Shown piece after piece: positions 1 through 64,000 of a DNA stretch of 64,000 bases (positions are counted from its first letter, which is position 1; every line of letters begins with the position of its first letter). The stretch is from an uncultured Lachnospiraceae bacterium (GTDB lineage Bacteria; Bacillota; Clostridia; Lachnospirales; Lachnospiraceae). The notes under the pieces were generated by a model. That model ran no database searches, was not told the DNA's origin, and saw nothing but the letters and a program-made list of their open reading frames with translations. Both the position numbers and the translations under genes were made by a program. The stretch is from NCBI GenBank assembly GCA_947566705.1, contig CANOLA010000003.1, positions 32,179-96,178 on the forward strand. The letters run 5' to 3'.

Positions 1-272
1 AAAACCAGCTCCTTGACACCATTGGCATTTGCTCCCGGTGTATTAAATACCACGATACCTTTCTCTGCGCATTTATCCAACGGGATGTTATTAACTCCCG
101 CGCCCGCGCGTGCCACTGCAAGCAGTGACTCCGGAAGCTCCAGGTCATGCATGGCAGCGCTTCTTACCAGCGCCGCATCCGCATCCTTTAAGTCATCTAC
201 TTTGGTATAATCGCCGGAAAACAGATTTAAACCTACTCCTGCGATTGGATTTAAACAATTATATTTATACAT
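1..272 (-). CDS. serA: D-3-phosphoglycerate dehydrogenase, N-terminal part (cut by window edge)
   Basis: The first 90 codons are visible; the rest lies left of the window. SerA oxidises 3-phosphoglycerate to 3-phosphohydroxypyruvate, the first step of serine synthesis. The start matches the short SerA type (MYKYNCLNPIAG), and further on come VARAGAGVNNIP and VVFNTPGANANGVKELV, the typical start of the catalytic domain of the D-2-hydroxyacid dehydrogenase family. An AGAGGAAAG ribosome site precedes the ATG. It lies 27 bp downstream of serC in the same direction, so the two serine genes probably share a transcript. Whether an ACT domain exists cannot be seen. Confidence 0.88.
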   Translation of the reverse strand, partial: MYKYNCLNPIAGVGLNLFSGDYTKVDDLKDADAALVRSAAMHDLELPESLLAVARAGAGVNNIPLDKCAEKGIVVFNTPGANANGVKELV

Positions 273-299
273 TTTTCTTTCCTCTTTCCCTGAACTGAA

Positions 300-1382
300 T
301 TACTTATTTTCTTCTTCAAATTTCTTCATGAATTCCACCAGTTTCTCAACGCCTTCCTTTGGCATCGCATTGTAAATGGAGGCTCTCATACCACCGACGG
401 TACGGTGTCCTTTCAGATTTACAAACCCGGCTGCAGTTGCTTCTTTTACAAATTTTGCATCCAGCTCTTCATTTCCGGTCACAAACGGAACATTCATCAG
501 GGAACGGTCTTCTTTGCGGACTGTACCTTTAAACAGACTGCTTTCATCCAGATAATCATAAAGAATCTTTGCTTTCTCCTCATTATGCTTCTTCATGGCT
601 TCCAGACCACCCATCTTTTTCAGCCATTTGAATACCTTGCCGCAGATATAAATACCATAACATGGCGGTGTATTGTAAAGGCTGTCATTATCCGCCTGTG
701 TCTTCCATTTTAACATGGTCGGCGTGCCAGGAAGTACATCATCGCTGATTAAATCCTCACGGACAATTACAATTACAACACCTGCCGGTCCAATATTTTT
801 CTGTACCCCGCCGTAAATGACTCCGTACTTTGTCACATCCACCGGCTCTGATAAAAAGCAGGAAGAAACATCGGATACTAAAAGCTTTCCCTTTGTGTCA
901 GGCAGCGTTTTATATTTTGTTCCATAAATTGTATTATTTTCACAGATATAAACATAATCCAGATCATCTGCAATATCCAGGTTGGAACAGTCCGGAATAT
1001 AAGAAAATGTCTCATCTGCAGAAGATGCAAGCTCCACTGCTTCCCCGTAAAGCTTTGCCTCCTGGAACGCTTTCTTTGCCCACTGTCCGGTAATAATATA
1101 ACCTGCCTTTTTGTTTTTCATCAGGTTCATCGGAACTGCTGCAAACTGCTGTGATGCACCGCCCTGTAAAAACAGGACCTTGTAATTATCCGGAATATTC
1201 ATTAAATCCCTTAAATCTTTTTCTGCATCCTTGATAATCTCATCATACACTTTGGAGCGGTGGCTCATCTCCATAACGGACATACCGCTTCCTTTGTAAT
1301 CCAGCATCTCATCTGCTGCTTCCTTAAGTACCTCTTCCGGCAGCACTGCCGGACCAGCTGAAAAATTATAAACTCTGCTCAT
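300..1382 (-). CDS. serC: Phosphoserine aminotransferase
   Basis: 360 residues, normal full length for SerC. It transfers the amino group of glutamate to 3-phosphohydroxypyruvate (second step of serine synthesis) and may also act in pyridoxal phosphate synthesis. The N-terminus YNFSAGPAVLPEEVL is a SerC signature, and GGVQKNIGPAG contains the lysine (K195) expected to hold PLP. The C-terminus has the family's GGMRASIYNA segment. It is followed by serA; the 144 bp upstream separate it from ilvB, so it may have its own promoter, but I could not define one with confidence. The ribosome site before the ATG is weak. Confidence 0.96.
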   Translation of the reverse strand: MSRVYNFSAGPAVLPEEVLKEAADEMLDYKGSGMSVMEMSHRSKVYDEIIKDAEKDLRDLMNIPDNYKVLFLQGGASQQFAAVPMNLMKNKKAGYIITGQWAKKAFQEAKLYGEAVELASSADETFSYIPDCSNLDIADDLDYVYICENNTIYGTKYKTLPDTKGKLLVSDVSSCFLSEPVDVTKYGVIYGGVQKNIGPAGVVIVIVREDLISDDVLPGTPTMLKWKTQADNDSLYNTPPCYGIYICGKVFKWLKKMGGLEAMKKHNEEKAKILYDYLDESSLFKGTVRKEDRSLMNVPFVTGNEELDAKFVKEATAAGFVNLKGHRTVGGMRASIYNAMPKEGVEKLVEFMKKFEEENK

Positions 1383-1526
1383 TTTTTTACCATACCGCAG
1401 GTATACTGTAATTTATGCCATGCAGCACTCTTTTCATGTACTGCAGACACAGGTGAAACCTGAAAATCCCTGCGGCTTATCCTTTCTTAAAATGTTATAT
1501 GATGCCTCAATATGATGTATGAAAAG

Positions 1527-3191
1527 TTATTTCATGTCACCACCGTCAAAACATTCATTTATCGGCGCTCCCGGTGCAACCATCGGCCACACTTTGTCAT
1601 CCGAATCCACAACTGCATCAATGACAAATAATTTCCGGCTCATAAGGGCTTCCTGCAGGGCCGCATCAAACTCTTCCCTTGTTGTTACCCTTCTTGCCTC
1701 TGCTCCCATGGCTTCTGCAATCTTCACATAATCCACACCGTCATCCAGAACGGTTGCCGAGTAATGCTCCTCATAAAACAGTGTCTGCCACTGGCGGACC
1801 ATGCCAAGCACATGGTTATTAACAATTATTTCAACCAGCGGAAGCTTCTCCCTTGCCGCTGTCGCAAGCTCATTCATATTCATGCGGAAACATCCGTCCC
1901 CGGCAATATTGATAACCTGTTTATCCACTGCCGTCTGTGCACCGATTGCTGCCCCAAGTCCATATCCCATGGTACCAAGACCTCCGGAAGTCAGCAGTGC
2001 GCGCGGATGACGGTATTTAAAATACTGTGCCGCCCACATCTGGTGCTGTCCTACCTCTGTTACAATAATGGCATCCTCTGCAAGCTCATAAATCTTTTCA
2101 ATCATATACGGACCGCTTAAACCGACAGGCGGGTATGTCATCGGATACCGCTTCTGGTATTCTGCAATATGGGCGAGCCATTCACTGTGGTTCTGCTGCC
2201 CCAGTTCATAATTAATTTTTTCCAGCACATAACGGACATCTCCGGTAATACTGTGATTTACAATAATATTTTTATTAATCTCAACCGGGTCTATGTCAAT
2301 CTGCAGGATTTTTGCCTGTCTGGCAAAACGTTTTGGATTTCCAAGCACGCGGTCTGAAAAACGCACGCCAATGGCGACCAGAAGGTCGCATTCACTGACA
2401 CCCAGATTGGAGGTTTTCGTACCATGCATACCAAGCATACCGGTATAATTTTCCGAAGTCCCATCATATGCGCCTTTTCCCATCAGGGTATCACAGACCG
2501 GGGCGTCAACAAGCGAAACAAATTTTTTAAGCTCTTCCTCGGCACCGGACAGTGTTGCGCCGCCACCCACAAAGATATACGGCTTTTTTGCCTTTTCTAT
2601 CATATGCAGCGCCCGGTTGATATCTTCCTCAGAAAATGTGGAATCATCCGGCTGCGGAATCACCGGTTCCTTTTTCTGGTAATCGGTTCTGTTTGCGGTC
2701 ACATCTTTTGTTATGTCCACAAGTACTGGTCCCGGACGTCCTTTTCTGGCAATATAAAACGCCCTCCGGATGGTATCGGCAAGCTTTGTAACATCCTTTA
2801 CGATAAAACTGTATTTTGTTATCGGTGTGGTAATGCCTGCAATATCTATTTCCTGAAAACTGTCCTTTCCAAGAAGTGCTGTTGTAACGTTACATGTAAC
2901 CGCCACAACCGGAATGGAATCCATATACGCAGTGGCAATACCAGTAACCAGATTTGTCGCGCCGGGTCCCGATGTTGCCATACAGACTCCGACTTTACCA
3001 GTGCTTCTGGCATATCCGTCCGCTGCATGGGACGCCCCCTGCTCATGGGAGGTCAGTACATGCCGGATTTCCGGATGCTTATATAATTCATCATAAACAT
3101 TCAGAATCGCCCCGCCCGGATACCCGAACACAGTATCCACGCCCTGCTCTTTTAAACATTCTATGATTATCTGTGATCCTGTTAACTGCAT
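1527..3191 (-). CDS. ilvB: Acetolactate synthase, large (catalytic) subunit
   Basis: 554 residues from the chosen ATG, which has AGGTGAGG just upstream; a longer frame to 3236 would add 15 residues unlike the family. The enzyme joins two pyruvates (or pyruvate and 2-oxobutyrate) using thiamine diphosphate, the first common step to valine, leucine and isoleucine. Seen: the catalytic glutamate in SHEQGASHAADGYAR (E50), and the ThDP/Mg motif beginning GDGCF and ending in NN in the last third. Last gene of leuB-ilvD-ilvB. No small regulatory subunit (ilvN) follows or precedes it here. Confidence 0.95.
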   Translation of the reverse strand: MQLTGSQIIIECLKEQGVDTVFGYPGGAILNVYDELYKHPEIRHVLTSHEQGASHAADGYARSTGKVGVCMATSGPGATNLVTGIATAYMDSIPVVAVTCNVTTALLGKDSFQEIDIAGITTPITKYSFIVKDVTKLADTIRRAFYIARKGRPGPVLVDITKDVTANRTDYQKKEPVIPQPDDSTFSEEDINRALHMIEKAKKPYIFVGGGATLSGAEEELKKFVSLVDAPVCDTLMGKGAYDGTSENYTGMLGMHGTKTSNLGVSECDLLVAIGVRFSDRVLGNPKRFARQAKILQIDIDPVEINKNIIVNHSITGDVRYVLEKINYELGQQNHSEWLAHIAEYQKRYPMTYPPVGLSGPYMIEKIYELAEDAIIVTEVGQHQMWAAQYFKYRHPRALLTSGGLGTMGYGLGAAIGAQTAVDKQVINIAGDGCFRMNMNELATAAREKLPLVEIIVNNHVLGMVRQWQTLFYEEHYSATVLDDGVDYVKIAEAMGAEARRVTTREEFDAALQEALMSRKLFVIDAVVDSDDKVWPMVAPGAPINECFDGGDMK

Positions 3192-3259
3192 TTTCCTCAC
3201 CTTTTTACATATTGTAATGTCCCTGGCAGAATACAATCCGCCATAACGGAATGTTAACT

Positions 3260-4921
3260 TTAAATTTCAAGAATTGCCCCTCTGTTCCCTGAAGTCACAA
3301 GTGAAGCATATCTCTTTAAATATCCGGTAGTAACTTTCGGCTCCTTTGGCTGCCACTTTGCCTTTCTCTCTGCAAGCACGTCAGGTGCCACATCAAGTTC
3401 AAGCGTCATTTCCGGAATATTTATTTTAATGATATCGCCTTCTTCCACAAGCGCGATCGGACCGCCGACTGCTGCCTCCGGTGAAACATGACCGATGGAC
3501 GCGCCGCGTGATGCACCGGAAAAACGTCCGTCTGTAATCAGTGCAACGGAGCTTCCCAGTCCCATGCCTGCAATCGCGGAAGTCGGATTTAACATCTCGC
3601 GCATTCCCGGACCGCCCTTTGGTCCCTCATAACGGATTACCACAACATCCCCTGCCACAATCTTTCCGCCCTTGATTGCTGCAATCGCATCCTCTTCACA
3701 GTCAAAGACCCTTGCAGGACCTTCATGAACCATCATTTCTTCCACAACTGCCGAACGTTTCACCACGGAACCATCCGGAGCAAGGTTTCCCTTAAGAACC
3801 GCAAGCCCGCCTGTCTTGCTGTACGGATGATCCAGCGGACGGATCACTTCCGGATTACGGTTTACAGCATTTGCAATATTTTCCCCGATAGTCTTTCCGG
3901 TTACGGTCATGCAGTCGGTGTTTAAAAGCCCGATTTCCGAAAGCTCCTTCATCACTGCATAGACACCGCCCGCCTCATTTAAATCTTCCATATAAGTAGG
4001 ACCTGCCGGGGCAAGGTGGCAGAGATTCGGAGTCTTTTCACTGACCGGATTTGCAATGCTGATATCAAAATCAAAACCAATCTCATGGGCAATTGCCGGA
4101 AGATGCAGCATGGAATTTGTTGAACAGCCAAGCGCCATATCAACGGTCAGTGCATTCATGATAGCATCCTTTGTCATAATATCCCTTGCACGGATATTTT
4201 TATGTAACATATCCATTACGGCCATTCCGGCATGCTTTGCAAGCTGGATTCGTTCGGAATAAACTGCAGGAATTGTACCGTTTCCGCGAAGCCCCATACC
4301 AAGCGCTTCCGTCAGGCAGTTCATGGAATTAGCAGTATACATGCCGGAGCAGGAACCGCAGGTCGGACATACCTTATTTTCAAATTCAGTCACATCCTCT
4401 TCTGTCATGCTTCCCGCCGCATAGGAACCCACAGCTTCAAACATGGAGGAAAGGCTTCTCTTTTCCCCTTTCACATGTCCTGCCAGCATCGGACCTCCCG
4501 ATACAAATACGGTAGGCAGATTCAGTCTTGCTGCTGCCATCAGAAGTCCCGGTACATTTTTATCACAGTTTGGAACCATCACCAGGGCATCAAACTGGTG
4601 GGCAATCGCCATACACTCAGTGGAATCTGCAATCAGATCCCTTGTCACAAGCGAATACTTCATTCCAATATGTCCCATGGCAATTCCGTCACACACTGCA
4701 ATCGCAGGAAATACCACAGGCACACCGCCTGCCTCCGCAACACCAAGCTTAACTGCATCTACAATCTTATCAATATTCATATGTCCCGGTACGATTTCGT
4801 TGTAGGAACTAACGATACCCACCATCGGCTTTTTAAATTCCTCTGCGGTAAATCCCAGCGCATGAAACAAACTTCTTGCCGGTGCCTGCTGCATACCGGC
4901 CCTTGCATTATCACTCTGCAT
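3260..4921 (-). CDS. ilvD: Dihydroxy-acid dehydratase
   Basis: About 553 residues, normal for IlvD. It dehydrates 2,3-dihydroxy acids to 2-oxo acids in valine and isoleucine synthesis. Cysteines for the iron-sulfur cluster are visible in CDKNVPG and [16 protein letters not shown], and the C-terminal half has the family's [19 protein letters not shown] stretch. The start at 4921 (MQSDNARAG) lies about 9 bp from GGAG; the in-frame ATG at 4927 would be too close. It lies 45 bp after leuB and 68 bp before ilvB in one direction, so one transcript is likely. Confidence 0.96.
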
Positions 4922-4966
4922 TATCATCGTCTCCTTTTTGTATTATGTATTAAAAAAGCTCTTTTT

Positions 4967-6124
4967 CTATACCCTGTCAGCAATGAGACTGCCCATCTCT
5001 TTCGTGCCGACCTGCACAATCTTATTACCAACCGCATTCTTAAATTCTTCCGTACACATTCCAGCTGCCTGCGTATGTTCGTTATGTTCCCTGGAATCCT
5101 GCGGCATAATGTCAATTGTCCGAAAACCTTCCTTTAGAACAAGCTTTACCGCATTTTCAATGGCATCCGCCTCTTTATCCAGGTCAAAGGAATAACGGAG
5201 CATCATTGCAGCGCTTAAAATAGTCGCAATCGGATTTGCAATTCCTTTTCCGGCAATATCCGGCGCAGAACCGCCGCTTGGCTCATACAGTCCAAATTTC
5301 GTGTCATTTAAACTGGCTGAGGCCAGCATTCCAATGGAGCCTGTCACCATGGATGCCTCGTCAGATAAAATATCGCCAAACATGTTTTCCGTCAGAATCA
5401 CATCAAACTGTTTCGGGTCCTTTACAAGCTGCATGGCACAGTTGTCAACCAGCATATGCTCATATGTAACTTCCGGATAATCCGCTGCCACTTCCTCAAC
5501 AATCTTTCTCCACAGACGGGAAGAATCCAGTACATTTGCCTTATCAACGGAAGTTACCTTTTTCCTGCGCTTCATGGCAATATCAAAACCGCGCTTTGCA
5601 ATACGCCGGATTTCATTTTCATTATAGGAAAGCGTATCCACGGCTGTCATTACACCGTCCACGTCTTTCGTTTCACGCGCCCCGAAATACAGACCTCCAG
5701 TCAGCTCACGCATAATCATCATATCAAATCCGCTTCCAATAATATCATCCCTGAGCGGACATGCTGCTTTTAATTCCTCATATAAGTACGCAGGACGAAG
5801 GTTCGCAAATAAATTTAAAGACTTGCGAAGCTTTAACAGTCCTGCTTCCGGTCTTAATTCCGGCGAAAGCTTATACCACGGGGAAGTGGATGTATTTCCC
5901 CCGATCGAACCCATCAGCACCGCATCGCTTGCCTGTGCCGCTGCAATCGCCTCATCCGTCAGCGGTACCCCGGTCGCATCAATGGAACAGCCTCCCATAA
6001 GAATCTCTGTATATAAAAATTCGTGTCCGTACTTTTTCCCGACACGGTCCAGTACTTTTTTTGCCTCTGCAACAATCTCCGGACCAATTCCGTCCCCGGA
6101 AATCACGCCAACATGATATGTCAT
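4967..6124 (-). CDS. leuB: 3-isopropylmalate dehydrogenase
   Basis: 385 residues from the ATG at 6124, preceded by AAAGGAGG at good spacing; a 16-residue upstream extension is not family-like. It oxidises and decarboxylates 3-isopropylmalate in leucine synthesis. The N-terminus [18 protein letters not shown] is characteristic; NLFANLRP, the [10 protein letters not shown] loop and the metal-binding DNCAMQLV segment are all present. It is the first gene of leuB-ilvD-ilvB. leuA, leuC and leuD are not in the window, so the leucine pathway is split in this genome or continues elsewhere. Confidence 0.95.
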
Positions 6125-6188
6125 GGTTACCTCCTTTTTGCTGCATATCCGTTTTTCAGATAAACCGGACATGATTCACATACCTACT

Positions 6189-6217
6189 ATCATATATGAT
6201 GAATGCCAATTTTTCAA
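6189..6217 (-). promoter_or_regulatory. Sigma-A type promoter of the leuB-ilvD-ilvB operon
   Basis: On the minus strand TTGAAA (6212-6217) and TATGAT (6189-6194) are separated by exactly 17 bp, giving a leader of about 58 nt before the leuB ATG. I see no T-box or leader-peptide attenuator in so short a leader. Assigned by consensus only. Confidence 0.6.
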
Positions 6218-6229
6218 GAGTTACCTATG

Positions 6230-6266
6230 AAAAAATGGACAAGGGAAGCCACTCCCATGGCTTCCC
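6230..6266 (-). terminator. Rho-independent terminator after yajC
   Basis: A 9-bp perfect inverted repeat (6243-6251 with 6258-6266, loop of 6) lies 16 bp past the yajC stop. On the minus strand a six-T run (6230-6235) follows a few bases after the stem. It separates yajC from the leuB promoter. Confidence 0.65.
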
Positions 6267-6281
6267 CCCTTCACTGTTCAT

Positions 6282-6617
6282 TTAATTTGATGCAGATTCC
6301 GGCTTCTCAACCTCTGCAATTGCCGCCTTCTGCATTGGTATACGGCAGTTTCTGTTATTTCCAAATTCAACGATTACTGTATCTTCAACAATATCAATAA
6401 CTGTTCCATAAAATCCGGAAGTTGTAAGAACGGTATCCCCAACCGCAACCTCTGAAAGCATAAGCTCCTTTCTTTTCTGGTCTTTCTTCTGCGGGCGGAT
6501 CATCATAAAATACAACAGCGCGAACATGATTACCAGCCAGATAATCATTCCAAACGTGCTTCCTGCCCCGGCGGCTGCGGCGTTTCCTGAGCCACCCTCT
6601 AACAAAACTGAATACAT
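6282..6617 (-). CDS. yajC: YajC, accessory subunit of the Sec translocon
   Basis: 111 residues. One hydrophobic segment (about residues 23-43, MIIWLVIMFALLYFMMI), followed by the family signature RPQKKDQKRKELMLSEVAVGDTVLTTSGFYGTV. YajC is a single-span membrane protein that joins SecDF and YidC at SecYEG. Its position just after tgt is the usual tgt-yajC order in many bacteria. The N-terminal stretch before the membrane segment is glycine/alanine rich. The C-terminus is short and acidic. Confidence 0.92.
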   Translation of the reverse strand: MYSVLLEGGSGNAAAAGAGSTFGMIIWLVIMFALLYFMMIRPQKKDQKRKELMLSEVAVGDTVLTTSGFYGTVIDIVEDTVIVEFGNNRNCRIPMQKAAIAEVEKPESASN

Positions 6618-6742
6618 CCGTTTATCCTCCTAAATAAATACTAAAATGTATTCTACACAACTTCGTCTTTCAGGGCAAGCTTTTTTCGCGTATTTAAGAC
6701 ATTTTTTATAACAGTCCAGCTGTCACCTGCCGGATATGCCTG

Positions 6743-7876
6743 TCATTTCTGCTCCATACCGCAGAGCTTTTCTTTTTTATAAGAAGCAAAAATACCATAA
6801 TCCAGTGCATCCCTGATTTCTTCCATCATCGTATTGTAAAAATACAGATTATGCAGAACACAAAGACGCATTCCCAGCATTTCCTTTGCTTTTAACAGAT
6901 GGCGGATATACGCCCGGCTGTAGGTGCGGCAGGCTTCACACTGACATCCCTCCTCAATGGGACGCATGTCACGTTCAAATTTCTGGTTAAACAGGTTTAA
7001 CTTTCCCTGGTTTGTGTATACGTGTCCATGCCGTCCGTTTCGGCTTGGATACACGCAGTCAAAAAAGTCCACCCCGCGCTCCACAGCCTCTAAAATATTG
7101 GCAGGCGTACCCACACCCATCAGGTAGGTTGGTTTGTCAGACGGCAGATGCGGAACAGTTTCATCCAGTATATGGTACATTTCCTCATGGGTTTCCCCGA
7201 CTGCCAGTCCTCCAACCGCATACCCGTCCAGCTCCATCTCTGCAATCCGCTTTGCGTGCTCCACACGGATATCCGCAAAAACTGCACCCTGGTTGATACC
7301 GAACAAAAGCTGCTCTTTATTGATCGTATCTTCCCTCTGGTTTAATTCAGCCATTTTCTCCTTGCAGCGCATAAGCCAACGCGTCGTGCGGTTTACGGAG
7401 TCCTCCACATATCCCCTGTCGGAAAGTGCGTTTGGGCACTCATCAAATGCCATTGCAATTGTGGAACCAAGGTTGGACTGGATCTGCATGCTCTCCTCCG
7501 GCCCCATAAAAATTTTTGCACCGTCAATATGGGAATGGAAATACACCCCCTCCTCCTTAATCTTCCGGAGTCCTGCAAGTGAAAACACCTGGAATCCCCC
7601 GGAATCCGTAAGAATCGGTCTGTCCCACACCATAAATTTATGCAGGCCGCCAAGCTCCCTGATCAGCGTATCCCCCGGACGAACATGCAGGTGGTAAGTA
7701 TTGGACAGCTGTACCTGACAGTGTACCTCCTTTAAGTCCTGTGTGGACACGGCTCCCTTGATGGCTCCCGCCGTTCCCACATTCATAAACACAGGCGTCT
7801 GGATATCACCATGCACGGTATGGAAAATCCCCCGCTTGGCGCGTCCTTCCCGCTTTAACAACTCATATACTGCCAT
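6743..7876 (-). CDS. tgt: tRNA-guanine transglycosylase
   Basis: 377 residues, full length. It exchanges guanine-34 of GUN-anticodon tRNAs for preQ1 in queuosine formation. Visible: the substrate-binding DSGGFQVFSL, the nucleophile region of TYLMGVGTPANILEAVERGVDFFDCV, and zinc ligands in CQCEACRTYSRAYIRHLL with a later histidine (LHNL). It lies 12 bp downstream of the GH13 gene and upstream of yajC. No queA or other queuosine gene is in the window. Confidence 0.96.
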   Translation of the reverse strand: MAVYELLKREGRAKRGIFHTVHGDIQTPVFMNVGTAGAIKGAVSTQDLKEVHCQVQLSNTYHLHVRPGDTLIRELGGLHKFMVWDRPILTDSGGFQVFSLAGLRKIKEEGVYFHSHIDGAKIFMGPEESMQIQSNLGSTIAMAFDECPNALSDRGYVEDSVNRTTRWLMRCKEKMAELNQREDTINKEQLLFGINQGAVFADIRVEHAKRIAEMELDGYAVGGLAVGETHEEMYHILDETVPHLPSDKPTYLMGVGTPANILEAVERGVDFFDCVYPSRNGRHGHVYTNQGKLNLFNQKFERDMRPIEEGCQCEACRTYSRAYIRHLLKAKEMLGMRLCVLHNLYFYNTMMEEIRDALDYGIFASYKKEKLCGMEQK

Positions 7877-7888
7877 TTTTTCTTTCCT

Positions 7889-9652
7889 TTATTTTTTTAT
7901 TTTTCGTATCAGTATGCCATTTGACAGCAGTGTGGAATCAATATAATGGCGCTCTAAAAGAATTTCCCCCTGCGGAGGTACTTCCACGTCCTCTTCACAA
8001 CAGTTAATAATCACTTCCACATAACAGTCTTTCCAGTCTACTTTCTGGAACTGGATTACCCTTCCATACTTTGAATACTCATTCGGAAAGTGAAAATTAC
8101 GACTTTTTAACAACGGCTCCTGTTTACGCAGACGAATCAGAGTGGAAATAATCTGGATCCGCTCCTTATATTTTCCACTTTCAATATCCTCCCACGGCAT
8201 ACAGCGCCTGCAGTCCGGATCATAGCTTCCTTCCATTGCAATCTCCGTGCCGTAAAAAATACACGGACTTCCCGGCATGGCAAATAAAACCGCAAGCTGC
8301 GCAAAATACTCATCCAGATTTTTCACATCCGAACGCAGCCGTTTGGTATCATGCGAATCCAGAAGATTAAAAAGCACATCGTTAGTCTGCTGCATATAAC
8401 TGGTATAACAACGGTTAATGGTAAACTCAAAGTCTTCATTTGTCAGACTCTTGTCAATCCAGAAATCCTTTATGCTTTCCCCAAGCGGATAATTCATGAC
8501 CGCGTCAAATTCATCCCCACGGAGCCACGGAAGTGCATTATGCCAGATTTCTCCCAGAATGTAAATATCCGGGTTGATTTCCTTGATTCTTGTATGCAGT
8601 TCCTTGCAGAACACATGCGATACTTCATTTGCCACATCCAGGCGCAGACCGTCAATTCCATACTTCTCCACCCATCCGGCGCAGATGTCCACAAAATATT
8701 TACGGACCTTCGGATTGCTCGTATTAAGCTTCGGCATATTATCATAAAAGGCAAAGGTGTAAAGCTCCCCTTTTCTGGCAGCTCCCCCTTCCCAGTCAAT
8801 CGGCCAGCGGTTAATCATAAACCAGTCATAATATTCGGATTCCGGTCCTTTGGAAAGCACATCCTGCCACGGCTTAAAATAATACCCGCAGTGGTTAAAC
8901 ACACCATCCAGCATCACGCGGATTCCGCGGCTGTGCGCTTCATTTACCAGTTTTTTAAAGGTTTCTTCATCCCCAAAACGCGGGTCAAGCTTTGTATAAT
9001 CAGTGGTGTCGTATTTATGGTTGGACGGCGATTCATTGACCGGCGTAAGGTACAGTCCGTTAATTCCCAGCTCTTGCAGATAATCCAGCTTCTGGATGAT
9101 TCCGGCAAAGTCCCCTCCAAAGCACTCTTCATTACGTACGCTTCCCTGGTTCCTCCATGGCACTGCATCCTCCGGATCCAGGGAATGGTCACCGTTACAG
9201 AACCTGTCCGGAAAAATCTGGTACCACACGGTATCATTTACCCACTCCGGCGTGCGGAAAACATCGCAGGGATTCATCCACGGAAACACAAAACACTGGC
9301 GGCTCCTGCCCTCCAGGTTCATCTGTTCACTGCTGACAAATCCATCCTCAAAATAGTACCAGGTTTCTGTTTCAGTCTGAAGCTCAAAATAATATTTCAG
9401 ACGTTTAAATTCAGGTCTGACAGTGGTTGTCCACCATAACTGGTTTTTTAAACGCTTTTTGAATGGGATATTTTCAGCCTTACCTTCCCAGTTTTCCCCG
9501 CCTCCCAGAATTCCGGCGGCAAACGGGTCTCCTTTAATAATATTGACGTACTTTACATCATACCCCGTTTTGATGTTAATAATTAATTCATCATTGTTAA
9601 GCGGATAACAGTAATTGTCACTCGCCTGATGATATACTGCATTAAATTCCAT
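7889..9652 (-). CDS. GH13 alpha-glucan hydrolase (neopullulanase / cyclomaltodextrinase type)
   Basis: 587 residues from the ATG at 9652, which has GGGGGAG upstream. Residues 1-125 look like the N-terminal beta domain of cyclodextrin- and pullulan-degrading GH13 enzymes (CBM34-like); the barrel starts at WVNDTVWYQIFPDRFCNGD. The catalytic triad is intact: D339 in DGLRLDV, E368 in ILGEIWH, D435 in LLDSHDTKRL. No signal peptide, so it probably acts on malto-oligosaccharides or cyclodextrins inside the cell. It is transcribed ahead of tgt with a 12-bp gap, an odd pairing. The exact substrate cannot be read from sequence. Confidence 0.9.
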   Translation of the reverse strand: MEFNAVYHQASDNYCYPLNNDELIINIKTGYDVKYVNIIKGDPFAAGILGGGENWEGKAENIPFKKRLKNQLWWTTTVRPEFKRLKYYFELQTETETWYYFEDGFVSSEQMNLEGRSRQCFVFPWMNPCDVFRTPEWVNDTVWYQIFPDRFCNGDHSLDPEDAVPWRNQGSVRNEECFGGDFAGIIQKLDYLQELGINGLYLTPVNESPSNHKYDTTDYTKLDPRFGDEETFKKLVNEAHSRGIRVMLDGVFNHCGYYFKPWQDVLSKGPESEYYDWFMINRWPIDWEGGAARKGELYTFAFYDNMPKLNTSNPKVRKYFVDICAGWVEKYGIDGLRLDVANEVSHVFCKELHTRIKEINPDIYILGEIWHNALPWLRGDEFDAVMNYPLGESIKDFWIDKSLTNEDFEFTINRCYTSYMQQTNDVLFNLLDSHDTKRLRSDVKNLDEYFAQLAVLFAMPGSPCIFYGTEIAMEGSYDPDCRRCMPWEDIESGKYKERIQIISTLIRLRKQEPLLKSRNFHFPNEYSKYGRVIQFQKVDWKDCYVEVIINCCEEDVEVPPQGEILLERHYIDSTLLSNGILIRKIKK

Positions 9653-9696
9653 AGATTGTTTCTCCCCCTTATACAAATACAAATCCTCTAATAAAA

Positions 9697-9725
9697 AATA
9701 TACCATATCTTTCCGGACTATTCAA
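9697..9725 (-). promoter_or_regulatory. Promoter of the GH13-tgt unit
   Basis: Minus-strand TTGAAT (9720-9725) and TATATT (9697-9702) with 17 bp between, 45 bp upstream of the GH13 start codon. Consensus match only; no clear catabolite-repression site was recognised. Confidence 0.55.
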
Positions 9726-9812
9726 CTTGAGATTCTTACAGTACCTGCCTGTGTACTGAATTTCTTAACTGAAAATCATACCGGTTCCATTTCAAAACAT
9801 GGTAAATAAGTA

Positions 9813-9870
9813 CTATAGACAGCGATTTTATAATATGGTAGATTCGTGATGTGGCTATTTTAACCTATAG
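9813..9870 (+). promoter_or_regulatory. Upstream element shared by the two coiled-coil repeat genes (copy 1)
   Basis: CTATAGACAG (9813-9822) and CCTATAG (9864-9870) recur upstream of the second coiled-coil gene at 61521-61530 and 61573-61579. Spacing is almost the same (51 and 52 bp between motif starts), and both blocks are preceded by GGTAAATA. TATAAT occurs between them here (9829-9834). The pairing suggests a conserved promoter or leader; which base starts transcription cannot be told. Confidence 0.5.
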
Positions 9871-9919
9871 GCACGTATCTTTTTTCACTAACCTACCGGC
9901 TCAAAGGAGGCTTTCTCAT

Positions 9920-10648
9920 ATGGCATTAACAAATGAAGATTTACAGGCAATTGCAGGTCTTATTCAGCCAGTCAGGGATGATATCCATACCCTGAAAAAA
10001 GACCAGGATAAAATGCGGACAGATCTGGAAAACAAAATCGAACAGACAGAGCAGAATCTGAGGGCTGAATTTAAAACCCGGATTGCACAGACAGAACAAA
10101 CGCTCAGAAGCGAAATCCAGCTCTCCGAACAGAATCTCAGAGATGAATTTTCGTCTCAGATTGTACAGTCTGAACAGAATCTCAGAAATGAATTTTCATC
10201 CCAGATTGTACAGTCTGAACAGAATCTCAGAAATGAATTTTCATCCCAGATTGCACAGTCCGAACAGAATCTCAAAAATGAATTTTCGTTTCAGATTACA
10301 CAGTCTGAACAGAATCTCAAAAATGAATTTTCGTCCCAGATTGCACAGTCTGAACAGAATCTCAGGAATGAATTTTCGTCCCAGATTGCACAGTCCGAAC
10401 AGAATCTCAGAAATGAATTTACGACTCAGATTACACAGTCTGAGCAAACGATCAAAACTGAACTCAAAACCCAGATTACACAGTCCGAACAAAAGCTCAG
10501 GGACGAATTCAAACTGCAAATCCAACAGTCTGAAAAGAAACTGAAGAAAACCATACGCTCAAGTGAAAATCTGATACTGGAAGAAGTATCAAGGGTACAC
10601 CACTTTCTGGAAAACCACATAACTGACAAAACAAGGCATACTGCATAG
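9920..10648 (+). CDS. Tandem-repeat coiled-coil protein, 15-residue repeats (copy 1)
   Basis: 242 residues starting [14 protein letters not shown], with AAAGGAGG 9 bp before the ATG. Layout: a conserved head (1-36), about twelve coiled-coil units of mostly 15 residues (37-212), and a conserved tail (212-242) ending DKTRHTA. Units at residues 78-167 are nearly identical (consensus SSQIAQSEQNLRNEF). No signal peptide or membrane segment, so it should be cytoplasmic. Its paralogue at 61633 has the same head and tail but 11-residue repeats. The LTNEDLQAI head occurs in many unnamed clostridial proteins (from memory). Function unknown. Confidence 0.8.
   Translation: MALTNEDLQAIAGLIQPVRDDIHTLKKDQDKMRTDLENKIEQTEQNLRAEFKTRIAQTEQTLRSEIQLSEQNLRDEFSSQIVQSEQNLRNEFSSQIVQSEQNLRNEFSSQIAQSEQNLKNEFSFQITQSEQNLKNEFSSQIAQSEQNLRNEFSSQIAQSEQNLRNEFTTQITQSEQTIKTELKTQITQSEQKLRDEFKLQIQQSEKKLKKTIRSSENLILEEVSRVHHFLENHITDKTRHTA
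10028..10555 (+). repeat. Intragenic tandem repeat, 45-bp unit
   Basis: Twelve in-frame units coding a 15-residue coiled-coil period; one unit (after residue 66) is only 11 residues. The six units at 10151-10420 differ by only a few bases each, so the array could gain or lose units by slippage or recombination without breaking the frame. Confidence 0.85.
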
Positions 10649-10683
10649 AACGCATATCCGCATAAAAAATATGTATAACCTCC

Positions 10684-10713
10684 TTGACTATTCAGCCTGC
10701 AGTTCTCTATAAT
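10684..10713 (+). promoter_or_regulatory. Promoter of aroC
   Basis: TTGACT (10684-10689) and TATAAT (10708-10713) with an 18-bp spacer, 38 bp before the aroC ATG. GGGAGG stands just upstream of the start codon. Confidence 0.65.
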
Positions 10714-10751
10714 GGAATATACGATATTACACAGCAGTCTGGGAGGATATT

Positions 10752-11858
10752 ATGGCAGCAGGATCTACATACGGAACATTATTCAAAATAACAACCTGGG
10801 GGGAATCCCATGGCAAAGGCATCGGCGTAGTTGTGGATGGCTGTCCTGCGGGACTTGCTCTCTGTGAAGACGACATCCAGTCATTTCTGAACCGGAGAAA
10901 ACCCGGACAGTCAAAGTTTACCACTGCAAGAAACGAAACCGACACCGTGGAAATTTTATCAGGTGTATTTGAACAGAAAACAATAGGAACACCGATTTCA
11001 ATGATGGTATGGAATAAAGACCAGCATTCAGCTGATTATGCGCAGATTGCTTCCTGCTACCGTCCGGGACATGCTGACTTTTGTTTTGATGAAAAATACG
11101 GAATCCGGGATTACCGGGGCGGCGGACGTTCCTCCGGCCGGGAAACCATCGGCCGTGTGGCAGGCGGTGCTGTTGCTGTAAAAATATTAGAGCAGATGGG
11201 AATTACTTTTTTAACCTATTCAAAATCCATTGGTCCTATTTCTATCGACATGAAACGCTTTGATCCATCAGAAATATCAAAAAATGCACTGTATATGCCT
11301 GATGCAGAAGCTGCTGCTGCTGCATCTGAATATCTTACAAAATGCATGGAAGAACAGAATTCAGCAGGCGGTATATGTGAATGCGTGGTAAACGGTCTTC
11401 CGGCCGGACTAGGTGATCCGGTATTTGAAAAAATAGATGCAAATCTGGCAAAAGCGGTTCTTTCCATTGGCGCTGTAAAAGGTTTTGAAATCGGGGACGG
11501 CTTTGCCCTCTCCCGTGCAACCGGACTTACCAGCAACGATGCATTCTGCATAAAGAACGGGAGAATATCTAAAAAAACAAACCATTCCGGCGGCGTGCTG
11601 GGCGGTATGACAGACCGTGCCCCACTGGTTTTCCGTGCTGCATTTAAACCAACCCCTTCCATCTCAGCCCCGCAGGAATCGGTTCAGGCATCGGGGGAGG
11701 AAATTTCCCTGAGCGTCCGGGGACGACATGACCCAATTATCGTCCCGCGTGCCGTGGTTGTTATAGAAACAATGGCAGCTGTTACGATAGCAGACGCGCT
11801 GCTTGCTAATATGACTTCGCGGCTTGACAGAATTATCGACTTTTACCAGAATATATAA
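10752..11858 (+). CDS. aroC: Chorismate synthase
   Basis: 368 residues, full length. It makes chorismate from EPSP with reduced FMN, the last step of the shikimate pathway. Signatures: GESHGKGIGVVVDGCPAGL near the start, GRSSGRETIGRVAGGAVA in the middle, and RHDPIIVPRAVVVIETMAA near the end. It has its own promoter and a terminator and stands alone on the plus strand between minus-strand units; no other aro gene is nearby. Confidence 0.97.
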   Translation: MAAGSTYGTLFKITTWGESHGKGIGVVVDGCPAGLALCEDDIQSFLNRRKPGQSKFTTARNETDTVEILSGVFEQKTIGTPISMMVWNKDQHSADYAQIASCYRPGHADFCFDEKYGIRDYRGGGRSSGRETIGRVAGGAVAVKILEQMGITFLTYSKSIGPISIDMKRFDPSEISKNALYMPDAEAAAAASEYLTKCMEEQNSAGGICECVVNGLPAGLGDPVFEKIDANLAKAVLSIGAVKGFEIGDGFALSRATGLTSNDAFCIKNGRISKKTNHSGGVLGGMTDRAPLVFRAAFKPTPSISAPQESVQASGEEISLSVRGRHDPIIVPRAVVVIETMAAVTIADALLANMTSRLDRIIDFYQNI

Positions 11859-11860
11859 TA

Positions 11861-11902
11861 AAAAAGCAGGTCCGAATGATATTTTTCAGACCTGCTTTTT
11901 TA
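11861..11902. terminator. Bidirectional terminator between aroC and the Ig-like protein gene
   Basis: A hairpin with 12-bp arms (11861-11872 with 11889-11900), bounded by A-run on the left and T-run on the right, so it can end transcription of aroC (plus) and of the convergent minus-strand gene. Confidence 0.85.
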
Positions 11903-11911
11903 TATTCTTAA

Positions 11912-14440
11912 TTATGCATTTTTTAATGTTCTTCCAACTGCCACCTCACGGCTCATGACAATCTTTTTCCCGTCTGCCAGGGTAATTTCTGTCTGTACTG
12001 TCACAGTTTTTATATTGATGGACTCCCCTGTGGCAAGCTTATAGCTGCCGCCTTCCTTTTCTGCTCCGGTAATCTCACAGGAAACAATTTCTCCTGTTAC
12101 ACCGGTCACTTCCAGACAGTCTTTTACTAAATCAAGTGCTGTTTTGCAGGAAACGCCGGCTGTCGTGTGCTTTACCACAATTGCAGGAGCCGGCTGGCTG
12201 TCCGTAATCTGTAAGCCCGCAGTTATTGTCACAGTGCCGCTGGCGGAATCCGGTCTGTAATATTTCAGTTCGATGCTGTAATTACCCGTCTGTGCCTTTG
12301 TGCATTTATTTCCGTCAAGCTTTAAGGCTGTCAGTACCAGCTGGTTATTTGCCGTCACACTGGCAGTACCTGCAGCTGTCAGGTCGTTGCCGTAAGAAAT
12401 GCCATCCTTTGTAACCTTTGCCGAACTAATCACTACATAATTATAAAACACGCCGCCCCGGTATTCTGCCAGACGTACCGTAACAGTTTTTCCGGAAACC
12501 AGTTCCGTCTCCTTCATTCCGTCAGTTACCGCAAGATCCAGTACCGGTCTGTCAATCTGTACCTGATAGCTTACTGCTCCGTTTGCCGGCGGTGTCTTTA
12601 CCACAACAACAAAATTTCCCGTCACCTTTCTGGTTCCCATCATAACCGTCAGCGCATACTGGTAAACTCCCTCTGCCCTGTATGCGGCATCGATTACAAT
12701 CTGGTGGCCTGCTGCATCATAAGAAACCATGTTTGTCTTATAGGTACTGTTATCCGTAAACTGTGCTGTTTCATTTACCAGCGGAAAATCTTCCCCGTAC
12801 TGGTCCACACCATGCACCTGAATATAGCCCTTATAGCCTGACGCCCCACTGTTTGACATTTCTATCTGTGTCTTGTCAAACTTAAGCCCCTGCAGGTAAG
12901 GTGTCTCCACAACCGTAACATCATAGGAATAAGTATATTCCTGCTTCGCATAAACAGCTGTCACAATAATCGAAACAGTTCCCGGTTTTATCGCAGTAAC
13001 CTTTGCAGTTCCGCTGGTCTGGTTATTGACAAGCAGGGTATCCGGGTCCGAGGATTCAAACTGGATGCTCTCATATTTAATTTCACTTAAGTCCTCATCC
13101 CTTGCACAAAAATGGGCAAAATAATTCTGTCCAGCTGCTGCCTTACGGTTATCCTTATACCCGGCTGCATCATAATCCGGCGTTTTTTCCGAATCTGTCA
13201 GAGTAAAGCTGGTGTTGTTTGAGGTATTTGCCGACACACAGGTAAATGTTCCGGTTGCGGTAAGCAGAATTCCCTCCTCCTGATCTGCATAGGTCATGGT
13301 AATCGTTCCGGTATCCCCGACTTTCTGCATGTAAATCTTTCCGTCCTTCGTCAGGTATCCGTTCGTAATTTTATAATCGTCATTAATGACGGCCTCTTTC
13401 TTGCATGCTGCTTTTACGTCAATTCCGTTACTGTCGTAAAGTGCATAGGAAACCGCCGTCTCCTTATTTACGGTTATTTCTTTTGTTAAAATTTCAAGCC
13501 TTTCCGGTTTTCCGATATGTGCTGTAAAACGGAAGGTCATCTGGCCGTCCGTTACTGTATACTGCGCAGCGTCCTTTAACAGCGACTGTGTTGTCAGCGT
13601 CACTTCTTTCCCATCCATTGAAAAATCCATGGATTTAACGACAATTGACGCACCCACTGCGTTTTTAATACTGAAATCACTCTGCTTTACAAGTTCTTTT
13701 GCACTGCTGGAATAATTCACAACAATTTTATCTGCCGCTGTCTGTTTCACGCCAAGCATGGTATTGGAAACTGTTACAATCCGGCTTGCAGATTTAATAA
13801 TTTTACTTCCGATTTTTGCCTGCACGGCAATCGTGTAATTTCCTTCTTCCTTCGGGGTAAACGCGCCTTTTTTTGTCATGGAGGAGAGAATTTCTCCATC
13901 CTCATCCATTGCAATCCATTCATTCACAGAGGTTGCATTGGCTGGTGTGACCTTATACTGAAACTGATAGGTTTTTCCAATCAGAAACTTTCCATTTACT
14001 GCTGCATTATTAACAATTTCCACCTTTGTCGGACGGATTTTGATTTTGGCAGCCGGAGTTTTTAATGTATACTGCAGCTTACCTGCCTTGGAATATATTT
14101 TGGCAGTCAGGATTACGGTCTTGTTTTTTGCCGCGGAAGCTCCCTTTGTTTTTACGGTAAGCTTATTTGTAACGGAGGTTTTGGTAACCTTTGTGCTTTT
14201 TTTATTCAGCTTTACGTAATTTTTTCCGGTTCCGGAAACGCTCCATTTTACGTTCTGGCCCTTTTTCAGCTTTTGAACTGTGTATATATAAACTCCCTTA
14301 TTTGAGTCATTCTCATACAGACTCGTATATTTTTTCGCAAATTTCGGTTTTGCCGCCGCTTCCGCCGGAACCGGAACTGCGGTGACAACCAGTGCAAAAA
14401 AACATAAGACTGCAACTGCTTTTTTTAATTTCTGATACAT
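11912..14440 (-). CDS. Large secreted protein with repeated Ig-like domains
   Basis: 842 residues. Signal peptide at 1-29 (lysines, a hydrophobic run AVLCFFALVVTAV, then cleavage near PAEAAA). The first about 140 residues are lysine-rich beta sequence. Later parts resemble Ig-like folds; the segment ending GTAKVTAIKPGTVSIIVTAV near residues 455-490 is typical of BIG2 domains. No catalytic motif, LPxTG sorting signal or C-terminal membrane segment was seen, so it may be released or held to the wall by the basic N-terminal part. It stands as a single gene ending at the shared terminator. Role unknown; adhesion or matrix binding is a guess. Confidence 0.8.
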   Translation of the reverse strand: MYQKLKKAVAVLCFFALVVTAVPVPAEAAAKPKFAKKYTSLYENDSNKGVYIYTVQKLKKGQNVKWSVSGTGKNYVKLNKKSTKVTKTSVTNKLTVKTKGASAAKNKTVILTAKIYSKAGKLQYTLKTPAAKIKIRPTKVEIVNNAAVNGKFLIGKTYQFQYKVTPANATSVNEWIAMDEDGEILSSMTKKGAFTPKEEGNYTIAVQAKIGSKIIKSASRIVTVSNTMLGVKQTAADKIVVNYSSSAKELVKQSDFSIKNAVGASIVVKSMDFSMDGKEVTLTTQSLLKDAAQYTVTDGQMTFRFTAHIGKPERLEILTKEITVNKETAVSYALYDSNGIDVKAACKKEAVINDDYKITNGYLTKDGKIYMQKVGDTGTITMTYADQEEGILLTATGTFTCVSANTSNNTSFTLTDSEKTPDYDAAGYKDNRKAAAGQNYFAHFCARDEDLSEIKYESIQFESSDPDTLLVNNQTSGTAKVTAIKPGTVSIIVTAVYAKQEYTYSYDVTVVETPYLQGLKFDKTQIEMSNSGASGYKGYIQVHGVDQYGEDFPLVNETAQFTDNSTYKTNMVSYDAAGHQIVIDAAYRAEGVYQYALTVMMGTRKVTGNFVVVVKTPPANGAVSYQVQIDRPVLDLAVTDGMKETELVSGKTVTVRLAEYRGGVFYNYVVISSAKVTKDGISYGNDLTAAGTASVTANNQLVLTALKLDGNKCTKAQTGNYSIELKYYRPDSASGTVTITAGLQITDSQPAPAIVVKHTTAGVSCKTALDLVKDCLEVTGVTGEIVSCEITGAEKEGGSYKLATGESINIKTVTVQTEITLADGKKIVMSREVAVGRTLKNA

Positions 14441-14475
14441 GTTTATCCTTCCTTTCTAAAATATATTAATTTTTC

Positions 14476-14515
14476 AAGGTGTAAATCCCTGATACTTCAA
14501 CAGAATTTACACCTT
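14476..14515 (-). terminator. Hairpin directly after trhP
   Basis: An 11-bp perfect inverted repeat (14476-14486 with 14505-14515) begins at the trhP stop codon. On the minus strand the following bases are T/A-rich but lack a clean T-run, so termination is likely rather than certain. Confidence 0.5.
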
Positions 14516-15751
14516 TTATTCACTTTCCTGCCTGCGCAGAATATCATATTCCTCAAGCGGCTCCCCGACATCCACATAAAAAACCTGCTTTGGATGCGGA
14601 CAGGATTCCATCCCATTACCTTCCTCATCTTTCATGGCGCGCACAGTTACTTTTACATTCTGTCCGTCCGGCTTCATAATTTCGATTTCCTCGCCCACGG
14701 AAAATTTATTGCGCTGCTCAATACGGTACATATCCTGTTCATCTTTTTTTCCCACAGTTCCCAGATAGGTGTATCCCCTTTCGTAGGTATTGCTGTCATA
14801 AATCTGTGTTTCTTCCGACGGTTTACCATAAAAAAATCCGGTCGTAAACTGCCGGTAGGTACAGCTTTTAATCTGCTCCATATACCATGGCATATTCTGT
14901 TCATACTTCTGCGGGGATTCCAGGTAATCATCAATTGCCTTACGGTAAGTCCTTGCAACCGTTGCCACATAAAGCGCCGTTTTCATGCGCCCTTCTATCT
15001 TAAAGCTGTCTATTCCCGCCTCCATCAGGTCAGGAATGTGTTCAATCATGCATAGATCCTTTGAATTAAAAATATAGGTTCCGCGTTCATTTTCATAAAC
15101 CGGGAAGTATTCCCCCGGTCTTGTTTCCTCCATCACGGAATATTTCCAGCGGCATGGATGCGTACACTCTCCCTGGTTGGCATCCCTGCCCGTAAAATAA
15201 TTGGACAGAAGACAGCGCCCGGAATAGGAAATGCACATGGCACCGTGTACAAAAGTTTCTATCTGCATATCTTCAGGAATCTGCGCCCGGATTTCCTTAA
15301 TTTCTGCAAGGGAAAGCTCCCTTGCCGTTACCACACGGGTCGCCCCCAGCTTCTGCCAGAACCGGAATGTTCCGTAATTGGTATTATTTGCCTGCGTGCT
15401 GATATGGCGGTCTATGTCGCAGACCTCTCCTGCAATTGCAAACACTGCCGGATCAGCAATAATCAGTCCATCCGGACGCTCCGGATTCATTTCCCCAAGC
15501 TCTTTCAGATATTCCCGTACTCCCGCAAGGTCTTCATTGTGCGCTAAGATATTAGCTGTCACATATACCTTAACACCATGTTCATGGGCAAAAATGATTC
15601 CTTCTTCCATTTCCTCCATGGAAAAATTTTTTGCCTTCGCCCGCAGTCCAAATGCATCACCGCCAATATACACCGCATCCGCACCATAGATTACGGCGAT
15701 TTTTAAAACTTCCAGACTGCCTGCCGGAACAAGTAACTCTTTTTTTCTCAT
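14516..15751 (-). CDS. trhP: U32-family tRNA hydroxylation protein (TrhP type)
   Basis: 411 residues. The start MRKKELLVPAGSLEVLKIAVIYGADAVYIGG is the U32 signature; cysteines sit in GECTHPCRWKYSV and nearby, as expected for the iron-sulfur cluster of this family. Formerly called collagenase-like peptidases, TrhP proteins are now known to make 5-hydroxyuridine at tRNA position 34 from prephenate-dependent chemistry. The start overlaps the stop of the GH32 gene (ATGA), and trmR, which methylates the product of TrhP, lies one gene further upstream. Only one U32 gene is present here, whereas Bacillus subtilis has two (yrrN, yrrO). Confidence 0.87.
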   Translation of the reverse strand: MRKKELLVPAGSLEVLKIAVIYGADAVYIGGDAFGLRAKAKNFSMEEMEEGIIFAHEHGVKVYVTANILAHNEDLAGVREYLKELGEMNPERPDGLIIADPAVFAIAGEVCDIDRHISTQANNTNYGTFRFWQKLGATRVVTARELSLAEIKEIRAQIPEDMQIETFVHGAMCISYSGRCLLSNYFTGRDANQGECTHPCRWKYSVMEETRPGEYFPVYENERGTYIFNSKDLCMIEHIPDLMEAGIDSFKIEGRMKTALYVATVARTYRKAIDDYLESPQKYEQNMPWYMEQIKSCTYRQFTTGFFYGKPSEETQIYDSNTYERGYTYLGTVGKKDEQDMYRIEQRNKFSVGEEIEIMKPDGQNVKVTVRAMKDEEGNGMESCPHPKQVFYVDVGEPLEEYDILRRQESE

Positions 15752-17112
15752 GAAATCTGCTCCTTCCCCCGGTATTTCTGAAGAATATTTCCTTCAATGC
15801 TGTCTCCAAGCGAATACACCACATTACTGATGACGTATTCTCCTCCGTTTACAAAAATTTCAACCAGGTTCGGCTCCATAAAAATTTCCAGACTGCATTC
15901 CCCGGAAAGCTCCGGTGTTTTACACTTCATATGCAGATTTTTACATGACTGGAAATCATCTTTTTTATCGTAATTCCCCGTCACGGCACTTCTGTCCGTC
16001 CAAAGAACGCTGTTTTCAAGCCATATCTTATAACCTCCGATATTCAGGGATTCACCTTCCTGCAGCCTGGCCTGCAGGCGGCAGACGCCTTCCCTGCCGA
16101 TACTGTTCTTTTCCACGCATATATCAGAAAAATATTTTATAACCTCCGGATGCACCTTAAAATAAATATGCCCGTCTTTCTGCTCCACGACGCGCGGCAG
16201 GGACATCATGCCCGACCATGCACCGTTTTCCCCGTTTTCCACAGGCACCGGCATCCGCATCCACCCGATTAACACACGCCTTCCCATGGCATCCAGACAG
16301 GTCTGCGGTGCATATAAATCCCGTCCGTAATCCACGTATGAAAACTTATCCTCCGGTGTAAAATCACAGGTGTCCGGATTAAATGATGCCAGACGGCAGA
16401 CGGCATGGCTGTTATATCCTTCTGTGTCCGGTACAATACCAACCGGCGAACATACCAAAACATACTTATCCCCAAGTGCAAATAAATCCGGGCATTCCAG
16501 TATGGAGCCAAAATATTTATCCTGACAGCTGTTTGCAAATTCCCAGTCATGTCCATTGCTGCTTTTATAGAAAAGAAGTTTTCCATTTTCATTTTTATAA
16601 GTACTGCCAAGCACCATAAAATAGCAGTCCCCTTCTTTCCATACCTTCGGGTCCCTTGTATTGAACGGATGGGCAGTTTCCTCATCATGGCAAACCGGTA
16701 TAATCTGTTTTTTGTTTTTCCAGTTATCAAAATGAACACCATCAGGAGATACCACAAGAGCCTGGCTTGCATAAAACAGGTCATCCACTGCCTTATGGAT
16801 ATTTTCTTTTTCACACTCCAGATAACGGACTGCGGTATAGTACAGATACAGTTTGCCGTCTTTTTCTATTGCACTGCCCGAAAATACACCGTTTCTGTCA
16901 TAATCCTTCGTTGGAAACAGCGCAATCCCCAGATGCTCCCAGTGTACCAGGTCATCACTTACGGCATGACCCCAGTGCATGGTTCCCCACACCGGTGCAT
17001 AGGGAAAATGCTGGTAAAATAAGTGGTATTTTCCCTGATAATAAATAAATCCGTTCGGATCATTCATCCAGTTTCCCGGAGCTTTCACATGCAGTGTCTG
17101 ATATTTTCCCAT
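15748..17112 (-). CDS. GH32 beta-fructosidase (sucrose-6-phosphate hydrolase / invertase)
   Basis: 454 residues without a signal peptide, so cytoplasmic. Catalytic residues are in place: D18 in WMNDPNG (nucleophile), D154 in NTRDPKVW, E206 in LECPDLF (acid/base). The C-terminal about 130 residues match the usual beta-sandwich domain. It cleaves terminal fructose from sucrose, sucrose-6-phosphate or short fructans. It sits between trmR (3 bp gap) and trhP (4 bp overlap), so translation of all three seems coupled. No sugar transporter, fructokinase or LacI regulator is nearby, which is unusual for this family. Confidence 0.9.
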   Translation of the reverse strand: MGKYQTLHVKAPGNWMNDPNGFIYYQGKYHLFYQHFPYAPVWGTMHWGHAVSDDLVHWEHLGIALFPTKDYDRNGVFSGSAIEKDGKLYLYYTAVRYLECEKENIHKAVDDLFYASQALVVSPDGVHFDNWKNKKQIIPVCHDEETAHPFNTRDPKVWKEGDCYFMVLGSTYKNENGKLLFYKSSNGHDWEFANSCQDKYFGSILECPDLFALGDKYVLVCSPVGIVPDTEGYNSHAVCRLASFNPDTCDFTPEDKFSYVDYGRDLYAPQTCLDAMGRRVLIGWMRMPVPVENGENGAWSGMMSLPRVVEQKDGHIYFKVHPEVIKYFSDICVEKNSIGREGVCRLQARLQEGESLNIGGYKIWLENSVLWTDRSAVTGNYDKKDDFQSCKNLHMKCKTPELSGECSLEIFMEPNLVEIFVNGGEYVISNVVYSLGDSIEGNILQKYRGKEQIS

Positions 17113-17115
17113 ACT

Positions 17116-17766
17116 TTACCCTTCCTTAACCTTCTCACTTACTGTAATGCCGTCACCGACCGGAAGTACTGCCGTCACAAGATCACTCCTGTGCGTCAGC
17201 TCGTACAGATATTCCCTCATCCGCCTGTGAATGGTACGGTTTCTCCTCGGCACTACAAAGTGGGACTCCAGTATATCCCCGTCCTGCAGTACATTATCAG
17301 ATACCAGCGTACCACCGGTTTTTAAAAGTCTTAGAACATCCGGCAGAAATTTAATGTACTGCCCCTTGGCTGCATCCATAAAGATAAAATCAAATGGTTC
17401 CTCAAGCGTCTTTAAGATTTCTGTCGCCTCCCCTTCAAGAAGCGTAATCTGTTTTTCCCTGCCTGCACGCCTGAAATTTTCCTGTGCAATGGGAATCCGT
17501 TTTTCATAATTTTCGATTGTCACAATCTCACACTGCCCTGGCGTATATTCAGCCATCAGAAGAGCTGAAAAGCCTACCGCTGTCCCCACCTCAAGAATAC
17601 GTTCTGGGCGTTTCATAGCAAGAAGCAGTTTCAAAAAGCCCTGCATTTCCTTCCGGATTACCGGAACCATGGAATCCAGGGCTTCTCGTTCGATTTCATC
17701 TAAAATGCCGGTATTCCCAGTATCAAGGGAATTAATATATGTGACCAGGCGTTCATTTAATATCAT
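17116..17766 (-). CDS. trmR: tRNA 5-hydroxyuridine methyltransferase
   Basis: 216 residues from the ATG at 17766 (GGAGGAG just upstream); a longer frame to 17820 would read through the small upstream ORF. The SAM-binding loop is ILEVGTAVGFSALL (about 57-70), followed by FDFIFMDAAKGQY and TLVSDNVLQDG, the class of small O-methyltransferases that includes YrrM. TrmR converts 5-hydroxyuridine-34 to 5-methoxyuridine. Its ATG overlaps the stop of the 46-codon ORF and it is two genes upstream of trhP, which makes its substrate. Confidence 0.85.
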   Translation of the reverse strand: MILNERLVTYINSLDTGNTGILDEIEREALDSMVPVIRKEMQGFLKLLLAMKRPERILEVGTAVGFSALLMAEYTPGQCEIVTIENYEKRIPIAQENFRRAGREKQITLLEGEATEILKTLEEPFDFIFMDAAKGQYIKFLPDVLRLLKTGGTLVSDNVLQDGDILESHFVVPRRNRTIHRRMREYLYELTHRSDLVTAVLPVGDGITVSEKVKEG

Positions 17767-17903
17767 GGCTCCTCCGTGTCCGCAAACATACGGTAGCCCA
17801 TGTCGTAACCAATATGGCACAGTTTTACTGTGCCATATACCAGCAGCAGAACTATCATAACGGAAAATAAAATTTTAATACATGCAAACAGTACCTTGTT
17901 CAT
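17763..17903 (-). CDS. 46-residue membrane mini-protein at the position of mltG
   Basis: ATG at 17901-17903 with AGGAG upstream; the TGA stop overlaps the ATG of trmR. It begins MNKVLFACIKILFSVMIVLL, continues as one hydrophobic span (about 4-24) and ends GYRMFADTEEP. In the Bacillus order (yrzB, yrrL, yrrM) this slot holds mltG/yrrL, the endolytic transglycosylase. Clostridial YceG-like proteins have a similar N-terminus (membrane span, then a GYxxF segment); this is from memory and not checked. It could be the remains of that gene, or a retained small membrane protein. Spacing and overlap suggest it is translated. Confidence 0.55.
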   Translation of the reverse strand: MNKVLFACIKILFSVMIVLLLVYGTVKLCHIGYDMGYRMFADTEEP

Positions 17904-17913
17904 AGAACTACTC

Positions 17914-19584
17914 CTATACTTCCATGATAATCGGCATAATCATTGGTCGTCTCTTTGTCTCCTTCCAGACAAAATCCCCAAGTGCATCCTTTACCTCGTT
18001 TTTAATCTTTCCCCAGTCCGTAATATTGTGGTCCATACAGTATTCCATGGTATGGTCCAGCACATGCTTTGCCTCATCCATCAGACTTTCGGAATTGCGT
18101 ACATAAACGAAACCGCGGGATACGATATCCGGTCCCGAAAGCACCTGTCCGCTGCCGTTTTCCAGAGTCATGACAACGATGATAATTCCGTCCTCTGCAA
18201 GACGCTGGCGGTCACGGAGCACGATATTTCCAACATCCCCTACACCAAGTCCGTCCACCATGATATTGCCGACAGGAACCCTGCCTGCAACATTTGCACC
18301 GTTTTCGTCAATTTCCAGCACGTCACCGGAAGAAATAATTTTAATGTGGTCGCTGTCATACCCAAGCTCCTCCGCAATCTTTGACTGCGCAACCAGATGC
18401 TTGTACTCCCCGTGAACCGGGATTGCATAAAGCGGATTGACAAGGGAATAAATTAACTTAATATCCTCCCTGCAGGCATGTCCGCTGACATGCACATCTT
18501 CAAAAATCACGTCCGCTCCCTTTCTCATCAGCTCGTTAATCACATCCGTCACAGACTTTTCATTACCTGGAATCGGATGGGAGCTGAATACAATTGTATC
18601 ATTCGGCTTGATGCCCACCTTGCGGTGCGTACCGGACGCCATACGCGACAGTGCCGCCATGGATTCCCCCTGGCTTCCCGTTGTAATAATCACTGTCTTC
18701 TCATCCGGATAATTTTTAAGCTGTTCGCTGTCAATCAGAATGTTATCCGGCAGGGAAAGATACCCAAGCTCGGAAGCAATGGAAATGATATTTACCATGC
18801 TTCTGCCTTCGATTGCCACCTTTCGTCCGAACCTGTCGGCAGAGTTGATAATCTGCTGCACCCTGTCCACATTGGAAGCGAAGGTTGCAATAATAATTCT
18901 CCTGTTTTTGTGCTCTGAAAAAATATTGTCCAGTGTCCTTCCAACGGATTTTTCAGAATCCGTAAAGCCCGGACGCTCCGCATTCGTACTGTCACAGAGG
19001 AGTGCAAGCACACCCTTTTTTCCAATCTCACCAAAACGCTGTAAATCAATGGCATCACCGAATACCGGCGTATAATCCACCTTAAAATCTCCTGTATGCA
19101 CAACAATTCCCGCAGGTGAATAAATCGCAAGCGCTGCCGCATCCTGGATACTGTGGTTCGTGCGGATAAACTCGACACGGAAACAGCCCAGGTTGATATG
19201 CTGGCCGTATTTAACAACTTTGCGCTTTACCTTTTTCAGCATATCATGCTCTTCCAGCTTGTGTTCAATGATGGCAGTCGTCAGCTTTGTCGCATATATC
19301 GGTGCATTCACCTCGCGGAGCACATAGGGAATGGCCCCGATATGGTCCTCGTGTCCGTGCGTAATAAAAAATCCCTTTACTTTATCGATGTTGTCCCTTA
19401 AATATGACACGTCCGGAATGACCAGGTCGATTCCGTACATATCATCCTCCGGAAAGGCAAGACCGCAGTCCACAACAATAATACTGTCCTCGTATTCAAA
19501 GGCAGTAATGTTCATTCCAACCTGCTCCAGACCTCCCAGCGGGATAATCTTAAGCTTACTATTCTGTTTTTCTTTCTTTCTCAT
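17914..19584 (-). CDS. rnj: Ribonuclease J
   Basis: 556 residues from the ATG at 19584, which has GGAGG upstream; the frame opens 35 residues earlier with no family similarity. RNase J is a zinc enzyme with endo- and 5'-3' exonuclease activity that matures and degrades RNA. The metallo-beta-lactamase motifs are intact: THGHEDHIGAIPYVL, HTGDFKVDYTPV and, in the beta-CASP part, HVSGHACREDI. It lies 28 bp after the DUF1292 gene and 10 bp before the mini-ORF, inside the ireB-ruvX block, a position it does not hold in Bacillus. Confidence 0.95.
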   Translation of the reverse strand: MRKKEKQNSKLKIIPLGGLEQVGMNITAFEYEDSIIVVDCGLAFPEDDMYGIDLVIPDVSYLRDNIDKVKGFFITHGHEDHIGAIPYVLREVNAPIYATKLTTAIIEHKLEEHDMLKKVKRKVVKYGQHINLGCFRVEFIRTNHSIQDAAALAIYSPAGIVVHTGDFKVDYTPVFGDAIDLQRFGEIGKKGVLALLCDSTNAERPGFTDSEKSVGRTLDNIFSEHKNRRIIIATFASNVDRVQQIINSADRFGRKVAIEGRSMVNIISIASELGYLSLPDNILIDSEQLKNYPDEKTVIITTGSQGESMAALSRMASGTHRKVGIKPNDTIVFSSHPIPGNEKSVTDVINELMRKGADVIFEDVHVSGHACREDIKLIYSLVNPLYAIPVHGEYKHLVAQSKIAEELGYDSDHIKIISSGDVLEIDENGANVAGRVPVGNIMVDGLGVGDVGNIVLRDRQRLAEDGIIIVVMTLENGSGQVLSGPDIVSRGFVYVRNSESLMDEAKHVLDHTMEYCMDHNITDWGKIKNEVKDALGDFVWKETKRRPMIMPIIMEV

Positions 19585-19612
19585 ATAACCTCCATGATTG
19601 TAGTATTCCGCT

Positions 19613-19876
19613 CTAATACAAAAGCTTTGTTTCTTCATCTGCAAGTTCAGCAAATACTTTCGCGATGGCTGCAAATTCGGTATCGTCATCCACCATCCCG
19701 TAAAATACTTCCTCAGCCTGTGTCTTTAATTCTTTTAATATATATGCTTCACTGTCTCTGCTCTCGCTGCCATCTGAGACAAGTAAATACTTAATACCAT
19801 TGAGTGTTGTTTCATCCTCAATTACAAACTCCTCCACTTCATCTGTGTCCGGATCCGTAAACTGAATCTTCTCCAT
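19613..19876 (-). CDS. DUF1292 family protein (YrzB-like)
   Basis: 87 acidic residues: MEKIQFTDPDTDEVEEFVIEDETTLNGIKYLLV, the DUF1292 pattern. No enzyme motif and no membrane segment. The order ireB, ruvX, DUF1292 is conserved in Bacillota; the function of the family is not established. Confidence 0.85.
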   Translation of the reverse strand: MEKIQFTDPDTDEVEEFVIEDETTLNGIKYLLVSDGSESRDSEAYILKELKTQAEEVFYGMVDDDTEFAAIAKVFAELADEETKLLY

Positions 19877-19900
19877 AATTATGCTTTTACCCCTTAACTG

Positions 19901-20323
19901 TTATTTTCGTATATAATCCAGATATCCCTGCAGTATAAAAACTGCGGCAATTTCATCCACATAGTCTTTGCGCTTTTCACGCCGGATTCCCATTTCCATC
20001 ATGGCATTTTCTGCTGCAACCGTTGTCAGCCGCTCATCCCACAGGACAACAGAAATTCCGCACCGTTTTTCAAGCATTTCCTTAAATTCCATGGTCAGCT
20101 CACATCTTGCGCCTTCTGTATTATTCATGTTTTTAGGGTAGCCAAGTACAATCGTGTCCACGTCGTACCTGCCTACCAGCTCGTCAATCCGTGCCAGTGT
20201 CTGGCGGAGCTTTGACGGTGACTTTCTTCTTATAATTTCCACGCCTTGTGCCGTTATAAGAAGCTCGTCACTGACTGCCACGCCCACTGTCTTAGAACCA
20301 AAATCCAACCCCAGTTTCCGCAT
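19901..20323 (-). CDS. ruvX: RuvX/YqgF, Holliday-junction resolvase-like nuclease
   Basis: 140 residues. RNase H-like fold with [16 protein letters not shown] at the start (first acidic residue), [13 protein letters not shown] in the middle and [12 protein letters not shown] near residue 98, then [18 protein letters not shown] at the end with the last acidic residue. The family is linked both to junction resolution and to 16S rRNA 5' end processing. It begins 4 bp after the ireB stop, so it is probably co-translated. Confidence 0.93.
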
Positions 20324-20327
20324 AAGT

Positions 20328-20591
20328 CTATTCCCATGAATTATTTCTGATATATGAACGCAGAACCTCTTCTACCAGCTCGTCCCGCTCTACTTTCATA
20401 ATCATACTTCTGGCATTATTATGACTGGTGATATAGGTAGGATCCCCCGACATAATATAGCCGACAATCTGGTTCACGGGATTATAGCCCTTTTCGCTAA
20501 GCGCGCGGAATACAATCTCAAGAACGTCCTTTACCTGCAGTTCCGGTTCCTTTTTCACTGAAAAAAATTGTGTATTGCTCAAGTTATCCAT
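20328..20591 (-). CDS. ireB: IreB family regulatory phosphoprotein (DUF965)
   Basis: 87 residues: [61 protein letters not shown], matching the DUF965 family through to its end. Two threonines near the N-terminus that are phosphorylated by the PASTA kinase IreK in Enterococcus cannot be assigned surely here (T7 is a candidate). IreB limits cephalosporin resistance in Enterococcus. First gene of the block running to trhP. Confidence 0.88.
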
Positions 20592-20627
20592 GTTTGCCGC
20601 CCCCGCTTTTTCACCAAGCTTTGTTCT

Positions 20628-20656
20628 ATTGTAAACGAAACAGAAAAAAAAAACAA
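20628..20656 (-). promoter_or_regulatory. Candidate promoter of the ireB-ruvX-DUF1292-rnj block
   Basis: Minus-strand TTGTTT (20651-20656) and TACAAT (20628-20633) with 17 bp between, the spacer containing a T-run; 37 bp before the ireB start. Confidence 0.45.
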
Positions 20657-20665
20657 GCTTTCCCT

Positions 20666-21976
20666 CTATAATTCTAGCTGTATTTCGTAAATTTCATCAG
20701 AAAGCGCCTTAATCAGGCATCCTTTGCGCATTTTATTTTCAAGCGGCTCTGCCGGTTCTGCCACTGCTTTTACATATTCCCTTGTATAGCCGGTGTACAT
20801 CTTCCTCCCGTCCACTTCTGTCAGTTCTTCAAACAGAACCTCCTGTATACTGCCCTTATAGTATTCCCTGAATTCCTTTGACATCCGTCCGGAAAGCTCT
20901 AAAAGTTCGGCACTGCGCTTTGTTTTTATTTCCTCCGGCACCTGGTTTTCCATTACAGCGGCTTTTGTTCCCTGCCTTTTTGAATATTTAAATATATGCA
21001 TCTCATAAAAATGAATCTTCTCCAGAAATGCTTTCGTTGCTGCAAACTCTTCTTCCGTTTCTCCGGGGAATCCCACAATTACATCCGTGGTAAGCGCCGG
21101 GTGTTCAAAATACTTCCGCAGATACCCGCAGGAACTTTCGTATTCGGCAGCCGTATATTTCCGGTTCATCCGCGCCAGGGTGGCATCACACCCGCTCTGG
21201 AGTGAAAGATGAAAATGCGGACATATCTTCGGCAGCCCGGACAGTTCCCTGGCAAATTCCTCTGTCACAATGCCCGGTTCCAGGGAGCCCAGACGTATCC
21301 TCCTGATTCCTTTGATTTTGTGCACTTCCTGAATCAGGTGCAGAAGGTTTTCGCCGCAGTCTGCCCCGTAGGAAGCAAGATGAATGCCTGTCAGCACAAT
21401 TTCCTGGTATCCTTTCTCTGCCAGCCTTCCCACTTCATCCAGAACGTCCGAAAGATTCCGGCTTCTCACCCGTCCCCTTGCATAGGGAATGATACAGTAA
21501 CTGCAGAACTGGTTACAGCCGTCCTGTACCTTAATAAACGCACGCGTATGTTCGGCAGTCTGTGCCAGATGCAGTTCTTCATAGTGCTGTACCCCTTTAT
21601 TGATTTCCGTCACTTCCACAGTCTTTTTTTGTTCTGTAAAAAATTCATCCAGCACTTCCACAAGCCTGTCCTTACGGTTATTTCCCAGCAGAATGTCGAT
21701 TGCCGCATCCTCTGCTGCCTCTGCTTCTTTTGTCTGCACATAGCACCCTGCAGCCACAATTATTGCATCAGGATTAAATTTTCTGGCACGATGCAGCATC
21801 TGGCGTGACTTCCGGTCAGCCATATTGGTCACTGAACATGTGTTGATTATATATACATCGGCCTTTTCAGAAAATGGTACAATTTCATAACCTGCATCTT
21901 CAAGCATCTGCTGCATTGCCTCTGTTTCATATGCATTTACCTTGCATCCAAGGTTATGTAATGCGGCTTTTTTCAT
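20666..21976 (-). CDS. mtaB: tRNA t6A37 methylthiotransferase
   Basis: 436 residues. Three N-terminal cluster cysteines (C11 in LGCKVN, C47 in NTCSVTN, C78 in AAGCY) and the radical-SAM trio C154, C158, C161 in CNQFCSYC; a C-terminal TRAM-like part follows. The LGCKVNAYE start is diagnostic for MtaB rather than MiaB or RimO. It adds a methylthio group to t6A at tRNA position 37. In the Bacillus order it follows rsmE (yqeU, yqeV); here thiI, the cysteine desulfurase and the HPr-like gene stand between. Confidence 0.94.
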
Positions 21977-22038
21977 TTTTTCTCCTTATCCTCCCAAGCA
22001 CCAGCATGTTAAGATTTTTTTAAAAACTTAACACGTCC

Positions 22039-22067
22039 TTGACTTTTCCAGCAAAAACCTTTACTAT
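22039..22067 (+). promoter_or_regulatory. Promoter of the HPr-like gene
   Basis: TTGACT (22039-22044) and TACTAT (22062-22067), 17-bp spacer, followed by AAGGAGG before the ATG at 22105. Confidence 0.6.
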
Positions 22068-22104
22068 CATGGTAGACAGTAATAGATATAAGGAGGTTTT
22101 CTCT

Positions 22105-22338
22105 ATGAAAACAATACAGATTTCATTAAACTCAATTGGAAAAGTAAAGTCATTTGTGAATGCGATTTCGCAGTTCGAATATGATTTTGATTTAATTTCA
22201 GGCCGCTATGTTATTGATGCCAAGTCAATTATGGGTATTTTCAGTCTTGATTTATCCAAGCCAATCGATCTGGCAATACATACAGAGGCAAGCCTTGATG
22301 AAATTATGGAAACACTGAAACCATATCTGATTGAGTAA
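22105..22338 (+). CDS. HPr-like protein lacking the phosphorylatable histidine
   Basis: 77 residues, the right length for HPr. DAKSIMGIFSLDLSKPIDLAIH matches the second half of HPr, keeping a serine (S41) at the place of regulatory Ser46. Where HPr has the His15 loop (GLHARPA), this protein reads LNSIGKVKSFVN, with no histidine; the only histidine (H59) lies elsewhere. It therefore cannot act as a normal PTS phosphocarrier, but could still bind a partner such as a CcpA-type regulator. Monocistronic with its own promoter and terminator, opposite to its neighbours. Confidence 0.8.
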   Translation: MKTIQISLNSIGKVKSFVNAISQFEYDFDLISGRYVIDAKSIMGIFSLDLSKPIDLAIHTEASLDEIMETLKPYLIE

Positions 22339-22342
22339 TGTA

Positions 22343-22365
22343 ATGCCCCATAAGGGGCATTTTTT
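22343..22365. terminator. Terminator after the HPr-like gene
   Basis: Perfect hairpin ATGCCCC-ATAA-GGGGCAT followed by six T residues on the plus strand. It reaches the thiI stop codon and may serve both converging genes. Confidence 0.85.
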
Positions 22366-23560
22366 ATTCTGCTTCAATCACCATGGTTTCCGTGGTTTCT
22401 ATTGCAGCCTGGTAAAGCTCATCTATTTTTTCTGCAAGATGCATCTCTGATTTTTCAATATGCTTTAAGGACGGCTTTGTTACCGGATGTTTTGCAACAA
22501 AAATGGTACAGCAGTCCTCATACGGCAGAATTGACGTCTCATACGTATCTATTTTTTCCGCAACATGCACAATATCCTGCTTGTCCATTGCAATTAACGG
22601 ACGGTAAACCGGAAGGGTACAGACTGCATTTGTCACAGCAAGCGACTGCATGGTCTGGCTCGCCACCTGGCCGATACTCTCCCCTGTCACCAGACCCAGA
22701 CAGTTGCCCTCATTTGCAAAATGTTCCGCTATTTTCATCATATAACGCCGCATAATTATGGTAAGTTCCTCATGCGGGCATTTCTCGTAAATATACATCT
22801 GGATATCCGTAAAATTTACGATATGAAGTTTTATTTCCCCGGAATACTGCGCCACTTTTTTTGCAAGGTCCACCACCTTCTGCTTTGCACGCTCGCTGGT
22901 ATAAGGCGGGGCATGAAAATAGGTTGCTTCCAGGGAAACCCCGCGCCTGGAAACCATGTAACCGGCTACCGGGCTGTCAATGCCGCCGGAAAGCAGCAGC
23001 ATCGCACGGCCTGCCGTCCCCAGCGGCATCCCGCCCTGTCCCGGCAGCTCTGTGGAATAAATATTAATCATCGGACGGATTTCCACATGCACCATCACCT
23101 GGGGACTGTGTACATCCACGCGTGTTTCGGGAAAAGCCTCCAGAATTTTTTCACCGAGTGCCGCATTGATTTCCATGGAGTTCATGGGATAATTTTTTCT
23201 GGCACGCCTTGCGTCCACCTTAAAGGTGAAATTTTTGTCCGGATATGCGGCGTCCACATGTGCCACAACATCTGCTGCAAGCGCATCAAACCCGTTGTCC
23301 TCTACCAGGACAACCGGACAGATGCCAACAATGCCGAAGATTTTCTGTAATGCTTCCACCGTTTCCTCATAATCATAATCCCCTTCGGTTTCCACATAGA
23401 TTCTGCCGTTTTCCTTCCGGACCGTAAATGAGCCGTCCACACGCTTTAACTGCTGGCGGATATTACTTACAAGGGCATCCTCAAACAGGTGCCTGTTTTT
23501 TCCTTTGATTGCAATTTCTGCATACTTTATTAAAAATGCCTGATACATCATATGTGCCAT
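22364..23560 (-). CDS. thiI: tRNA 4-thiouridine synthase ThiI
   Basis: 398 residues. N-terminal ferredoxin-like and THUMP domains (about 1-165), then a PP-loop ATPase with LLLSGGIDSPVAGYMVSRRG near residue 190. No C-terminal rhodanese domain, as usual in Bacillota, where a dedicated cysteine desulfurase supplies sulfur. It makes s4U8 in tRNA. Such a desulfurase gene lies 67 bp upstream in the same direction. The exact start among three nearby ATGs (residues 1, 4, 5) is open; none has a strong ribosome site. Confidence 0.94.
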   Translation of the reverse strand: MAHMMYQAFLIKYAEIAIKGKNRHLFEDALVSNIRQQLKRVDGSFTVRKENGRIYVETEGDYDYEETVEALQKIFGIVGICPVVLVEDNGFDALAADVVAHVDAAYPDKNFTFKVDARRARKNYPMNSMEINAALGEKILEAFPETRVDVHSPQVMVHVEIRPMINIYSTELPGQGGMPLGTAGRAMLLLSGGIDSPVAGYMVSRRGVSLEATYFHAPPYTSERAKQKVVDLAKKVAQYSGEIKLHIVNFTDIQMYIYEKCPHEELTIIMRRYMMKIAEHFANEGNCLGLVTGESIGQVASQTMQSLAVTNAVCTLPVYRPLIAMDKQDIVHVAEKIDTYETSILPYEDCCTIFVAKHPVTKPSLKHIEKSEMHLAEKIDELYQAAIETTETMVIEAE

Positions 23561-23627
23561 GCTGCAACCTTTCCCTTTCTCTCAATTTAAAAATTTTTCA
23601 ATCTTTCTCCTTAACTTTTATTATCCC

Positions 23628-24782
23628 TTAATGCCTCTTATATTTCTGCAGCATGGGAATGACTTCATGCATGGCCGAAAGCGCATAATCGATTTCCTCC
23701 TTTGTCGTATCCACTGAAAAGCTGAAACGTACTGTGGAGTCCAGAAGGGCTTCTTTTAAGCCAATTGCCTTCAGTGTCGCACTGACCGCCGGTTTATTGG
23801 AAGAGCATGCACTTCCTGCGGAAACATAAATCTGCCTGTCCTCAAGTGTATGTAAAAGAACCTCGGCACGCACATCCTCCACGCTGACGCTTATAATATG
23901 CGGCGCGTTTTCCCGGTCAGTTTTTCCATTGATGGACACGCCGTCAATCGTCTGTACCTTTTGGATGAAATATTCACGAAGTCCGTACATCCGGTTTATT
24001 TTTTCATCAAAATCCGTATATGCAAAAGCTGCCGCCACGCCAAGTCCTGCGATGGCAGGAACATTTTCCGTGCCGGAACGCATTCCCTTCTGCTGTCCCC
24101 CGCCGTTTATCAGCGGATGGATTTTTGTTTTATCTTTGATATATAAAAATCCGCTTCCTTTTGGTCCGTGTATTTTATGACCGCTGACCGAAAGCAGGTC
24201 AATATTCATTTTTCCCGGAAAAATACGCATTTTTCCATAAGACTGTATGGCGTCCACATGAAAAAGTGTGTGCGGGTTTATTTCTTTTATCAGTTTTCCG
24301 GCTTCCGCTACCGGCTCCACAGTGCCGATTTCGTTGTTCACATGCATAATGGAAACCAGTATGGTGTCCTGCCGGATGGCATTTTTTAATGCTTCCAGTG
24401 AAACCACGCCGTTTTTATCCACCGGAAGATACTGGATTTCAAATCCCTGCGCCTCCAGCGCCTTCACTGCTGCCGATACCGACGGATGCTCGATTTCCGT
24501 GGTAATGATATGGGAACCGCCGCGTTTATTTGCTGACGCTGCCCCCGCAATGGCAAAATTGTTTGACTCCGTACCGCCGGAGGTAAAAACAATCTCCTTT
24601 TCCTGGCACTTTAATGTCTTTGCAATCTTTTTTGCAGCGTCTTTTATGTAATTTTCTGCGTCAACCCCTTTTGTATGCATGGAGGAGGGATTTCCATAAT
24701 CCTGTATCAGAATCTCCATCATCAGCTCCGCCGCCTCCCGGTGACAGCGGGTGGTCGCGCAGTTATCCAGATATGCTTCCAT
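23628..24782 (-). CDS. Cysteine desulfurase (NifS/IscS-like), likely ThiI partner
   Basis: 384 residues. PLP lysine in SVSGHKIHGPKGSGF (about residue 204) and the catalytic cysteine in SAGSACSSNKP (about residue 325) are both present; FTSGGTESNN binds the cofactor phosphate. The short active loop and the position upstream of thiI point to the NifZ-type enzyme that donates sulfur to ThiI, as known in B. subtilis. No iscU or sufU scaffold is adjacent. Confidence 0.9.
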   Translation of the reverse strand: MEAYLDNCATTRCHREAAELMMEILIQDYGNPSSMHTKGVDAENYIKDAAKKIAKTLKCQEKEIVFTSGGTESNNFAIAGAASANKRGGSHIITTEIEHPSVSAAVKALEAQGFEIQYLPVDKNGVVSLEALKNAIRQDTILVSIMHVNNEIGTVEPVAEAGKLIKEINPHTLFHVDAIQSYGKMRIFPGKMNIDLLSVSGHKIHGPKGSGFLYIKDKTKIHPLINGGGQQKGMRSGTENVPAIAGLGVAAAFAYTDFDEKINRMYGLREYFIQKVQTIDGVSINGKTDRENAPHIISVSVEDVRAEVLLHTLEDRQIYVSAGSACSSNKPAVSATLKAIGLKEALLDSTVRFSFSVDTTKEEIDYALSAMHEVIPMLQKYKRH

Positions 24783-24893
24783 TTTTGCTTTCCCTCCTTC
24801 CGGAAAAATCTGTCAATGTCCAGCCCACGCGTTTGCAGCCCCGCAAAATCCGGCATTTGACAGACCATACATGTCCGACAGGTGACACAGCTG

Positions 24894-25631
24894 TCACTCG
24901 TCCAGCTCATAGATTAACACAGATAATGTGACAAGTCCAGCCGTCTCTGTGCGAAGGATTCTTTTTCCAAGTGAAATACGGGGCAGTCCCGCATCGCTCA
25001 CTTCCCCTATTTCTTCCGCTGCAAAACCACCCTCCGGTCCGATCATCACACCAATATCCGCACCTTTAGCGATTCCCCTGACAGTTTCACGGGTTTGTGA
25101 CATTCCCCTCTCGTTTTCATAGGGAACAAGTGTGATATCCAGTGCCTTCGCCATTTCCAGCGCCTTTTTCCAGGGAACCGGCATCTGCACCTGCGGAATG
25201 ATTGTCCGTTTGGACTGTTTTGCTGCGCTTTCTGCGATTGCCTGCCAGCGTTTGAGCTTATTGCCTGCACGCTTTTCATCCAGCTTTACCACACAGTTTT
25301 TCATTTCCACCGGAATGATTTCATACACCCCAAGCTCGACCGCTTTCTGGATAACAAGCTCCATTTTATCCCCTTTGGGAAGTCCCTGAAACAGATAGAC
25401 CTTATGGGGAAATTCGGTCTCCTGCGTATCCACCTCATCAATGGCGGCAGTGACCTCATCCTTTGTCATTTCCGCGATATGACAGAGATAAGTTTTTCCT
25501 GATTCGCCGCTGATACGGATCATGTCTCCCGGCTTCATGCGAAGTGCATGGGAAATATGGTTTGCATCCGCACCCTGAATATGGATCACGTCCTGTTCTA
25601 TCTGCTCGTCTTCCACAAAAAACTGGTACAT
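24894..25631 (-). CDS. rsmE: 16S rRNA m3U1498 methyltransferase
   Basis: 245 residues from the ATG at 25631 (GAGGTG upstream); 14 extra residues upstream are not conserved. The SPOUT motifs near the C-terminus, MIGPEGGFAAEEI and SLGKRILRTETAGL, are diagnostic. The start lies 8 bp after the prmA stop, keeping the well-known prmA-rsmE pair. Confidence 0.94.
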   Translation of the reverse strand: MYQFFVEDEQIEQDVIHIQGADANHISHALRMKPGDMIRISGESGKTYLCHIAEMTKDEVTAAIDEVDTQETEFPHKVYLFQGLPKGDKMELVIQKAVELGVYEIIPVEMKNCVVKLDEKRAGNKLKRWQAIAESAAKQSKRTIIPQVQMPVPWKKALEMAKALDITLVPYENERGMSQTRETVRGIAKGADIGVMIGPEGGFAAEEIGEVSDAGLPRISLGKRILRTETAGLVTLSVLIYELDE

Positions 25632-25639
25632 GTTACACC

Positions 25640-26626
25640 TCATTTTGGCCTTTTTGCCGTAATATTCACCCACTCGCCCTGGTGGTTAATTTCCACAATC
25701 TCAAAGCCTGCCGCTTCAACTGCATCCTTTACTTCCTGCTCCTTAAAGTCAATAATGCCGGAAGTAATAAAGTATCCGCCTTTTTTCAGGCACGGCAAAA
25801 TAACCGGAGCCATGGCAATAATTACCGGGGCAAGGATATTTGCCACAACAATCTCATATTCCTCTGTTCCCACCTGCTGCCTGAGCTTTTCATCATCTGT
25901 CAGGTTTCCAACATAAAACGTACCCAGGGAAGCATCCAGACAGTTCACTTCCATATTGTCACGGGTGGAAATCATACAGTCCGCATCCAGATCCGTGCCT
26001 ACAACCTCACGCGCGCCAAGCTTTAATGCAGCAATGGATAAAATCCCGCTGCCGCAGCCCACGTCAAGCACCTTCGGATGAACCTCCGCCGGGGAAAAAT
26101 CTGAATTTCCCCAGATATATTTCATAAGCTGCCGGATGCACAGCTGTGTTGTCTCATGCTTTCCGGTGCCAAATGAAATGCCCGGATCTATCTCAATCAG
26201 AAGCCTGTCTTTATCTTCTTCCTTAATTTCTTCCCATGTCGGCTTAATCAGTATGTCATCTATGGTAAAAGAAGTAAAATACTTCTTCCAGTTGTTAATC
26301 CAGTCAAGATCCTCTGTTTCGGAAGACGAAATCATACCGCTTCCCACTTCCACAACTTCCCTGAGCCCTTCCAGTCCTTTTTTGACCTTCTTTAAAATAT
26401 CACTCTGGTCGCTGCCGTCATCCTCTATATAAAAACTCACACGGCTTCTGCCGTCATCCGGCGGAAGCTCCGGCAGAAAATCAATAAACATATCCGCCTG
26501 GTCCTCTTTGGTCAGGGGAATGTTGTCCTCTATCTCAATCCCGTATATTCCCAGTTCTGCCAGCATCTGGCTCATAAAGTCCTCTGCCTGTGTTGTCGTT
26601 TCGATCGTATATTTTTTCCATTTCAT
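25640..26626 (-). CDS. prmA: Ribosomal protein L11 methyltransferase
   Basis: 328 residues with the start set at 26626 (9 bp from AGGAGA); the ATG at 26632 is only 3 bp from it. The SAM motif LDVGCGSGILSIAALKLGAREV and the IVVANILAPVI motif (the NxxxxP-type substrate motif) are seen. It trimethylates L11. In the usual order it follows dnaJ; here a J-domain gene and a hairpin terminator come between. PrmA and RsmE are probably co-translated. Confidence 0.95.
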   Translation of the reverse strand: MKWKKYTIETTTQAEDFMSQMLAELGIYGIEIEDNIPLTKEDQADMFIDFLPELPPDDGRSRVSFYIEDDGSDQSDILKKVKKGLEGLREVVEVGSGMISSSETEDLDWINNWKKYFTSFTIDDILIKPTWEEIKEEDKDRLLIEIDPGISFGTGKHETTQLCIRQLMKYIWGNSDFSPAEVHPKVLDVGCGSGILSIAALKLGAREVVGTDLDADCMISTRDNMEVNCLDASLGTFYVGNLTDDEKLRQQVGTEEYEIVVANILAPVIIAMAPVILPCLKKGGYFITSGIIDFKEQEVKDAVEAAGFEIVEINHQGEWVNITAKRPK

Positions 26627-26649
26627 AATCATTCTCCTGCCTGAACTTC

Positions 26650-26672
26650 AAAAAAGGAGGGTTTTACCCTCC
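26650..26672 (-). terminator. Terminator between the J-domain gene and prmA
   Basis: GGAGGG-TAAAA-CCCTCC hairpin followed by six T on the minus strand, only 24 bp before the prmA start. It either ends the J-domain transcript or acts as an attenuator in a prmA leader. Confidence 0.75.
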
Positions 26673-26732
26673 CCTGCCGTACCTGAGCATGGTAGACATA
26701 TATCACACCAAAGGATACGGTCCCTGCCTGTG

Positions 26733-27176
26733 CTATACCTTGTAGATTGCACAAAGCTTATTGTACTCGCTGTTAATTTCCTGAATGGTATCTTTATCAC
26801 CGTCCAGATTATCCGGATGATAAATCTTGATTAAATCTTTATAACGTTTCTTGAGAGACTGCCTGCTGCCGACACCAGAAAAAAACATATCGCCCTTCAC
26901 TACGTTATTTCCGCTTACATAGGATGATACACTAGAATTATGCGCGGTAAAATCGCTTACCTTCTGGTAAAACGCCTTTTGTTTCTTTACCTGCTCCTTT
27001 TCTGTTGCAAGCTTCTGCAGTTCTTCCTCAAGAATCCTGAATTTCATTTCAAAAAGCTTCTGCTGCTGCTCCAGACGTCTGTCTTCTATTTCCACACGTC
27101 TTGTAAACTCGCGCCGTTCTTTTTCCAGTATGCGGCGCTGTTCGTCCAGTTCCCTGCGTTCACTTTCAAGCGTCAT
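26733..27176 (-). CDS. Coiled-coil protein with C-terminal J-domain
   Basis: 147 residues. The first about 75 are charged heptad sequence (ERRELDEQRRILEKERREF...), predicted coiled coil. The last about 45 form a J-domain end with RYKDLIKIYHPDNL carrying the HPD motif. No G/F or zinc-finger region. It presumably recruits DnaK for a task set by the coiled coil, and it lies just downstream of dnaJ. The partner is unknown. Good GGAGG site before the ATG. Confidence 0.75.
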   Translation of the reverse strand: MTLESERRELDEQRRILEKERREFTRRVEIEDRRLEQQQKLFEMKFRILEEELQKLATEKEQVKKQKAFYQKVSDFTAHNSSVSSYVSGNNVVKGDMFFSGVGSRQSLKKRYKDLIKIYHPDNLDGDKDTIQEINSEYNKLCAIYKV

Positions 27177-27366
27177 CGTACAATGCCTCCGTATTACATA
27201 AGACCCATTATATAAACCAAAAATATAATTCCACTAAATCTTGACAGATTAAACACTGCTACAAAGCTCATGATACTATATTTTGTGGTATAAATCTATA
27301 GGCGATTTGTACTAAAAAGTGATGGTTTATGACATATTTTACTGTTCAGACCGCATGATTTATGTA

Positions 27367-27393
27367 TCCGGCAGGCAATTGCCGGACTTTTTT
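27367..27393 (+). other. Hairpin with T-run on the plus strand, after dnaJ
   Basis: TCCGGCA ... TGCCGGA (27367-27373 with 27380-27386) is followed by a T-run on the plus strand, that is, pointing into dnaJ from behind. On the minus strand, the coding direction, no T-run follows, so it is not a classical dnaJ terminator. The rest of 27177-27366 is AT-rich and shows nothing else clear. Confidence 0.5.
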
Positions 27394-28547
27394 CAGTCAA
27401 AAGATTCTTTCAGTTTATCCATAAATCCCTTTTTCTTACTGCCGGAAGAGGCAGTTCCCTCACTTTTTAAGGAATTTCCAGTCAGCTCGTCAAATTTACG
27501 CAGAGCCTCCTTTGCTTCCTTTCCAAGTCCTGTCGGCGTCTGGACAACCAGCGTTACATAGTGGTCCCCGCGCACTTCCTTATTTCGGAGGGACGGAACC
27601 CCTTTTCCTTTCAGGCGGATTCTTGTTCCGGTCTGTGTACCTGCCGCAACGGAATAAATGATTTCCCCGTCAACGGTCTTAATCCTTATATCCCCACCAA
27701 GCGCTGCAACTGCAAAGGAAATGGACGCCTTGGAAAATATATTCATATCCTGGCGTTCAAACGCCTGGTTTCTGGATACAATCACTTCAACCAGAAGGTC
27801 TCCGCGCGGTCCTCCGTTACTGCCCGGTTCTCCGTATCCCCTGACGCGCACGGACTGTCCGTTGTCAATTCCTGCCGGAATATCCACGGTCTTTTTCATT
27901 TTCTTTGCAATGTACCCGCTGCCATGGCAGTCTGTACATTTTTCTTTTACCACTTTCCCGCTGCCGTGGCATTCCGGACAGGTTTCCACATTCTGCATCA
28001 TGCCAAACAGGGACTGTCTGGAATAAACAATTTTTCCCTTGCCGCCGCACTTGCTGCAGGTTTCTTTTGATGTACCCGGCTTTGCCCCTGACCCTTTACA
28101 GGTACTGCATTCCTCTTTATAAGTAAATTCCAGTTCCTTGGAACAGCCGAAAACTGCCTCTTCAAAGCTGATACGCACGGAAAGCCGTATACTTGCCCCC
28201 TGCATGGGGCCATTACTGCTTCTTCTGGAACCGCCCCCGAAGAAATCGCCGAAAATATCCCCGAAAATATCACTCATGTCCATGCCGGAGAAGTCAAATC
28301 CCCCGCCGCCGGCGCTGCCGTCAAAGGCGGCATGGCCGAACTGGTCATACTGCTGCCGTTTCTGGGAATCGCTTAACACTGCATAGGCTTCCTGTGCTTC
28401 CTTAAACTTTTCCTCGCATTCCTTATCACCGGGATGCATATCAGGATGATATTTTTTTGCAGTGTTCCGGAATGCCTTTTTTATGTCTGCTTCTGACGCA
28501 TTTTTTGGTACGCCTAAAACCTCATAATAATCTCTTTTATCTGCCAT
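27393..28547 (-). CDS. dnaJ: Chaperone DnaJ (Hsp40)
   Basis: 384 residues. J-domain at 1-70 with HPD ([10 protein letters not shown]), a glycine/phenylalanine region ([22 protein letters not shown]), four zinc-finger repeats ([32 protein letters not shown]), and the C-terminal substrate domains. Stimulates DnaK ATPase and delivers substrates. Last gene of hrcA-grpE-dnaK-dnaJ, under CIRCE/HrcA control from the operon promoter. Confidence 0.97.
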
Positions 28548-28609
28548 AATCTCATATCCTTATCATTATTAAGCCATCAACTGCTGTTACTTGTCACCAT
28601 AACAATTTA

Positions 28610-28636
28610 CGCAAGACTGCAACACGCAGTCTTGCG
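28610..28636 (-). other. Strong hairpin between dnaK and dnaJ
   Basis: Perfect 11-bp inverted repeat (28610-28620 with 28626-28636, loop of 5), no T-run on either strand. In other bacteria, hairpins between dnaK and dnaJ protect or process the mRNA and lower dnaJ expression; that role is inferred here. Confidence 0.6.
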
Positions 28637-28673
28637 GTTAATGGGGCAGTCAGCCCTGTTCTATACCGGATTT

Positions 28674-30572
<1,899 letters not shown>

Positions 30573-30617
30573 CTAAACTTACTATAAATTATATTAATTT
30601 ACTTAGATTGTTACCTT

Positions 30618-30804
30618 CTTAAGGAGCAAGCCCATTTTAAATCGCTTCGCGATGGGACTTGCGTAGGTCATTACCCGACTTCGTCGGCTAACGACAGAGG
30701 TCGTAACCTGACTGCGCCAGCTTAAAGGAGCAAATCGCATGATAGTTCGCTTCGCGAAGCGATTTGCGTAGGTCGTAACCTAACTTCGTTAGCTTACGAC
30801 AGAG
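30618..30804. repeat. Tandem structured intergenic repeat between grpE and dnaK
   Basis: Two about 84-bp units (30618-30700 and 30721-30804), plus a partial copy at 30700-30720. Each begins CTTAA(A)GGAGCAA and holds nested inverted repeats closed by CTTCG-type loops (ATCGCTTCGCGAT; CGACTTCGTCG; CTAACTTCGTTAG). Arms differ between units but change on both sides, which keeps pairing. This fits a REP- or MITE-like mobile palindrome or a structured RNA in the operon mRNA. Its right end reaches the last codons of grpE. Confidence 0.7.
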
Positions 30805-31445
30805 ACCATACTATGTCTTACCACGGTGTCTTTGTACATGTAGCCTTTCTGGAGTTCTTCGGCGATGGTGCCGGATTCCAGTTCTTCGTTTTCCACCTGC
30901 ATGACTGCATTGTGCAGTTCCGGGTTGAATTCCTGTCCGGCTGTCTCAATGGCTTTCACGCCGACTGCCTCAAACTCTGTCATCATCTGTTTGTATACTT
31001 TATCCATGCCGGTAACAAATGCATCCTCTTTCTGTTCTTCCGGCACGGCTGCCAGACCGCGCTCAAAGTTATCTACTACCGGAAGCACCTTTTCAATTAT
31101 GGTCTTTGCTCCCATGTCAAACATCTGCGCTTTTTCCTTTTCAGTACGCTTACGGAAATTATCAAATTCTGCCATCTGCCGCTTCAGGCGGTCCTGCAGC
31201 TCCTCAATCTGTTCATCCCGTTTGTCTTTTTTCTTTTTCTTGAAAAAGCCCTCTTTTTTGCCTTCAGATGCATCCTCCCCGGAAGCTTCATTCTCCTGTG
31301 CCTCTTCGGAATCCTCTGTTTTGTCGGTCTCATCTGTTTCGGCTGTTTCTTCTGAATCCGCCTCCTGTGTTTCTGCGGTTGCCTCATCAGATGTTTCTTC
31401 TTCCGCCAGTGTATCTTCCAGATCCTTTTCCATTTCCTCTGCCAT
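30789..31445 (-). CDS. grpE: Nucleotide exchange factor GrpE
   Basis: 218 residues. A very acidic, low-complexity N-terminus (about 1-65, rich in E, D, T, A) is followed by a lysine-rich patch and then the GrpE core: RLKRQMAEFDNFRKRTEKEK coiled coil and the conserved C-terminal beta part (NPELHNAVMQVE, KGYMYKDTVVRHSMVSV). It releases ADP from DnaK. The acidic leader is longer than in E. coli but common in clostridia. The stop lies within the right end of the structured repeat. Confidence 0.95.
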   Translation of the reverse strand: MAEEMEKDLEDTLAEEETSDEATAETQEADSEETAETDETDKTEDSEEAQENEASGEDASEGKKEGFFKKKKKDKRDEQIEELQDRLKRQMAEFDNFRKRTEKEKAQMFDMGAKTIIEKVLPVVDNFERGLAAVPEEQKEDAFVTGMDKVYKQMMTEFEAVGVKAIETAGQEFNPELHNAVMQVENEELESGTIAEELQKGYMYKDTVVRHSMVSVVS

Positions 31446-31527
31446 TATTTACCACCTTTCTGATGTTTTCAATACATCTGCACAGCAGGTATTTTATCTG
31501 TTTTTCACTGCCTGCAGTATATTTTCA

Positions 31528-32568
31528 CTACGTATCTTTTGTTTTTGTGAAGATACCGTCAAGCTGTGCCTTAAGGTTCTTCAGACTGTCAACGACATTT
31601 TCATAATCCATGCGTTTCGGTCCCACAATACCGATAGTACCTTTCACGCCGTCCCCCAGATCATAGGTTGCAGTCACAACACTGCAGTCCTTTAAGGTCT
31701 GTACCGGGGTTTCATTTCCTATATAAACCTGAATTCCTGTCTCGTTTTCCTGGTCTGACAGGGATTCTGTTACAAGGCTTATCAGTTCATCCTTTTCCTC
31801 AAATGCGGAAAGCAGGTTGGTTGCATTTTCCGCACTGGACAGTTCCGGATATTTTAAAATATTGGTTGCCCCGCTTGTATAAATCTGCAGATCTTCATTT
31901 TCATTCAGAATCTGCGCCAGCGCATCCAGTACATCACTTACTATAGTACTGTGGCTGCCCGCCTGCTCTTTGAGCTTTGAAATCATCCCAAGATTAATCT
32001 CATTCAGCGCCAGGCCGTTCAGTGATGAATTTAAAAGCAGATTCAGCTTCAGCAGCGTCTCGTTATCAAGCGCACAGTCCACATCCACCATCTGGTTTTT
32101 TACCATGTTGTTGTTCATCACAATCACGGCAAGTATGTGTTCTTCATCCACATTGGTAAGCTGGATGAATTTTATTTTGGTCTGGTTATAGGATGGTGCG
32201 GAAACAAGTGTTGCATAGTTTGTGCTGTTTGCCAGAAGCTTTGCCATCTGCTTTAATACCTGCTCCATCTTCTCGGTTTTTTCTATGACAAACTGTTTCA
32301 TGTCCGTCACTTCGCGTTCCTTCTCCTGCATCAGATGGTCCACATAAAAGCGGTAGCCTTTGTCCGAAGGAATCCGTCCCGCAGAAGTATGCGGCTGGAG
32401 GATGTAACCGAGCTCTTCCAGGTCTGACATTTCATTCCGAATGGTTGCGGAACTTAAGTTCAGGTCCGTATATTTGGAAATGGTACGAGAGCCGACCGGC
32501 TCCCCTGTCTCTAAATAGTTACGGATGACTGCGTTTAAGATTTTTACTTTTCTTTCATCTAAATCCAT
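31528..32568 (-). CDS. hrcA: Heat-inducible transcription repressor HrcA
   Basis: 346 residues from MDLDERKVKILNAVI at 32568; the frame reaches 32610, but those codons overlap the CIRCE region and are not HrcA-like. Winged helix at the N-terminus (SATIRNEMSDLEELGYI, TSAGRIPSDKGYRFYVDHLM), and the C-terminal dimer domain with GPKRMDYENVV. It binds CIRCE and is kept active by GroEL. First gene of the operon, so it controls its own synthesis. Confidence 0.96.
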   Translation of the reverse strand: MDLDERKVKILNAVIRNYLETGEPVGSRTISKYTDLNLSSATIRNEMSDLEELGYILQPHTSAGRIPSDKGYRFYVDHLMQEKEREVTDMKQFVIEKTEKMEQVLKQMAKLLANSTNYATLVSAPSYNQTKIKFIQLTNVDEEHILAVIVMNNNMVKNQMVDVDCALDNETLLKLNLLLNSSLNGLALNEINLGMISKLKEQAGSHSTIVSDVLDALAQILNENEDLQIYTSGATNILKYPELSSAENATNLLSAFEEKDELISLVTESLSDQENETGIQVYIGNETPVQTLKDCSVVTATYDLGDGVKGTIGIVGPKRMDYENVVDSLKNLKAQLDGIFTKTKDT

Positions 32569-32603
32569 GTTCGCGTTCTCCACTGACTGATGTCTTGGAA
32601 CTG

Positions 32604-32630
32604 TTAGCACTCGTTTGATTAGAGTGCTAA
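32604..32630 (-). promoter_or_regulatory. CIRCE operator (HrcA binding site)
   Basis: Perfect TTAGCACTC-N9-GAGTGCTAA. It lies just downstream of the promoter, where bound HrcA blocks transcription of hrcA-grpE-dnaK-dnaJ. Confidence 0.97.
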
Positions 32631-32645
32631 TATCTTTCTGTTAAT

Positions 32646-32674
32646 AAAATAGCACCAAGGGTTTTTGTTGTCAA
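32646..32674 (-). promoter_or_regulatory. Promoter of the hrcA operon
   Basis: Minus-strand TTGACA (32669-32674), 17-bp spacer, TATTTT (32646-32651). CIRCE begins about 16 bp downstream of the -10 box. A second, imperfect repeat (TAGCAC at 32650-32655 with GTGCTA at 32682-32687) brackets the promoter and could be a weak extra HrcA contact. Just to the right, 32727-32798 holds a 23-codon minus-strand frame (KVEVFAEDRLGNQSKKL...) that looks like the tail of a lost gene. Confidence 0.8.
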
Positions 32675-32800
32675 CACCTTAGTGCTAAATTTATACTTAT
32701 TTTATTTTTTCTTTGCCAGGTTAAAATTATACGCACTTCGGTAAAAGCTTTTTTGACTGATTGCCCAGCCTGTCTTCTGCAAAAACCTCCACCTTACAAG

Positions 32801-34090
32801 CTAATCATAATAATAAGCAGTAACTTCGCTTTCGGCAAACGGTAACTCTACTTTTTTCTTTTTTAATTTGGATTTCTTAATCACAAATGTTAAATCCTTT
32901 GACGAATCAGGATTAAGATTTATTTTCATATTGCTCTTTTGGTAAGTTCCGACCGTGTTGCCTTCTCTATCCTTAATAACTATTTTAAGATTGAGCAGTT
33001 TCGGAAGTTTATGGGACAATCTGCTGATACACTGTACCTTAAGGACGAGATTTCCCTTTTTATCATAGGACATCTTGTAAAGATCCAGCAAAACTTCTCC
33101 TTTATTTACTTTCTTTTTGCTGATTTTATCTGAAATATACACGTTTTTTATGACCGTTACTTCATACTTCAATTTCCTGCCATCTTCAAGCTCTACAGAA
33201 ATGACAGCTTCTCCTTTTTTTCTTGCGATAATTCCTTTTTTACCGTCAACTGTCGCAACTTTCTTATTGCTTGATGACCATGATTTTATTTTTTCGTTCC
33301 CGGCAGACAGTTTCTGTGCAAATCCCTCTACAATTTGCAACTGCACAGTTTCCGGTTCGGTTGTTACCTCTGATTCTCCCAAAATATCAACAGTTGCTAA
33401 ACATTCAAAAACTGCCTTTTTATCTGCTGTCCATGCAGTAATGGTTGCCGTTCCACGCTTCTTTGCTGTAACTAATCCATTTTGGTCTACAAAAGCAACC
33501 TCCTCATCACTGGAAGTCCATGATGACACCAGTTTCTTTTCTGAATCAGCCAGCATTTCTGACATTTGTTTCGTAGAACCTACATCAAGAAATACCGGCA
33601 TTTGAATATTAGTCATCAACTCCACAACTGTATAATCCAGTTGATATGTCACACTGTCTGCAAATGTCAGTCCCAGCTGATAATAACCCTCTGGTAAAGA
33701 AAAAACGTGATTATCCGCGTATGCATATCCCGTATAACTGGCAACTCCGGCAAGCGACATATCCACAAATTCTTCTGCCAGGATCTTTTTTGGATTTTCC
33801 CCGGCAGAATTTACGGACTTCCCCGCGGCATCATAAACTGCTATCGTAGCATCTGTTGGCTTGCTAATGTTTAACAAAATTCCTACATCACATGCATACT
33901 CAACTTTAAACGGAATTTTTATCTCAACACCCGCACTTGCAGTTCCGTTTTTCGTTTCAGTGTGTTCAATTTCCAGTGCAGCGGCTGGTTCCGCTGATGC
34001 AAACACGGTAGTAATGGCAATGACAAATGCCAGTACCAGGCTGCTGAGTTTTTGGAAACCTCCCGTTGCTGTTGTCGTTTGTTGTTTCAT
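32801..34090 (-). CDS. Secreted protein with two BIG2 Ig-like domains
   Basis: 429 residues. Signal peptide about 1-38 (LVLAFVIAITTVFASAEPAAA). Residues 40-160 form a beta region like bacterial pre-peptidase-type domains (PEGYYQLGLTFADSVTYQLDYTV). Two BIG2-like domains follow, each with the SW(S/T)SS(D/N) pattern (VSSWTSSDEEVAFVD and IKSWSSSNKKVATVD). The last about 90 residues are lysine-rich and match the C-terminal tail of the C39-peptidase gene at 35495-37858, so the two share a module. No catalytic motif. First gene of the accessory island next to the hrcA promoter. Confidence 0.8.
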   Translation of the reverse strand: MKQQTTTATGGFQKLSSLVLAFVIAITTVFASAEPAAALEIEHTETKNGTASAGVEIKIPFKVEYACDVGILLNISKPTDATIAVYDAAGKSVNSAGENPKKILAEEFVDMSLAGVASYTGYAYADNHVFSLPEGYYQLGLTFADSVTYQLDYTVVELMTNIQMPVFLDVGSTKQMSEMLADSEKKLVSSWTSSDEEVAFVDQNGLVTAKKRGTATITAWTADKKAVFECLATVDILGESEVTTEPETVQLQIVEGFAQKLSAGNEKIKSWSSSNKKVATVDGKKGIIARKKGEAVISVELEDGRKLKYEVTVIKNVYISDKISKKKVNKGEVLLDLYKMSYDKKGNLVLKVQCISRLSHKLPKLLNLKIVIKDREGNTVGTYQKSNMKINLNPDSSKDLTFVIKKSKLKKKKVELPFAESEVTAYYYD

Positions 34091-34115
34091 ATTCTTTCTC
34101 CTCCTTCTAATAGGT

Positions 34116-35132
34116 TCACATTCCTTTCAATACATATCTTTTTTCTTCTGTACTATACTCAAATAATTCTTTCAGACTATTTTTCAAGGGAATATCCACA
34201 AGCACATTCTCCTTGCCGATTTCATCAAAAACCATCTCCCCCTCATCTCTTATACATAAAAATTGAATTTCGCTGCGACTGTCACTACACTCATACAAAC
34301 TATAGTTCGAATCATAAACTTGTCCCATTCCACATTTCCCTCCCAGTCTGATTATCCTAGGAGCATGCATAAGATACGGATAAACAAATGCTTCATCCTG
34401 AACTACATTTCCTGATGAATCTGTTTCCAGCGCAAAAACCATCGGAAGATCATGAAGCATTGCCTCTATCTCGGGCAAAGATTCCTGCATATTGGCATAA
34501 ACTTCTTCACCTATCCGTTTTACCTCATCCACTCCTCCATAATTCATTTCTGCTTGATATTCCAAATCCTCATCCTCTATTGGCACCTCCAACATCTCGA
34601 AATCATCCTGTAAATTCCCATCCAAGGACATACATGTCCCCAACAGAACATGCTTTGCATAATCTCCGATTTCCCTATTATCATTTTGTTTATACATAAT
34701 TCCAAGCCGCAATATATTTTCTCTTGCCAAATCCATTGCAGATGAAAAATCGAAATCTATATTTTCCGCCCCTAGACAAAAGCCGTCACCCGTCCCTGTC
34801 CAAAGTTCCTCATCCGTCATCCGAGACAGTTCTCCCATTGTAAGACCAACGTCATCATCAATTAAAGGATAAGGAGTAACCCGTCCATTGTCAAAGAAAT
34901 AAATTTCCTCCGGTTCTTTCTCCTTATCAAGCGGCAACTCCTTAACTCCATACGCAATTTTTCTCCCACTTCCCAAATATTCGCTGAACGTTGGTGTATC
35001 TATTTCTGGTTCTTCCGTTTTTTTGCTGTCAAATCCATCTTCATCGAAATATGTATCCGAAACCGTTTTAGACCCACATCCAGTCAATAAAATACCCAGC
35101 ATTACTAATGTCACAATCATCATTTTTCTCAT
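34116..35132 (-). CDS. Lipoprotein of unknown function
   Basis: 338 residues with a lipoprotein signal: MRKMMIVTLVMLGILLTGC, cysteine at 19. The rest is acidic and soluble. I recognise no domain. It is 25 bp upstream of the Ig-like protein gene, so the two may be co-expressed. The DNA just upstream of it is a 198-bp copy of the end of the amidase gene at 37.9 kb, placing it in a duplicated setting. Confidence 0.75.
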   Translation of the reverse strand: MRKMMIVTLVMLGILLTGCGSKTVSDTYFDEDGFDSKKTEEPEIDTPTFSEYLGSGRKIAYGVKELPLDKEKEPEEIYFFDNGRVTPYPLIDDDVGLTMGELSRMTDEELWTGTGDGFCLGAENIDFDFSSAMDLARENILRLGIMYKQNDNREIGDYAKHVLLGTCMSLDGNLQDDFEMLEVPIEDEDLEYQAEMNYGGVDEVKRIGEEVYANMQESLPEIEAMLHDLPMVFALETDSSGNVVQDEAFVYPYLMHAPRIIRLGGKCGMGQVYDSNYSLYECSDSRSEIQFLCIRDEGEMVFDEIGKENVLVDIPLKNSLKELFEYSTEEKRYVLKGM

Positions 35133-35144
35133 AACTCGTTCTCC

Positions 35145-35342
35145 TTTTTTTCATATTCTGTACCGGACTTTTCAAAATGTACGGGTGAATACTTTATCTT
35201 TTACCTGACCGTAATCGGATTGCTTGTCCATGTTACAGTTCCTGCGTCACTTGTAGCCGTAATCCTGTAATAATACGCCCCAGCACCAATCCGGTTAAAA
35301 TACAAGTTGTGATCGAGGGTACTCCTTGCTATGGTAAAAGAA
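35145..35342 (-). pseudogene. Duplicated 3' end of the amidase gene (remnant)
   Basis: 198 bp closely match 37871-38068, covering the last 47 codons of the amidase gene (SFTIARSTLDHNLYFN ... PITVR, stop at 35201) and the spacer to the next gene. The 5' part of the gene is missing and replaced by an IS3 fragment. Either a second amidase gene was destroyed here, or only this end was copied. Confidence 0.8.
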
Positions 35343-35478
35343 AAACAGAACATCCCATAGTCCATAACGACAAGGGATGCCATTACCACTGCCCCAGTTG
35401 GATAAGCCGCATGGAGAAAGCAGGGTTGGAGCGTTCCATGTCAAAAAAGGGATACTCCCCCAACCCCTCTGCCCGCTG
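35341..35478 (+). mobile_element. Fragment of an IS3-family (IS150-like) transposase
   Basis: On the plus strand the peptide reads TEHPIVHNDKGCHYHCPSW and then ISRMEKAGLERSMSKKGYSP, the DDE-region text of IS3/IS150 OrfB (usually HSDRGCHY ... RSMSKKGCSPDN). The catalytic-region D is kept, but the frame is cut on both sides and lacks the downstream E. Only about 45 codons remain, with no inverted terminal repeat. It joins exactly to the end of the amidase remnant. Confidence 0.75.
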
Positions 35479-35494
35479 GTATCTCCTGATATTT

Positions 35495-35782
35495 TTATTC
35501 AGCATATGCAGAAACTGTAATCTCCGTAAACGGCAATTGCACTTTTTTCTTCTTTAAACCGGATTTTTTTATTACAAAAGTAAAATCTCTGAAACCACCC
35601 GGGGCAATGCTCGTTTTTATTTTTTTCTTTTTATACGTTCCTACGGTTTTCCCTTCCCCATCCTTTATGACAATCTTAAGATCTTGAATAGAGGAAATTT
35701 TATCTGACAGCCTGCTGACAGCTCTTGCCTTTATTACCAGATTACCCTTCGTGTCAAAAGAGCCCTTATAAACCTCTAATCC
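35495..35782 (-). pseudogene. C-terminal tail of the C39-peptidase gene, cut off by an in-frame TAG
   Basis: After the TAG at 35783-35785 the same frame continues for 95 codons (GLEVYKGSFDTKGNLVIKAR ... LPFTEITVSAYAE, TAA at 35495). This tail matches the end of the Ig-like protein at 32801, where the same point reads KGEVLLDLYKMSYDKKGNLV. The reading frame is intact, so a single base change made the stop. Confidence 0.8.
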
Positions 35783-37858
35783 CTATTCCCCTTTTTTAAA
35801 ATCATTCTTTCTGATTTTCTCTACGGAATAAATATTTTTTACAACCGTTATCTTGTATTTCAGTACTCTGCCATTTTCAAGTTTAGCAGAAATCACAGCT
35901 TTTCCTTTTTTCTTTGCAGTCACTTTACCCCTGCTATCAACCGTTGCAACCTTCTTATTGCTTGATGACCATGATTGAACTGCTTCGCCGCTGTTGACAG
36001 GCAGTTTCTTTGTAAAGCCTTCTGCAAGATATACCGAATCTGCTACAACTTCTTCTTTTTCTGATTCTGTATCCACTTCCTCTTTTTCTTTCTCTTTTGC
36101 GCATACTGATACTGTATCTTTACAAGTTCCAGACTCCTCTCCTAAATATGGAATCACTTCATATCTGTAAAATACCCCCGGAATGACAGTGCTGTCCGTA
36201 TAACTTGTCTCTCCCGCCTTAGCCTTTGTGAGAAGTTTTCGGTCTGCACCACTTTTTTCTGCTGTACGGTAAACAAGATAACCTTCAGCACTGGAAACCT
36301 CTTTCCACGAAACTGTTACACTTCCCGGGACATTTTTAACCTCTTGCTCCATCGTTGTGGCAAGGTTAATTGTGGAAATATCATATTCCTGTGTCCAGTC
36401 ACTATAAATGGTTTCTTCCGGCATATAATCCGGCCATGTGTTTGTCGCCGGATCACAACGGCCACTCACACTATTTTCTTCAGGAAGTACCGTATAAGCA
36501 CGAACCTTATACTTCCACCTAGTGCAATCTGGCAAATCATGTCCAACACATTGTTTCCCGGAACCCGTAACACGTATTGTATCTGATATCGTACCGTCTT
36601 CAGCCATTCTGCATATCTCATATCCGTCAGCTCCCCTTGCGTCTGAAAAATCAAGATATACATTTCCGGCAGTATCCGCACTCAATGTCTGAACAACAGG
36701 TGATTCCAGATGAACATCAACAATGATACCATAATCATCTTCTCCTGCCATTGCAGGCTGAATCATACTTCCTGGTGGATTGTACTGCACATAGCCAACA
36801 CAATATCTTAGCGTATAGTGTCCTGGCAAATATGCGGATACTACCCCTTCGTCCGAAATCTCAACGGCAGTTCTCCCGTCACTAAGCCTGCAGCTACTGC
36901 CATGCTTTCTGCTCACCTCGTACAAATCCGCACAAAACAGCTGTATCTGATCAGATTCTCCTGCTGCAAGACGAAACTGATTTGCACTCAATCGAATCGG
37001 CTCCCCAAAATCTACGCTTGATGAATTAGATGCCGTATTTCCTGCCTGATCCGTCACAGTCACTTTAACCGTTAATGTACTGGAAAATCCACCTACGCCC
37101 CCACTAACGGTACCGTTTACAATTTCGGCAGGAACAGGATTTGACATGACGCCATCCCGGGTATATTCTACTGTCGCCCTGGCCCCGCCCATGCCTGTAG
37201 TAACCTGACAGGAATATGATGTGTATCCATCGGATGACATAATCTGGACAGTGCCTACTGTGGGTTTTATGTTGACTGGCTGAACTACACTCATGGACAG
37301 TTTTGGACTGGCCACATACCAGTACTTATCTATGCTCTCCAGTGTAATTGTTGCCCGGGAGATTGGAACCCGCCCGGCTGGCGCGGCACTGGATGGATCT
37401 GCACAGTAAAATGTGCCATCCGTATAATCCGTCAGCAAAATTGCATGCGGCTTGCCAAAATCATATATCACAATTCCCTCTGGATGCTGTGATAACAGAT
37501 TTATCATCGTCTGTGTCCGGTTAGAAGATATCCTGGCACTGCTAACATTGATTCCCGCATGCGAAAACGAATTACGCAATCCACCTGATGTCCATGCTGT
37601 TGATTTCAAATTGTTTTCTGTGACTTCTGTCCAATTACTGTTTCCATTTAATAAAGCCGCACGCCTTACCAGCATTGCTGCTGATGCCAGTGTACAAGTA
37701 CTTGATGTATTTTGTTTAAAAAACATTGTACCCTGATTAATATCAGAAAAAGAAGCTGCATACACTTTTTCTGACGGTATCACTCCAATTATAAGAACCA
37801 GTGCTAATATAAAACTCAATCCTAACGAAATAATTCTTTTTGTATTTTTCTTAAACAT
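35783..37858 (-). CDS. Secreted C39-like cysteine peptidase with fibronectin and BIG2 domains (stop within tail)
   Basis: 691 residues as read. Signal peptide 1-35. Residues 38-190 are a papain-fold C39-like domain: C55 in SSTCTLASAAM, H138 in GKPHAILLTDY, D154 in YCADPSS. Then beta domains of unknown type, two fibronectin-III-like parts (about 375-580), and a BIG2 domain (SWSSSNKKVATVDSRGKVTAKKKG) near 635. The protein ends FKKGE at a TAG that truncates a conserved tail. C39-like domains of this kind without a transporter are probably wall or protein hydrolases; the substrate is unknown. It lies 68 bp after the amidase gene. Confidence 0.78.
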   Translation of the reverse strand: MFKKNTKRIISLGLSFILALVLIIGVIPSEKVYAASFSDINQGTMFFKQNTSSTCTLASAAMLVRRAALLNGNSNWTEVTENNLKSTAWTSGGLRNSFSHAGINVSSARISSNRTQTMINLLSQHPEGIVIYDFGKPHAILLTDYTDGTFYCADPSSAAPAGRVPISRATITLESIDKYWYVASPKLSMSVVQPVNIKPTVGTVQIMSSDGYTSYSCQVTTGMGGARATVEYTRDGVMSNPVPAEIVNGTVSGGVGGFSSTLTVKVTVTDQAGNTASNSSSVDFGEPIRLSANQFRLAAGESDQIQLFCADLYEVSRKHGSSCRLSDGRTAVEISDEGVVSAYLPGHYTLRYCVGYVQYNPPGSMIQPAMAGEDDYGIIVDVHLESPVVQTLSADTAGNVYLDFSDARGADGYEICRMAEDGTISDTIRVTGSGKQCVGHDLPDCTRWKYKVRAYTVLPEENSVSGRCDPATNTWPDYMPEETIYSDWTQEYDISTINLATTMEQEVKNVPGSVTVSWKEVSSAEGYLVYRTAEKSGADRKLLTKAKAGETSYTDSTVIPGVFYRYEVIPYLGEESGTCKDTVSVCAKEKEKEEVDTESEKEEVVADSVYLAEGFTKKLPVNSGEAVQSWSSSNKKVATVDSRGKVTAKKKGKAVISAKLENGRVLKYKITVVKNIYSVEKIRKNDFKKGE

Positions 37859-37870
37859 ACCTATACCATC

Positions 37871-38068
37871 CTTTTTTCATATTTTGTGCCGAAATTTTCA
37901 AAATGTATGGGTGAATACCTTATCTGTTACCTGACCGTAATCGGTTTACTTGTCCACTGGGTAGTCCCTGCATCACTGACCGCTGTAATCCTATAATAAT
38001 ACGTCCCTGCACCAAGCCAGTTAAAATACAAATTGTGGTCAAGAGTACTCCTTGCTATTGTAAAAGAA
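37871..38068 (-). repeat. Parent copy of the 198-bp duplicated segment
   Basis: This end of the amidase gene and its spacer recur at 35145-35342. In both places the copy is followed, on the minus strand, by the start of an exported protein (C39 peptidase here, lipoprotein there). Confidence 0.8.
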
Positions 38069-39129
38069 TAAGCCGTGGTATTTTCCGTATAGCTGAAAAG
38101 TGCCTTGCCATTACAGTCAAGAATTTCCCCCGTTACACGCCTGAGCCTTGCATCAGACTGCACTTTACCGCTGCACGTCCATGATTGTCCAACGCGCAGG
38201 GAATCCGGTGTCCATGCCCCTGTTATGAATGGCTTTGAAACATTGCCAACATTAATCGGAGAACTGGTTTCCCAGAGACAATTGTTCTTATTAACAGCAA
38301 AAACATCATAGTAATAGATTCCAGGACGTAATTTATTAAAATACAAATGGCGGTCTATCACACTGTTTGCCATTTTATAAGAAGTAGTATATGGATGTAC
38401 GGTATAAGTATAAACCGTGTTCATTTCCACATCTTTAATGGAACCCACTACAGCTTCCAAAGGCGAATCAGAAGTAATTACCCCATTGCAGGTCCATGAC
38501 TTTCCCGTTTTTAAAGTCGAAGGTGCATTCATTCCGGTAATACGAATGCCTGATAGCTCCAATGATGTATTGCCATTCGATGAACCGCTTGACGATTCCG
38601 CAAGTGTTGATAAACGAATCACTTTTGCGCCTACATTACAGTTTTTTTTATGCAGGCTACTCTTTGACAGCCTATATGTTTGCCTGTTTTTTGCAGCATT
38701 ATGTGCATAATAAATAGCATTGCCACTTGAATTATAGCCTGCACAAATTAAGATATGTGGCCGTAAATTACATGTATAACACCATTGGATTACAACATCC
38801 CCTGCTGCAAGTATATCCCCATTCAGATCTTGAGTCGCATATCCATTTCCATTCAGTCTTAAGTCAATTCCCGTAAGTCCGGTGACATCACATATGGCAT
38901 CATAACAGCCTTTTGTTCCCTTTTTTACTGGAATATCAATCCCCCCTGCCTGTACACACCGAGATACGAATTCAGCACACAAACCTCTTCCATCGTTCCA
39001 ATGCTCAGCAGCATATCCAAGTGCCCCATTCACATCATAAGTAACTGCCGCTTGTACCGGAGAAACGGGCAACCCCGTCAGGCACAAAACCATTATCAGT
39101 AACATTCCTGCCATTTTTTGTTTTTTCAT
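37927..39129 (-). CDS. Secreted amidase / NlpC-P60-like protein with two C-terminal repeats
   Basis: 400 residues. Signal peptide 1-28 (MLLIMVLCLTGLPVSPVQAA). The catalytic part (about 30-175) matches the putative amidase (CHAP-like) type: C51 in GRGLCAEFVSRCVQAGG, H125 in LRPHILICAGY, and YYAHNA near 141. Two repeats of about 100 residues follow (190-295 and 297-400), each with a SWTC(N/S)G core and ending in SSPINV or SKPITV; they look like Ig-like wall-binding modules. Likely a peptidoglycan or exopolymer hydrolase. The second repeat's end is duplicated at 35.2 kb. Confidence 0.8.
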   Translation of the reverse strand: MKKQKMAGMLLIMVLCLTGLPVSPVQAAVTYDVNGALGYAAEHWNDGRGLCAEFVSRCVQAGGIDIPVKKGTKGCYDAICDVTGLTGIDLRLNGNGYATQDLNGDILAAGDVVIQWCYTCNLRPHILICAGYNSSGNAIYYAHNAAKNRQTYRLSKSSLHKKNCNVGAKVIRLSTLAESSSGSSNGNTSLELSGIRITGMNAPSTLKTGKSWTCNGVITSDSPLEAVVGSIKDVEMNTVYTYTVHPYTTSYKMANSVIDRHLYFNKLRPGIYYYDVFAVNKNNCLWETSSPINVGNVSKPFITGAWTPDSLRVGQSWTCSGKVQSDARLRRVTGEILDCNGKALFSYTENTTAYSFTIARSTLDHNLYFNWLGAGTYYYRITAVSDAGTTQWTSKPITVR

Positions 39130-39300
39130 AATACAATACCTCCCTCATTTTTATTGTGCAATACCAAGCTTAAAGAAATAATACCAAATCACCCATACAT
39201 TTTAAAAAAATCCGGAATCTTCTAAATTGAAGGAATCTTCTTTTTTGGTGTCTTCGGTTTTTGTTTTTTCCCCTCTTATCCCCTTTTGTTTATCCATAAT

Positions 39301-39370
39301 AATAGTCGTGATACGACTATTTGTCAATAGTTTTCGGGAATTTTTTCTATAATAACTGGATAAAACTATT
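39301..39370 (+). promoter_or_regulatory. Promoter and nested inverted repeats upstream of the XRE pair
   Basis: AATAGTCGT-GAT-ACGACTATT (39301-39321) and AATAGTTTT ... AAAACTATT (39326-39334 with 39362-39370) flank TATAAT at 39348-39353; TTGTCA at 39321-39326 is 21 bp away, too far for an ideal -35. Both repeats share the AATAGT half, as expected for autoregulation by the regulators encoded just downstream. Confidence 0.55.
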
Positions 39371-39386
39371 AGAGGACGCAAAAAAA

Positions 39387-39599
39387 ATGCTATTTGAAAA
39401 TATAAGAAATCTACGGGAAGACAATGACAAAAAACAGCAGGAACTTGCCGATTACCTGAATGTAAAGCAAACAACCTATTCCAAATATGAACTTGGAAAA
39501 ATCAATATTCCGATTGAAGTGTTTTTAAAACTGGCTGATTATTACGATGTATCAGTTGATTATCTGCTGGGACGCACAAAACACAAAAAGGGAAAATAG
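39387..39599 (+). CDS. XRE-family DNA-binding protein (first of a tandem pair)
   Basis: 70 residues, almost entirely a helix-turn-helix domain: FENIRNLREDNDKKQQELAD, then KQTTYSKYELGKINIPIEVFLKLADYYDVSVDYLLGRT. No effector domain, so it probably acts as a small repressor. About 80% identical to the next gene. Confidence 0.85.
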   Translation: MLFENIRNLREDNDKKQQELADYLNVKQTTYSKYELGKINIPIEVFLKLADYYDVSVDYLLGRTKHKKGK

Positions 39600-39609
39600 T
39601 ATTGTAGAT

Positions 39610-39816
39610 ATGAAATTTGAAAATATTAAAAACCTGCGAAAAGCAAACAAAAAAAACCAGCAGGAGCTGGCTGATTATCTGAATATCAAACAGACAACTT
39701 ATTCCAAATACGAACTCGGCAAAATAAATATTCCGATTGGAGTATTTTTAAAACTGGCTGATTATTATAATGTATCGGTTGACTATCTACTGGGACGCGA
39801 CAACCAGCATTGCTGA
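39610..39816 (+). CDS. XRE-family DNA-binding protein (second of a tandem pair)
   Basis: 68 residues, a near copy of the gene before it (FENIKNLRKANKKNQQELAD; YSKYELGKINIPIGVFLKLADYYNVSVDYLLGRD). It starts 10 bp after the first stop; its ribosome site is weak, so translation may depend on coupling. A recent gene duplication; the two could form heterodimers or compete for one operator. Confidence 0.8.
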   Translation: MKFENIKNLRKANKKNQQELADYLNIKQTTYSKYELGKINIPIGVFLKLADYYNVSVDYLLGRDNQHC

Positions 39817-39818
39817 TT

Positions 39819-40049
39819 TTATTTCTCCTGCTCCAGTACTTTCCCCAGAAGTCCATACAGTTCCTGTATCTCATTCAGGGTAAGCGTAATTCCCTTCCCC
39901 ATTTTTTCATGGTCAGGCGCCCAGTCCCTGAGATCATACTTCGGTGCAGCGCCGTTCCATGAAATGAGATTTAATTCTTTTGTCCAGCCTTTTGCACTTT
40001 GGGACAGTGTTCCTACTTCTTTTTTGATTTCGTATTTAATTTCTGCCAT
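39819..40049 (-). CDS. PC4/YdbC-like single-stranded DNA-binding protein
   Basis: 76 residues: EIKKEVGTLSQSAKGWTKELNLISWNGAAPKYDLRDWAPDHEKMGKGITL, the YdbC pattern of the PC4 family, small dimers that bind single-stranded nucleic acid and have been linked to transcription and DNA repair. It converges on the XRE pair, with stops 3 bp apart. Confidence 0.85.
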   Translation of the reverse strand: MAEIKYEIKKEVGTLSQSAKGWTKELNLISWNGAAPKYDLRDWAPDHEKMGKGITLTLNEIQELYGLLGKVLEQEK

Positions 40050-40158
40050 AATCTTTTCCTTTCACGTAAAACATATCATTATTTTATTAATTGTACCATT
40101 TTGCCATCAAGGGACACATTTCATACATCAGTATTCCTCATGTTATTCCTGAACTTAA

Positions 40159-41001
40159 TCATTTAACAGCTCCGCGTTCCATACAGTAAACCATAACTGC
40201 CTGCTGGATTTCCAGTAAACTTTTCTTAAATTCGTATCCGACAAAATATTCTGATTCTATTACTTCATCAGATACTTCCTGTCCGCGGTAAAACGGCGGA
40301 CACGGATTTAATACGGCGCCTGCATTCGCCATTTCCATCACCTCGGTTGTCACCTGGCAGTCCTTAAAATCATCCAGCGCCTCTGCCGGAAGGGAATCCG
40401 TGCAAATAATATCTTTTCCTTTCACCGCATCCTTTATGTTATGGTATATGTTTATGCCGTCCAACTCATATCCTGTGCCGCAGCACTGTGACAGTTCAAA
40501 TCCCATAACTTCCGAGGCCTCTTTCCATGCCAGACCAATATTACCGGATTTTCCACAGAATAAATACTTGTCTTTCGTAAAATTTTTCCGGATTTTTGAC
40601 AGGGAATACATATCTGATAATATTTCACATGGATGATTACTGTCTGTCATGGCATTGATAACCGGAACGTTTAAATACTCTGCCAGCTTTTCCATCAGGC
40701 GGATATCTTTATGCCGCACTACCACAAGGTCTGCCCAGTTATTCAGATAACCGCATACATCCTTTATGTCTTCACTCTTATTCAGCGTTTCACCCGGAAA
40801 TAACACTGGCTGTCCGCCCAGCAAATAAATTCCCTTTTCAAAGGTCACGCGGGTCCGGATGCTGGAAGCCGGAAAAAATAATACCACGCTTTTTCCTTTC
40901 AGATAACCGTCCTGTTTTCCCTGACTGATTTCGTCTGCAATATGAAATATTTTATAGATTTCATCCGGCATCAAATCTGTCAGCCTAAGTAAATCTTTCA
41001 T
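40159..41001 (-). CDS. Aspartate/ornithine carbamoyltransferase-like protein of unknown substrate
   Basis: 280 residues, shorter than OTC (about 310-330). The carbamoyl-phosphate motif is SSIRTR (46-51, usual STRTR), and HPCE (123-126) replaces HP(T/C)Q. The C-terminal amino-acid motif is NPCPPFYRG (232-240), closer to the ATCase HPxPxNRG than to the OTC HCLP. Thus the fold and carbamoyl site look kept but the second substrate is uncertain. No arginine or pyrimidine gene is near. Its first 11 codons and ribosome site are duplicated at 42894-42940. Confidence 0.7.
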   Translation of the reverse strand: MKDLLRLTDLMPDEIYKIFHIADEISQGKQDGYLKGKSVVLFFPASSIRTRVTFEKGIYLLGGQPVLFPGETLNKSEDIKDVCGYLNNWADLVVVRHKDIRLMEKLAEYLNVPVINAMTDSNHPCEILSDMYSLSKIRKNFTKDKYLFCGKSGNIGLAWKEASEVMGFELSQCCGTGYELDGINIYHNIKDAVKGKDIICTDSLPAEALDDFKDCQVTTEVMEMANAGAVLNPCPPFYRGQEVSDEVIESEYFVGYEFKKSLLEIQQAVMVYCMERGAVK

Positions 41002-41017
41002 AAACCAATCCTCTCTT
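40971..41017 (-). repeat. 47-bp direct repeat, copy 1 (start of the carbamoyltransferase-like gene)
   Basis: Identical to 42894-42940 over 47 bp, with weaker similarity beyond on the right side (ACATC-GTCC). It holds the ribosome site and first 10-11 codons of the carbamoyltransferase-like gene. Confidence 0.9.
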
Positions 41018-41036
41018 GAACATCAGTCCATTCCAA

Positions 41037-41094
41037 ATTTGCCTGACGGCAAATGGGCTGACGCTGCATGTCAAGTTTTCATAGAAAACTTGAC
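41037..41094. other. Pair of hairpins at the left end of the AlbA_2 cassette
   Basis: Perfect inverted repeats: 41037-41043 with 41048-41054 (7 bp, loop TGAC) and 41070-41080 with 41084-41094 (11 bp, loop ATA). They lie between the AlbA_2 gene and copy 1 of the direct repeat. No T-run follows on the minus strand; they may be terminators or palindromes tied to the cassette. The stretch 41095-41227 shows nothing else recognisable. Confidence 0.55.
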
Positions 41095-41227
41095 ACAACC
41101 TTCTATATATCAGTACAGACTAAAAAGCAGCAGTTCTTTTTCGCCGGGATTTTTTCCATTTCCATCCACGGACGTTGTATGCTCACCATATAAGTACTGC
41201 TGTCCTAAATTAGAAAAGTTTTTGTAA

Positions 41228-42652
41228 TTACAGCACTTCCCAGCTTCCATTACGACTTGTTCCATTTCTCCTAATTTTCCCAAATTGTTTTAGCTTTTGG
41301 ATATAGTATTTTACCCGGCTTACCGACCAGCCAAGTTTCTCTGCCAAAAGCGGATTTGTCATATCAGGGTATTCTTTAATCAAATTTAATAACAAAAATT
41401 CATCTTCGGATAATTGCATTTGGTCTGATTGGTTTGTTTGGTTAGTCTGACCATTCTGACCAAAATCAAATGAATACTTTTCATCCAACGGAACAATAAT
41501 TCTAAAAATATCGCCTTCGATAAATTCCGGTATTTGTCCCGAATAATATTTGCTATATTTAAACAAATTGCGTACACCAGAACCAAGTTGGTCTGCATAT
41601 CCGATATTTCTAAAGAAAGATGCAATAAGCGGATTCTTTGGAATCGGCTCTAAATTATCTTCTGTAATAAATCCATCACCTAACGCACGATTAGCATTTT
41701 CCACATACATACGCTCTTTTTCAATCACAAATTTCGCTGTATAACTGTTGGTAAACTCCCGATGCATCAAAACATTACTTACCATTTCTCTCAAAATAGT
41801 ATTTCTAAGACTTTTATTCACATCATTTTCCAGGAAGAATTTATCCGGCAGATGCTTTTTACCAAAGTCCATAAGCCTGTCATAGCTCTCGATTAAATTG
41901 GTCTTTATTACTTCCCGGTCATCATATCTATCCAAGTTCACTTTACGAACAAGTGCATCTGTTACATAAGCCGGAGCAACATTTAAAATGACATCATCTT
42001 TTCCTAAAAGCATAATAGCTGCAAGATTGTATCCTTCCTCTCCTGTCGCAATATCTCGTCCATATAATCCCGCACTCTTTAACAACTCCGTATCATCCAT
42101 AGACTTCCAGGGATGTGTTCCACCTGCATGATTCTGTGCCATTATCCTGATTTTCGGCAACAAATCCAATCGCAAGTCCTCTAACTTCGCATACGGATAT
42201 ATCTTCTTTTCCGTAAAGATATTCTGTTTGCGAATATACATTTGTGCAATCGCTCCAGTAGCTGTTACCTTAACATCCGCATCATCCACTCTGTCATAAA
42301 TAACCTTTTTATAACTGTGTACTTCTGAACTTGGCGGAATATGAATATGAATTATTGTATGATTCTCATCATATTCAATTTTTTCCGGCACCAGATATAC
42401 CGTAGGAGAAAACAATGCCGGATTACTCACTACCTTAATAAAATTCTTAATCATATCTGATACCGCATTCTTCGGTACGCCGAGAACTGTACCATTATTC
42501 AATACGCCCAAAAATATATCTCCACCAAAACGATTCAAAAATGAGCATACTGTTTCATAGGTATCTGATTCAATTCCATTCCCGCAACGCTTAAATTCAA
42601 CTGCTGCGGTTTCTCCTATCATTAGAATGGATTGTATTGCGGCTAAATCCAT
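41228..42652 (-). CDS. AlbA_2 (Schlafen-like) domain protein with GHKL-type ATPase and winged helix
   Basis: 474 residues from the ATG at 42652 (AGGAG 8 bp upstream). AlbA_2 domain at about 10-130 (AAVEFKRCGNGIESDTYETV, FGGDIFLGVLNNGTVLGV). Then a HATPase_c_4-like region (LREMVSNVLMHREF, MYVENANR, GSGVRNLF, about 265-385) and a C-terminal winged helix (LLNLIKEYPDMTNPLLAEKL). Often annotated as RecG-like or as a transcriptional regulator; some relatives act in phage defence. It is flanked by a 47-bp direct repeat, suggesting arrival as a unit. The glutamine/asparagine run near 405-415 is a linker. Confidence 0.8.
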   Translation of the reverse strand: MDLAAIQSILMIGETAAVEFKRCGNGIESDTYETVCSFLNRFGGDIFLGVLNNGTVLGVPKNAVSDMIKNFIKVVSNPALFSPTVYLVPEKIEYDENHTIIHIHIPPSSEVHSYKKVIYDRVDDADVKVTATGAIAQMYIRKQNIFTEKKIYPYAKLEDLRLDLLPKIRIMAQNHAGGTHPWKSMDDTELLKSAGLYGRDIATGEEGYNLAAIMLLGKDDVILNVAPAYVTDALVRKVNLDRYDDREVIKTNLIESYDRLMDFGKKHLPDKFFLENDVNKSLRNTILREMVSNVLMHREFTNSYTAKFVIEKERMYVENANRALGDGFITEDNLEPIPKNPLIASFFRNIGYADQLGSGVRNLFKYSKYYSGQIPEFIEGDIFRIIVPLDEKYSFDFGQNGQTNQTNQSDQMQLSEDEFLLLNLIKEYPDMTNPLLAEKLGWSVSRVKYYIQKLKQFGKIRRNGTSRNGSWEVL

Positions 42653-42893
42653 AGTGTAATCTCCTTTCGCCAATCCCTAAACTCCATACACTTTCTGAAC
42701 TTCTTCTACATCATAATAAGCAGATAGTGGCATCTCCGGCTGCTCTTCATTATCACTATACACAAGCTGTATTATTTGCCCGTCCATAGTAAGCATCATA
42801 TATTAAAATCAGACACAAAATATCCACCTTGACTCGTATATTTATCGGTTGCCTCGTCATTTTCATTACATATTGCTTTATATTACTCCGACC

Positions 42894-42940
42894 TCAAATC
42901 TGTCAGCCTAAGTAAATCTTTCATAAACCAATCCTCTCTT
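42894..42940 (-). repeat. 47-bp direct repeat, copy 2
   Basis: Identical to 40971-41017. Here the copied start codon reads only MKDLLRLTDLRSE before a stop, so it is a dead stub of the carbamoyltransferase gene sitting 2 bp after the GNAT gene. The 42653-42893 gap to the AlbA_2 gene holds only a 40-codon frame (42677-42799) without a ribosome site. Confidence 0.9.
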
Positions 42941-42941
42941 T

Positions 42942-43718
42942 CTATACATCGGTCCGGTTCATTTCATCCACCAGTTTTTTCGGTTTCACCGTCAGCTCTG
43001 CCCATGCCGGGCGAAAACCGCTTTTTATGGCATTTCGCGCAGATTTGATATTGCTCCATGCACAGCAGTAGAACGGAACTTTGTCCCGGTTTAAAATTTC
43101 CAGGGCAAGGCGGCTTGTTAATGCGGATGCGATTCCCTTTCTCCGGTATTCCGGCAGCACATCAACTCCAATCTGCCACATGCTGTCACAGTCAGCGGAA
43201 CAAGCTGCAAGCGCAATTAATTTATCATTTTCCCATGCCCCGGCACCAAGCACATCCAGTTCTTTTCTTTTTTCACAAAGGGCATTCGACCACTGTTTAT
43301 GATACAGCTTTTGAAACTCTTCCTGCTTCATAATTTTTATTTCATACGGACAAGGCAGTACCTTTAATGCATCCACATCCGGCAGCCAGTACTCCGCCAT
43401 AAAACACACCGCCATGCCGGACAAAGCAAACGCTTCGTTCAGCACATGCATATTCGGGGTTTCAAAACAGTGGCTGATATCATATCTTGAGATATAGGAA
43501 TGGACAATATCGTAATACTGCGGCTGTGTGGACGCAACGATGTTATTTCCGTAGCTGACAAGGTTACAGATGAATGGAAGCTGTAAATATTTTCTTGCGC
43601 CTTCGTCTTTCTCGGAGTATACGATAATATTTTCTTTATTTGTGAATGCATCTGCATCACAGTGTAAATCAACTGCAGACTGTGCCATTGCAGCTGACAT
43701 GATTTCTTTATTATTCAT
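42942..43718 (-). CDS. GNAT-family N-acetyltransferase
   Basis: 258 residues. The C-terminal part (about 125-250) is a GNAT domain: WQIGVDVLPEYRRKGIASAL carries the acetyl-CoA loop, followed by YCCAWSNIKSARNAIKSGFRPAW. The N-terminal about 110 residues resemble the extra domain of GNAT proteins in the GCN5-like two-domain class. Substrate unknown. The remains of the carbamoyltransferase start directly after its stop suggest that the two genes were once neighbours in one operon. Confidence 0.8.
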   Translation of the reverse strand: MNNKEIMSAAMAQSAVDLHCDADAFTNKENIIVYSEKDEGARKYLQLPFICNLVSYGNNIVASTQPQYYDIVHSYISRYDISHCFETPNMHVLNEAFALSGMAVCFMAEYWLPDVDALKVLPCPYEIKIMKQEEFQKLYHKQWSNALCEKRKELDVLGAGAWENDKLIALAACSADCDSMWQIGVDVLPEYRRKGIASALTSRLALEILNRDKVPFYCCAWSNIKSARNAIKSGFRPAWAELTVKPKKLVDEMNRTDV

Positions 43719-43802
43719 GGGATTCTCCTGTTACATCAGATTAAAAAAGCTTAACACATATAAAAATATACCTGCTGTGCTTATCAGTAAGAGACTCTCC
43801 AG

Positions 43803-44135
43803 TTATCCAACCATTTTCCCAATAGCTTCCTCAACTGCAGCGTTTAAACTCTTTCCGTGCTCAATCGCGTAAACCGCAATATTCCGGTGAAGTTCCGGAC
43901 TGATCCTGACATTAAATGTTCCCTTGTAAGGCTGCTCAGGCTCCACATTCCGCTCTGTACAATCTGCTAAATATTCATCAATTACATTCTGAAAGCCTTG
44001 TTCCAACTCTTTTACAGAATCCCCTTCGTAAGATAACAAAGACTTTATTCCAATCACTTTACCAAAAAGGCAGCTATCCTCTTTTGAATATTCCACTGTC
44101 CCATTGTAATTTTTATATGACAATAAATTACTCAT
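43803..44135 (-). CDS. hicB: HicB-family antitoxin
   Basis: 110 residues. The N-terminal half is the degraded RNase H-like HicB fold (YNGTVEYSKEDSCLFGKVIGI), the C-terminal half a ribbon-helix-helix DNA-binding domain (GTFNVRISPELHRNIAVYAIEHGKSLNAAVEEAI). It binds and blocks the HicA toxin and represses the operon. It overlaps hicA by 4 bp (ATGA). Confidence 0.9.
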   Translation of the reverse strand: MSNLLSYKNYNGTVEYSKEDSCLFGKVIGIKSLLSYEGDSVKELEQGFQNVIDEYLADCTERNVEPEQPYKGTFNVRISPELHRNIAVYAIEHGKSLNAAVEEAIGKMVG

Positions 44136-44383
44136 AGCAAACCATCCTTTCTTAACTTCTCTATCACCTGATCTAACACATATCTCTTTAGAACACCGTC
44201 TGGATGCGGCTTATGAAAGTTTATCACTTCATTGCTTCCATCTTTAATAAACTTCACTCCTGAACCGGTTCCGCCCTGCTTTAGTTCAAATCCAAAATGT
44301 GATAATAAAGACTCCATTTCGTCAAAAGTAAAGTCTTTTGGCTTCTTTAGCAATCTGTCTGTCAGTTTATCTTTCTTACTCAT
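44132..44383 (-). CDS. hicA: HicA-family mRNA interferase toxin
   Basis: 83 residues. A double-stranded-RNA-binding-like fold with GFELKQGGTGSGVKFIKDG and the catalytic histidine in INFHKPHPDG (about residue 57-60). Cleaves mRNA when free. It starts 20 bp past the promoter/operator with a GAGGAG site. Confidence 0.9.
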   Translation of the reverse strand: MSKKDKLTDRLLKKPKDFTFDEMESLLSHFGFELKQGGTGSGVKFIKDGSNEVINFHKPHPDGVLKRYVLDQVIEKLRKDGLL

Positions 44384-44403
44384 GGCATTTCTCCTCTACA
44401 TGT

Positions 44404-44450
44404 ATTATAGCACTTGGCAGAAAAATAGCAACTATTTCTAGTTGCTATTT
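44404..44450 (-). promoter_or_regulatory. hicAB promoter with overlapping operator
   Basis: Minus-strand TTGCTA (44426-44431), 16-bp spacer, TATAAT (44404-44409). A perfect 12-bp inverted repeat with TTTC loop (44423-44434 with 44439-44450) covers the -35 box, the expected place for HicB autorepression. Confidence 0.8.
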
Positions 44451-44493
44451 CAGAACAAATGCATGAATAATTACAGCATACGAGTAAAAATAT

Positions 44494-45792
44494 TTATTCC
44501 CCAAATATTTCAATCGGTGTGGTACCATAAACAAAAATCATTGCGTCATACATCTCCGCCGGAACCTGCGACGGACGGTATACACGGTTCGGAAACAGAT
44601 ACCATACCCACGAATATCCCTCACCTATATTCCCCATGGGAGTTTCCTTATAAATCTGTCCGTACAGCTTTTTACTTTCCTCTGGTACCGTGGAAAAATC
44701 CAGATAATACATTCCGTCATCCATATATTTTGCCTGGTATGCAAGCGGGTCAGCAGAACAGAAATGATGATTGCTGCGAACATATTCTTCACTGTCCATA
44801 CTGCTTGTGTTGATATTGATGTCGGCAGTGAAAAAATCGGTTCCGACTGCATAGTAAGCATCCCCGTATGTATCCGACAGCCGTCCTCCAAATGTACTGC
44901 ATCCATCCATCCATGATCTGGATATGTGTCCGTTATGTGCGGCTATCATCAGTTTATCATTTCCGTGCAGGGATTCCTGTTCCAGTATCCAACCAACATT
45001 TTCTGCCATGCACTGGTCGCGGTAATTGGAATAATCTTCTGCTTTTACATCATAAGAACCCATCTGCTGAATAAGCGCATCACATGCGTGAAGAATGGAT
45101 GGATACTCTGTATCATTCGGATGTTTCTTTTCCAGCGCAAGCCGGACGGTTTCAAGTGCTTTTTTTACCGCCGGGATTTCCTCATCCTCCACCCACACTT
45201 CGGTGTCCGTCAGAGCTTCTATTTCCAGTAATTCGCTGTCAATTCCCAAATCCCCGTGTTTTCTGCAGTAATCAGTCAGGCGCAGTGCACCGGGAGAACC
45301 ATTCTGCATGTCAAAACCGTAAAAACGGAGCTTCCCATCTTCTGGTGCTGTCTGGTTATACTCCCTCATCCAGTCAATCAGGGCTGCCATCTGCTTTGTA
45401 TGGTATATCATAAAAGAGGACTGCAACAAAATTTCCTCTGCCGTTGACTCACCGCCCTGAATGTAATCATTGAGCAGCAGCCCTTCCCCAAAGTCCAGTT
45501 CCAGTCCAAAAGCCTTATAGCCGTAATTTTCCACGAGATTTTTAAATACCTCAAGCTTTAGTTCCTGAAACTCCACATTTCCATGGGATGCCTCTCCAAG
45601 ACCCACAATAGTCGTCCCATCCGAAATAGCAAATTCAGAAACCGAAACTGCATATTTTTCTGTCTCCGGTATTTTGTGGCGTGCCAGCACTGTTTTGTAA
45701 TTCAGGTAAACAAAAGTCCCTGCTACAGTTAAAACTATTAAACTAAGCAGCACAATCCCTGTTCGTTTCAAAATCTTAATAAACTTCTTCAT
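44494..45792 (-). CDS. Membrane-anchored erythromycin-esterase-like protein
   Basis: 432 residues from the ATG at 45792 (AAGGAG upstream). One membrane span at about 11-30, then an outside catalytic domain of the erythromycin esterase family: GLGEASHG (E67, H70), LELDF, YGFDMQ and AAHNGHISR. Family members hydrolyse the macrolide ring or other esters; the class is broad and substrate cannot be assigned. An exported form would act outside the membrane, unlike the cytoplasmic resistance enzymes EreA and EreB. Confidence 0.8.
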   Translation of the reverse strand: MKKFIKILKRTGIVLLSLIVLTVAGTFVYLNYKTVLARHKIPETEKYAVSVSEFAISDGTTIVGLGEASHGNVEFQELKLEVFKNLVENYGYKAFGLELDFGEGLLLNDYIQGGESTAEEILLQSSFMIYHTKQMAALIDWMREYNQTAPEDGKLRFYGFDMQNGSPGALRLTDYCRKHGDLGIDSELLEIEALTDTEVWVEDEEIPAVKKALETVRLALEKKHPNDTEYPSILHACDALIQQMGSYDVKAEDYSNYRDQCMAENVGWILEQESLHGNDKLMIAAHNGHISRSWMDGCSTFGGRLSDTYGDAYYAVGTDFFTADININTSSMDSEEYVRSNHHFCSADPLAYQAKYMDDGMYYLDFSTVPEESKKLYGQIYKETPMGNIGEGYSWVWYLFPNRVYRPSQVPAEMYDAMIFVYGTTPIEIFGE

Positions 45793-45997
45793 CTTTTTTA
45801 CTCCTTCTTTCCTGGAAATGAATCCAGAGATTTTATGATTAAGAAGTTTAACACAAGGATACAGACGGAACAATCGAAGTTCCTTACAAACGTCTAACAT
45901 TTTTGTAAGGTAGTAAAACCCCTGCCTGTATTTTGTTATTCCGGCTTATGATAGTGGCAGACCATATCGTAAATTTAATAGGAAACTTAATGATATT

Positions 45998-47236
45998 TTA
46001 CAGCAGAAACTGCCCCATACAGTAATTCGCCAGATCCATCCCCCTGTCGGTCAATGCAATGCTTCCCCCGTATGCTGTCAGAAGCTCCTGTTCCCTCAGC
46101 TTTTCAATCACATCCCGGTAAACCACATCAATCGGCTTGCCAAAATTTCTCTCAAAATCCGCCCGTGTAACGCCTTCGTTCATCCGCAGTCCTAAGATCA
46201 TAAATTCCACCATCTGCTCCTTTTTATCAATCACTTCCGCAGAAACATGAAGGTTTGTCCCAAACCAGTCGCCTTCCGGCATGCACTCCTTTTCCCCGTC
46301 GGAAAAATCATCCGGAAGAAGAAGTTCCTGTTTTTCACAAAGGTCAATATAACTGTACAGCTCCCTGGTATTCTCATAGCGAACATTTTCCAGTAACGAA
46401 GATGCACCAAGTCCGACACCCAGATAATTTTCCCTTGTCCAGTAACCGACATTGTGTTTACAGCGGTATCCTTTTCTGGCAAAATTGGAAATTTCGTACT
46501 GCTGGTATCCTGCCTGCTTTAAAATATCCTGCGTTGCCTTGTAAATCCGGTATACCTCATCCTCGCTTGGCAGTGCCTCGGTTTTGATGCCTGCATGCTG
46601 CTTGACTGCGTCAAATTTGTACCGCTCATAAAAAGGCGTTCCCTTTTCAATCATAAGGGAATAGGCGGAAATATGTTCCGGTTTTAACCGGATCACATGC
46701 TGCAGGCTGCGCATAAATTTTTCCAGTGTCTGGTGCGGCAGACCGCTGATTAAATCCACATTGATATTCTCACAGCCGGCATTTCTGGCAAGCTCGTAAG
46801 TCTTTAAAAACTGTTCAAACGTATGTATCCTGCCAAGCAGCTTTAATTCCGAATTATCCGCCGACTGCAGTCCAATGGACAGACGGTTGATTCCAACCTT
46901 TTTATAAATTTCAAGCTTGGACGCCGTTACTGTGCCCGGATTGCATTCGATTGTAATTTCCGCATCCTCTCTTACCTCAAAATTTGTCAGAACCTCCTGC
47001 ATGATGGCGCCGATAAATTCCGGTTCCAGCCAGCTTGGCGTACCGCCCCCGATAAAAACCGTGGAAACCGTATATTCTCCCATCAGCGCCCCGTAAAAAC
47101 GGATTTCCTGCAAAAGCGCATGGATATACCTGACCTGCGTGCTGCTGTCTGCCGGAAAAGACAGAAAGTCGCAGTAATCACACTTTTTTATGCAAAACGG
47201 CGTATGGATATACAGCTCCAGATTCTTAGTCCTCAT
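45998..47236 (-). CDS. hemW: HemW, heme chaperone (radical SAM, coproporphyrinogen-oxidase-like)
   Basis: 412 residues. Radical-SAM cysteines C15, C19, C22 in [21 protein letters not shown] and ECNPGTV follow, typical of HemN/HemW. The single-cysteine spacing and lepA neighbourhood favour HemW, which inserts heme into apo-enzymes, over a true oxidase. Its start overlaps the lepA stop by 11 bp, the standard lepA-hemW link. The C-terminal domain is complete. Confidence 0.92.
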
Positions 47237-49040
47237 CTAACTTCAACACACTCATAAACGCTTCCTGCGGCACTTCCACCGTACCAATCTGCCGCATGCG
47301 TTTCTTTCCTTCCTTCTGCTTTTCAAGCAGCTTCTTTTTACGGGAAATATCCCCGCCATAACATTTTGCAAGCACGTCCTTGCGCAGTGCCTTGACCGTC
47401 TCCCTGGCAATCACCTTTCCGTTCACTGCTGCCTGAATCGGAACCTCAAACAGATGCCTTGGGATTTCTGTTTTCAGACGCTCGCACATCTTTCGTCCCC
47501 TGTCGTATGCACTGTCCTTAAACACAATAAAGGAAAGGGCGTCCACCATCTCTTTGTTAATTAAAATATCCAGCTTCACAAGCTCCGAACGCTGGTATCC
47601 CTTCATCTCATAATCAAAAGATGCATATCCCCTGGAACGGGATTTTAAAGCGTCAAAAAAATCGTAAATAATTTCGTTTAACGGCATATCATATTTAATC
47701 ACTGCACGTGTTTCCTCAATGTAATCCATGCTGATATAGATTCCCCGCCGCTCCTGGCAGAGCTTCATAATGGCTCCCACATATTCAGCCGTTACCATAA
47801 TTTCAGCAGATACAAACGGCTCTTCCATATAGTCAATTTCAGACGGGTCCGGAAGATTGGAAGGATTTGTTAAATCAATTACTTCCCCGTTTGTTTTATG
47901 CACCTTGTAAATAACGCCCGGCGCTGTCGTGACAAGGTCAAGGTTAAATTCACGTTCCAGACGCTCCTGGATAATCTCAAGGTGCAAAAGCCCAAGAAAA
48001 CCGCAGCGGAATCCAAATCCAAGCGCCAGCGAGGTCTCCGGCTCATAGTGTAAGGAAGCGTCGTTGATCTGAAGCTTTTCCAGCGCATCCCGCAAATCCG
48101 GATATTTCGCGCTGTCCGCCGGATAAAGTCCGCAGTACACCATGGGATTGACCTTTTTATATCCCGGAAGCGGACTGGCACACGGATTTTCACTTTCCGT
48201 TACGGTATCACCGACCTGTGTATCCCTGACATTTTTTATGCTGGCAGCAATATACCCGACCATTCCTGCAGAAAGTCCGTCATCACTTGGAATAAACTGC
48301 CCTGCTCCAAAATATCCAGCCTCTGTTACCTGTGCCTCCGCACCCGTTGCCATCATTTTTATTTTTGTTCCGGTTTTTACCGTCCCTTCCATAATCCTGC
48401 AGAATACAATTACGCCCTTATAGGAATCATAAAGCGCATCAAAAATCAGTGCCTGTAACGGTGCATCCGGATTACCGCCCGGTGCAGGAATTTTCTGGAC
48501 CACCTGCTCTAAAACTTCCTCAATATTCAGTCCTGTCTTTGCAGAAATACGCGGCGCATCCATTGCCTCGATTCCCACTACATCTTCTATTTCCTGAGCA
48601 ACCTCATCCGGCCTTGCGCTTGGAAGGTCAATTTTATTGATGACCGGAAGTACATCAAGGTCATGGTCGATTGCAAGATAAACATTGGCAAGCGTCTGCG
48701 CTTCCACCCCCTGCGCCGCATCCACCACAAGAATCGCGCCGTCGCAGGCGGCAAGGCTTCTGGAAACCTCATAATTAAAATCCACATGTCCAGGTGTGTC
48801 AATGAGGTTGAAAATATATTCATCCCCGTCCTTTGCATGATAAATAATACGCACTGCCTGCGATTTTATGGTAATTCCGCGTTCACGCTCAAGATCCATA
48901 TTATCAAGTACCTGCGCCTGCATTTCGCGGCTGGTCAGCGTGCCTGTTTTTTCAATAATCCGGTCTGCCAGTGTGGATTTGCCGTGGTCAATATGGGCAA
49001 TAATGCAGAAATTCCGAATTTTACTCTGATCAGTTGTCAT
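47226..49040 (-). CDS. lepA: Elongation factor 4 (LepA)
   Basis: 604 residues. GTPase motifs [21 protein letters not shown] and NKIDLPSA at the N-terminus, EF-G-like domains, and the lysine-rich C-terminal domain special to LepA ([20 protein letters not shown]). Acts on stalled or assembling ribosomes. Weak GGAAG site before the ATG. Confidence 0.97.
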
Positions 49041-49101
49041 AATTTTTTCTTCCTTAAATACGTTTTATTTTTCTTTGCTTACTCATTATAACAAAAACAT
49101 C

Positions 49102-50109
49102 CTAAATAGCAAACAGAGACACCCACTTTTTCCAGAGCATCTGCTTTACGTCATCATCACAGAAGCAGCATGCAATAGACGCTTTATATATTTTTTCACA
49201 TGCGGCATCGTTTAACATCCCGGCATCCGCAAGCAGCATAAACTCATCCGTCAGGGTCGTACTGCTCACCGTCCGGTTATCGGTATTAATGGAAAGCAAA
49301 ATACCTGCCTTTAAAAATTCCACAAACGGATACCTGGAAAAATCCGTAACTGCTTTTGTCTGTAAATTACTGGTCGGACAAAGCTCCACACCGATTTTTT
49401 CCCTGGCGCAAAGCTTCATAAGCTCCCTGTCACCTGCCATGGCAATTCCATGTCCAATGCGTTTTGCACCAAGGGAAATGGCGGCACGTATATTTTCTGC
49501 ACTGCCGCATTCCCCGGAATGAATCGTGGCAGGCATTCCGTTCTTCTTTGCATAGGAAAACAGTTCTGCAAAATCCGCCGTGGGATAAGACTTTTCATCT
49601 CCTGCAAGGTCACAGCCGCAGACTCCCGCCCCAAGAAACTCCCGCGCTTCCTTCAGCATGGATAAATTTGTTTCCATATCCAGTCCGCGCATGGTACAGA
49701 CAATTATGGACGTCATAATATCTGCTTCTTTTTCCGCCTCTTTTAAACCTTTATTCACACTCTCGATAATTTCCCTGACCGACAGTCCCTGCTTCGTGGA
49801 AAAGGACGGTGCAAAACGCACTTCCAGGTAAACCACATGTTCCTTCGCCGCTGCAAGGGCAAGTTCTTTGGCTGCCAGAGAAAGCCCCTCCTTTGTCTGC
49901 AGGCTAAGAAGCGGAAGGTCAAAGCACTTTAAATATTCGGAAAGACTTTTGCAGTCTTTCGGAGCCACAAGCAGGCTTTCCAGCTGCTCCTTAGTATAAT
50001 CCTCACCTGCATCCTTTAAAAGCCGCGCCGCAAGCGCCGGGCTTAAAGAGCCGTCCAGATGGCAGTGCAGTTCTATTTTTGGCATGTTGTAAGCCGTAAA
50101 ACGAATCAT
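49102..50109 (-). CDS. add: Adenosine deaminase
   Basis: 335 residues from the ATG at 50109 (GGGAGG upstream). Zinc and catalytic motifs: ELHCHLDGSL at the start, TIHSGECG (catalytic E) near residue 195-202, and SINTDNRTVSS replacing the usual STDDP-type segment. Converts adenosine to inosine. Last gene of the udp-cdd-deoB-add group, 29 bp after deoB. Confidence 0.93.
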   Translation of the reverse strand: MIRFTAYNMPKIELHCHLDGSLSPALAARLLKDAGEDYTKEQLESLLVAPKDCKSLSEYLKCFDLPLLSLQTKEGLSLAAKELALAAAKEHVVYLEVRFAPSFSTKQGLSVREIIESVNKGLKEAEKEADIMTSIIVCTMRGLDMETNLSMLKEAREFLGAGVCGCDLAGDEKSYPTADFAELFSYAKKNGMPATIHSGECGSAENIRAAISLGAKRIGHGIAMAGDRELMKLCAREKIGVELCPTSNLQTKAVTDFSRYPFVEFLKAGILLSINTDNRTVSSTTLTDEFMLLADAGMLNDAACEKIYKASIACCFCDDDVKQMLWKKWVSLFAI

Positions 50110-50138
50110 AGTCCCTTCCCCTCCCGTTCTTTGCCTTA

Positions 50139-51332
50139 TTATTTTAACAGACGCATAAGTGATGTGCCGATACACCCGTCCGGCAGCGGTACATCAAAAT
50201 TATCAGCAATTGTCGCACCAGTCACGGCAAAAGTATCCTGCGTTTCCAGTCTTCCGTTTCCTTTGTGGGATTTGGAATAAATGAGCAGCGGCACCTGTTC
50301 CCTCGTGTGGTCCGTTCCCTTAAAGGTTGGGTCGTTTCCATGATCCGCCGTAATCATCAGAAGGTCATCATGCCTTAAACGCGGAAGCAGTTCCCCCAGC
50401 TTTTTGTCAAAACGCTCGATTTCCTCCCCATAACCGACCGGGTTTCTCCTGTGTCCCCACTGCGCGTCAAAATCCACCAGATTCGTAAAACAAAGCCCTG
50501 TAAAATCCTTCCCCGCAATTTCAATGGTCTGTTCCATGCCATGCACGCTGCTGTCAGAATGATGGCTTTCCGTAATTCCGGATCCGGAAAAAATATCGTT
50601 GATTTTTCCAACGGAAACCACGGCATAACCAGCACGCCAGAGCGCATTTAAAACCGTCTCGGCAGGCGGTGCCAGAGCATAGTCATGGCGGTTACTGGTA
50701 CGCACAAATTCCCCCTTTTTTCTTCCGGTATACGGTCTTGCAATCACACGCCCCACACGCCATTCATCACGCATGGTAAGCTCTCTTGCAATTTCACAGT
50801 AATGGTAAAGCTTTTCCAGCCCCATTGTTTCCTCATTGCCGCAGATCTGCAACACAGAATCCGCAGAGGTGTATACGATCAGCTTCCCCTCATGAATTTC
50901 CTGTTCACCAAGCTCGTCAAGAATTGCAGTTCCGCTTGCCGATTTGTTTCCAATGATTTTCCGTCCGGTCCGTTTTTCCAGCTCCGCAATCAGTTCTTTC
51001 GGAAATCCGGTATCTGTAAAGGTAATAAAAGGCTTCGTGGTTAAAAGCCCCATCATTTCCCAGTGCCCTGTCATGGTATCCTTGCCAAGGCTTGCCTCAT
51101 TTAATGCCATATAATAGCCACCGGCTTCATCTGCCGGTTTTACCTGTTTTAACGGTTTTAAACTGGCAAGCCCCAGCTTTGCAAGATTTGGAATATTTAA
51201 ATGCGCCACGGTGTCTGAAATATGCCCCAGTGTATCCGCCCCGGCATCCCCAAATTTATCGGCATCTGCCATTGCCCCGATTCCCAGGGAATCCAGAACA
51301 ATTAAAAAAATACGGTTATAAAAATTTTTCAT
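50139..51332 (-). CDS. deoB: Phosphopentomutase
   Basis: 397 residues. Alkaline-phosphatase-type fold: [19 protein letters not shown] at the start and [24 protein letters not shown] near the end hold the metal ligands. Interconverts (deoxy)ribose-1-phosphate and -5-phosphate from nucleoside breakdown. No deoC aldolase is present in the group. Confidence 0.96.
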
Positions 51333-51348
51333 ACGGCCGCCTCTCCAT

Positions 51349-51786
51349 TTATGCTATATGATCCGGTCCAAAGCCCATTGGGAGCAGTTCTTCCAGCGTA
51401 AAAATCCGGTAATTCTCCCTGGACTGAGCCAGAATAATTTGAAATTCCTGCGGATTACAAAACTCCATCATCACCTGCCTGCAGACGCCGCAGGGCGGGC
51501 AGAAATCCTTCACTGCAGCTGACTGTGCACCGCCGGCAACTGCAATCGCAGTAAACTCGCACTCACCTTCACTTACTGCCTTAAAAAATGCCGTACGCTC
51601 TGCGCAGTTTGTCGGCGTATAGGCGGCATTTTCAATATTGCAGCCCTCATATATGTTTCCTGATTTTGCAAGCAGCGCCGCCCCGACACGAAACATGGAA
51701 TATGGGGCATACGCCTTTTCCCTTGCGGATAATGCCCGCTCCGCCAGTTTTTTTATATCTGTTTCATTCATATTTATTTCTTTCAA
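51349..51786 (-). CDS. cdd: Cytidine deaminase
   Basis: 145 residues with a TTG start at 51784-51786, 7 bp from GGGAGG; it overlaps the udp stop (TTGA). The alternative ATG at 51771 lacks a good site. Zinc motifs NCAERTAFF and PPCGVCRQ are complete, with three cysteine ligands as in tetrameric Cdd. Converts cytidine to uridine, feeding udp. Confidence 0.93.
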
Positions 51787-52559
51787 TCTTTATCCTCCCG
51801 GACCAGCAGCCGGACTGCATCCACAACTGTCCGGACTGCAGGCAGCGTATCATGCACCTGAACATTGGAAAGTCCCTTTTTTTCACGCTCCTGGTTAGCA
51901 AGCACCAGAAGACAGGAACCAACACGCACGCGCAGAAAACTTCCCGCGATAAAAAGGGCTGCCGTCTCCATTTCCGAAGCAAGACATCCCATCCGAAGCC
52001 ACGCCTGCCACTTGTTTTCCAGTTCATACGATACCGGCATTACCTGCGGTTCATGCTGGCCGAAAAAGGAATCCTTGCTCTGCACCACACCCACATGGTA
52101 CTTAAAATGATTTTGTTCTGCCGCACGTACCAGGGCATTTGTCACCTTAAAATCTGATACTGCCGGATATTCATGCGGTGCGTATTCATGGCTTGTCCCT
52201 TCCATACGCACAGCGCCGTTTGCAATCACAAGATCACCGCCTGTTACATTTTCCTGCATCCCCCCGCAGGTACCAATGCGTATAAATGTATGAGCCCCGC
52301 ACTTTACCAGTTCCTCAATGGCAATTGCCGCGGACGGTCCGCCGATCCCTGTGGAAGTCACACTAACCTTTACACCGTCCAGCATCCCTGTATAAGTAGT
52401 AAATTCCCGGTTATCAGCAACAAGTACAGGCTGTTCCAGCAATTCGGCAATTTTTCTGCACCGCTTCGGGTCTCCCGGAAGGATGACGTAAGAACCGATA
52501 TCTTCCGGTCCCACGCCGGTGTGGTACTGTTTCCCGGCGCCCTGTGTATAGTCAACCAT
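51783..52559 (-). CDS. udp: Uridine phosphorylase
   Basis: 258 residues. Phosphorylase family 1 motifs: [27 protein letters not shown] and, near residue 200, SEMETAALF (ribose-binding E, M, E). The [12 protein letters not shown] segment fits pyrimidine rather than purine enzymes. First gene of the salvage group; its stop overlaps the cdd start. Confidence 0.88.
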
Positions 52560-52576
52560 ATTTATCCCCCTGTATC

Positions 52577-52615
52577 ATAATATGTAATATCTCTTTTGGA
52601 GATATTACATATTAT
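52577..52615. promoter_or_regulatory. Perfect 17-bp inverted repeat upstream of udp
   Basis: 17-bp arms (52577-52593 and 52599-52615) around a 5-base loop, AT-rich, between the spoIIP stop (11 bp away) and the udp start (17 bp away). No T-run follows on the minus strand, so it is a candidate operator or leader hairpin for the salvage operon rather than a plain terminator. Confidence 0.6.
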
Positions 52616-52625
52616 ACTATTATTT

Positions 52626-53831
52626 CTATTCTTTTTTCAATACTTTTGCGAGCAGTTCTGCCAGCGGCTCCATTGCATTTTTTGCCTCTTTTACGGTATT
52701 GGTCTGCGCCCCGACTTCCACCAGCATGGATTTCGGACAAAAATGCATGTTGTAACGGTATCCTTTTAAATAAATCCGCCTTGTAAATCCCGGATAAGCT
52801 TCTGCGGCTGCAAGCTGCATCTGGAATGAAAAGGCAAGATTATTCTCAATGTAGGGGTTTTTCAGATAGGCAATATCCCCGGTTGCCGTGGTGCGGCTCA
52901 GTCCGTTGAAAAACATAATCTGTGCCGTCTTTTTTCCGTTTATTTCTGTTGTGAGACGTGTCTTTTCATTCACACCGTCCCTATGTAAATCTATGACTAC
53001 CTGAATGGATGGATTCTCCTTGATCAGCTGTTCCACAGGACCCGCGGCATTGGAATAGGCATGGTCCCTGTCGCCCACATCATATTTTCCCTTATGGTGC
53101 AGAACCTTAAATCCTTTTTCCTCCAGAAGCTGCGTCAGATAATCCCCGACGCCTACCACTGTGGTGGAATCATCCCCTGCCCTGGAATCTTTGTAGCCCT
53201 CCTGTGAATGGGTATGGTAAATTAAAATCTGCGGTCCGTCCACGCTCCTGTCAATGGTTAAATCCGGTCCGAGCAGTTTATCCGCATTCAGCTGGTCCCT
53301 GCCAATTGTCGTTGTGTTGTCAATCTGAAAAAACGTCTGCCTTAAATAATCATAGTCATCCAGTTTTTTCCGGTTGACTGCCGTCTTTTTTTCTATGTTT
53401 TCATTTTCTCTGTTTTCTTCCGCCTTCTTGTCCTTCGTTTCTGTTTCTGCCTGTTTTCCTTTCTGCTCCATGTTTTCCTTTTCCACAGCCTCTTCATTTT
53501 CGGCGATCATCTGCATTGCCTGCAGGTTTTCCATGGCAGCAAGGTTTTCATAATAGGAAAGATCCTCCTCTCTCGCCTCATACCATAACTGCTCCTCATT
53601 GTATGCAATCGCAGGATACATGGAAGCCGTCACGTCCTGGTACACATTCGGCCCTCCCTCATCCTGCACACATAACAGTCCCGGTATATAGACATTCAGC
53701 ACACCGTTATAAAATTTCAGGGACAGATTCTGTCCCAGACTCTGTGCCAGTCCGCCGCCCCAGAAATAGAGGAAACAGCCGACCAGTACAAAATCTATCA
53801 CCATAAAGAAAACAAGCAATTCTCTCCTCAA
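52626..53831 (-). CDS. spoIIP: Stage II sporulation protein P
   Basis: 401 residues, TTG start at 53829-53831 with AGGTGG 7 bp upstream. Membrane anchor at about 5-25, a charged Glu/Lys-rich linker (125-165), then the SpoIIP amidase/endopeptidase domain: ILIYHTHSQEGYKDS, VVIDLHRDGV and SMLVEVGAQTNT carry the zinc ligands and catalytic glutamate. It works with SpoIID and SpoIIM to thin septal peptidoglycan before engulfment. Located after gpr as in Bacillus. Confidence 0.93.
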   Translation of the reverse strand: MRRELLVFFMVIDFVLVGCFLYFWGGGLAQSLGQNLSLKFYNGVLNVYIPGLLCVQDEGGPNVYQDVTASMYPAIAYNEEQLWYEAREEDLSYYENLAAMENLQAMQMIAENEEAVEKENMEQKGKQAETETKDKKAEENRENENIEKKTAVNRKKLDDYDYLRQTFFQIDNTTTIGRDQLNADKLLGPDLTIDRSVDGPQILIYHTHSQEGYKDSRAGDDSTTVVGVGDYLTQLLEEKGFKVLHHKGKYDVGDRDHAYSNAAGPVEQLIKENPSIQVVIDLHRDGVNEKTRLTTEINGKKTAQIMFFNGLSRTTATGDIAYLKNPYIENNLAFSFQMQLAAAEAYPGFTRRIYLKGYRYNMHFCPKSMLVEVGAQTNTVKEAKNAMEPLAELLAKVLKKE

Positions 53832-53851
53832 ACCATCACCACCTCAAAGCA

Positions 53852-54886
53852 TTATATGCTCCTGCTCTCCTCCTTATTACCGAGTAGTGCAATATTTAAC
53901 CCTTCTGAAATCAGAAAACTCAGCTGTTTGATGGAGTCATCAATGTTTTTTGGTGTCACAAAAAGTCCGTTTAACTGCGGGGATAAAAGCTCTCTTGCCA
54001 GCTCCTGTCTTTCATGTTCATCCAGTTTCTGGAGGTCCGAAAGGGACATCGCCTCAATTAATGTAGTCATGGCATCGGACACAATGGTGGCTGCGTCCAC
54101 AACAGTCGGAACTCCGAGTGAAATTACCGGAACTCCCACACTTTTTTTGTTTAACGCATTTCTATGGTTTCCGATTCCACTTCCCGGCGTAATTCCGGTA
54201 TCTGTAAGCTGGATGGTACGTCCAAGCCTTTTGACACTGCGTGCAGCCAGTGCATCCACCGTAATTACAAAATCCGGTTTCGTTTCTTTTACCACACCCC
54301 GCAGAATTTCCACACATTCCATTCCGGTCTGTGCCATCACACCCGGAACAATTCCGCTGACCCTGCTTACGTCCTCATCTGCAAACGCATATTTACCAAA
54401 TTCATTCATGATGTGCCTTGTAATGAAAAGATTATCAACCACCCTTGGTCCCAGCGCATCGGGTGTCACATCACGGTTTCCCAGTCCCACAATGAGCACA
54501 GAAACCTCCAGTCCCTTTTTCAAGTCCTTCTCCACCGTTTTTACCGGCAGCATTTCCCTTAAAATACGGGCGAGTTCCATAGAAATGTCCCTGTGGTATC
54601 CCTCATCCTCCTCAATCATTTCGGGTGCCTCAATGGTGACATAGGTTCCTTTCGGTCGTCCCATGGCTGCCGATGCATTTTCAGTCTCGATCAGCACAGT
54701 ACTCACCACAACGCCGTTTTCCTTTTCCTTCTCAAAAAAACGGACTCCTCTTACTTCTTTCTTGTTTTTCTGCAGGCGCTCCTGCGACTCCAGCGCAAGG
54801 TCTGTTCGAATCGGATAACTTTCTTCCAGCAAGCTTCTTCCCTCCCTATCCTTTAGCATACGCAATTTAATCTGTTTATGTTCCAT
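53852..54886 (-). CDS. gpr: Germination protease GPR
   Basis: 344 residues. The N-terminal SYPIRTDLALES holds the pro-sequence processing region; VLIVGLGNRDVTPDALGP and LGVPTVVDAATIV are family blocks with the catalytic aspartates typical of GPR (A25 family). It degrades small acid-soluble spore proteins at germination. Its presence, with spoIIP, argues that the organism forms spores. Confidence 0.95.
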   Translation of the reverse strand: MEHKQIKLRMLKDREGRSLLEESYPIRTDLALESQERLQKNKKEVRGVRFFEKEKENGVVVSTVLIETENASAAMGRPKGTYVTIEAPEMIEEDEGYHRDISMELARILREMLPVKTVEKDLKKGLEVSVLIVGLGNRDVTPDALGPRVVDNLFITRHIMNEFGKYAFADEDVSRVSGIVPGVMAQTGMECVEILRGVVKETKPDFVITVDALAARSVKRLGRTIQLTDTGITPGSGIGNHRNALNKKSVGVPVISLGVPTVVDAATIVSDAMTTLIEAMSLSDLQKLDEHERQELARELLSPQLNGLFVTPKNIDDSIKQLSFLISEGLNIALLGNKEESRSI

Positions 54887-54913
54887 TTTCCCCGATTTTT
54901 TTCAGATTATGTA

Positions 54914-54942
54914 TTGACAGACTGCCTGGCTTGTCATATTAT
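54914..54942 (+). promoter_or_regulatory. Promoter of rpsT
   Basis: Full TTGACA (54914-54919), 17-bp spacer, TATTAT (54937-54942). Strong match, as expected for a ribosomal protein gene. Confidence 0.8.
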
Positions 54943-55026
54943 ATTCTAGTATGTTTGCGATGAAGCGTCCGTGTCTGTTTCACCGCAGGAACAAGATTAC
55001 AATTATTTAACAGGGAGGTGTACAGA

Positions 55027-55290
55027 TTGGCTAACATAAAATCCGCTAAGAAAAGAGTGCTTATTACAGCAACAAGGACAGCAAGAAACAAATCCATCCG
55101 TTCTGAAGTAAAAACTTCAATCAAAAAGGTGGAGGCAGCTGTCGCTGGTAAGGATAAAGCAGCTGCACAGACAGCACTTACAAATGCAACCAAGGTTATT
55201 GAAAAAGCCTGCTCCAAGGGCGTTTACCACAAAAATAATGCAGCACGCAAGATTTCTCGCCTGGCAAAGCTTGTAAATAATGTTGCTTAA
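55027..55290 (+). CDS. rpsT: 30S ribosomal protein S20
   Basis: 87 residues starting at TTG (55027): (M)ANIKSAKKRVLITATRTARN, the normal S20 start, 8 bp after GGGAGG. A GTG nine bases earlier is in frame but lies inside the ribosome-site spacing. E. coli rpsT also uses a weak UUG start that takes part in feedback control. Binds 16S rRNA. Divergent from gpr as in Bacillus. Confidence 0.96.
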   Translation: MANIKSAKKRVLITATRTARNKSIRSEVKTSIKKVEAAVAGKDKAAAQTALTNATKVIEKACSKGVYHKNNAARKISRLAKLVNNVA

Positions 55291-55307
55291 TTTCATATCA
55301 TAAAAAC

Positions 55308-55339
55308 ACAGTCCAGTACCGTCATGCTGGACTGTTTTT
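55308..55339 (+). terminator. Terminator of rpsT
   Basis: ACAGTCCAG (55308-55316) pairs with CTGGACTGT (55327-55335), then a run of T on the plus strand and a run of A on the other side. Confidence 0.85.
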
Positions 55340-55386
55340 ATTTTCTAAACAAAGTAAGAATTTCCCAGTCTTTTCAGCTGTTATTA

Positions 55387-55800
55387 CTAGGTCCAGTCTG
55401 GACTGATATCCTTTGTTGTCCCAAAGCTTTTCAGTATTAACTCATCACCTTTACGCTCAAAAACCACGTCAAACTCTGTGTTTACATCTGTCCCATAATA
55501 TGTAAGTATTATTCTGTCCGGTATATCAAGGCATATATACGCAACTGCATAATTCTCATAAAACTTGTCGTCCTTATCATATTTCTGTGCGATACAGTCC
55601 ATTTTGCAGAGGTTTTCAGCTGCAAATACAATCAGTGGCTTTAATTCCTCAAACCTGTCCTCCTGTCCTTCCAGATCAACAGCTATCTCATCACACCATC
55701 TGGTTTCACGGTAAATTACGACCTCCGTTTCATTTGACAGCTTTAGTTCGTCTGCATCTGCAATCAGATAAGCTTTTTCGTTGTAGCGTTCATGTATCAT
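55387..55800 (-). CDS. Hypothetical small acidic protein
   Basis: 137 residues, GGGAGAAAGAGG upstream of the ATG. Beta-rich, no signal peptide or membrane segment; C-terminal VFERKGDELILKSFGTTKDI resembles domains found in DUF2262-like and some immunity proteins (from memory, weak). Single gene between rpsT and the GGDEF gene. Function unknown. Confidence 0.65.
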   Translation of the reverse strand: MIHERYNEKAYLIADADELKLSNETEVVIYRETRWCDEIAVDLEGQEDRFEELKPLIVFAAENLCKMDCIAQKYDKDDKFYENYAVAYICLDIPDRIILTYYGTDVNTEFDVVFERKGDELILKSFGTTKDISPDWT

Positions 55801-55956
55801 ATACCTCTTTCTCCCTGTATGCTTTTTCTTTCTGTTTTCTGCTGTACCATCCCTGATATCCTGCTTATGCTGTACCCTGATTATATAAAAAAATATTTAT
55901 ATTTACAATAAGTTTCATATTCAGCTTTTCGCTGATGGCCGGGCAGTGTGCAATTC

Positions 55957-55984
55957 TTGACTTTTCCCCCTGTTATGCTAAAAT
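55957..55984 (+). promoter_or_regulatory. Promoter of the GGDEF gene
   Basis: TTGACT (55957-55962), 16-bp spacer, TAAAAT (55979-55984), 49 bp before the start codon. Confidence 0.6.
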
Positions 55985-56032
55985 ATTTATAATATCTTTC
56001 AAATTTAGCATTCTGGTATTCACAGGGGAGGT

Positions 56033-57775
56033 ATGTTTATGGATCTAAAATTTCATTCTGCTGCATCCGGCAAAAAAAATTTTTTTATTGCAGTCTGTAA
56101 TACACTTTACATAATTGCACTTATCCTGACTTTTATTCTGCTTTTCGTCTCCATTTTCACTGATAAAAGTGTTCCGAAAACGGACGCAGAAGCCTTTTCT
56201 GAAAAATGGTACTATGACAGCAGACTTACAAGACGTGCGGACTTAAAACACCCAAACCTCCATCCCGGATATTCTGCAGACAGTCCCATCGATTATTATG
56301 CGTCAGTTCCCTCCGGAATTTCAAACAACTGCGGCATCATGTTTAAAGCCAAAAACTGTGCTGTCCGTGTTTATGTCGGAAACGAAACTGCACCGCGTGC
56401 TTCCTACCAGTTATACGGTGCCCTCTATGGAAAAAGCGCCGGTACAGACTGGGTGGAGTTTTCTCTGCAGGCAGATGATGCCGGAAAACTGATTCACATT
56501 GAATTTATCCCTTATTATAATGATTCAAGCTGCTATCTGGGCTCATTTACCATAGGAAATTTCCGTGATGTGATTACGGGTACCATCTCAGGACAGATTT
56601 CCGGTGCAGTGATAGGCATACTTATGTTCTCAGTAGGTATCATTCTGCTCGTGATATTCCTTGCCCTAAAAAAGACCGCCGGTGTCAATGAAATGGACCT
56701 TCTTTATCTGGGATTTACTGCAATCGCAGTGGCCGGCTGGACATTCTCAGAAACCAAACTCATGCAGTTTCTGACCCATAATACCGGAGCCATCCACAAC
56801 TTTAACTGCATGATGTTAATGTTAATTCCGCTCCCGGTTCTGATGCTTTTCCAGAAAGCTGCCAGCAGAAAACAACGGATTCTGATGAGTACCGTGGCAG
56901 GAATTACTGTGTTAAATATAATTGTTTCCTGCCTGCTGCACTTTATGGGAATTTCGGATTTCCACGAAAACCTGAAGCTGACACATATTACAATTATCCT
57001 TGCCTCTGCAGCAATTCTTTATTCCAATATCTCCTACTGTCTTCATGAAAAACAGACGGAACGCAGGGACAAGGTTGCTGCCATTGGATTAATCATTGTT
57101 GTAATCTTTGGCATTGTTGATGTAATCCGCTACAAAGGCGGGGGGACAAACGACAGCAGCCGGTTTACGAGAATTGCAATTTTTCTTTATATCCTTGCCC
57201 TTGGTATCACAAGTCTGGAACATGCAATGCTTATGGTAAAAAAAGGCATGACCGCCGACCTTGTGAGCCGTCTTGCCTATGAAGACGGACTCACCGGACT
57301 GGGAAACCGCACGGCTTACAAGGAACTTCTGTCCTCCATTGCGGAAAATAACCGTACACACTGTGTATTTATGTTTGATATCAATAATCTGAAATACGTC
57401 AATGACAATATCGGCCACGCTGCCGGAGACGTTCTGATTACCTCTGCTGCCGGTATGATACGGAAGCATTTTGAATCCATTGGCAGGTGTTACCGGATTG
57501 GCGGCGACGAATTTATCTGTATATCAGACCAGCCGGAAAACACGTCTGAAATACTTTCGGCTTTTTTCAGGGAAGTTGACCGGTATAACCAGGAACACAG
57601 ATCCGAATTTCCTCTGGTGATTGCCGCAGGTGCCGCCCGCTGCGAAAAGAATGAAGACATTTACCATGCCGTGGAAACCGCAGATAAACGCATGTATGAA
57701 TGCAAGGCAAACCTGAAGATTAAGTATCCTCTTAAAAAACTTCTGGAAACAGCAGGTTTGCAGACAGAATCGTAA
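56033..57775 (+). CDS. Membrane-bound diguanylate cyclase (GGDEF domain)
   Basis: 580 residues. One membrane span (about 17-43), an outside beta domain (45-185), then about seven further spans (190-405), a layout like 7TM-DISM receptors. The cytoplasmic GGDEF domain (about 410-570) has the full motif RIGGDEF near residue 489 and the substrate part of NNLKYVNDNIGHAAGD. The inhibitory RxxD site five residues before the motif is absent. It should make cyclic di-GMP in response to an outside signal. Confidence 0.88.
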   Translation: MFMDLKFHSAASGKKNFFIAVCNTLYIIALILTFILLFVSIFTDKSVPKTDAEAFSEKWYYDSRLTRRADLKHPNLHPGYSADSPIDYYASVPSGISNNCGIMFKAKNCAVRVYVGNETAPRASYQLYGALYGKSAGTDWVEFSLQADDAGKLIHIEFIPYYNDSSCYLGSFTIGNFRDVITGTISGQISGAVIGILMFSVGIILLVIFLALKKTAGVNEMDLLYLGFTAIAVAGWTFSETKLMQFLTHNTGAIHNFNCMMLMLIPLPVLMLFQKAASRKQRILMSTVAGITVLNIIVSCLLHFMGISDFHENLKLTHITIILASAAILYSNISYCLHEKQTERRDKVAAIGLIIVVIFGIVDVIRYKGGGTNDSSRFTRIAIFLYILALGITSLEHAMLMVKKGMTADLVSRLAYEDGLTGLGNRTAYKELLSSIAENNRTHCVFMFDINNLKYVNDNIGHAAGDVLITSAAGMIRKHFESIGRCYRIGGDEFICISDQPENTSEILSAFFREVDRYNQEHRSEFPLVIAAGAARCEKNEDIYHAVETADKRMYECKANLKIKYPLKKLLETAGLQTES

Positions 57776-57800
57776 AAACGGTCAGCAGATATCCTTTTTC

Positions 57801-57825
57801 CTGCAGCGGTAAAATGCCGCTGCAG
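57801..57825. other. Hairpin between the GGDEF gene and the paralogue pair
   Basis: CTGCAGCGG (57801-57809) pairs with CCGCTGCAG (57817-57825). It sits 26 bp past the GGDEF stop, without a clear T-run; a possible weak terminator. Confidence 0.5.
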
Positions 57826-57940
57826 TCCCTGCTTCCGTACAAGCCAAATACCAAAACCTCCCCTGCTGTTATTTTTCCTGCCCTGCGTCACATCTTCCGT
57901 CTTAACAGTATCCCACAGGAATCAAAAATTTTACAATTAT

Positions 57941-59452
57941 TTAAAACCCGAAATATTTCTTCCTCAGTTTTCGGTTTGCCATTACGCTTAAATATCTCTT
58001 TACTGCCATCCGTCCCTGGTTATGGGTTACATTTCTGCTTGTAATCTCCCACCATGGCTTCATTTTTTCAATAATTGATCCTGATGCTTTATTTTCCTCC
58101 ACCAGATTTTTAAACAGTCTGACCGCGGCAGCATACCGTCTGTCTGTACCATTCTGTAAAAACTCGTAAAACATGTCAGTGAATGCATATATTCTTTTAT
58201 AATATTTATCAGCTTCTTCAAGCAGTAAAAGCATTTCCTCCTGAAAACCTCCCTGTTTTTCTTTCGGTATCATTTCCAGCAACTGATGATACTGCCCTGC
58301 CAGATTTTTCAGCCACGTATCCATTCCTTCTGACAGATTTACTTCTCCTGTTTCATCCCACCAGAACGTGCGGTCATCGTCTGAAAAACGGTAATCCGGC
58401 TGGCCTTCCAGCTCTTTGGGTGTATCCCAGAACAAAAGCGGATCATCATAGGCAAAAAATTCCGCAGTGGTAACCGGAGGTACAGGCTTTTCTATTTCCC
58501 GTTTTCGCATTTCGGCAAGTTCACTGGAAACATACTGCCGCATAATTTCATCCCTGTAAATATCCGTGTATAATTCCTTCCACACTGTCCAGAAATCATA
58601 TTTTCTGATTTCTGCTGTCAGATATACCAGCACGCGCGCCGGCAGTTCAAGTGACATTTGTGCAATTTCAAAAAGTCCGTCCTCCTGAATTTTTTCGCGC
58701 GAGCATCTGTTTAACTTTACCAGCTCCCAGATTTTCTCCGTCCGCTTGTTTTCGTTATTTCTGTCTTCTGTCAGATACTGTTCCAGCAATTTTTTACACC
58801 TGTATACGGTTTTTGGATAGGAACCCTCCTCATGTTCTTTCTCCTGCAATGAATCCGTTCCCTCCATTACATAACAGATATCTGAAAACTCTGTTCCACC
58901 CATTGCACGATACATATGAAATGGTATGGTTTCCATCAGCGGGTAATCCTCCGCTGTCTGGTATCCGGGATTTGACCGTTCAAGAAAATAATGTTCAAAG
59001 TGCTCCCATAGCCGGAACCGTTTTTTCATGGAAAAAGCCTTACCCAGAACATGGTTAATCCAGCCGGTATATATTTCCGCGCCAATAACCTCTCCGTCAA
59101 TCTGTGAAAATCCTGCTCCACTGTCATAGAGTTCATAAAGAAAATGAACAGCTGTCACCACATCACAAAACTCCCTTCCGCCAAGTTTTCCGGAAAAGAA
59201 TCCTCCGCTGTCTGCATTATAACATGCATCCTCCCAAATATTATCTTCAAAATAATTATAACAAAAAACTGCTTTGCCATCCTGACCGACTTCAATCGGT
59301 TTTAACAGTATAATTTCATGTCCGCAGATAACCGCTTTTTCAAACTGCATCATCCCGCCGTAGTTTAAAATCTTTAAAATGTCTGTGGTAAACTCCTCTC
59401 TTTTATCCTCTGGAATAAGCATTTTTCCGGTGTATGTCCCAAACGTACCCAT
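57941..59452 (-). CDS. Unnamed paralogue A (503 residues)
   Basis: Start at MGTFGTYTGKMLIPEDKREEF with GGAGGG upstream; 19 extra residues are possible but less likely. No membrane segment or known enzyme motif. The first about 75 residues (GKxxIPEDKREEFxxxILKI ... FxYxxFE) and the last about 40 (ending KYFGF) match the smaller gene upstream (59482-60324). The middle is longer and holds proline- and tryptophan-rich stretches (DDPLLFWDTPKELEGQPDYRF). Function unknown. Confidence 0.7.
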   Translation of the reverse strand: MGTFGTYTGKMLIPEDKREEFTTDILKILNYGGMMQFEKAVICGHEIILLKPIEVGQDGKAVFCYNYFEDNIWEDACYNADSGGFFSGKLGGREFCDVVTAVHFLYELYDSGAGFSQIDGEVIGAEIYTGWINHVLGKAFSMKKRFRLWEHFEHYFLERSNPGYQTAEDYPLMETIPFHMYRAMGGTEFSDICYVMEGTDSLQEKEHEEGSYPKTVYRCKKLLEQYLTEDRNNENKRTEKIWELVKLNRCSREKIQEDGLFEIAQMSLELPARVLVYLTAEIRKYDFWTVWKELYTDIYRDEIMRQYVSSELAEMRKREIEKPVPPVTTAEFFAYDDPLLFWDTPKELEGQPDYRFSDDDRTFWWDETGEVNLSEGMDTWLKNLAGQYHQLLEMIPKEKQGGFQEEMLLLLEEADKYYKRIYAFTDMFYEFLQNGTDRRYAAAVRLFKNLVEENKASGSIIEKMKPWWEITSRNVTHNQGRMAVKRYLSVMANRKLRKKYFGF

Positions 59453-59481
59453 GCTGTTATCCCTCCTTTCTAACGCAGACA

Positions 59482-60324
59482 TCAAAATCCAAGTATCTGT
59501 TTTCTGCATTCATGGTTTACAAGCATGGAAGCATATCCGCCCAGAATAATGCTGTCTCTCTCGCTGTAATGCTTTCTGGTAACCCATTCTCTCACCTGCC
59601 ATGCGGTCAGCTCCGGAAAATATTCCACATCCCGGTCTGTAAGTTCCCGGAATACCAGCAGGGCTTTTTTGTACCGGATATCTTTTTTATGCACTGTAAA
59701 TTCCCTCACAAGACTCTCATCCACATAGCGGCATCCCCAGATTCTGTCAAGATCCAGAAGAATATCCGCCAGATACTCTTCTATGCAGATCATGGCTGCC
59801 TCTGCTTCATCTGCCTTTTGATATTTCTGTTTCCATTTCTCCAGGTTTTCTTTCATGCCGTCTGACAGCAAAAGGCTTCCGCAGTCACGAAATTCCAGAA
59901 ACTCATCCTCATTTTCACGGTGAATTAACCGGAAAAACCATGGGTTTTCTGTCTCGCAGTCCCTGTCAGTACATTTACTGTAAAAATCTCTGGAACCAGC
60001 CTCCTGCATCAGCATCAGAACCAGCTGCATCACCATCCCGAATTCATCACTTCCGCAGGTATTAACAGAAAGTTCACAAGTCTTCATATTATAAAAAGAC
60101 ACTGGTCTTTTGCGCCGTTCAAAAATGGAATAATCGAATCTGACTATTCCGTAATCATCGGGTCCGGGCGTCCCTGCAACGGTTACTTTTTTTCCTGCCA
60201 GTTCAGCTTCTTTTCGTTTACGTATCCCGCATAACCAGAAAATCTTTAATATATAATCATTAAACTCGGTTCTTTTTTCCTCCGGAATATCTGCTTTTCC
60301 TTCCATCCGATACTTTTGTTCCAT
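59482..60324 (-). CDS. Unnamed paralogue B (280 residues)
   Basis: Starts MEQKYRMEGKADIPEEKRTEF and ends with CRKQILGF, the same frame ends as paralogue A, from which it differs mainly by a shorter middle. Soluble, charged, no catalytic motif recognised. It is 29 bp upstream of A, so the two are co-transcribed. The pair is preceded by a palindrome-bearing promoter and an XRE gene. Confidence 0.7.
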   Translation of the reverse strand: MEQKYRMEGKADIPEEKRTEFNDYILKIFWLCGIRKRKEAELAGKKVTVAGTPGPDDYGIVRFDYSIFERRKRPVSFYNMKTCELSVNTCGSDEFGMVMQLVLMLMQEAGSRDFYSKCTDRDCETENPWFFRLIHRENEDEFLEFRDCGSLLLSDGMKENLEKWKQKYQKADEAEAAMICIEEYLADILLDLDRIWGCRYVDESLVREFTVHKKDIRYKKALLVFRELTDRDVEYFPELTAWQVREWVTRKHYSERDSIILGGYASMLVNHECRKQILGF

Positions 60325-60403
60325 TTCCTTTTACCAATCCTTACGCATTTATGAACATGGTGGACAGCCCCACTCCAGTTCCAGGGCTGTCTGTATTGTG
60401 ATT

Positions 60404-60449
60404 ATTTTAAAGGAATGACTTTCGGTTGTCATTGTACTTGTAGTACAAT
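60404..60449 (-). promoter_or_regulatory. Promoter with palindromic operator before the paralogue pair
   Basis: Minus-strand ATGACA (60427-60432), 17-bp spacer, TAAAAT (60404-60409). ATTGTAC-TTGTA-GTACAAT (60431-60449), a perfect 7-bp inverted repeat, touches the -35 box and starts 1 bp past the XRE stop region. A hairpin (60363-60370 with 60384-60391) follows in the leader. Confidence 0.55.
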
Positions 60450-60450
60450 A

Positions 60451-60753
60451 TCATGCTGTCTTTCCCAGAACCCTGCAATATGCGGTCAGTCTGGTATAAA
60501 ACAGTCTTCCCCCGGCGCTTCTGTGATTTGGTCTGTTCCCAACCATCATTGCATCAACAGGCACCTGAAAAAGCTCCGATAACGCATACAGATGGTCTAT
60601 TGTGGGCATGCTGCTTCCATTCAGCCAGTGGTAAATACTTTGTATGCTGGATAAATTTAAATATTTTTGTACATCTTTCACTGTTATGCCCCGCCAGTCC
60701 ATAAGCTGACGCAGGTACTTTCCGGTTGCTTTCATATTAATTTCTGGATACAT
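60451..60753 (-). CDS. XRE-family regulator
   Basis: 100 residues, AGGAGG before the ATG. Helix-turn-helix at about 7-70: KATGKYLRQLMDWRGITVKD and SIQSIYHWLNGSSMPTIDHLYALSELFQVPVDAMM. The 30-residue tail is basic. Lies directly upstream of the palindrome and the paralogue pair, which it probably controls. Confidence 0.85.
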   Translation of the reverse strand: MYPEINMKATGKYLRQLMDWRGITVKDVQKYLNLSSIQSIYHWLNGSSMPTIDHLYALSELFQVPVDAMMVGNRPNHRSAGGRLFYTRLTAYCRVLGKTA

Positions 60754-60949
60754 CAGTGTTCCTCCTGTAAATACATAATATATTTCTTTCGGTATTATAA
60801 CACATTTACACTTATAGCATCATCCAAATACAAAAAGACGTATGGTTCAAACTGCTGTTCCATACGCCTTTCCAGTGTTATACCAGTATTAAATTTTTCT
60901 GTTGCCGGTTCTTTTCTTTAATAAAACTTGTTTCACCGTTTATTCCGGT

Positions 60950-61315
60950 TCATTCTTTATTCCATCCTGCCTCCCTGTCAATATCATACTGTGTCTGCTC
61001 ACTTACTTCATGAATAGTTTCCAGCCGGTTATCCAGAGCTTCCAGTGTAATTAAATCTCCATTCTGGTAAATGGAAATCTGTGCTCCCGCTTTACATAAT
61101 TCCTCCGTCATATCACGAAAGCTTTGTTTTCTGTCGATACCGTTTATATCTTCCAGCACATCGTAATATTCCAAATCAAATCCTGTCACAAAATCATCTG
61201 CCTCAATTTTCTGCTTAATGGCACCCACAGACAGGGAACTGTCAAAACCCCTGATGATTTTAATATACTTTGCCAGAGAATTGTCTTTTTTAATTTTTAA
61301 CTGGATGAGATCCAT
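60950..61315 (-). CDS. Hypothetical protein (121 residues)
   Basis: GGAGG precedes the ATG. Soluble, beta-alpha pattern, acidic (SLSVGAIKQKIEADDFVTGFD, AGAQISIYQNGD). The layout of a helix pair followed by a short strand set is compatible with ribosomal-L7/L12-like or BofC-like small folds, but I recognise no family. Separated from the XRE gene by 196 bp in which I see no clear site. Confidence 0.6.
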   Translation of the reverse strand: MDLIQLKIKKDNSLAKYIKIIRGFDSSLSVGAIKQKIEADDFVTGFDLEYYDVLEDINGIDRKQSFRDMTEELCKAGAQISIYQNGDLITLEALDNRLETIHEVSEQTQYDIDREAGWNKE

Positions 61316-61520
61316 ATATACCTCCGTTAAGTCTTCATTTTTTAATTGTACAATTTCTTTCTTTTAAAGCACTAAAATTATAACACAGCTTACTGGCTGT
61401 ATACAATTTTTATTTTGTATAATCTTCTTTTCAGCTGTATTTTCCGCACCCGCCCATGGCATGGAACTGCTGCAGGTCGGCCCGTCTGACCACTGAAATA
61501 TGAAAACTGGTAAATATGGC

Positions 61521-61579
61521 CTATAGACAGAGAGGGACTGGTATGGTATGTTTGCTTTGTAACTATTTTTGGCCTATAG
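61521..61579 (+). promoter_or_regulatory. Upstream element shared by the two coiled-coil repeat genes (copy 2)
   Basis: CTATAGACAG (61521-61530) and CCTATAG (61573-61579), matching 9813-9822 and 9864-9870. GGTAAATA precedes both copies. The gap 61316-61520 upstream is AT-rich with no other recognised element. Confidence 0.5.
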
Positions 61580-61632
61580 TTACATATCCTATTTCAAATT
61601 CCTATTTCACTCAATTCAAAGGAGGCTTTCTC

Positions 61633-62199
61633 ATGGCATTAACAAATGAAGATTTACAAGCAATCGCAGGGCTTTTGCAGCCTATAAAAGATGACGTACA
61701 TACCCTGAAAAAAGAGCAGGTCATAATGCGTAAAGAACTGGAAGCAAAAATTGAACATACAGAGCAAACCCTGAGAGATGATTTCCAGATACAGATTCAA
61801 AGTGTCAGGACTGATCTGCAGGAGCAGATTCAGACTGTCCGCACCGATTTGCAGGAGCAGATTCAGACTGTCCGCACCGATTTGCAGGAGCAGATTCAGA
61901 CTGTCCGCACCGATTTGCAGGAACAGATTCAGACTGTCCGCACCGATTTGCAGGAACAGATTCAGACTGTCCGCATCGATTTGCAGGAACAGATTCAGAC
62001 TGTCCGTACCGATTTGCAGGAACAGATTCAGCAAACCGAACAGAAACTCAGAAAAGAAATCCATGTCCAGGCACAAAAGACCAAACAGTATATAAAAAAG
62101 GAAATCCGGTCAAGCGAAAATCTGGTGCTGGAAGAAGTTTCACGGGTACACCACATTTTGGAAAAACATATTAATGATGAGACAAGACATACTGCATAA
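61633..62199 (+). CDS. Tandem-repeat coiled-coil protein, 11-residue repeats (copy 2)
   Basis: 188 residues starting [20 protein letters not shown], with the AAAGGAGG site at the same distance as in copy 1; the frame opens earlier at 61516 without a site. Head (1-51) and tail (158-188, ending DETRHTA) are close to those of the gene at 9920. Residues 52-128 are seven units of [11 protein letters not shown], an 11-residue (hendecad) coiled-coil period. No signal peptide or membrane span. Function unknown. Confidence 0.8.
61786..62016 (+). repeat. Intragenic tandem repeat, 33-bp unit
   Basis: Seven in-frame 33-bp units, several of them identical, encoding the 11-residue period. A further degraded unit follows. 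Contrast the 45-bp period of the paralogue. Confidence 0.88.
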
Positions 62200-62447
62200 C
62201 TGCCTCTTCGGTTTTATTATCAAGTGCCGAGGTTGCCTCGTCAAACACCAGCACATCCGAATTTGTAAACAGTGCACGCGCAATTCCGATACGAAATCAT
62301 CCAGGGAATACAACCAATATGTGCCAGCCAGCCCTGCATGTTTTCTGTCACATCCACGCTGCCTGCAAGTACCTGCTCCACCTGGGATTTTAAAAGACCA
62401 AAAAGGAATTTAACTGCGATTGTTTTTCCTGCATTTGTAAAATTATT
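62198..62447 (-). pseudogene. Relic of an ABC-transporter ATPase
   Basis: Minus-strand pieces in two frames: AGKTIAVKFLFGLLKSQ with GSVDVTENMQGWLAHIG (62297-62447; the Walker A loop has lost residues), then [25 protein letters not shown] (62201-62293, end of the signature motif and Walker B). The stretch between is deleted and the frame shifted. Its end abuts and slightly overlaps the last codons of the coiled-coil gene. From 62448 to about 62710 nothing else was recognised. Confidence 0.75.
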
Positions 62448-62712
62448 TTCTGAACACTTGCCTGTCTCTGTGAAGTCTGCTATGATAAACACAGGATATG
62501 TATTGTAGCAAGCTTGCTGCAAACATCTCTTGTTTGGCAGATTCTTTCATTATTCCCATTTTTATTTTATCAACCTTACTGCCTGCACCCATGTGCAGAT
62601 GTAGGATAAACTTTTGCAGTTTCCATGCAGACATTGCAATTTATCCAGAAAACGATAAGCCACTGTACATAAACAGCGTAGCCAGATTCAGACACGAAAG
62701 AGAGGACAAATC

Positions 62713-64000
62713 TTATGAAGGCATATGCATCCCCATATTATCAAGTGAATTACTCATGTTATACACAATGGGAATATAATTTTGATTAAACAACATCAGT
62801 ATCCGGTCATGTAGAAGACATTTATTCCCATTAAATGCATAAAATGTAAATTGATTCCCCATGATCTCTCCTAATTGTTCACATGCACACTGAAGCACAG
62901 CAATTCTATCATTCTTATTTCGGCTTGGGGTCTTTGCGTCTGTAACAATTTTTATCTGCACTCCTATGTCTGTAACAGAACGCAAAATCCTCGTTACACT
63001 ATCGGCATCAATATAAGGATCAAATATCCAGACACTTTTAATTTGTTTTCTGATATTTCTTTATGTATCTATCCTCTATCGTAATGGTTCTTTCACGAAC
63101 CTGTAAGTTTAGAAAAATATCCCGTATAAGAGAAACTTGTTTATACCCAATTAGTTGAATCTGTTTCTCCTCTGTTTTTTCCCATACACAAACAGTCACA
63201 CCCGAACTGCTTTCTGCTAAATCTACTGTTCTAATTACATCCTGTCTACCCACAACAATATCATACATTTTCATCGAAGTGGGATTCCCTGCATTATAAG
63301 CAGTTACTCCGAGCATATAATTTCCTGATAAATGCTTACAAAAAACGGTTATCTTAAATCCTTTAAGGATTTTTCGGATACCATCTATCTCTTCCACTTG
63401 CGACTCAATCCTAAACAAATCATCCTGTCGCATTCTGTCCACAAGGGTTGAAAACACCTCAAAATCTCCAATACGGCACAAATCTTTATTTCCATTTAGC
63501 AGAAATTTTCTTTCTTAAAGAAACTATAAATTATTTCCATTTTATCAATATCATAATTGCCATTCTCATCAAGATACAATTTTCTTTTGAATCTACATAC
63601 CAAAGATTCACTAATTAAAGGATCTTCTCCAAATGCATGTAACGGTTGCATTCCCTTTATCAATAATCCAATTTCCTTCTCTGGAATCAATACTATTTCC
63701 GGTCTGTAATCTATATCAGAATGAGTAATCTGTGCGTTTAAAAAAATGTTACGCCAGTCTTCTTTTCTTTTATTTCTTATGTCGTCATGCAATTCTACTA
63801 AAGAATCATCGAAAAATTCTCCCAGCTTTTTATTCTGCTCCATGGCACGAATCAGCATCCATAAATCATCTCCGCTAATATTTGATGTAACTTCCCAAAT
63901 CCGGATGTTCCCCTGTTTCATGTATTCTGTCAATTCCCATCTCCCTTTTCTTTCCATCCCCTCATCCGCTTTAATCGAATAGCCATACAAAAATTTACAT
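62713..64000 (-). pseudogene. Broken gene, C-terminal part PLD-like; cut by window edge
   Basis: Three minus-strand pieces in changing frames: from the window edge to 63496 (WELTEYMKQGNIRIWEVTSN ... FFKKENFC), 63481-63038 (CRIGDFEVFSTLVDRMRQDD ... KYQKTN), and from about 63057 to 62713 (VWIFDPYIDADSVTRILRSV, then CLLHDRILMLFNQNY). Peptide sense continues over the breaks, so one gene has suffered two frameshifts. The last piece resembles phospholipase-D-like or MIT_C-type domains (DPYID and LHDR segments), without a full HKD motif. The start lies outside the window. Confidence 0.5.

Follow-up and report, generated by a model that had tools for sequence, protein, structure and literature searches.

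Two paralogous genes for coiled-coil proteins with conserved ends and 15- or 11-residue tandem repeats in an uncultured Lachnospiraceae bacterium

The Bdr proteins of Borrelia, which are multi-copy paralogs annotated as repetitive and encoded on cp32 prophage plasmids among others, associate with the inner membrane through a hydrophobic segment. They are described in one account as inner-membrane associated, with one bdr locus having its own promoter, and their function is reported there as undiscovered (PMC10016077). With regard to helix geometry, hendecad and pentadecad coiled coils are described as heptads extended by one or two 4-residue stutters, giving 11/3 = 3.67 and 15/4 = 3.75 residues per turn (PMC4786415). 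Two genes found in a 64,000-nucleotide stretch of a Lachnospiraceae genome (the whole stretch of DNA analysed, here called the window) resemble the Bdr set in being repetitive, multi-copy paralogs, and the hendecad and pentadecad coiled coils in their repeat lengths. It is proposed, with a probability of about 60%, that they encode modular, soluble coiled-coil spacer rods belonging to a family unnamed in the libraries searched.

9920..10648, + strand: gene A, a coiled-coil protein of 242 aa with a head of 11 residues and a tail of 31
61633..62199, + strand: gene B, a coiled-coil protein of 188 aa with head and tail as in gene A
10127..10500, + strand: 15-residue tandem array of gene A, 45 bp period, about 8.3 copies (Tandem Repeats Finder, unit table)
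61780..62031, + strand: 11-residue tandem array of gene B, 33 bp period, 7.6 copies (Tandem Repeats Finder, unit table)

The coordinates of both genes were confirmed and neither translation contains an internal stop. The original prediction held that the two genes have head, tail, ribosome site and upstream motifs in common, and sequence comparison bears this out: over the first 28 codons A and B show 83% identity in DNA (82% in protein), over the last 32, counting the stop, 81% (84% in protein), and both carry an identical ribosome-site stretch, AAAGGAGGCTTTCTCAT. The 17-residue segment near the C-terminus, IRSSENL[IV]LEEVSRVHH, put forward earlier as a candidate binding region, is likewise found in both proteins and recurs as a family tail. 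The cores had been described as 45-bp units in one gene and 33-bp units in the other; both periods are recovered by Tandem Repeats Finder (with a second row for gene A of period 45, 7.0 copies, at 10127-10443), but the cores are mixed, each containing both step lengths. According to the anchor-based unit table, one 11-residue step stands ahead of the 15-residue array in gene A, and 15-residue steps lie 3' of the 11-residue array in gene B; a 15-mer-like segment also precedes the latter array. The array units are more alike in DNA than the ends of the two genes (81-83%), with a mean identity of 92% in gene B (95.5% between neighbours) and of 90% in the seven inner units of gene A (91.5% between neighbours).

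A third paralog, split across two contig ends, is present in the same genome and combines 15-residue steps with one 11-residue step. Both step lengths are therefore present in each of the three paralogs, and the gaps in the alignment of A with B, spread through the arrays, are mostly of 4 residues. Judged by these sequences, the 15-mer is an 11-mer with one additional 4-residue turn and the two periods are related. The original picture of two different periods is thereby modified.

The distribution of the family was analysed in 397 sampled Lachnospiraceae genomes, using head and tail profiles built without rod sequence. Tail T1 occurs in 22 of them and head H1 in 20 (own genome included in each count), and tail T2 in 68, including the own genome and the five that supplied T2 profile rows. 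In genomes that had given no profile row, T1 was detected with an E-value of 2e-14 (G399) and T2 with 1e-26 (G409). Heads and tails appear in all combinations among 78 distinct proteins (H1T1 4, H1T2 8, H2T1 17, H2T2 19), 30 of the 78 being without an assigned head or tail. Family members are also found on IMG/VR contigs.

In the collinear relatives compared, length differences lie inside the rod. The collinear pairs L031/L032, L025/L019 and L155/L158, which come from two pairs of related genomes and differ at the species level only, vary in length by 14, 21 and 49 aa, respectively; these are whole heptads, with the gaps inside the rod and the ends fixed. The predicted family, in which rods vary in length and ends are conserved, is supported by the third paralog, the relatives and these pairs, which argue against one recent duplication without further members. 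It could be argued, as had been suggested, that strains tune a phenotype adaptively through slippage in repeat number, given the near-identity of neighbouring units (91.5% among the inner ones of gene A and 95.5% in gene B) and the whole-unit differences between related genomes. This appears improbable, since the differences are seen between species only and three pairs of duplicate proteins on different viral contigs (L127/L128, L132/L133, L134/L135) are identical within each pair, the latter being a weak test as these members are short, with little or no array.

The measured hydrophobic periods are 3.74 residues per turn for gene A and 3.67 for gene B, close to the 3.75 and 3.67 of pentadecads and hendecads; the heptad member L021 has a period of 3.49. 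When a period above 3.63 over the rod is taken as right-handed, the rods of A and B would both be right-handed, which agrees with the original prediction. They differ from hendecad and pentadecad coiled coils in general in that both step lengths occur in one set of paralogs, each as a DNA tandem array. No cysteine is present in the proteins examined. Unlike the Bdr proteins, reported to be membrane-associated, A, B and the third paralog contain no hydrophobic segment, their highest 19-residue mean hydropathy being 0.38, 0.39 and 0.25, although in this comparison (0.25-0.39) the Bdr side is taken from description and values were computed for the three paralogs. For gene B, AlphaFold predicts a single helix spanning residues 5-187 (mean pLDDT 94.4), with head and tail continuous with this helix and forming no separate domains; the model (pTM 0.42) represents a lone chain with a two-row alignment, and many helical sequences would look alike. 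Searches for solved relatives with gene A and two tail profiles gave no convincing match (best E 0.22).

No curated cut-off of Pfam or NCBIfam was reached by A or B among the matches listed (25 of 29 Pfam matches for B), nor by four other members, and seven T2 tails gave a best E of 0.01 against Pfam. The strongest library match of gene B is phrog_9415 (PHROG 9415, a phage family of unknown function; E 7.5e-15), and it spans residues 18-98, which belong mostly to the rod. Searched by themselves, heads have no PHROG match and tails reach E 0.017 at best. The best Pfam E-value of gene B (3.3e-8) is with PF01442, the Apolipoprotein A1/A4/E domain, at 33.9 bits, below the curated cut-off of 90. 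This domain is made of 11-residue helical repeats. A role in a defence system was considered and rejected: the best PADLOC E-value for A, B and two other members is 1.5e-4, and the weak matches (ZorA, Leo, Lmu, PbeC, Jet and similar models) are read as coiled-coil matches. With tblastn, neither gene B nor two further family members gave a match in named phages, and the latter two gave none in plasmids either. The plasmid matches of gene B are restricted to Thermus (11), Borrelia (8) and one Candidatus. They include Bdr records, and the Borrelia rows, at 26-36% identity, fall within residues 18-143, mostly rod, missing both ends; such matches give no evidence of descent. A contig scan with gene B gave one locus, set aside as a chance coiled coil. 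In the literature, no paper on the rod family or its promoter was identified by title and abstract start among the matches listed.

These results bear on the view that there is no family at all, the proteins being unrelated helical sequences with convergent coiled coils. Whole-protein matches in Pfam, NCBIfam, PADLOC and plasmids, including those to Thermus and Borrelia, do seem to be coiled-coil driven, and the top library match covers mostly the rod. However, the rod-free profiles still find members at the E-values given above and searches by promoter alone recover the same kind of protein; convergence is hardly credible, being contradicted already for most members.

Upstream of each gene, CTATAG occurs twice, with a spacing of 52 bp in A and 53 bp in B. 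The pattern CTATAG-N44-50-CCTATAG has three matches in the 3.4-Mb assembly, each ahead of one of the three paralogs. Read backwards, the same pattern has 11 matches in that assembly, so such matches are not uncommon by chance and it is their location that counts. Other elements located ahead of the two genes are as follows:

9816..9844, + strand: promoter-like element of gene A, TAGACA-N17-TAGATT with a TG extension, in the layout of the family promoter
61524..61552, + strand: promoter-like element of gene B, TAGACA-N17-TATGTT with a TG extension
9851..9874, + strand: imperfect inverted repeat in the leader of gene A, GTGGCTAT-N8-ATAGGCAC, operator- or hairpin-like
61559..61583, + strand: inverted repeat in the leader of gene B, GTAACTAT-N9-ATAGTTAC

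The motif TAGAC-N14-16-TGnTAnnnT is located upstream of 25 of 73 profile-found members, genes A (L040) and B (L045) among them, versus 0 of 173 control ORFs; it was not detected in the other 48, and some start codons are misassigned. The promoter in question also led to additional family members. The leaders of the three paralogs share a similar predicted hairpin of 8-9 bp, with one mismatch in A. Leader RNA structure was rejected as a distinct candidate, the folding being no better than that of shuffles in all three leaders (z -0.21 to -0.56), and an operator palindrome is therefore equally likely. In viral contigs, the short promoter pattern marks at least 120 stretches, mostly chance matches; among 80 listed loci of this kind, the head regex indicates a member behind two, both the same gene, and a third match (L254) was discarded as unrelated. 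It is conceivable, if unlikely, that the rods share a single regulon with a second set of small helical proteins, one that is scattered over chromosomes and mobile elements and recognised by its highly conserved 39-bp promoter, TTGAYAATTNNATAGACTTT-N12-TGNTATA. If so, the rods would be a family of rulers or tethers of tunable length, all controlled in common.

Gene A has no match at 29 further aroC loci from the same genus, and in nine of these both neighbours are the same and lie 62-524 bp apart. An imperfect direct repeat of about 57 bp flanks the gene, with a score reached by 0 of 500 shuffles:

9680..9736, no strand: left copy of the flanking imperfect direct repeat, resembling the pre-aroC segment of relatives
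10653..10706, no strand: right copy of this repeat, located upstream of aroC

This arrangement, the patchy presence in the sampled genomes (22 and 68 of 397) and the members on IMG/VR contigs are what would be expected of mobile or selfish cassettes, in which a promoter-gene unit spreads by insertion and rod length drifts unselected while expression is kept. Such a reading is tentative and rather doubtful. At gene B the flank duplication is not significant (15 of 200 shuffles reach its score), the tblastn searches of named phages and plasmids with the two other members found nothing, and no element has been seen to move. Moreover, synonymous/nonsynonymous codon counts in the tails are 11/5, 14/5 and 12/5 for the three pairs of paralogs, a mostly synonymous pattern that points to selection on the tail; in the heads (5/5 for A-B, 3/9 for A-C and 9/6 for B-C, C being the third paralog) constraint is not clear.

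For the preferred reading of spacer rods, a modular family, unit-wise length differences, the absence of gene A in relatives and a promoter shared by part of the members are all found at the level of sequence. The earlier interpretation stands as to a length-variable family, fixed ends and right-handed periods, but its separate periods have become related ones. Each gene would stand alone, comprising a promoter of its own, a conserved head, a repeat rod and a tail drawn from a small conserved set. The protein would form one long helix, most likely self-associating into a bundle, in which the rod may act as a spacer that keeps apart a head and a tail making specific contacts. At 1.5 Å per residue, rod lengths of about 27 nm (B) and 36 nm (A) would be expected. 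Repeat units would be gained or lost as wholes, since the only tolerated steps would be those that leave the hydrophobic stripe in register (e.g. 7, 11 or 15 residues), and misalignment between near-identical DNA repeats is the likely origin of such changes. In this genome, units of 15 and 11 residues, one 4-residue turn apart, have been amplified in two paralogs.

Taken as a family, these proteins would represent a recurrent gene set with no name in the family libraries searched. They would also offer a natural series, in which one architecture is built in heptad, hendecad, pentadecad and longer repeats while the ends remain constant, and which may allow direct tests of the rules for coiled-coil handedness and length change.

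The two coiled-coil genes of the window are open frames that, as the original prediction held, are identical over the ribosome-site stretch and resemble each other in head and tail but not in core:

9920-10648, forward strand: gene A, 242 aa, core of 45-bp units
61633-62199, forward strand: gene B, 188 aa, core of 33-bp units

A mechanical ORF list offers longer alternative starts (9851 for gene A and 61516 for gene B), but the presence of the AAAGGAGG site supports the starts as first placed.

A search of the genome for further members (160 contigs, 3.41 Mb, completeness 84%) revealed a third paralog and three more genes, on contigs C8, C44 and C49, whose conserved end is a tail of class T2. 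The third paralog is divided between two contigs, C72, whose end carries the head, and C105, which starts with the tail; an exact 55-base overlap of the two contig ends yields a 155-aa protein, whose rod shows successive steps of 15, 15, 11, 15 and 15 residues. Together with genes A and B, this genome therefore holds at least six members.

These steps are counted between anchors, the hydrophobic residues preceding Arg/Lys. By the same measure, gene B proceeds in steps of 11 across its array and of 15 downstream of it, and gene A has a single 11-residue step ahead of its 15-residue array. The alignment of the two proteins contains gaps throughout the arrays, mostly of 4 residues, and the 11-mer spaces its hydrophobic residues 4-4-3, the 15-mer 4-4-7; judged from sequence, the difference between the units is one additional helical turn. 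The rod period is 3.74 residues per turn in gene A and 3.67 in gene B, with 3.57-3.58 over the first 40 residues. In PMC4786415, the hendecad (11/3) and the pentadecad (15/4) are derived from the heptad via one or two stutters. The 15-mer may be the older unit and the 11-mer the later one, because the third paralog has mostly 15-residue steps and 15-mer-like stretches flank the gene B array.

The ends of the three paralogs show 78-83% DNA identity. The seven units of gene B are 92% identical on pairwise average (95.5% for neighbours), and the nine units of gene A 80% (85% for neighbours), rising to 90% (91.5%) in its seven inner units. Likeness within the gene B array and the inner gene A array thus exceeds that between paralogs, as expected if both arrays were amplified or homogenised after the paralogs split. 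Elsewhere in the window, a 223-bp tandem duplication (39392-39803, 1.8 copies) seems, translated and named by eye, to encode a doubled XRE-like helix-turn-helix segment.

Beyond this genome, the predicted family of rods with conserved ends was recovered by profiles of tail T1 (32 positions), head H1 (29) and tail T2 (56), which at E <= 0.001 matched 22, 20 and 68 of 397 genomes sampled within the taxonomic family; each count includes the genome itself, and that of T2 takes in five genomes supplying its profile rows (G321, G092, G327, G398 and G181). In a phylum-wide sample, T2 matched 3 of 398 genomes, namely this one and two weak matches. Whole protein B matched 6 of 60 relatives, its own genome among them; reading the loci located the head in G023 and the tail in G028. 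Of the remaining three matches, the one read (G006) was rejected as not a family member.

The readable loci yielded 78 distinct proteins, including A, B and some fragments, with start codons set by rule and in some cases wrong. The pairings are H1T1 in 4, H1T2 in 8, H2T1 in 17 and H2T2 in 19, the remaining 30 having a head or tail without a class under simple rules; by sequence, head and tail classes mix across members. Simple self-comparison of the longer members gives rod periods of 7, 11, 14, 15, 18, 21 and 28. One IMG/VR contig (L134) carries two members within about 2 kb (2875-3096 and 4617-4886), one with tail T1 and the other T2-like.

Changes in rod length between fixed ends are seen in three gene pairs with collinear flanking DNA, each within one genus: 99 and 113 aa (L031/L032; genomes G087 and G406), 156 and 135 aa (L025/L019; G074 and G399) and 248 and 199 aa (L155/L158; also G074 and G399). 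The differences of 14, 21 and 49 residues are multiples of 7, with the gaps inside the rod. Where flanks are not collinear, the rod gap is 14 residues in L043/L044 and 112 in L147/L151, from different genera; two copies in one genome (L020/L041) are of equal length. The variation is between species, not between strains.

The main rival reading regards the members as mobile cassettes in which the length of the rod is free to drift, and the locus of gene A bears on mobility. A search with the neighbouring aroC (E <= 1e-100) found it in 52 of 60 same-genus genomes, with 30 readable loci including the window's own; at the 29 others, within flanks of up to 1.5 kb, neither the whole of gene A nor its head or tail had a match. 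An amylase-like neighbour adjoins aroC in 10 of the 29. Leaving out the fragmentary L106, the gap between the two genes is 62-524 bp in nine relatives against 1045 bp in the window. In relatives, aroC is preceded by a segment of which the window has two copies, one on either side of gene A; they form an imperfect direct repeat (score 41, reached by none of 500 shuffles, maximum 37, for stretches picked after inspection). An equivalent comparison around gene B gave no significant result (15 of 200 shuffles). Gene A is most simply interpreted as a gain in this lineage. In two same-genus loci (L108 and L119), differing longer stretches of 269 and 524 bp occupy the site upstream of aroC, with inverted-repeat-like sequence by eye. 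The cassette and rod-family readings are compatible and not exclusive.

Many members are preceded by TAGACTTT-N12-TGNTATAMT or a looser form. Of the members found by profile, 73 have 120 bp or more of upstream sequence, and TAGAC-N14-16-TGnTAnnnT precedes 25 of them but none of 173 other ORFs of the same loci; the contrast is partly circular, the motif being derived from some of these very sequences and the controls possibly including operon-internal genes. Shuffled sets give 0.02 per set. This genome contributes four of the 25: A, B and the members on C44 and C49. The promoter-like elements of A and B have TAGACA and weaker -10 boxes, and a leader inverted repeat is common to A, B and the third paralog. 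In 15 genomes selected for holding members, the strict pattern has 25 occurrences, spread over 13 genomes, and the reversed pattern has none; by eye, 19 of the 25 lie upstream of a member; 11 of these members were already known, and new ones follow 8 of the other 14 places. Across 230 evenly drawn genomes of the family, there are 38 places in 31 genomes (reversed pattern, 2). Among the 30 read, 12 lie upstream of a member and 18 precede other genes or nothing clear; the short motif is therefore enriched before members but not exclusive to the family. Five of the 12 had been read previously, one (L182) is the broken gene of L027, and four also match tail T2. L171 and L194 are members found through the promoter alone. 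In viral contigs, which may be phages or over-called host DNA, TTGAYAATTNNATAGACTTT-N12-TGNTATA occurs in 16 stretches: 11 precede members (8 distinct proteins, 3 missed by profile scans) and five stand before small non-member ORFs (46-63 aa), of which four look alike by eye.

Several further observations concern these loci. A second set of small proteins behind the same promoter (L227, L323, L324, L330 and L094; 54-63 aa) shares a similar QR-containing segment by eye. One strict promoter in the window's own genome (L093; contig C70, 13763-13791) had no family gene found behind it. Ku-like and DNA-ligase-like genes, named by eye, lie near members on IMG/VR contigs (L331, 9308-11026; L251).

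The gene B product is predicted, from a two-row alignment, to form one helix over residues 5-187 (mean pLDDT 94.4, pTM 0.42). No Pfam or NCBIfam family reached its cut-off among the matches listed, PADLOC gave weak matches at best, and solved structures offered no convincing match to gene A or either tail. Two PHROGs of unknown function match gene B, phrog_9415 (7.5e-15) and phrog_21734 (1.9e-10); gene A matches phrog_30599 ("transcriptional regulator"; 7e-7) at residues 162-199, within the rod. These whole-protein matches look rod-driven, since searches with isolated heads yield no PHROG and those with isolated tails nothing better than E 0.017; kinship of gene B with the phrog_9415 family is possible.

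On the best-supported reading, dispersed single genes encode a modular family of soluble helical rods whose ends are conserved. Rod length would shift by whole units, keeping the helical stripe in register, and the rod may serve as a spacer between two contacting ends.
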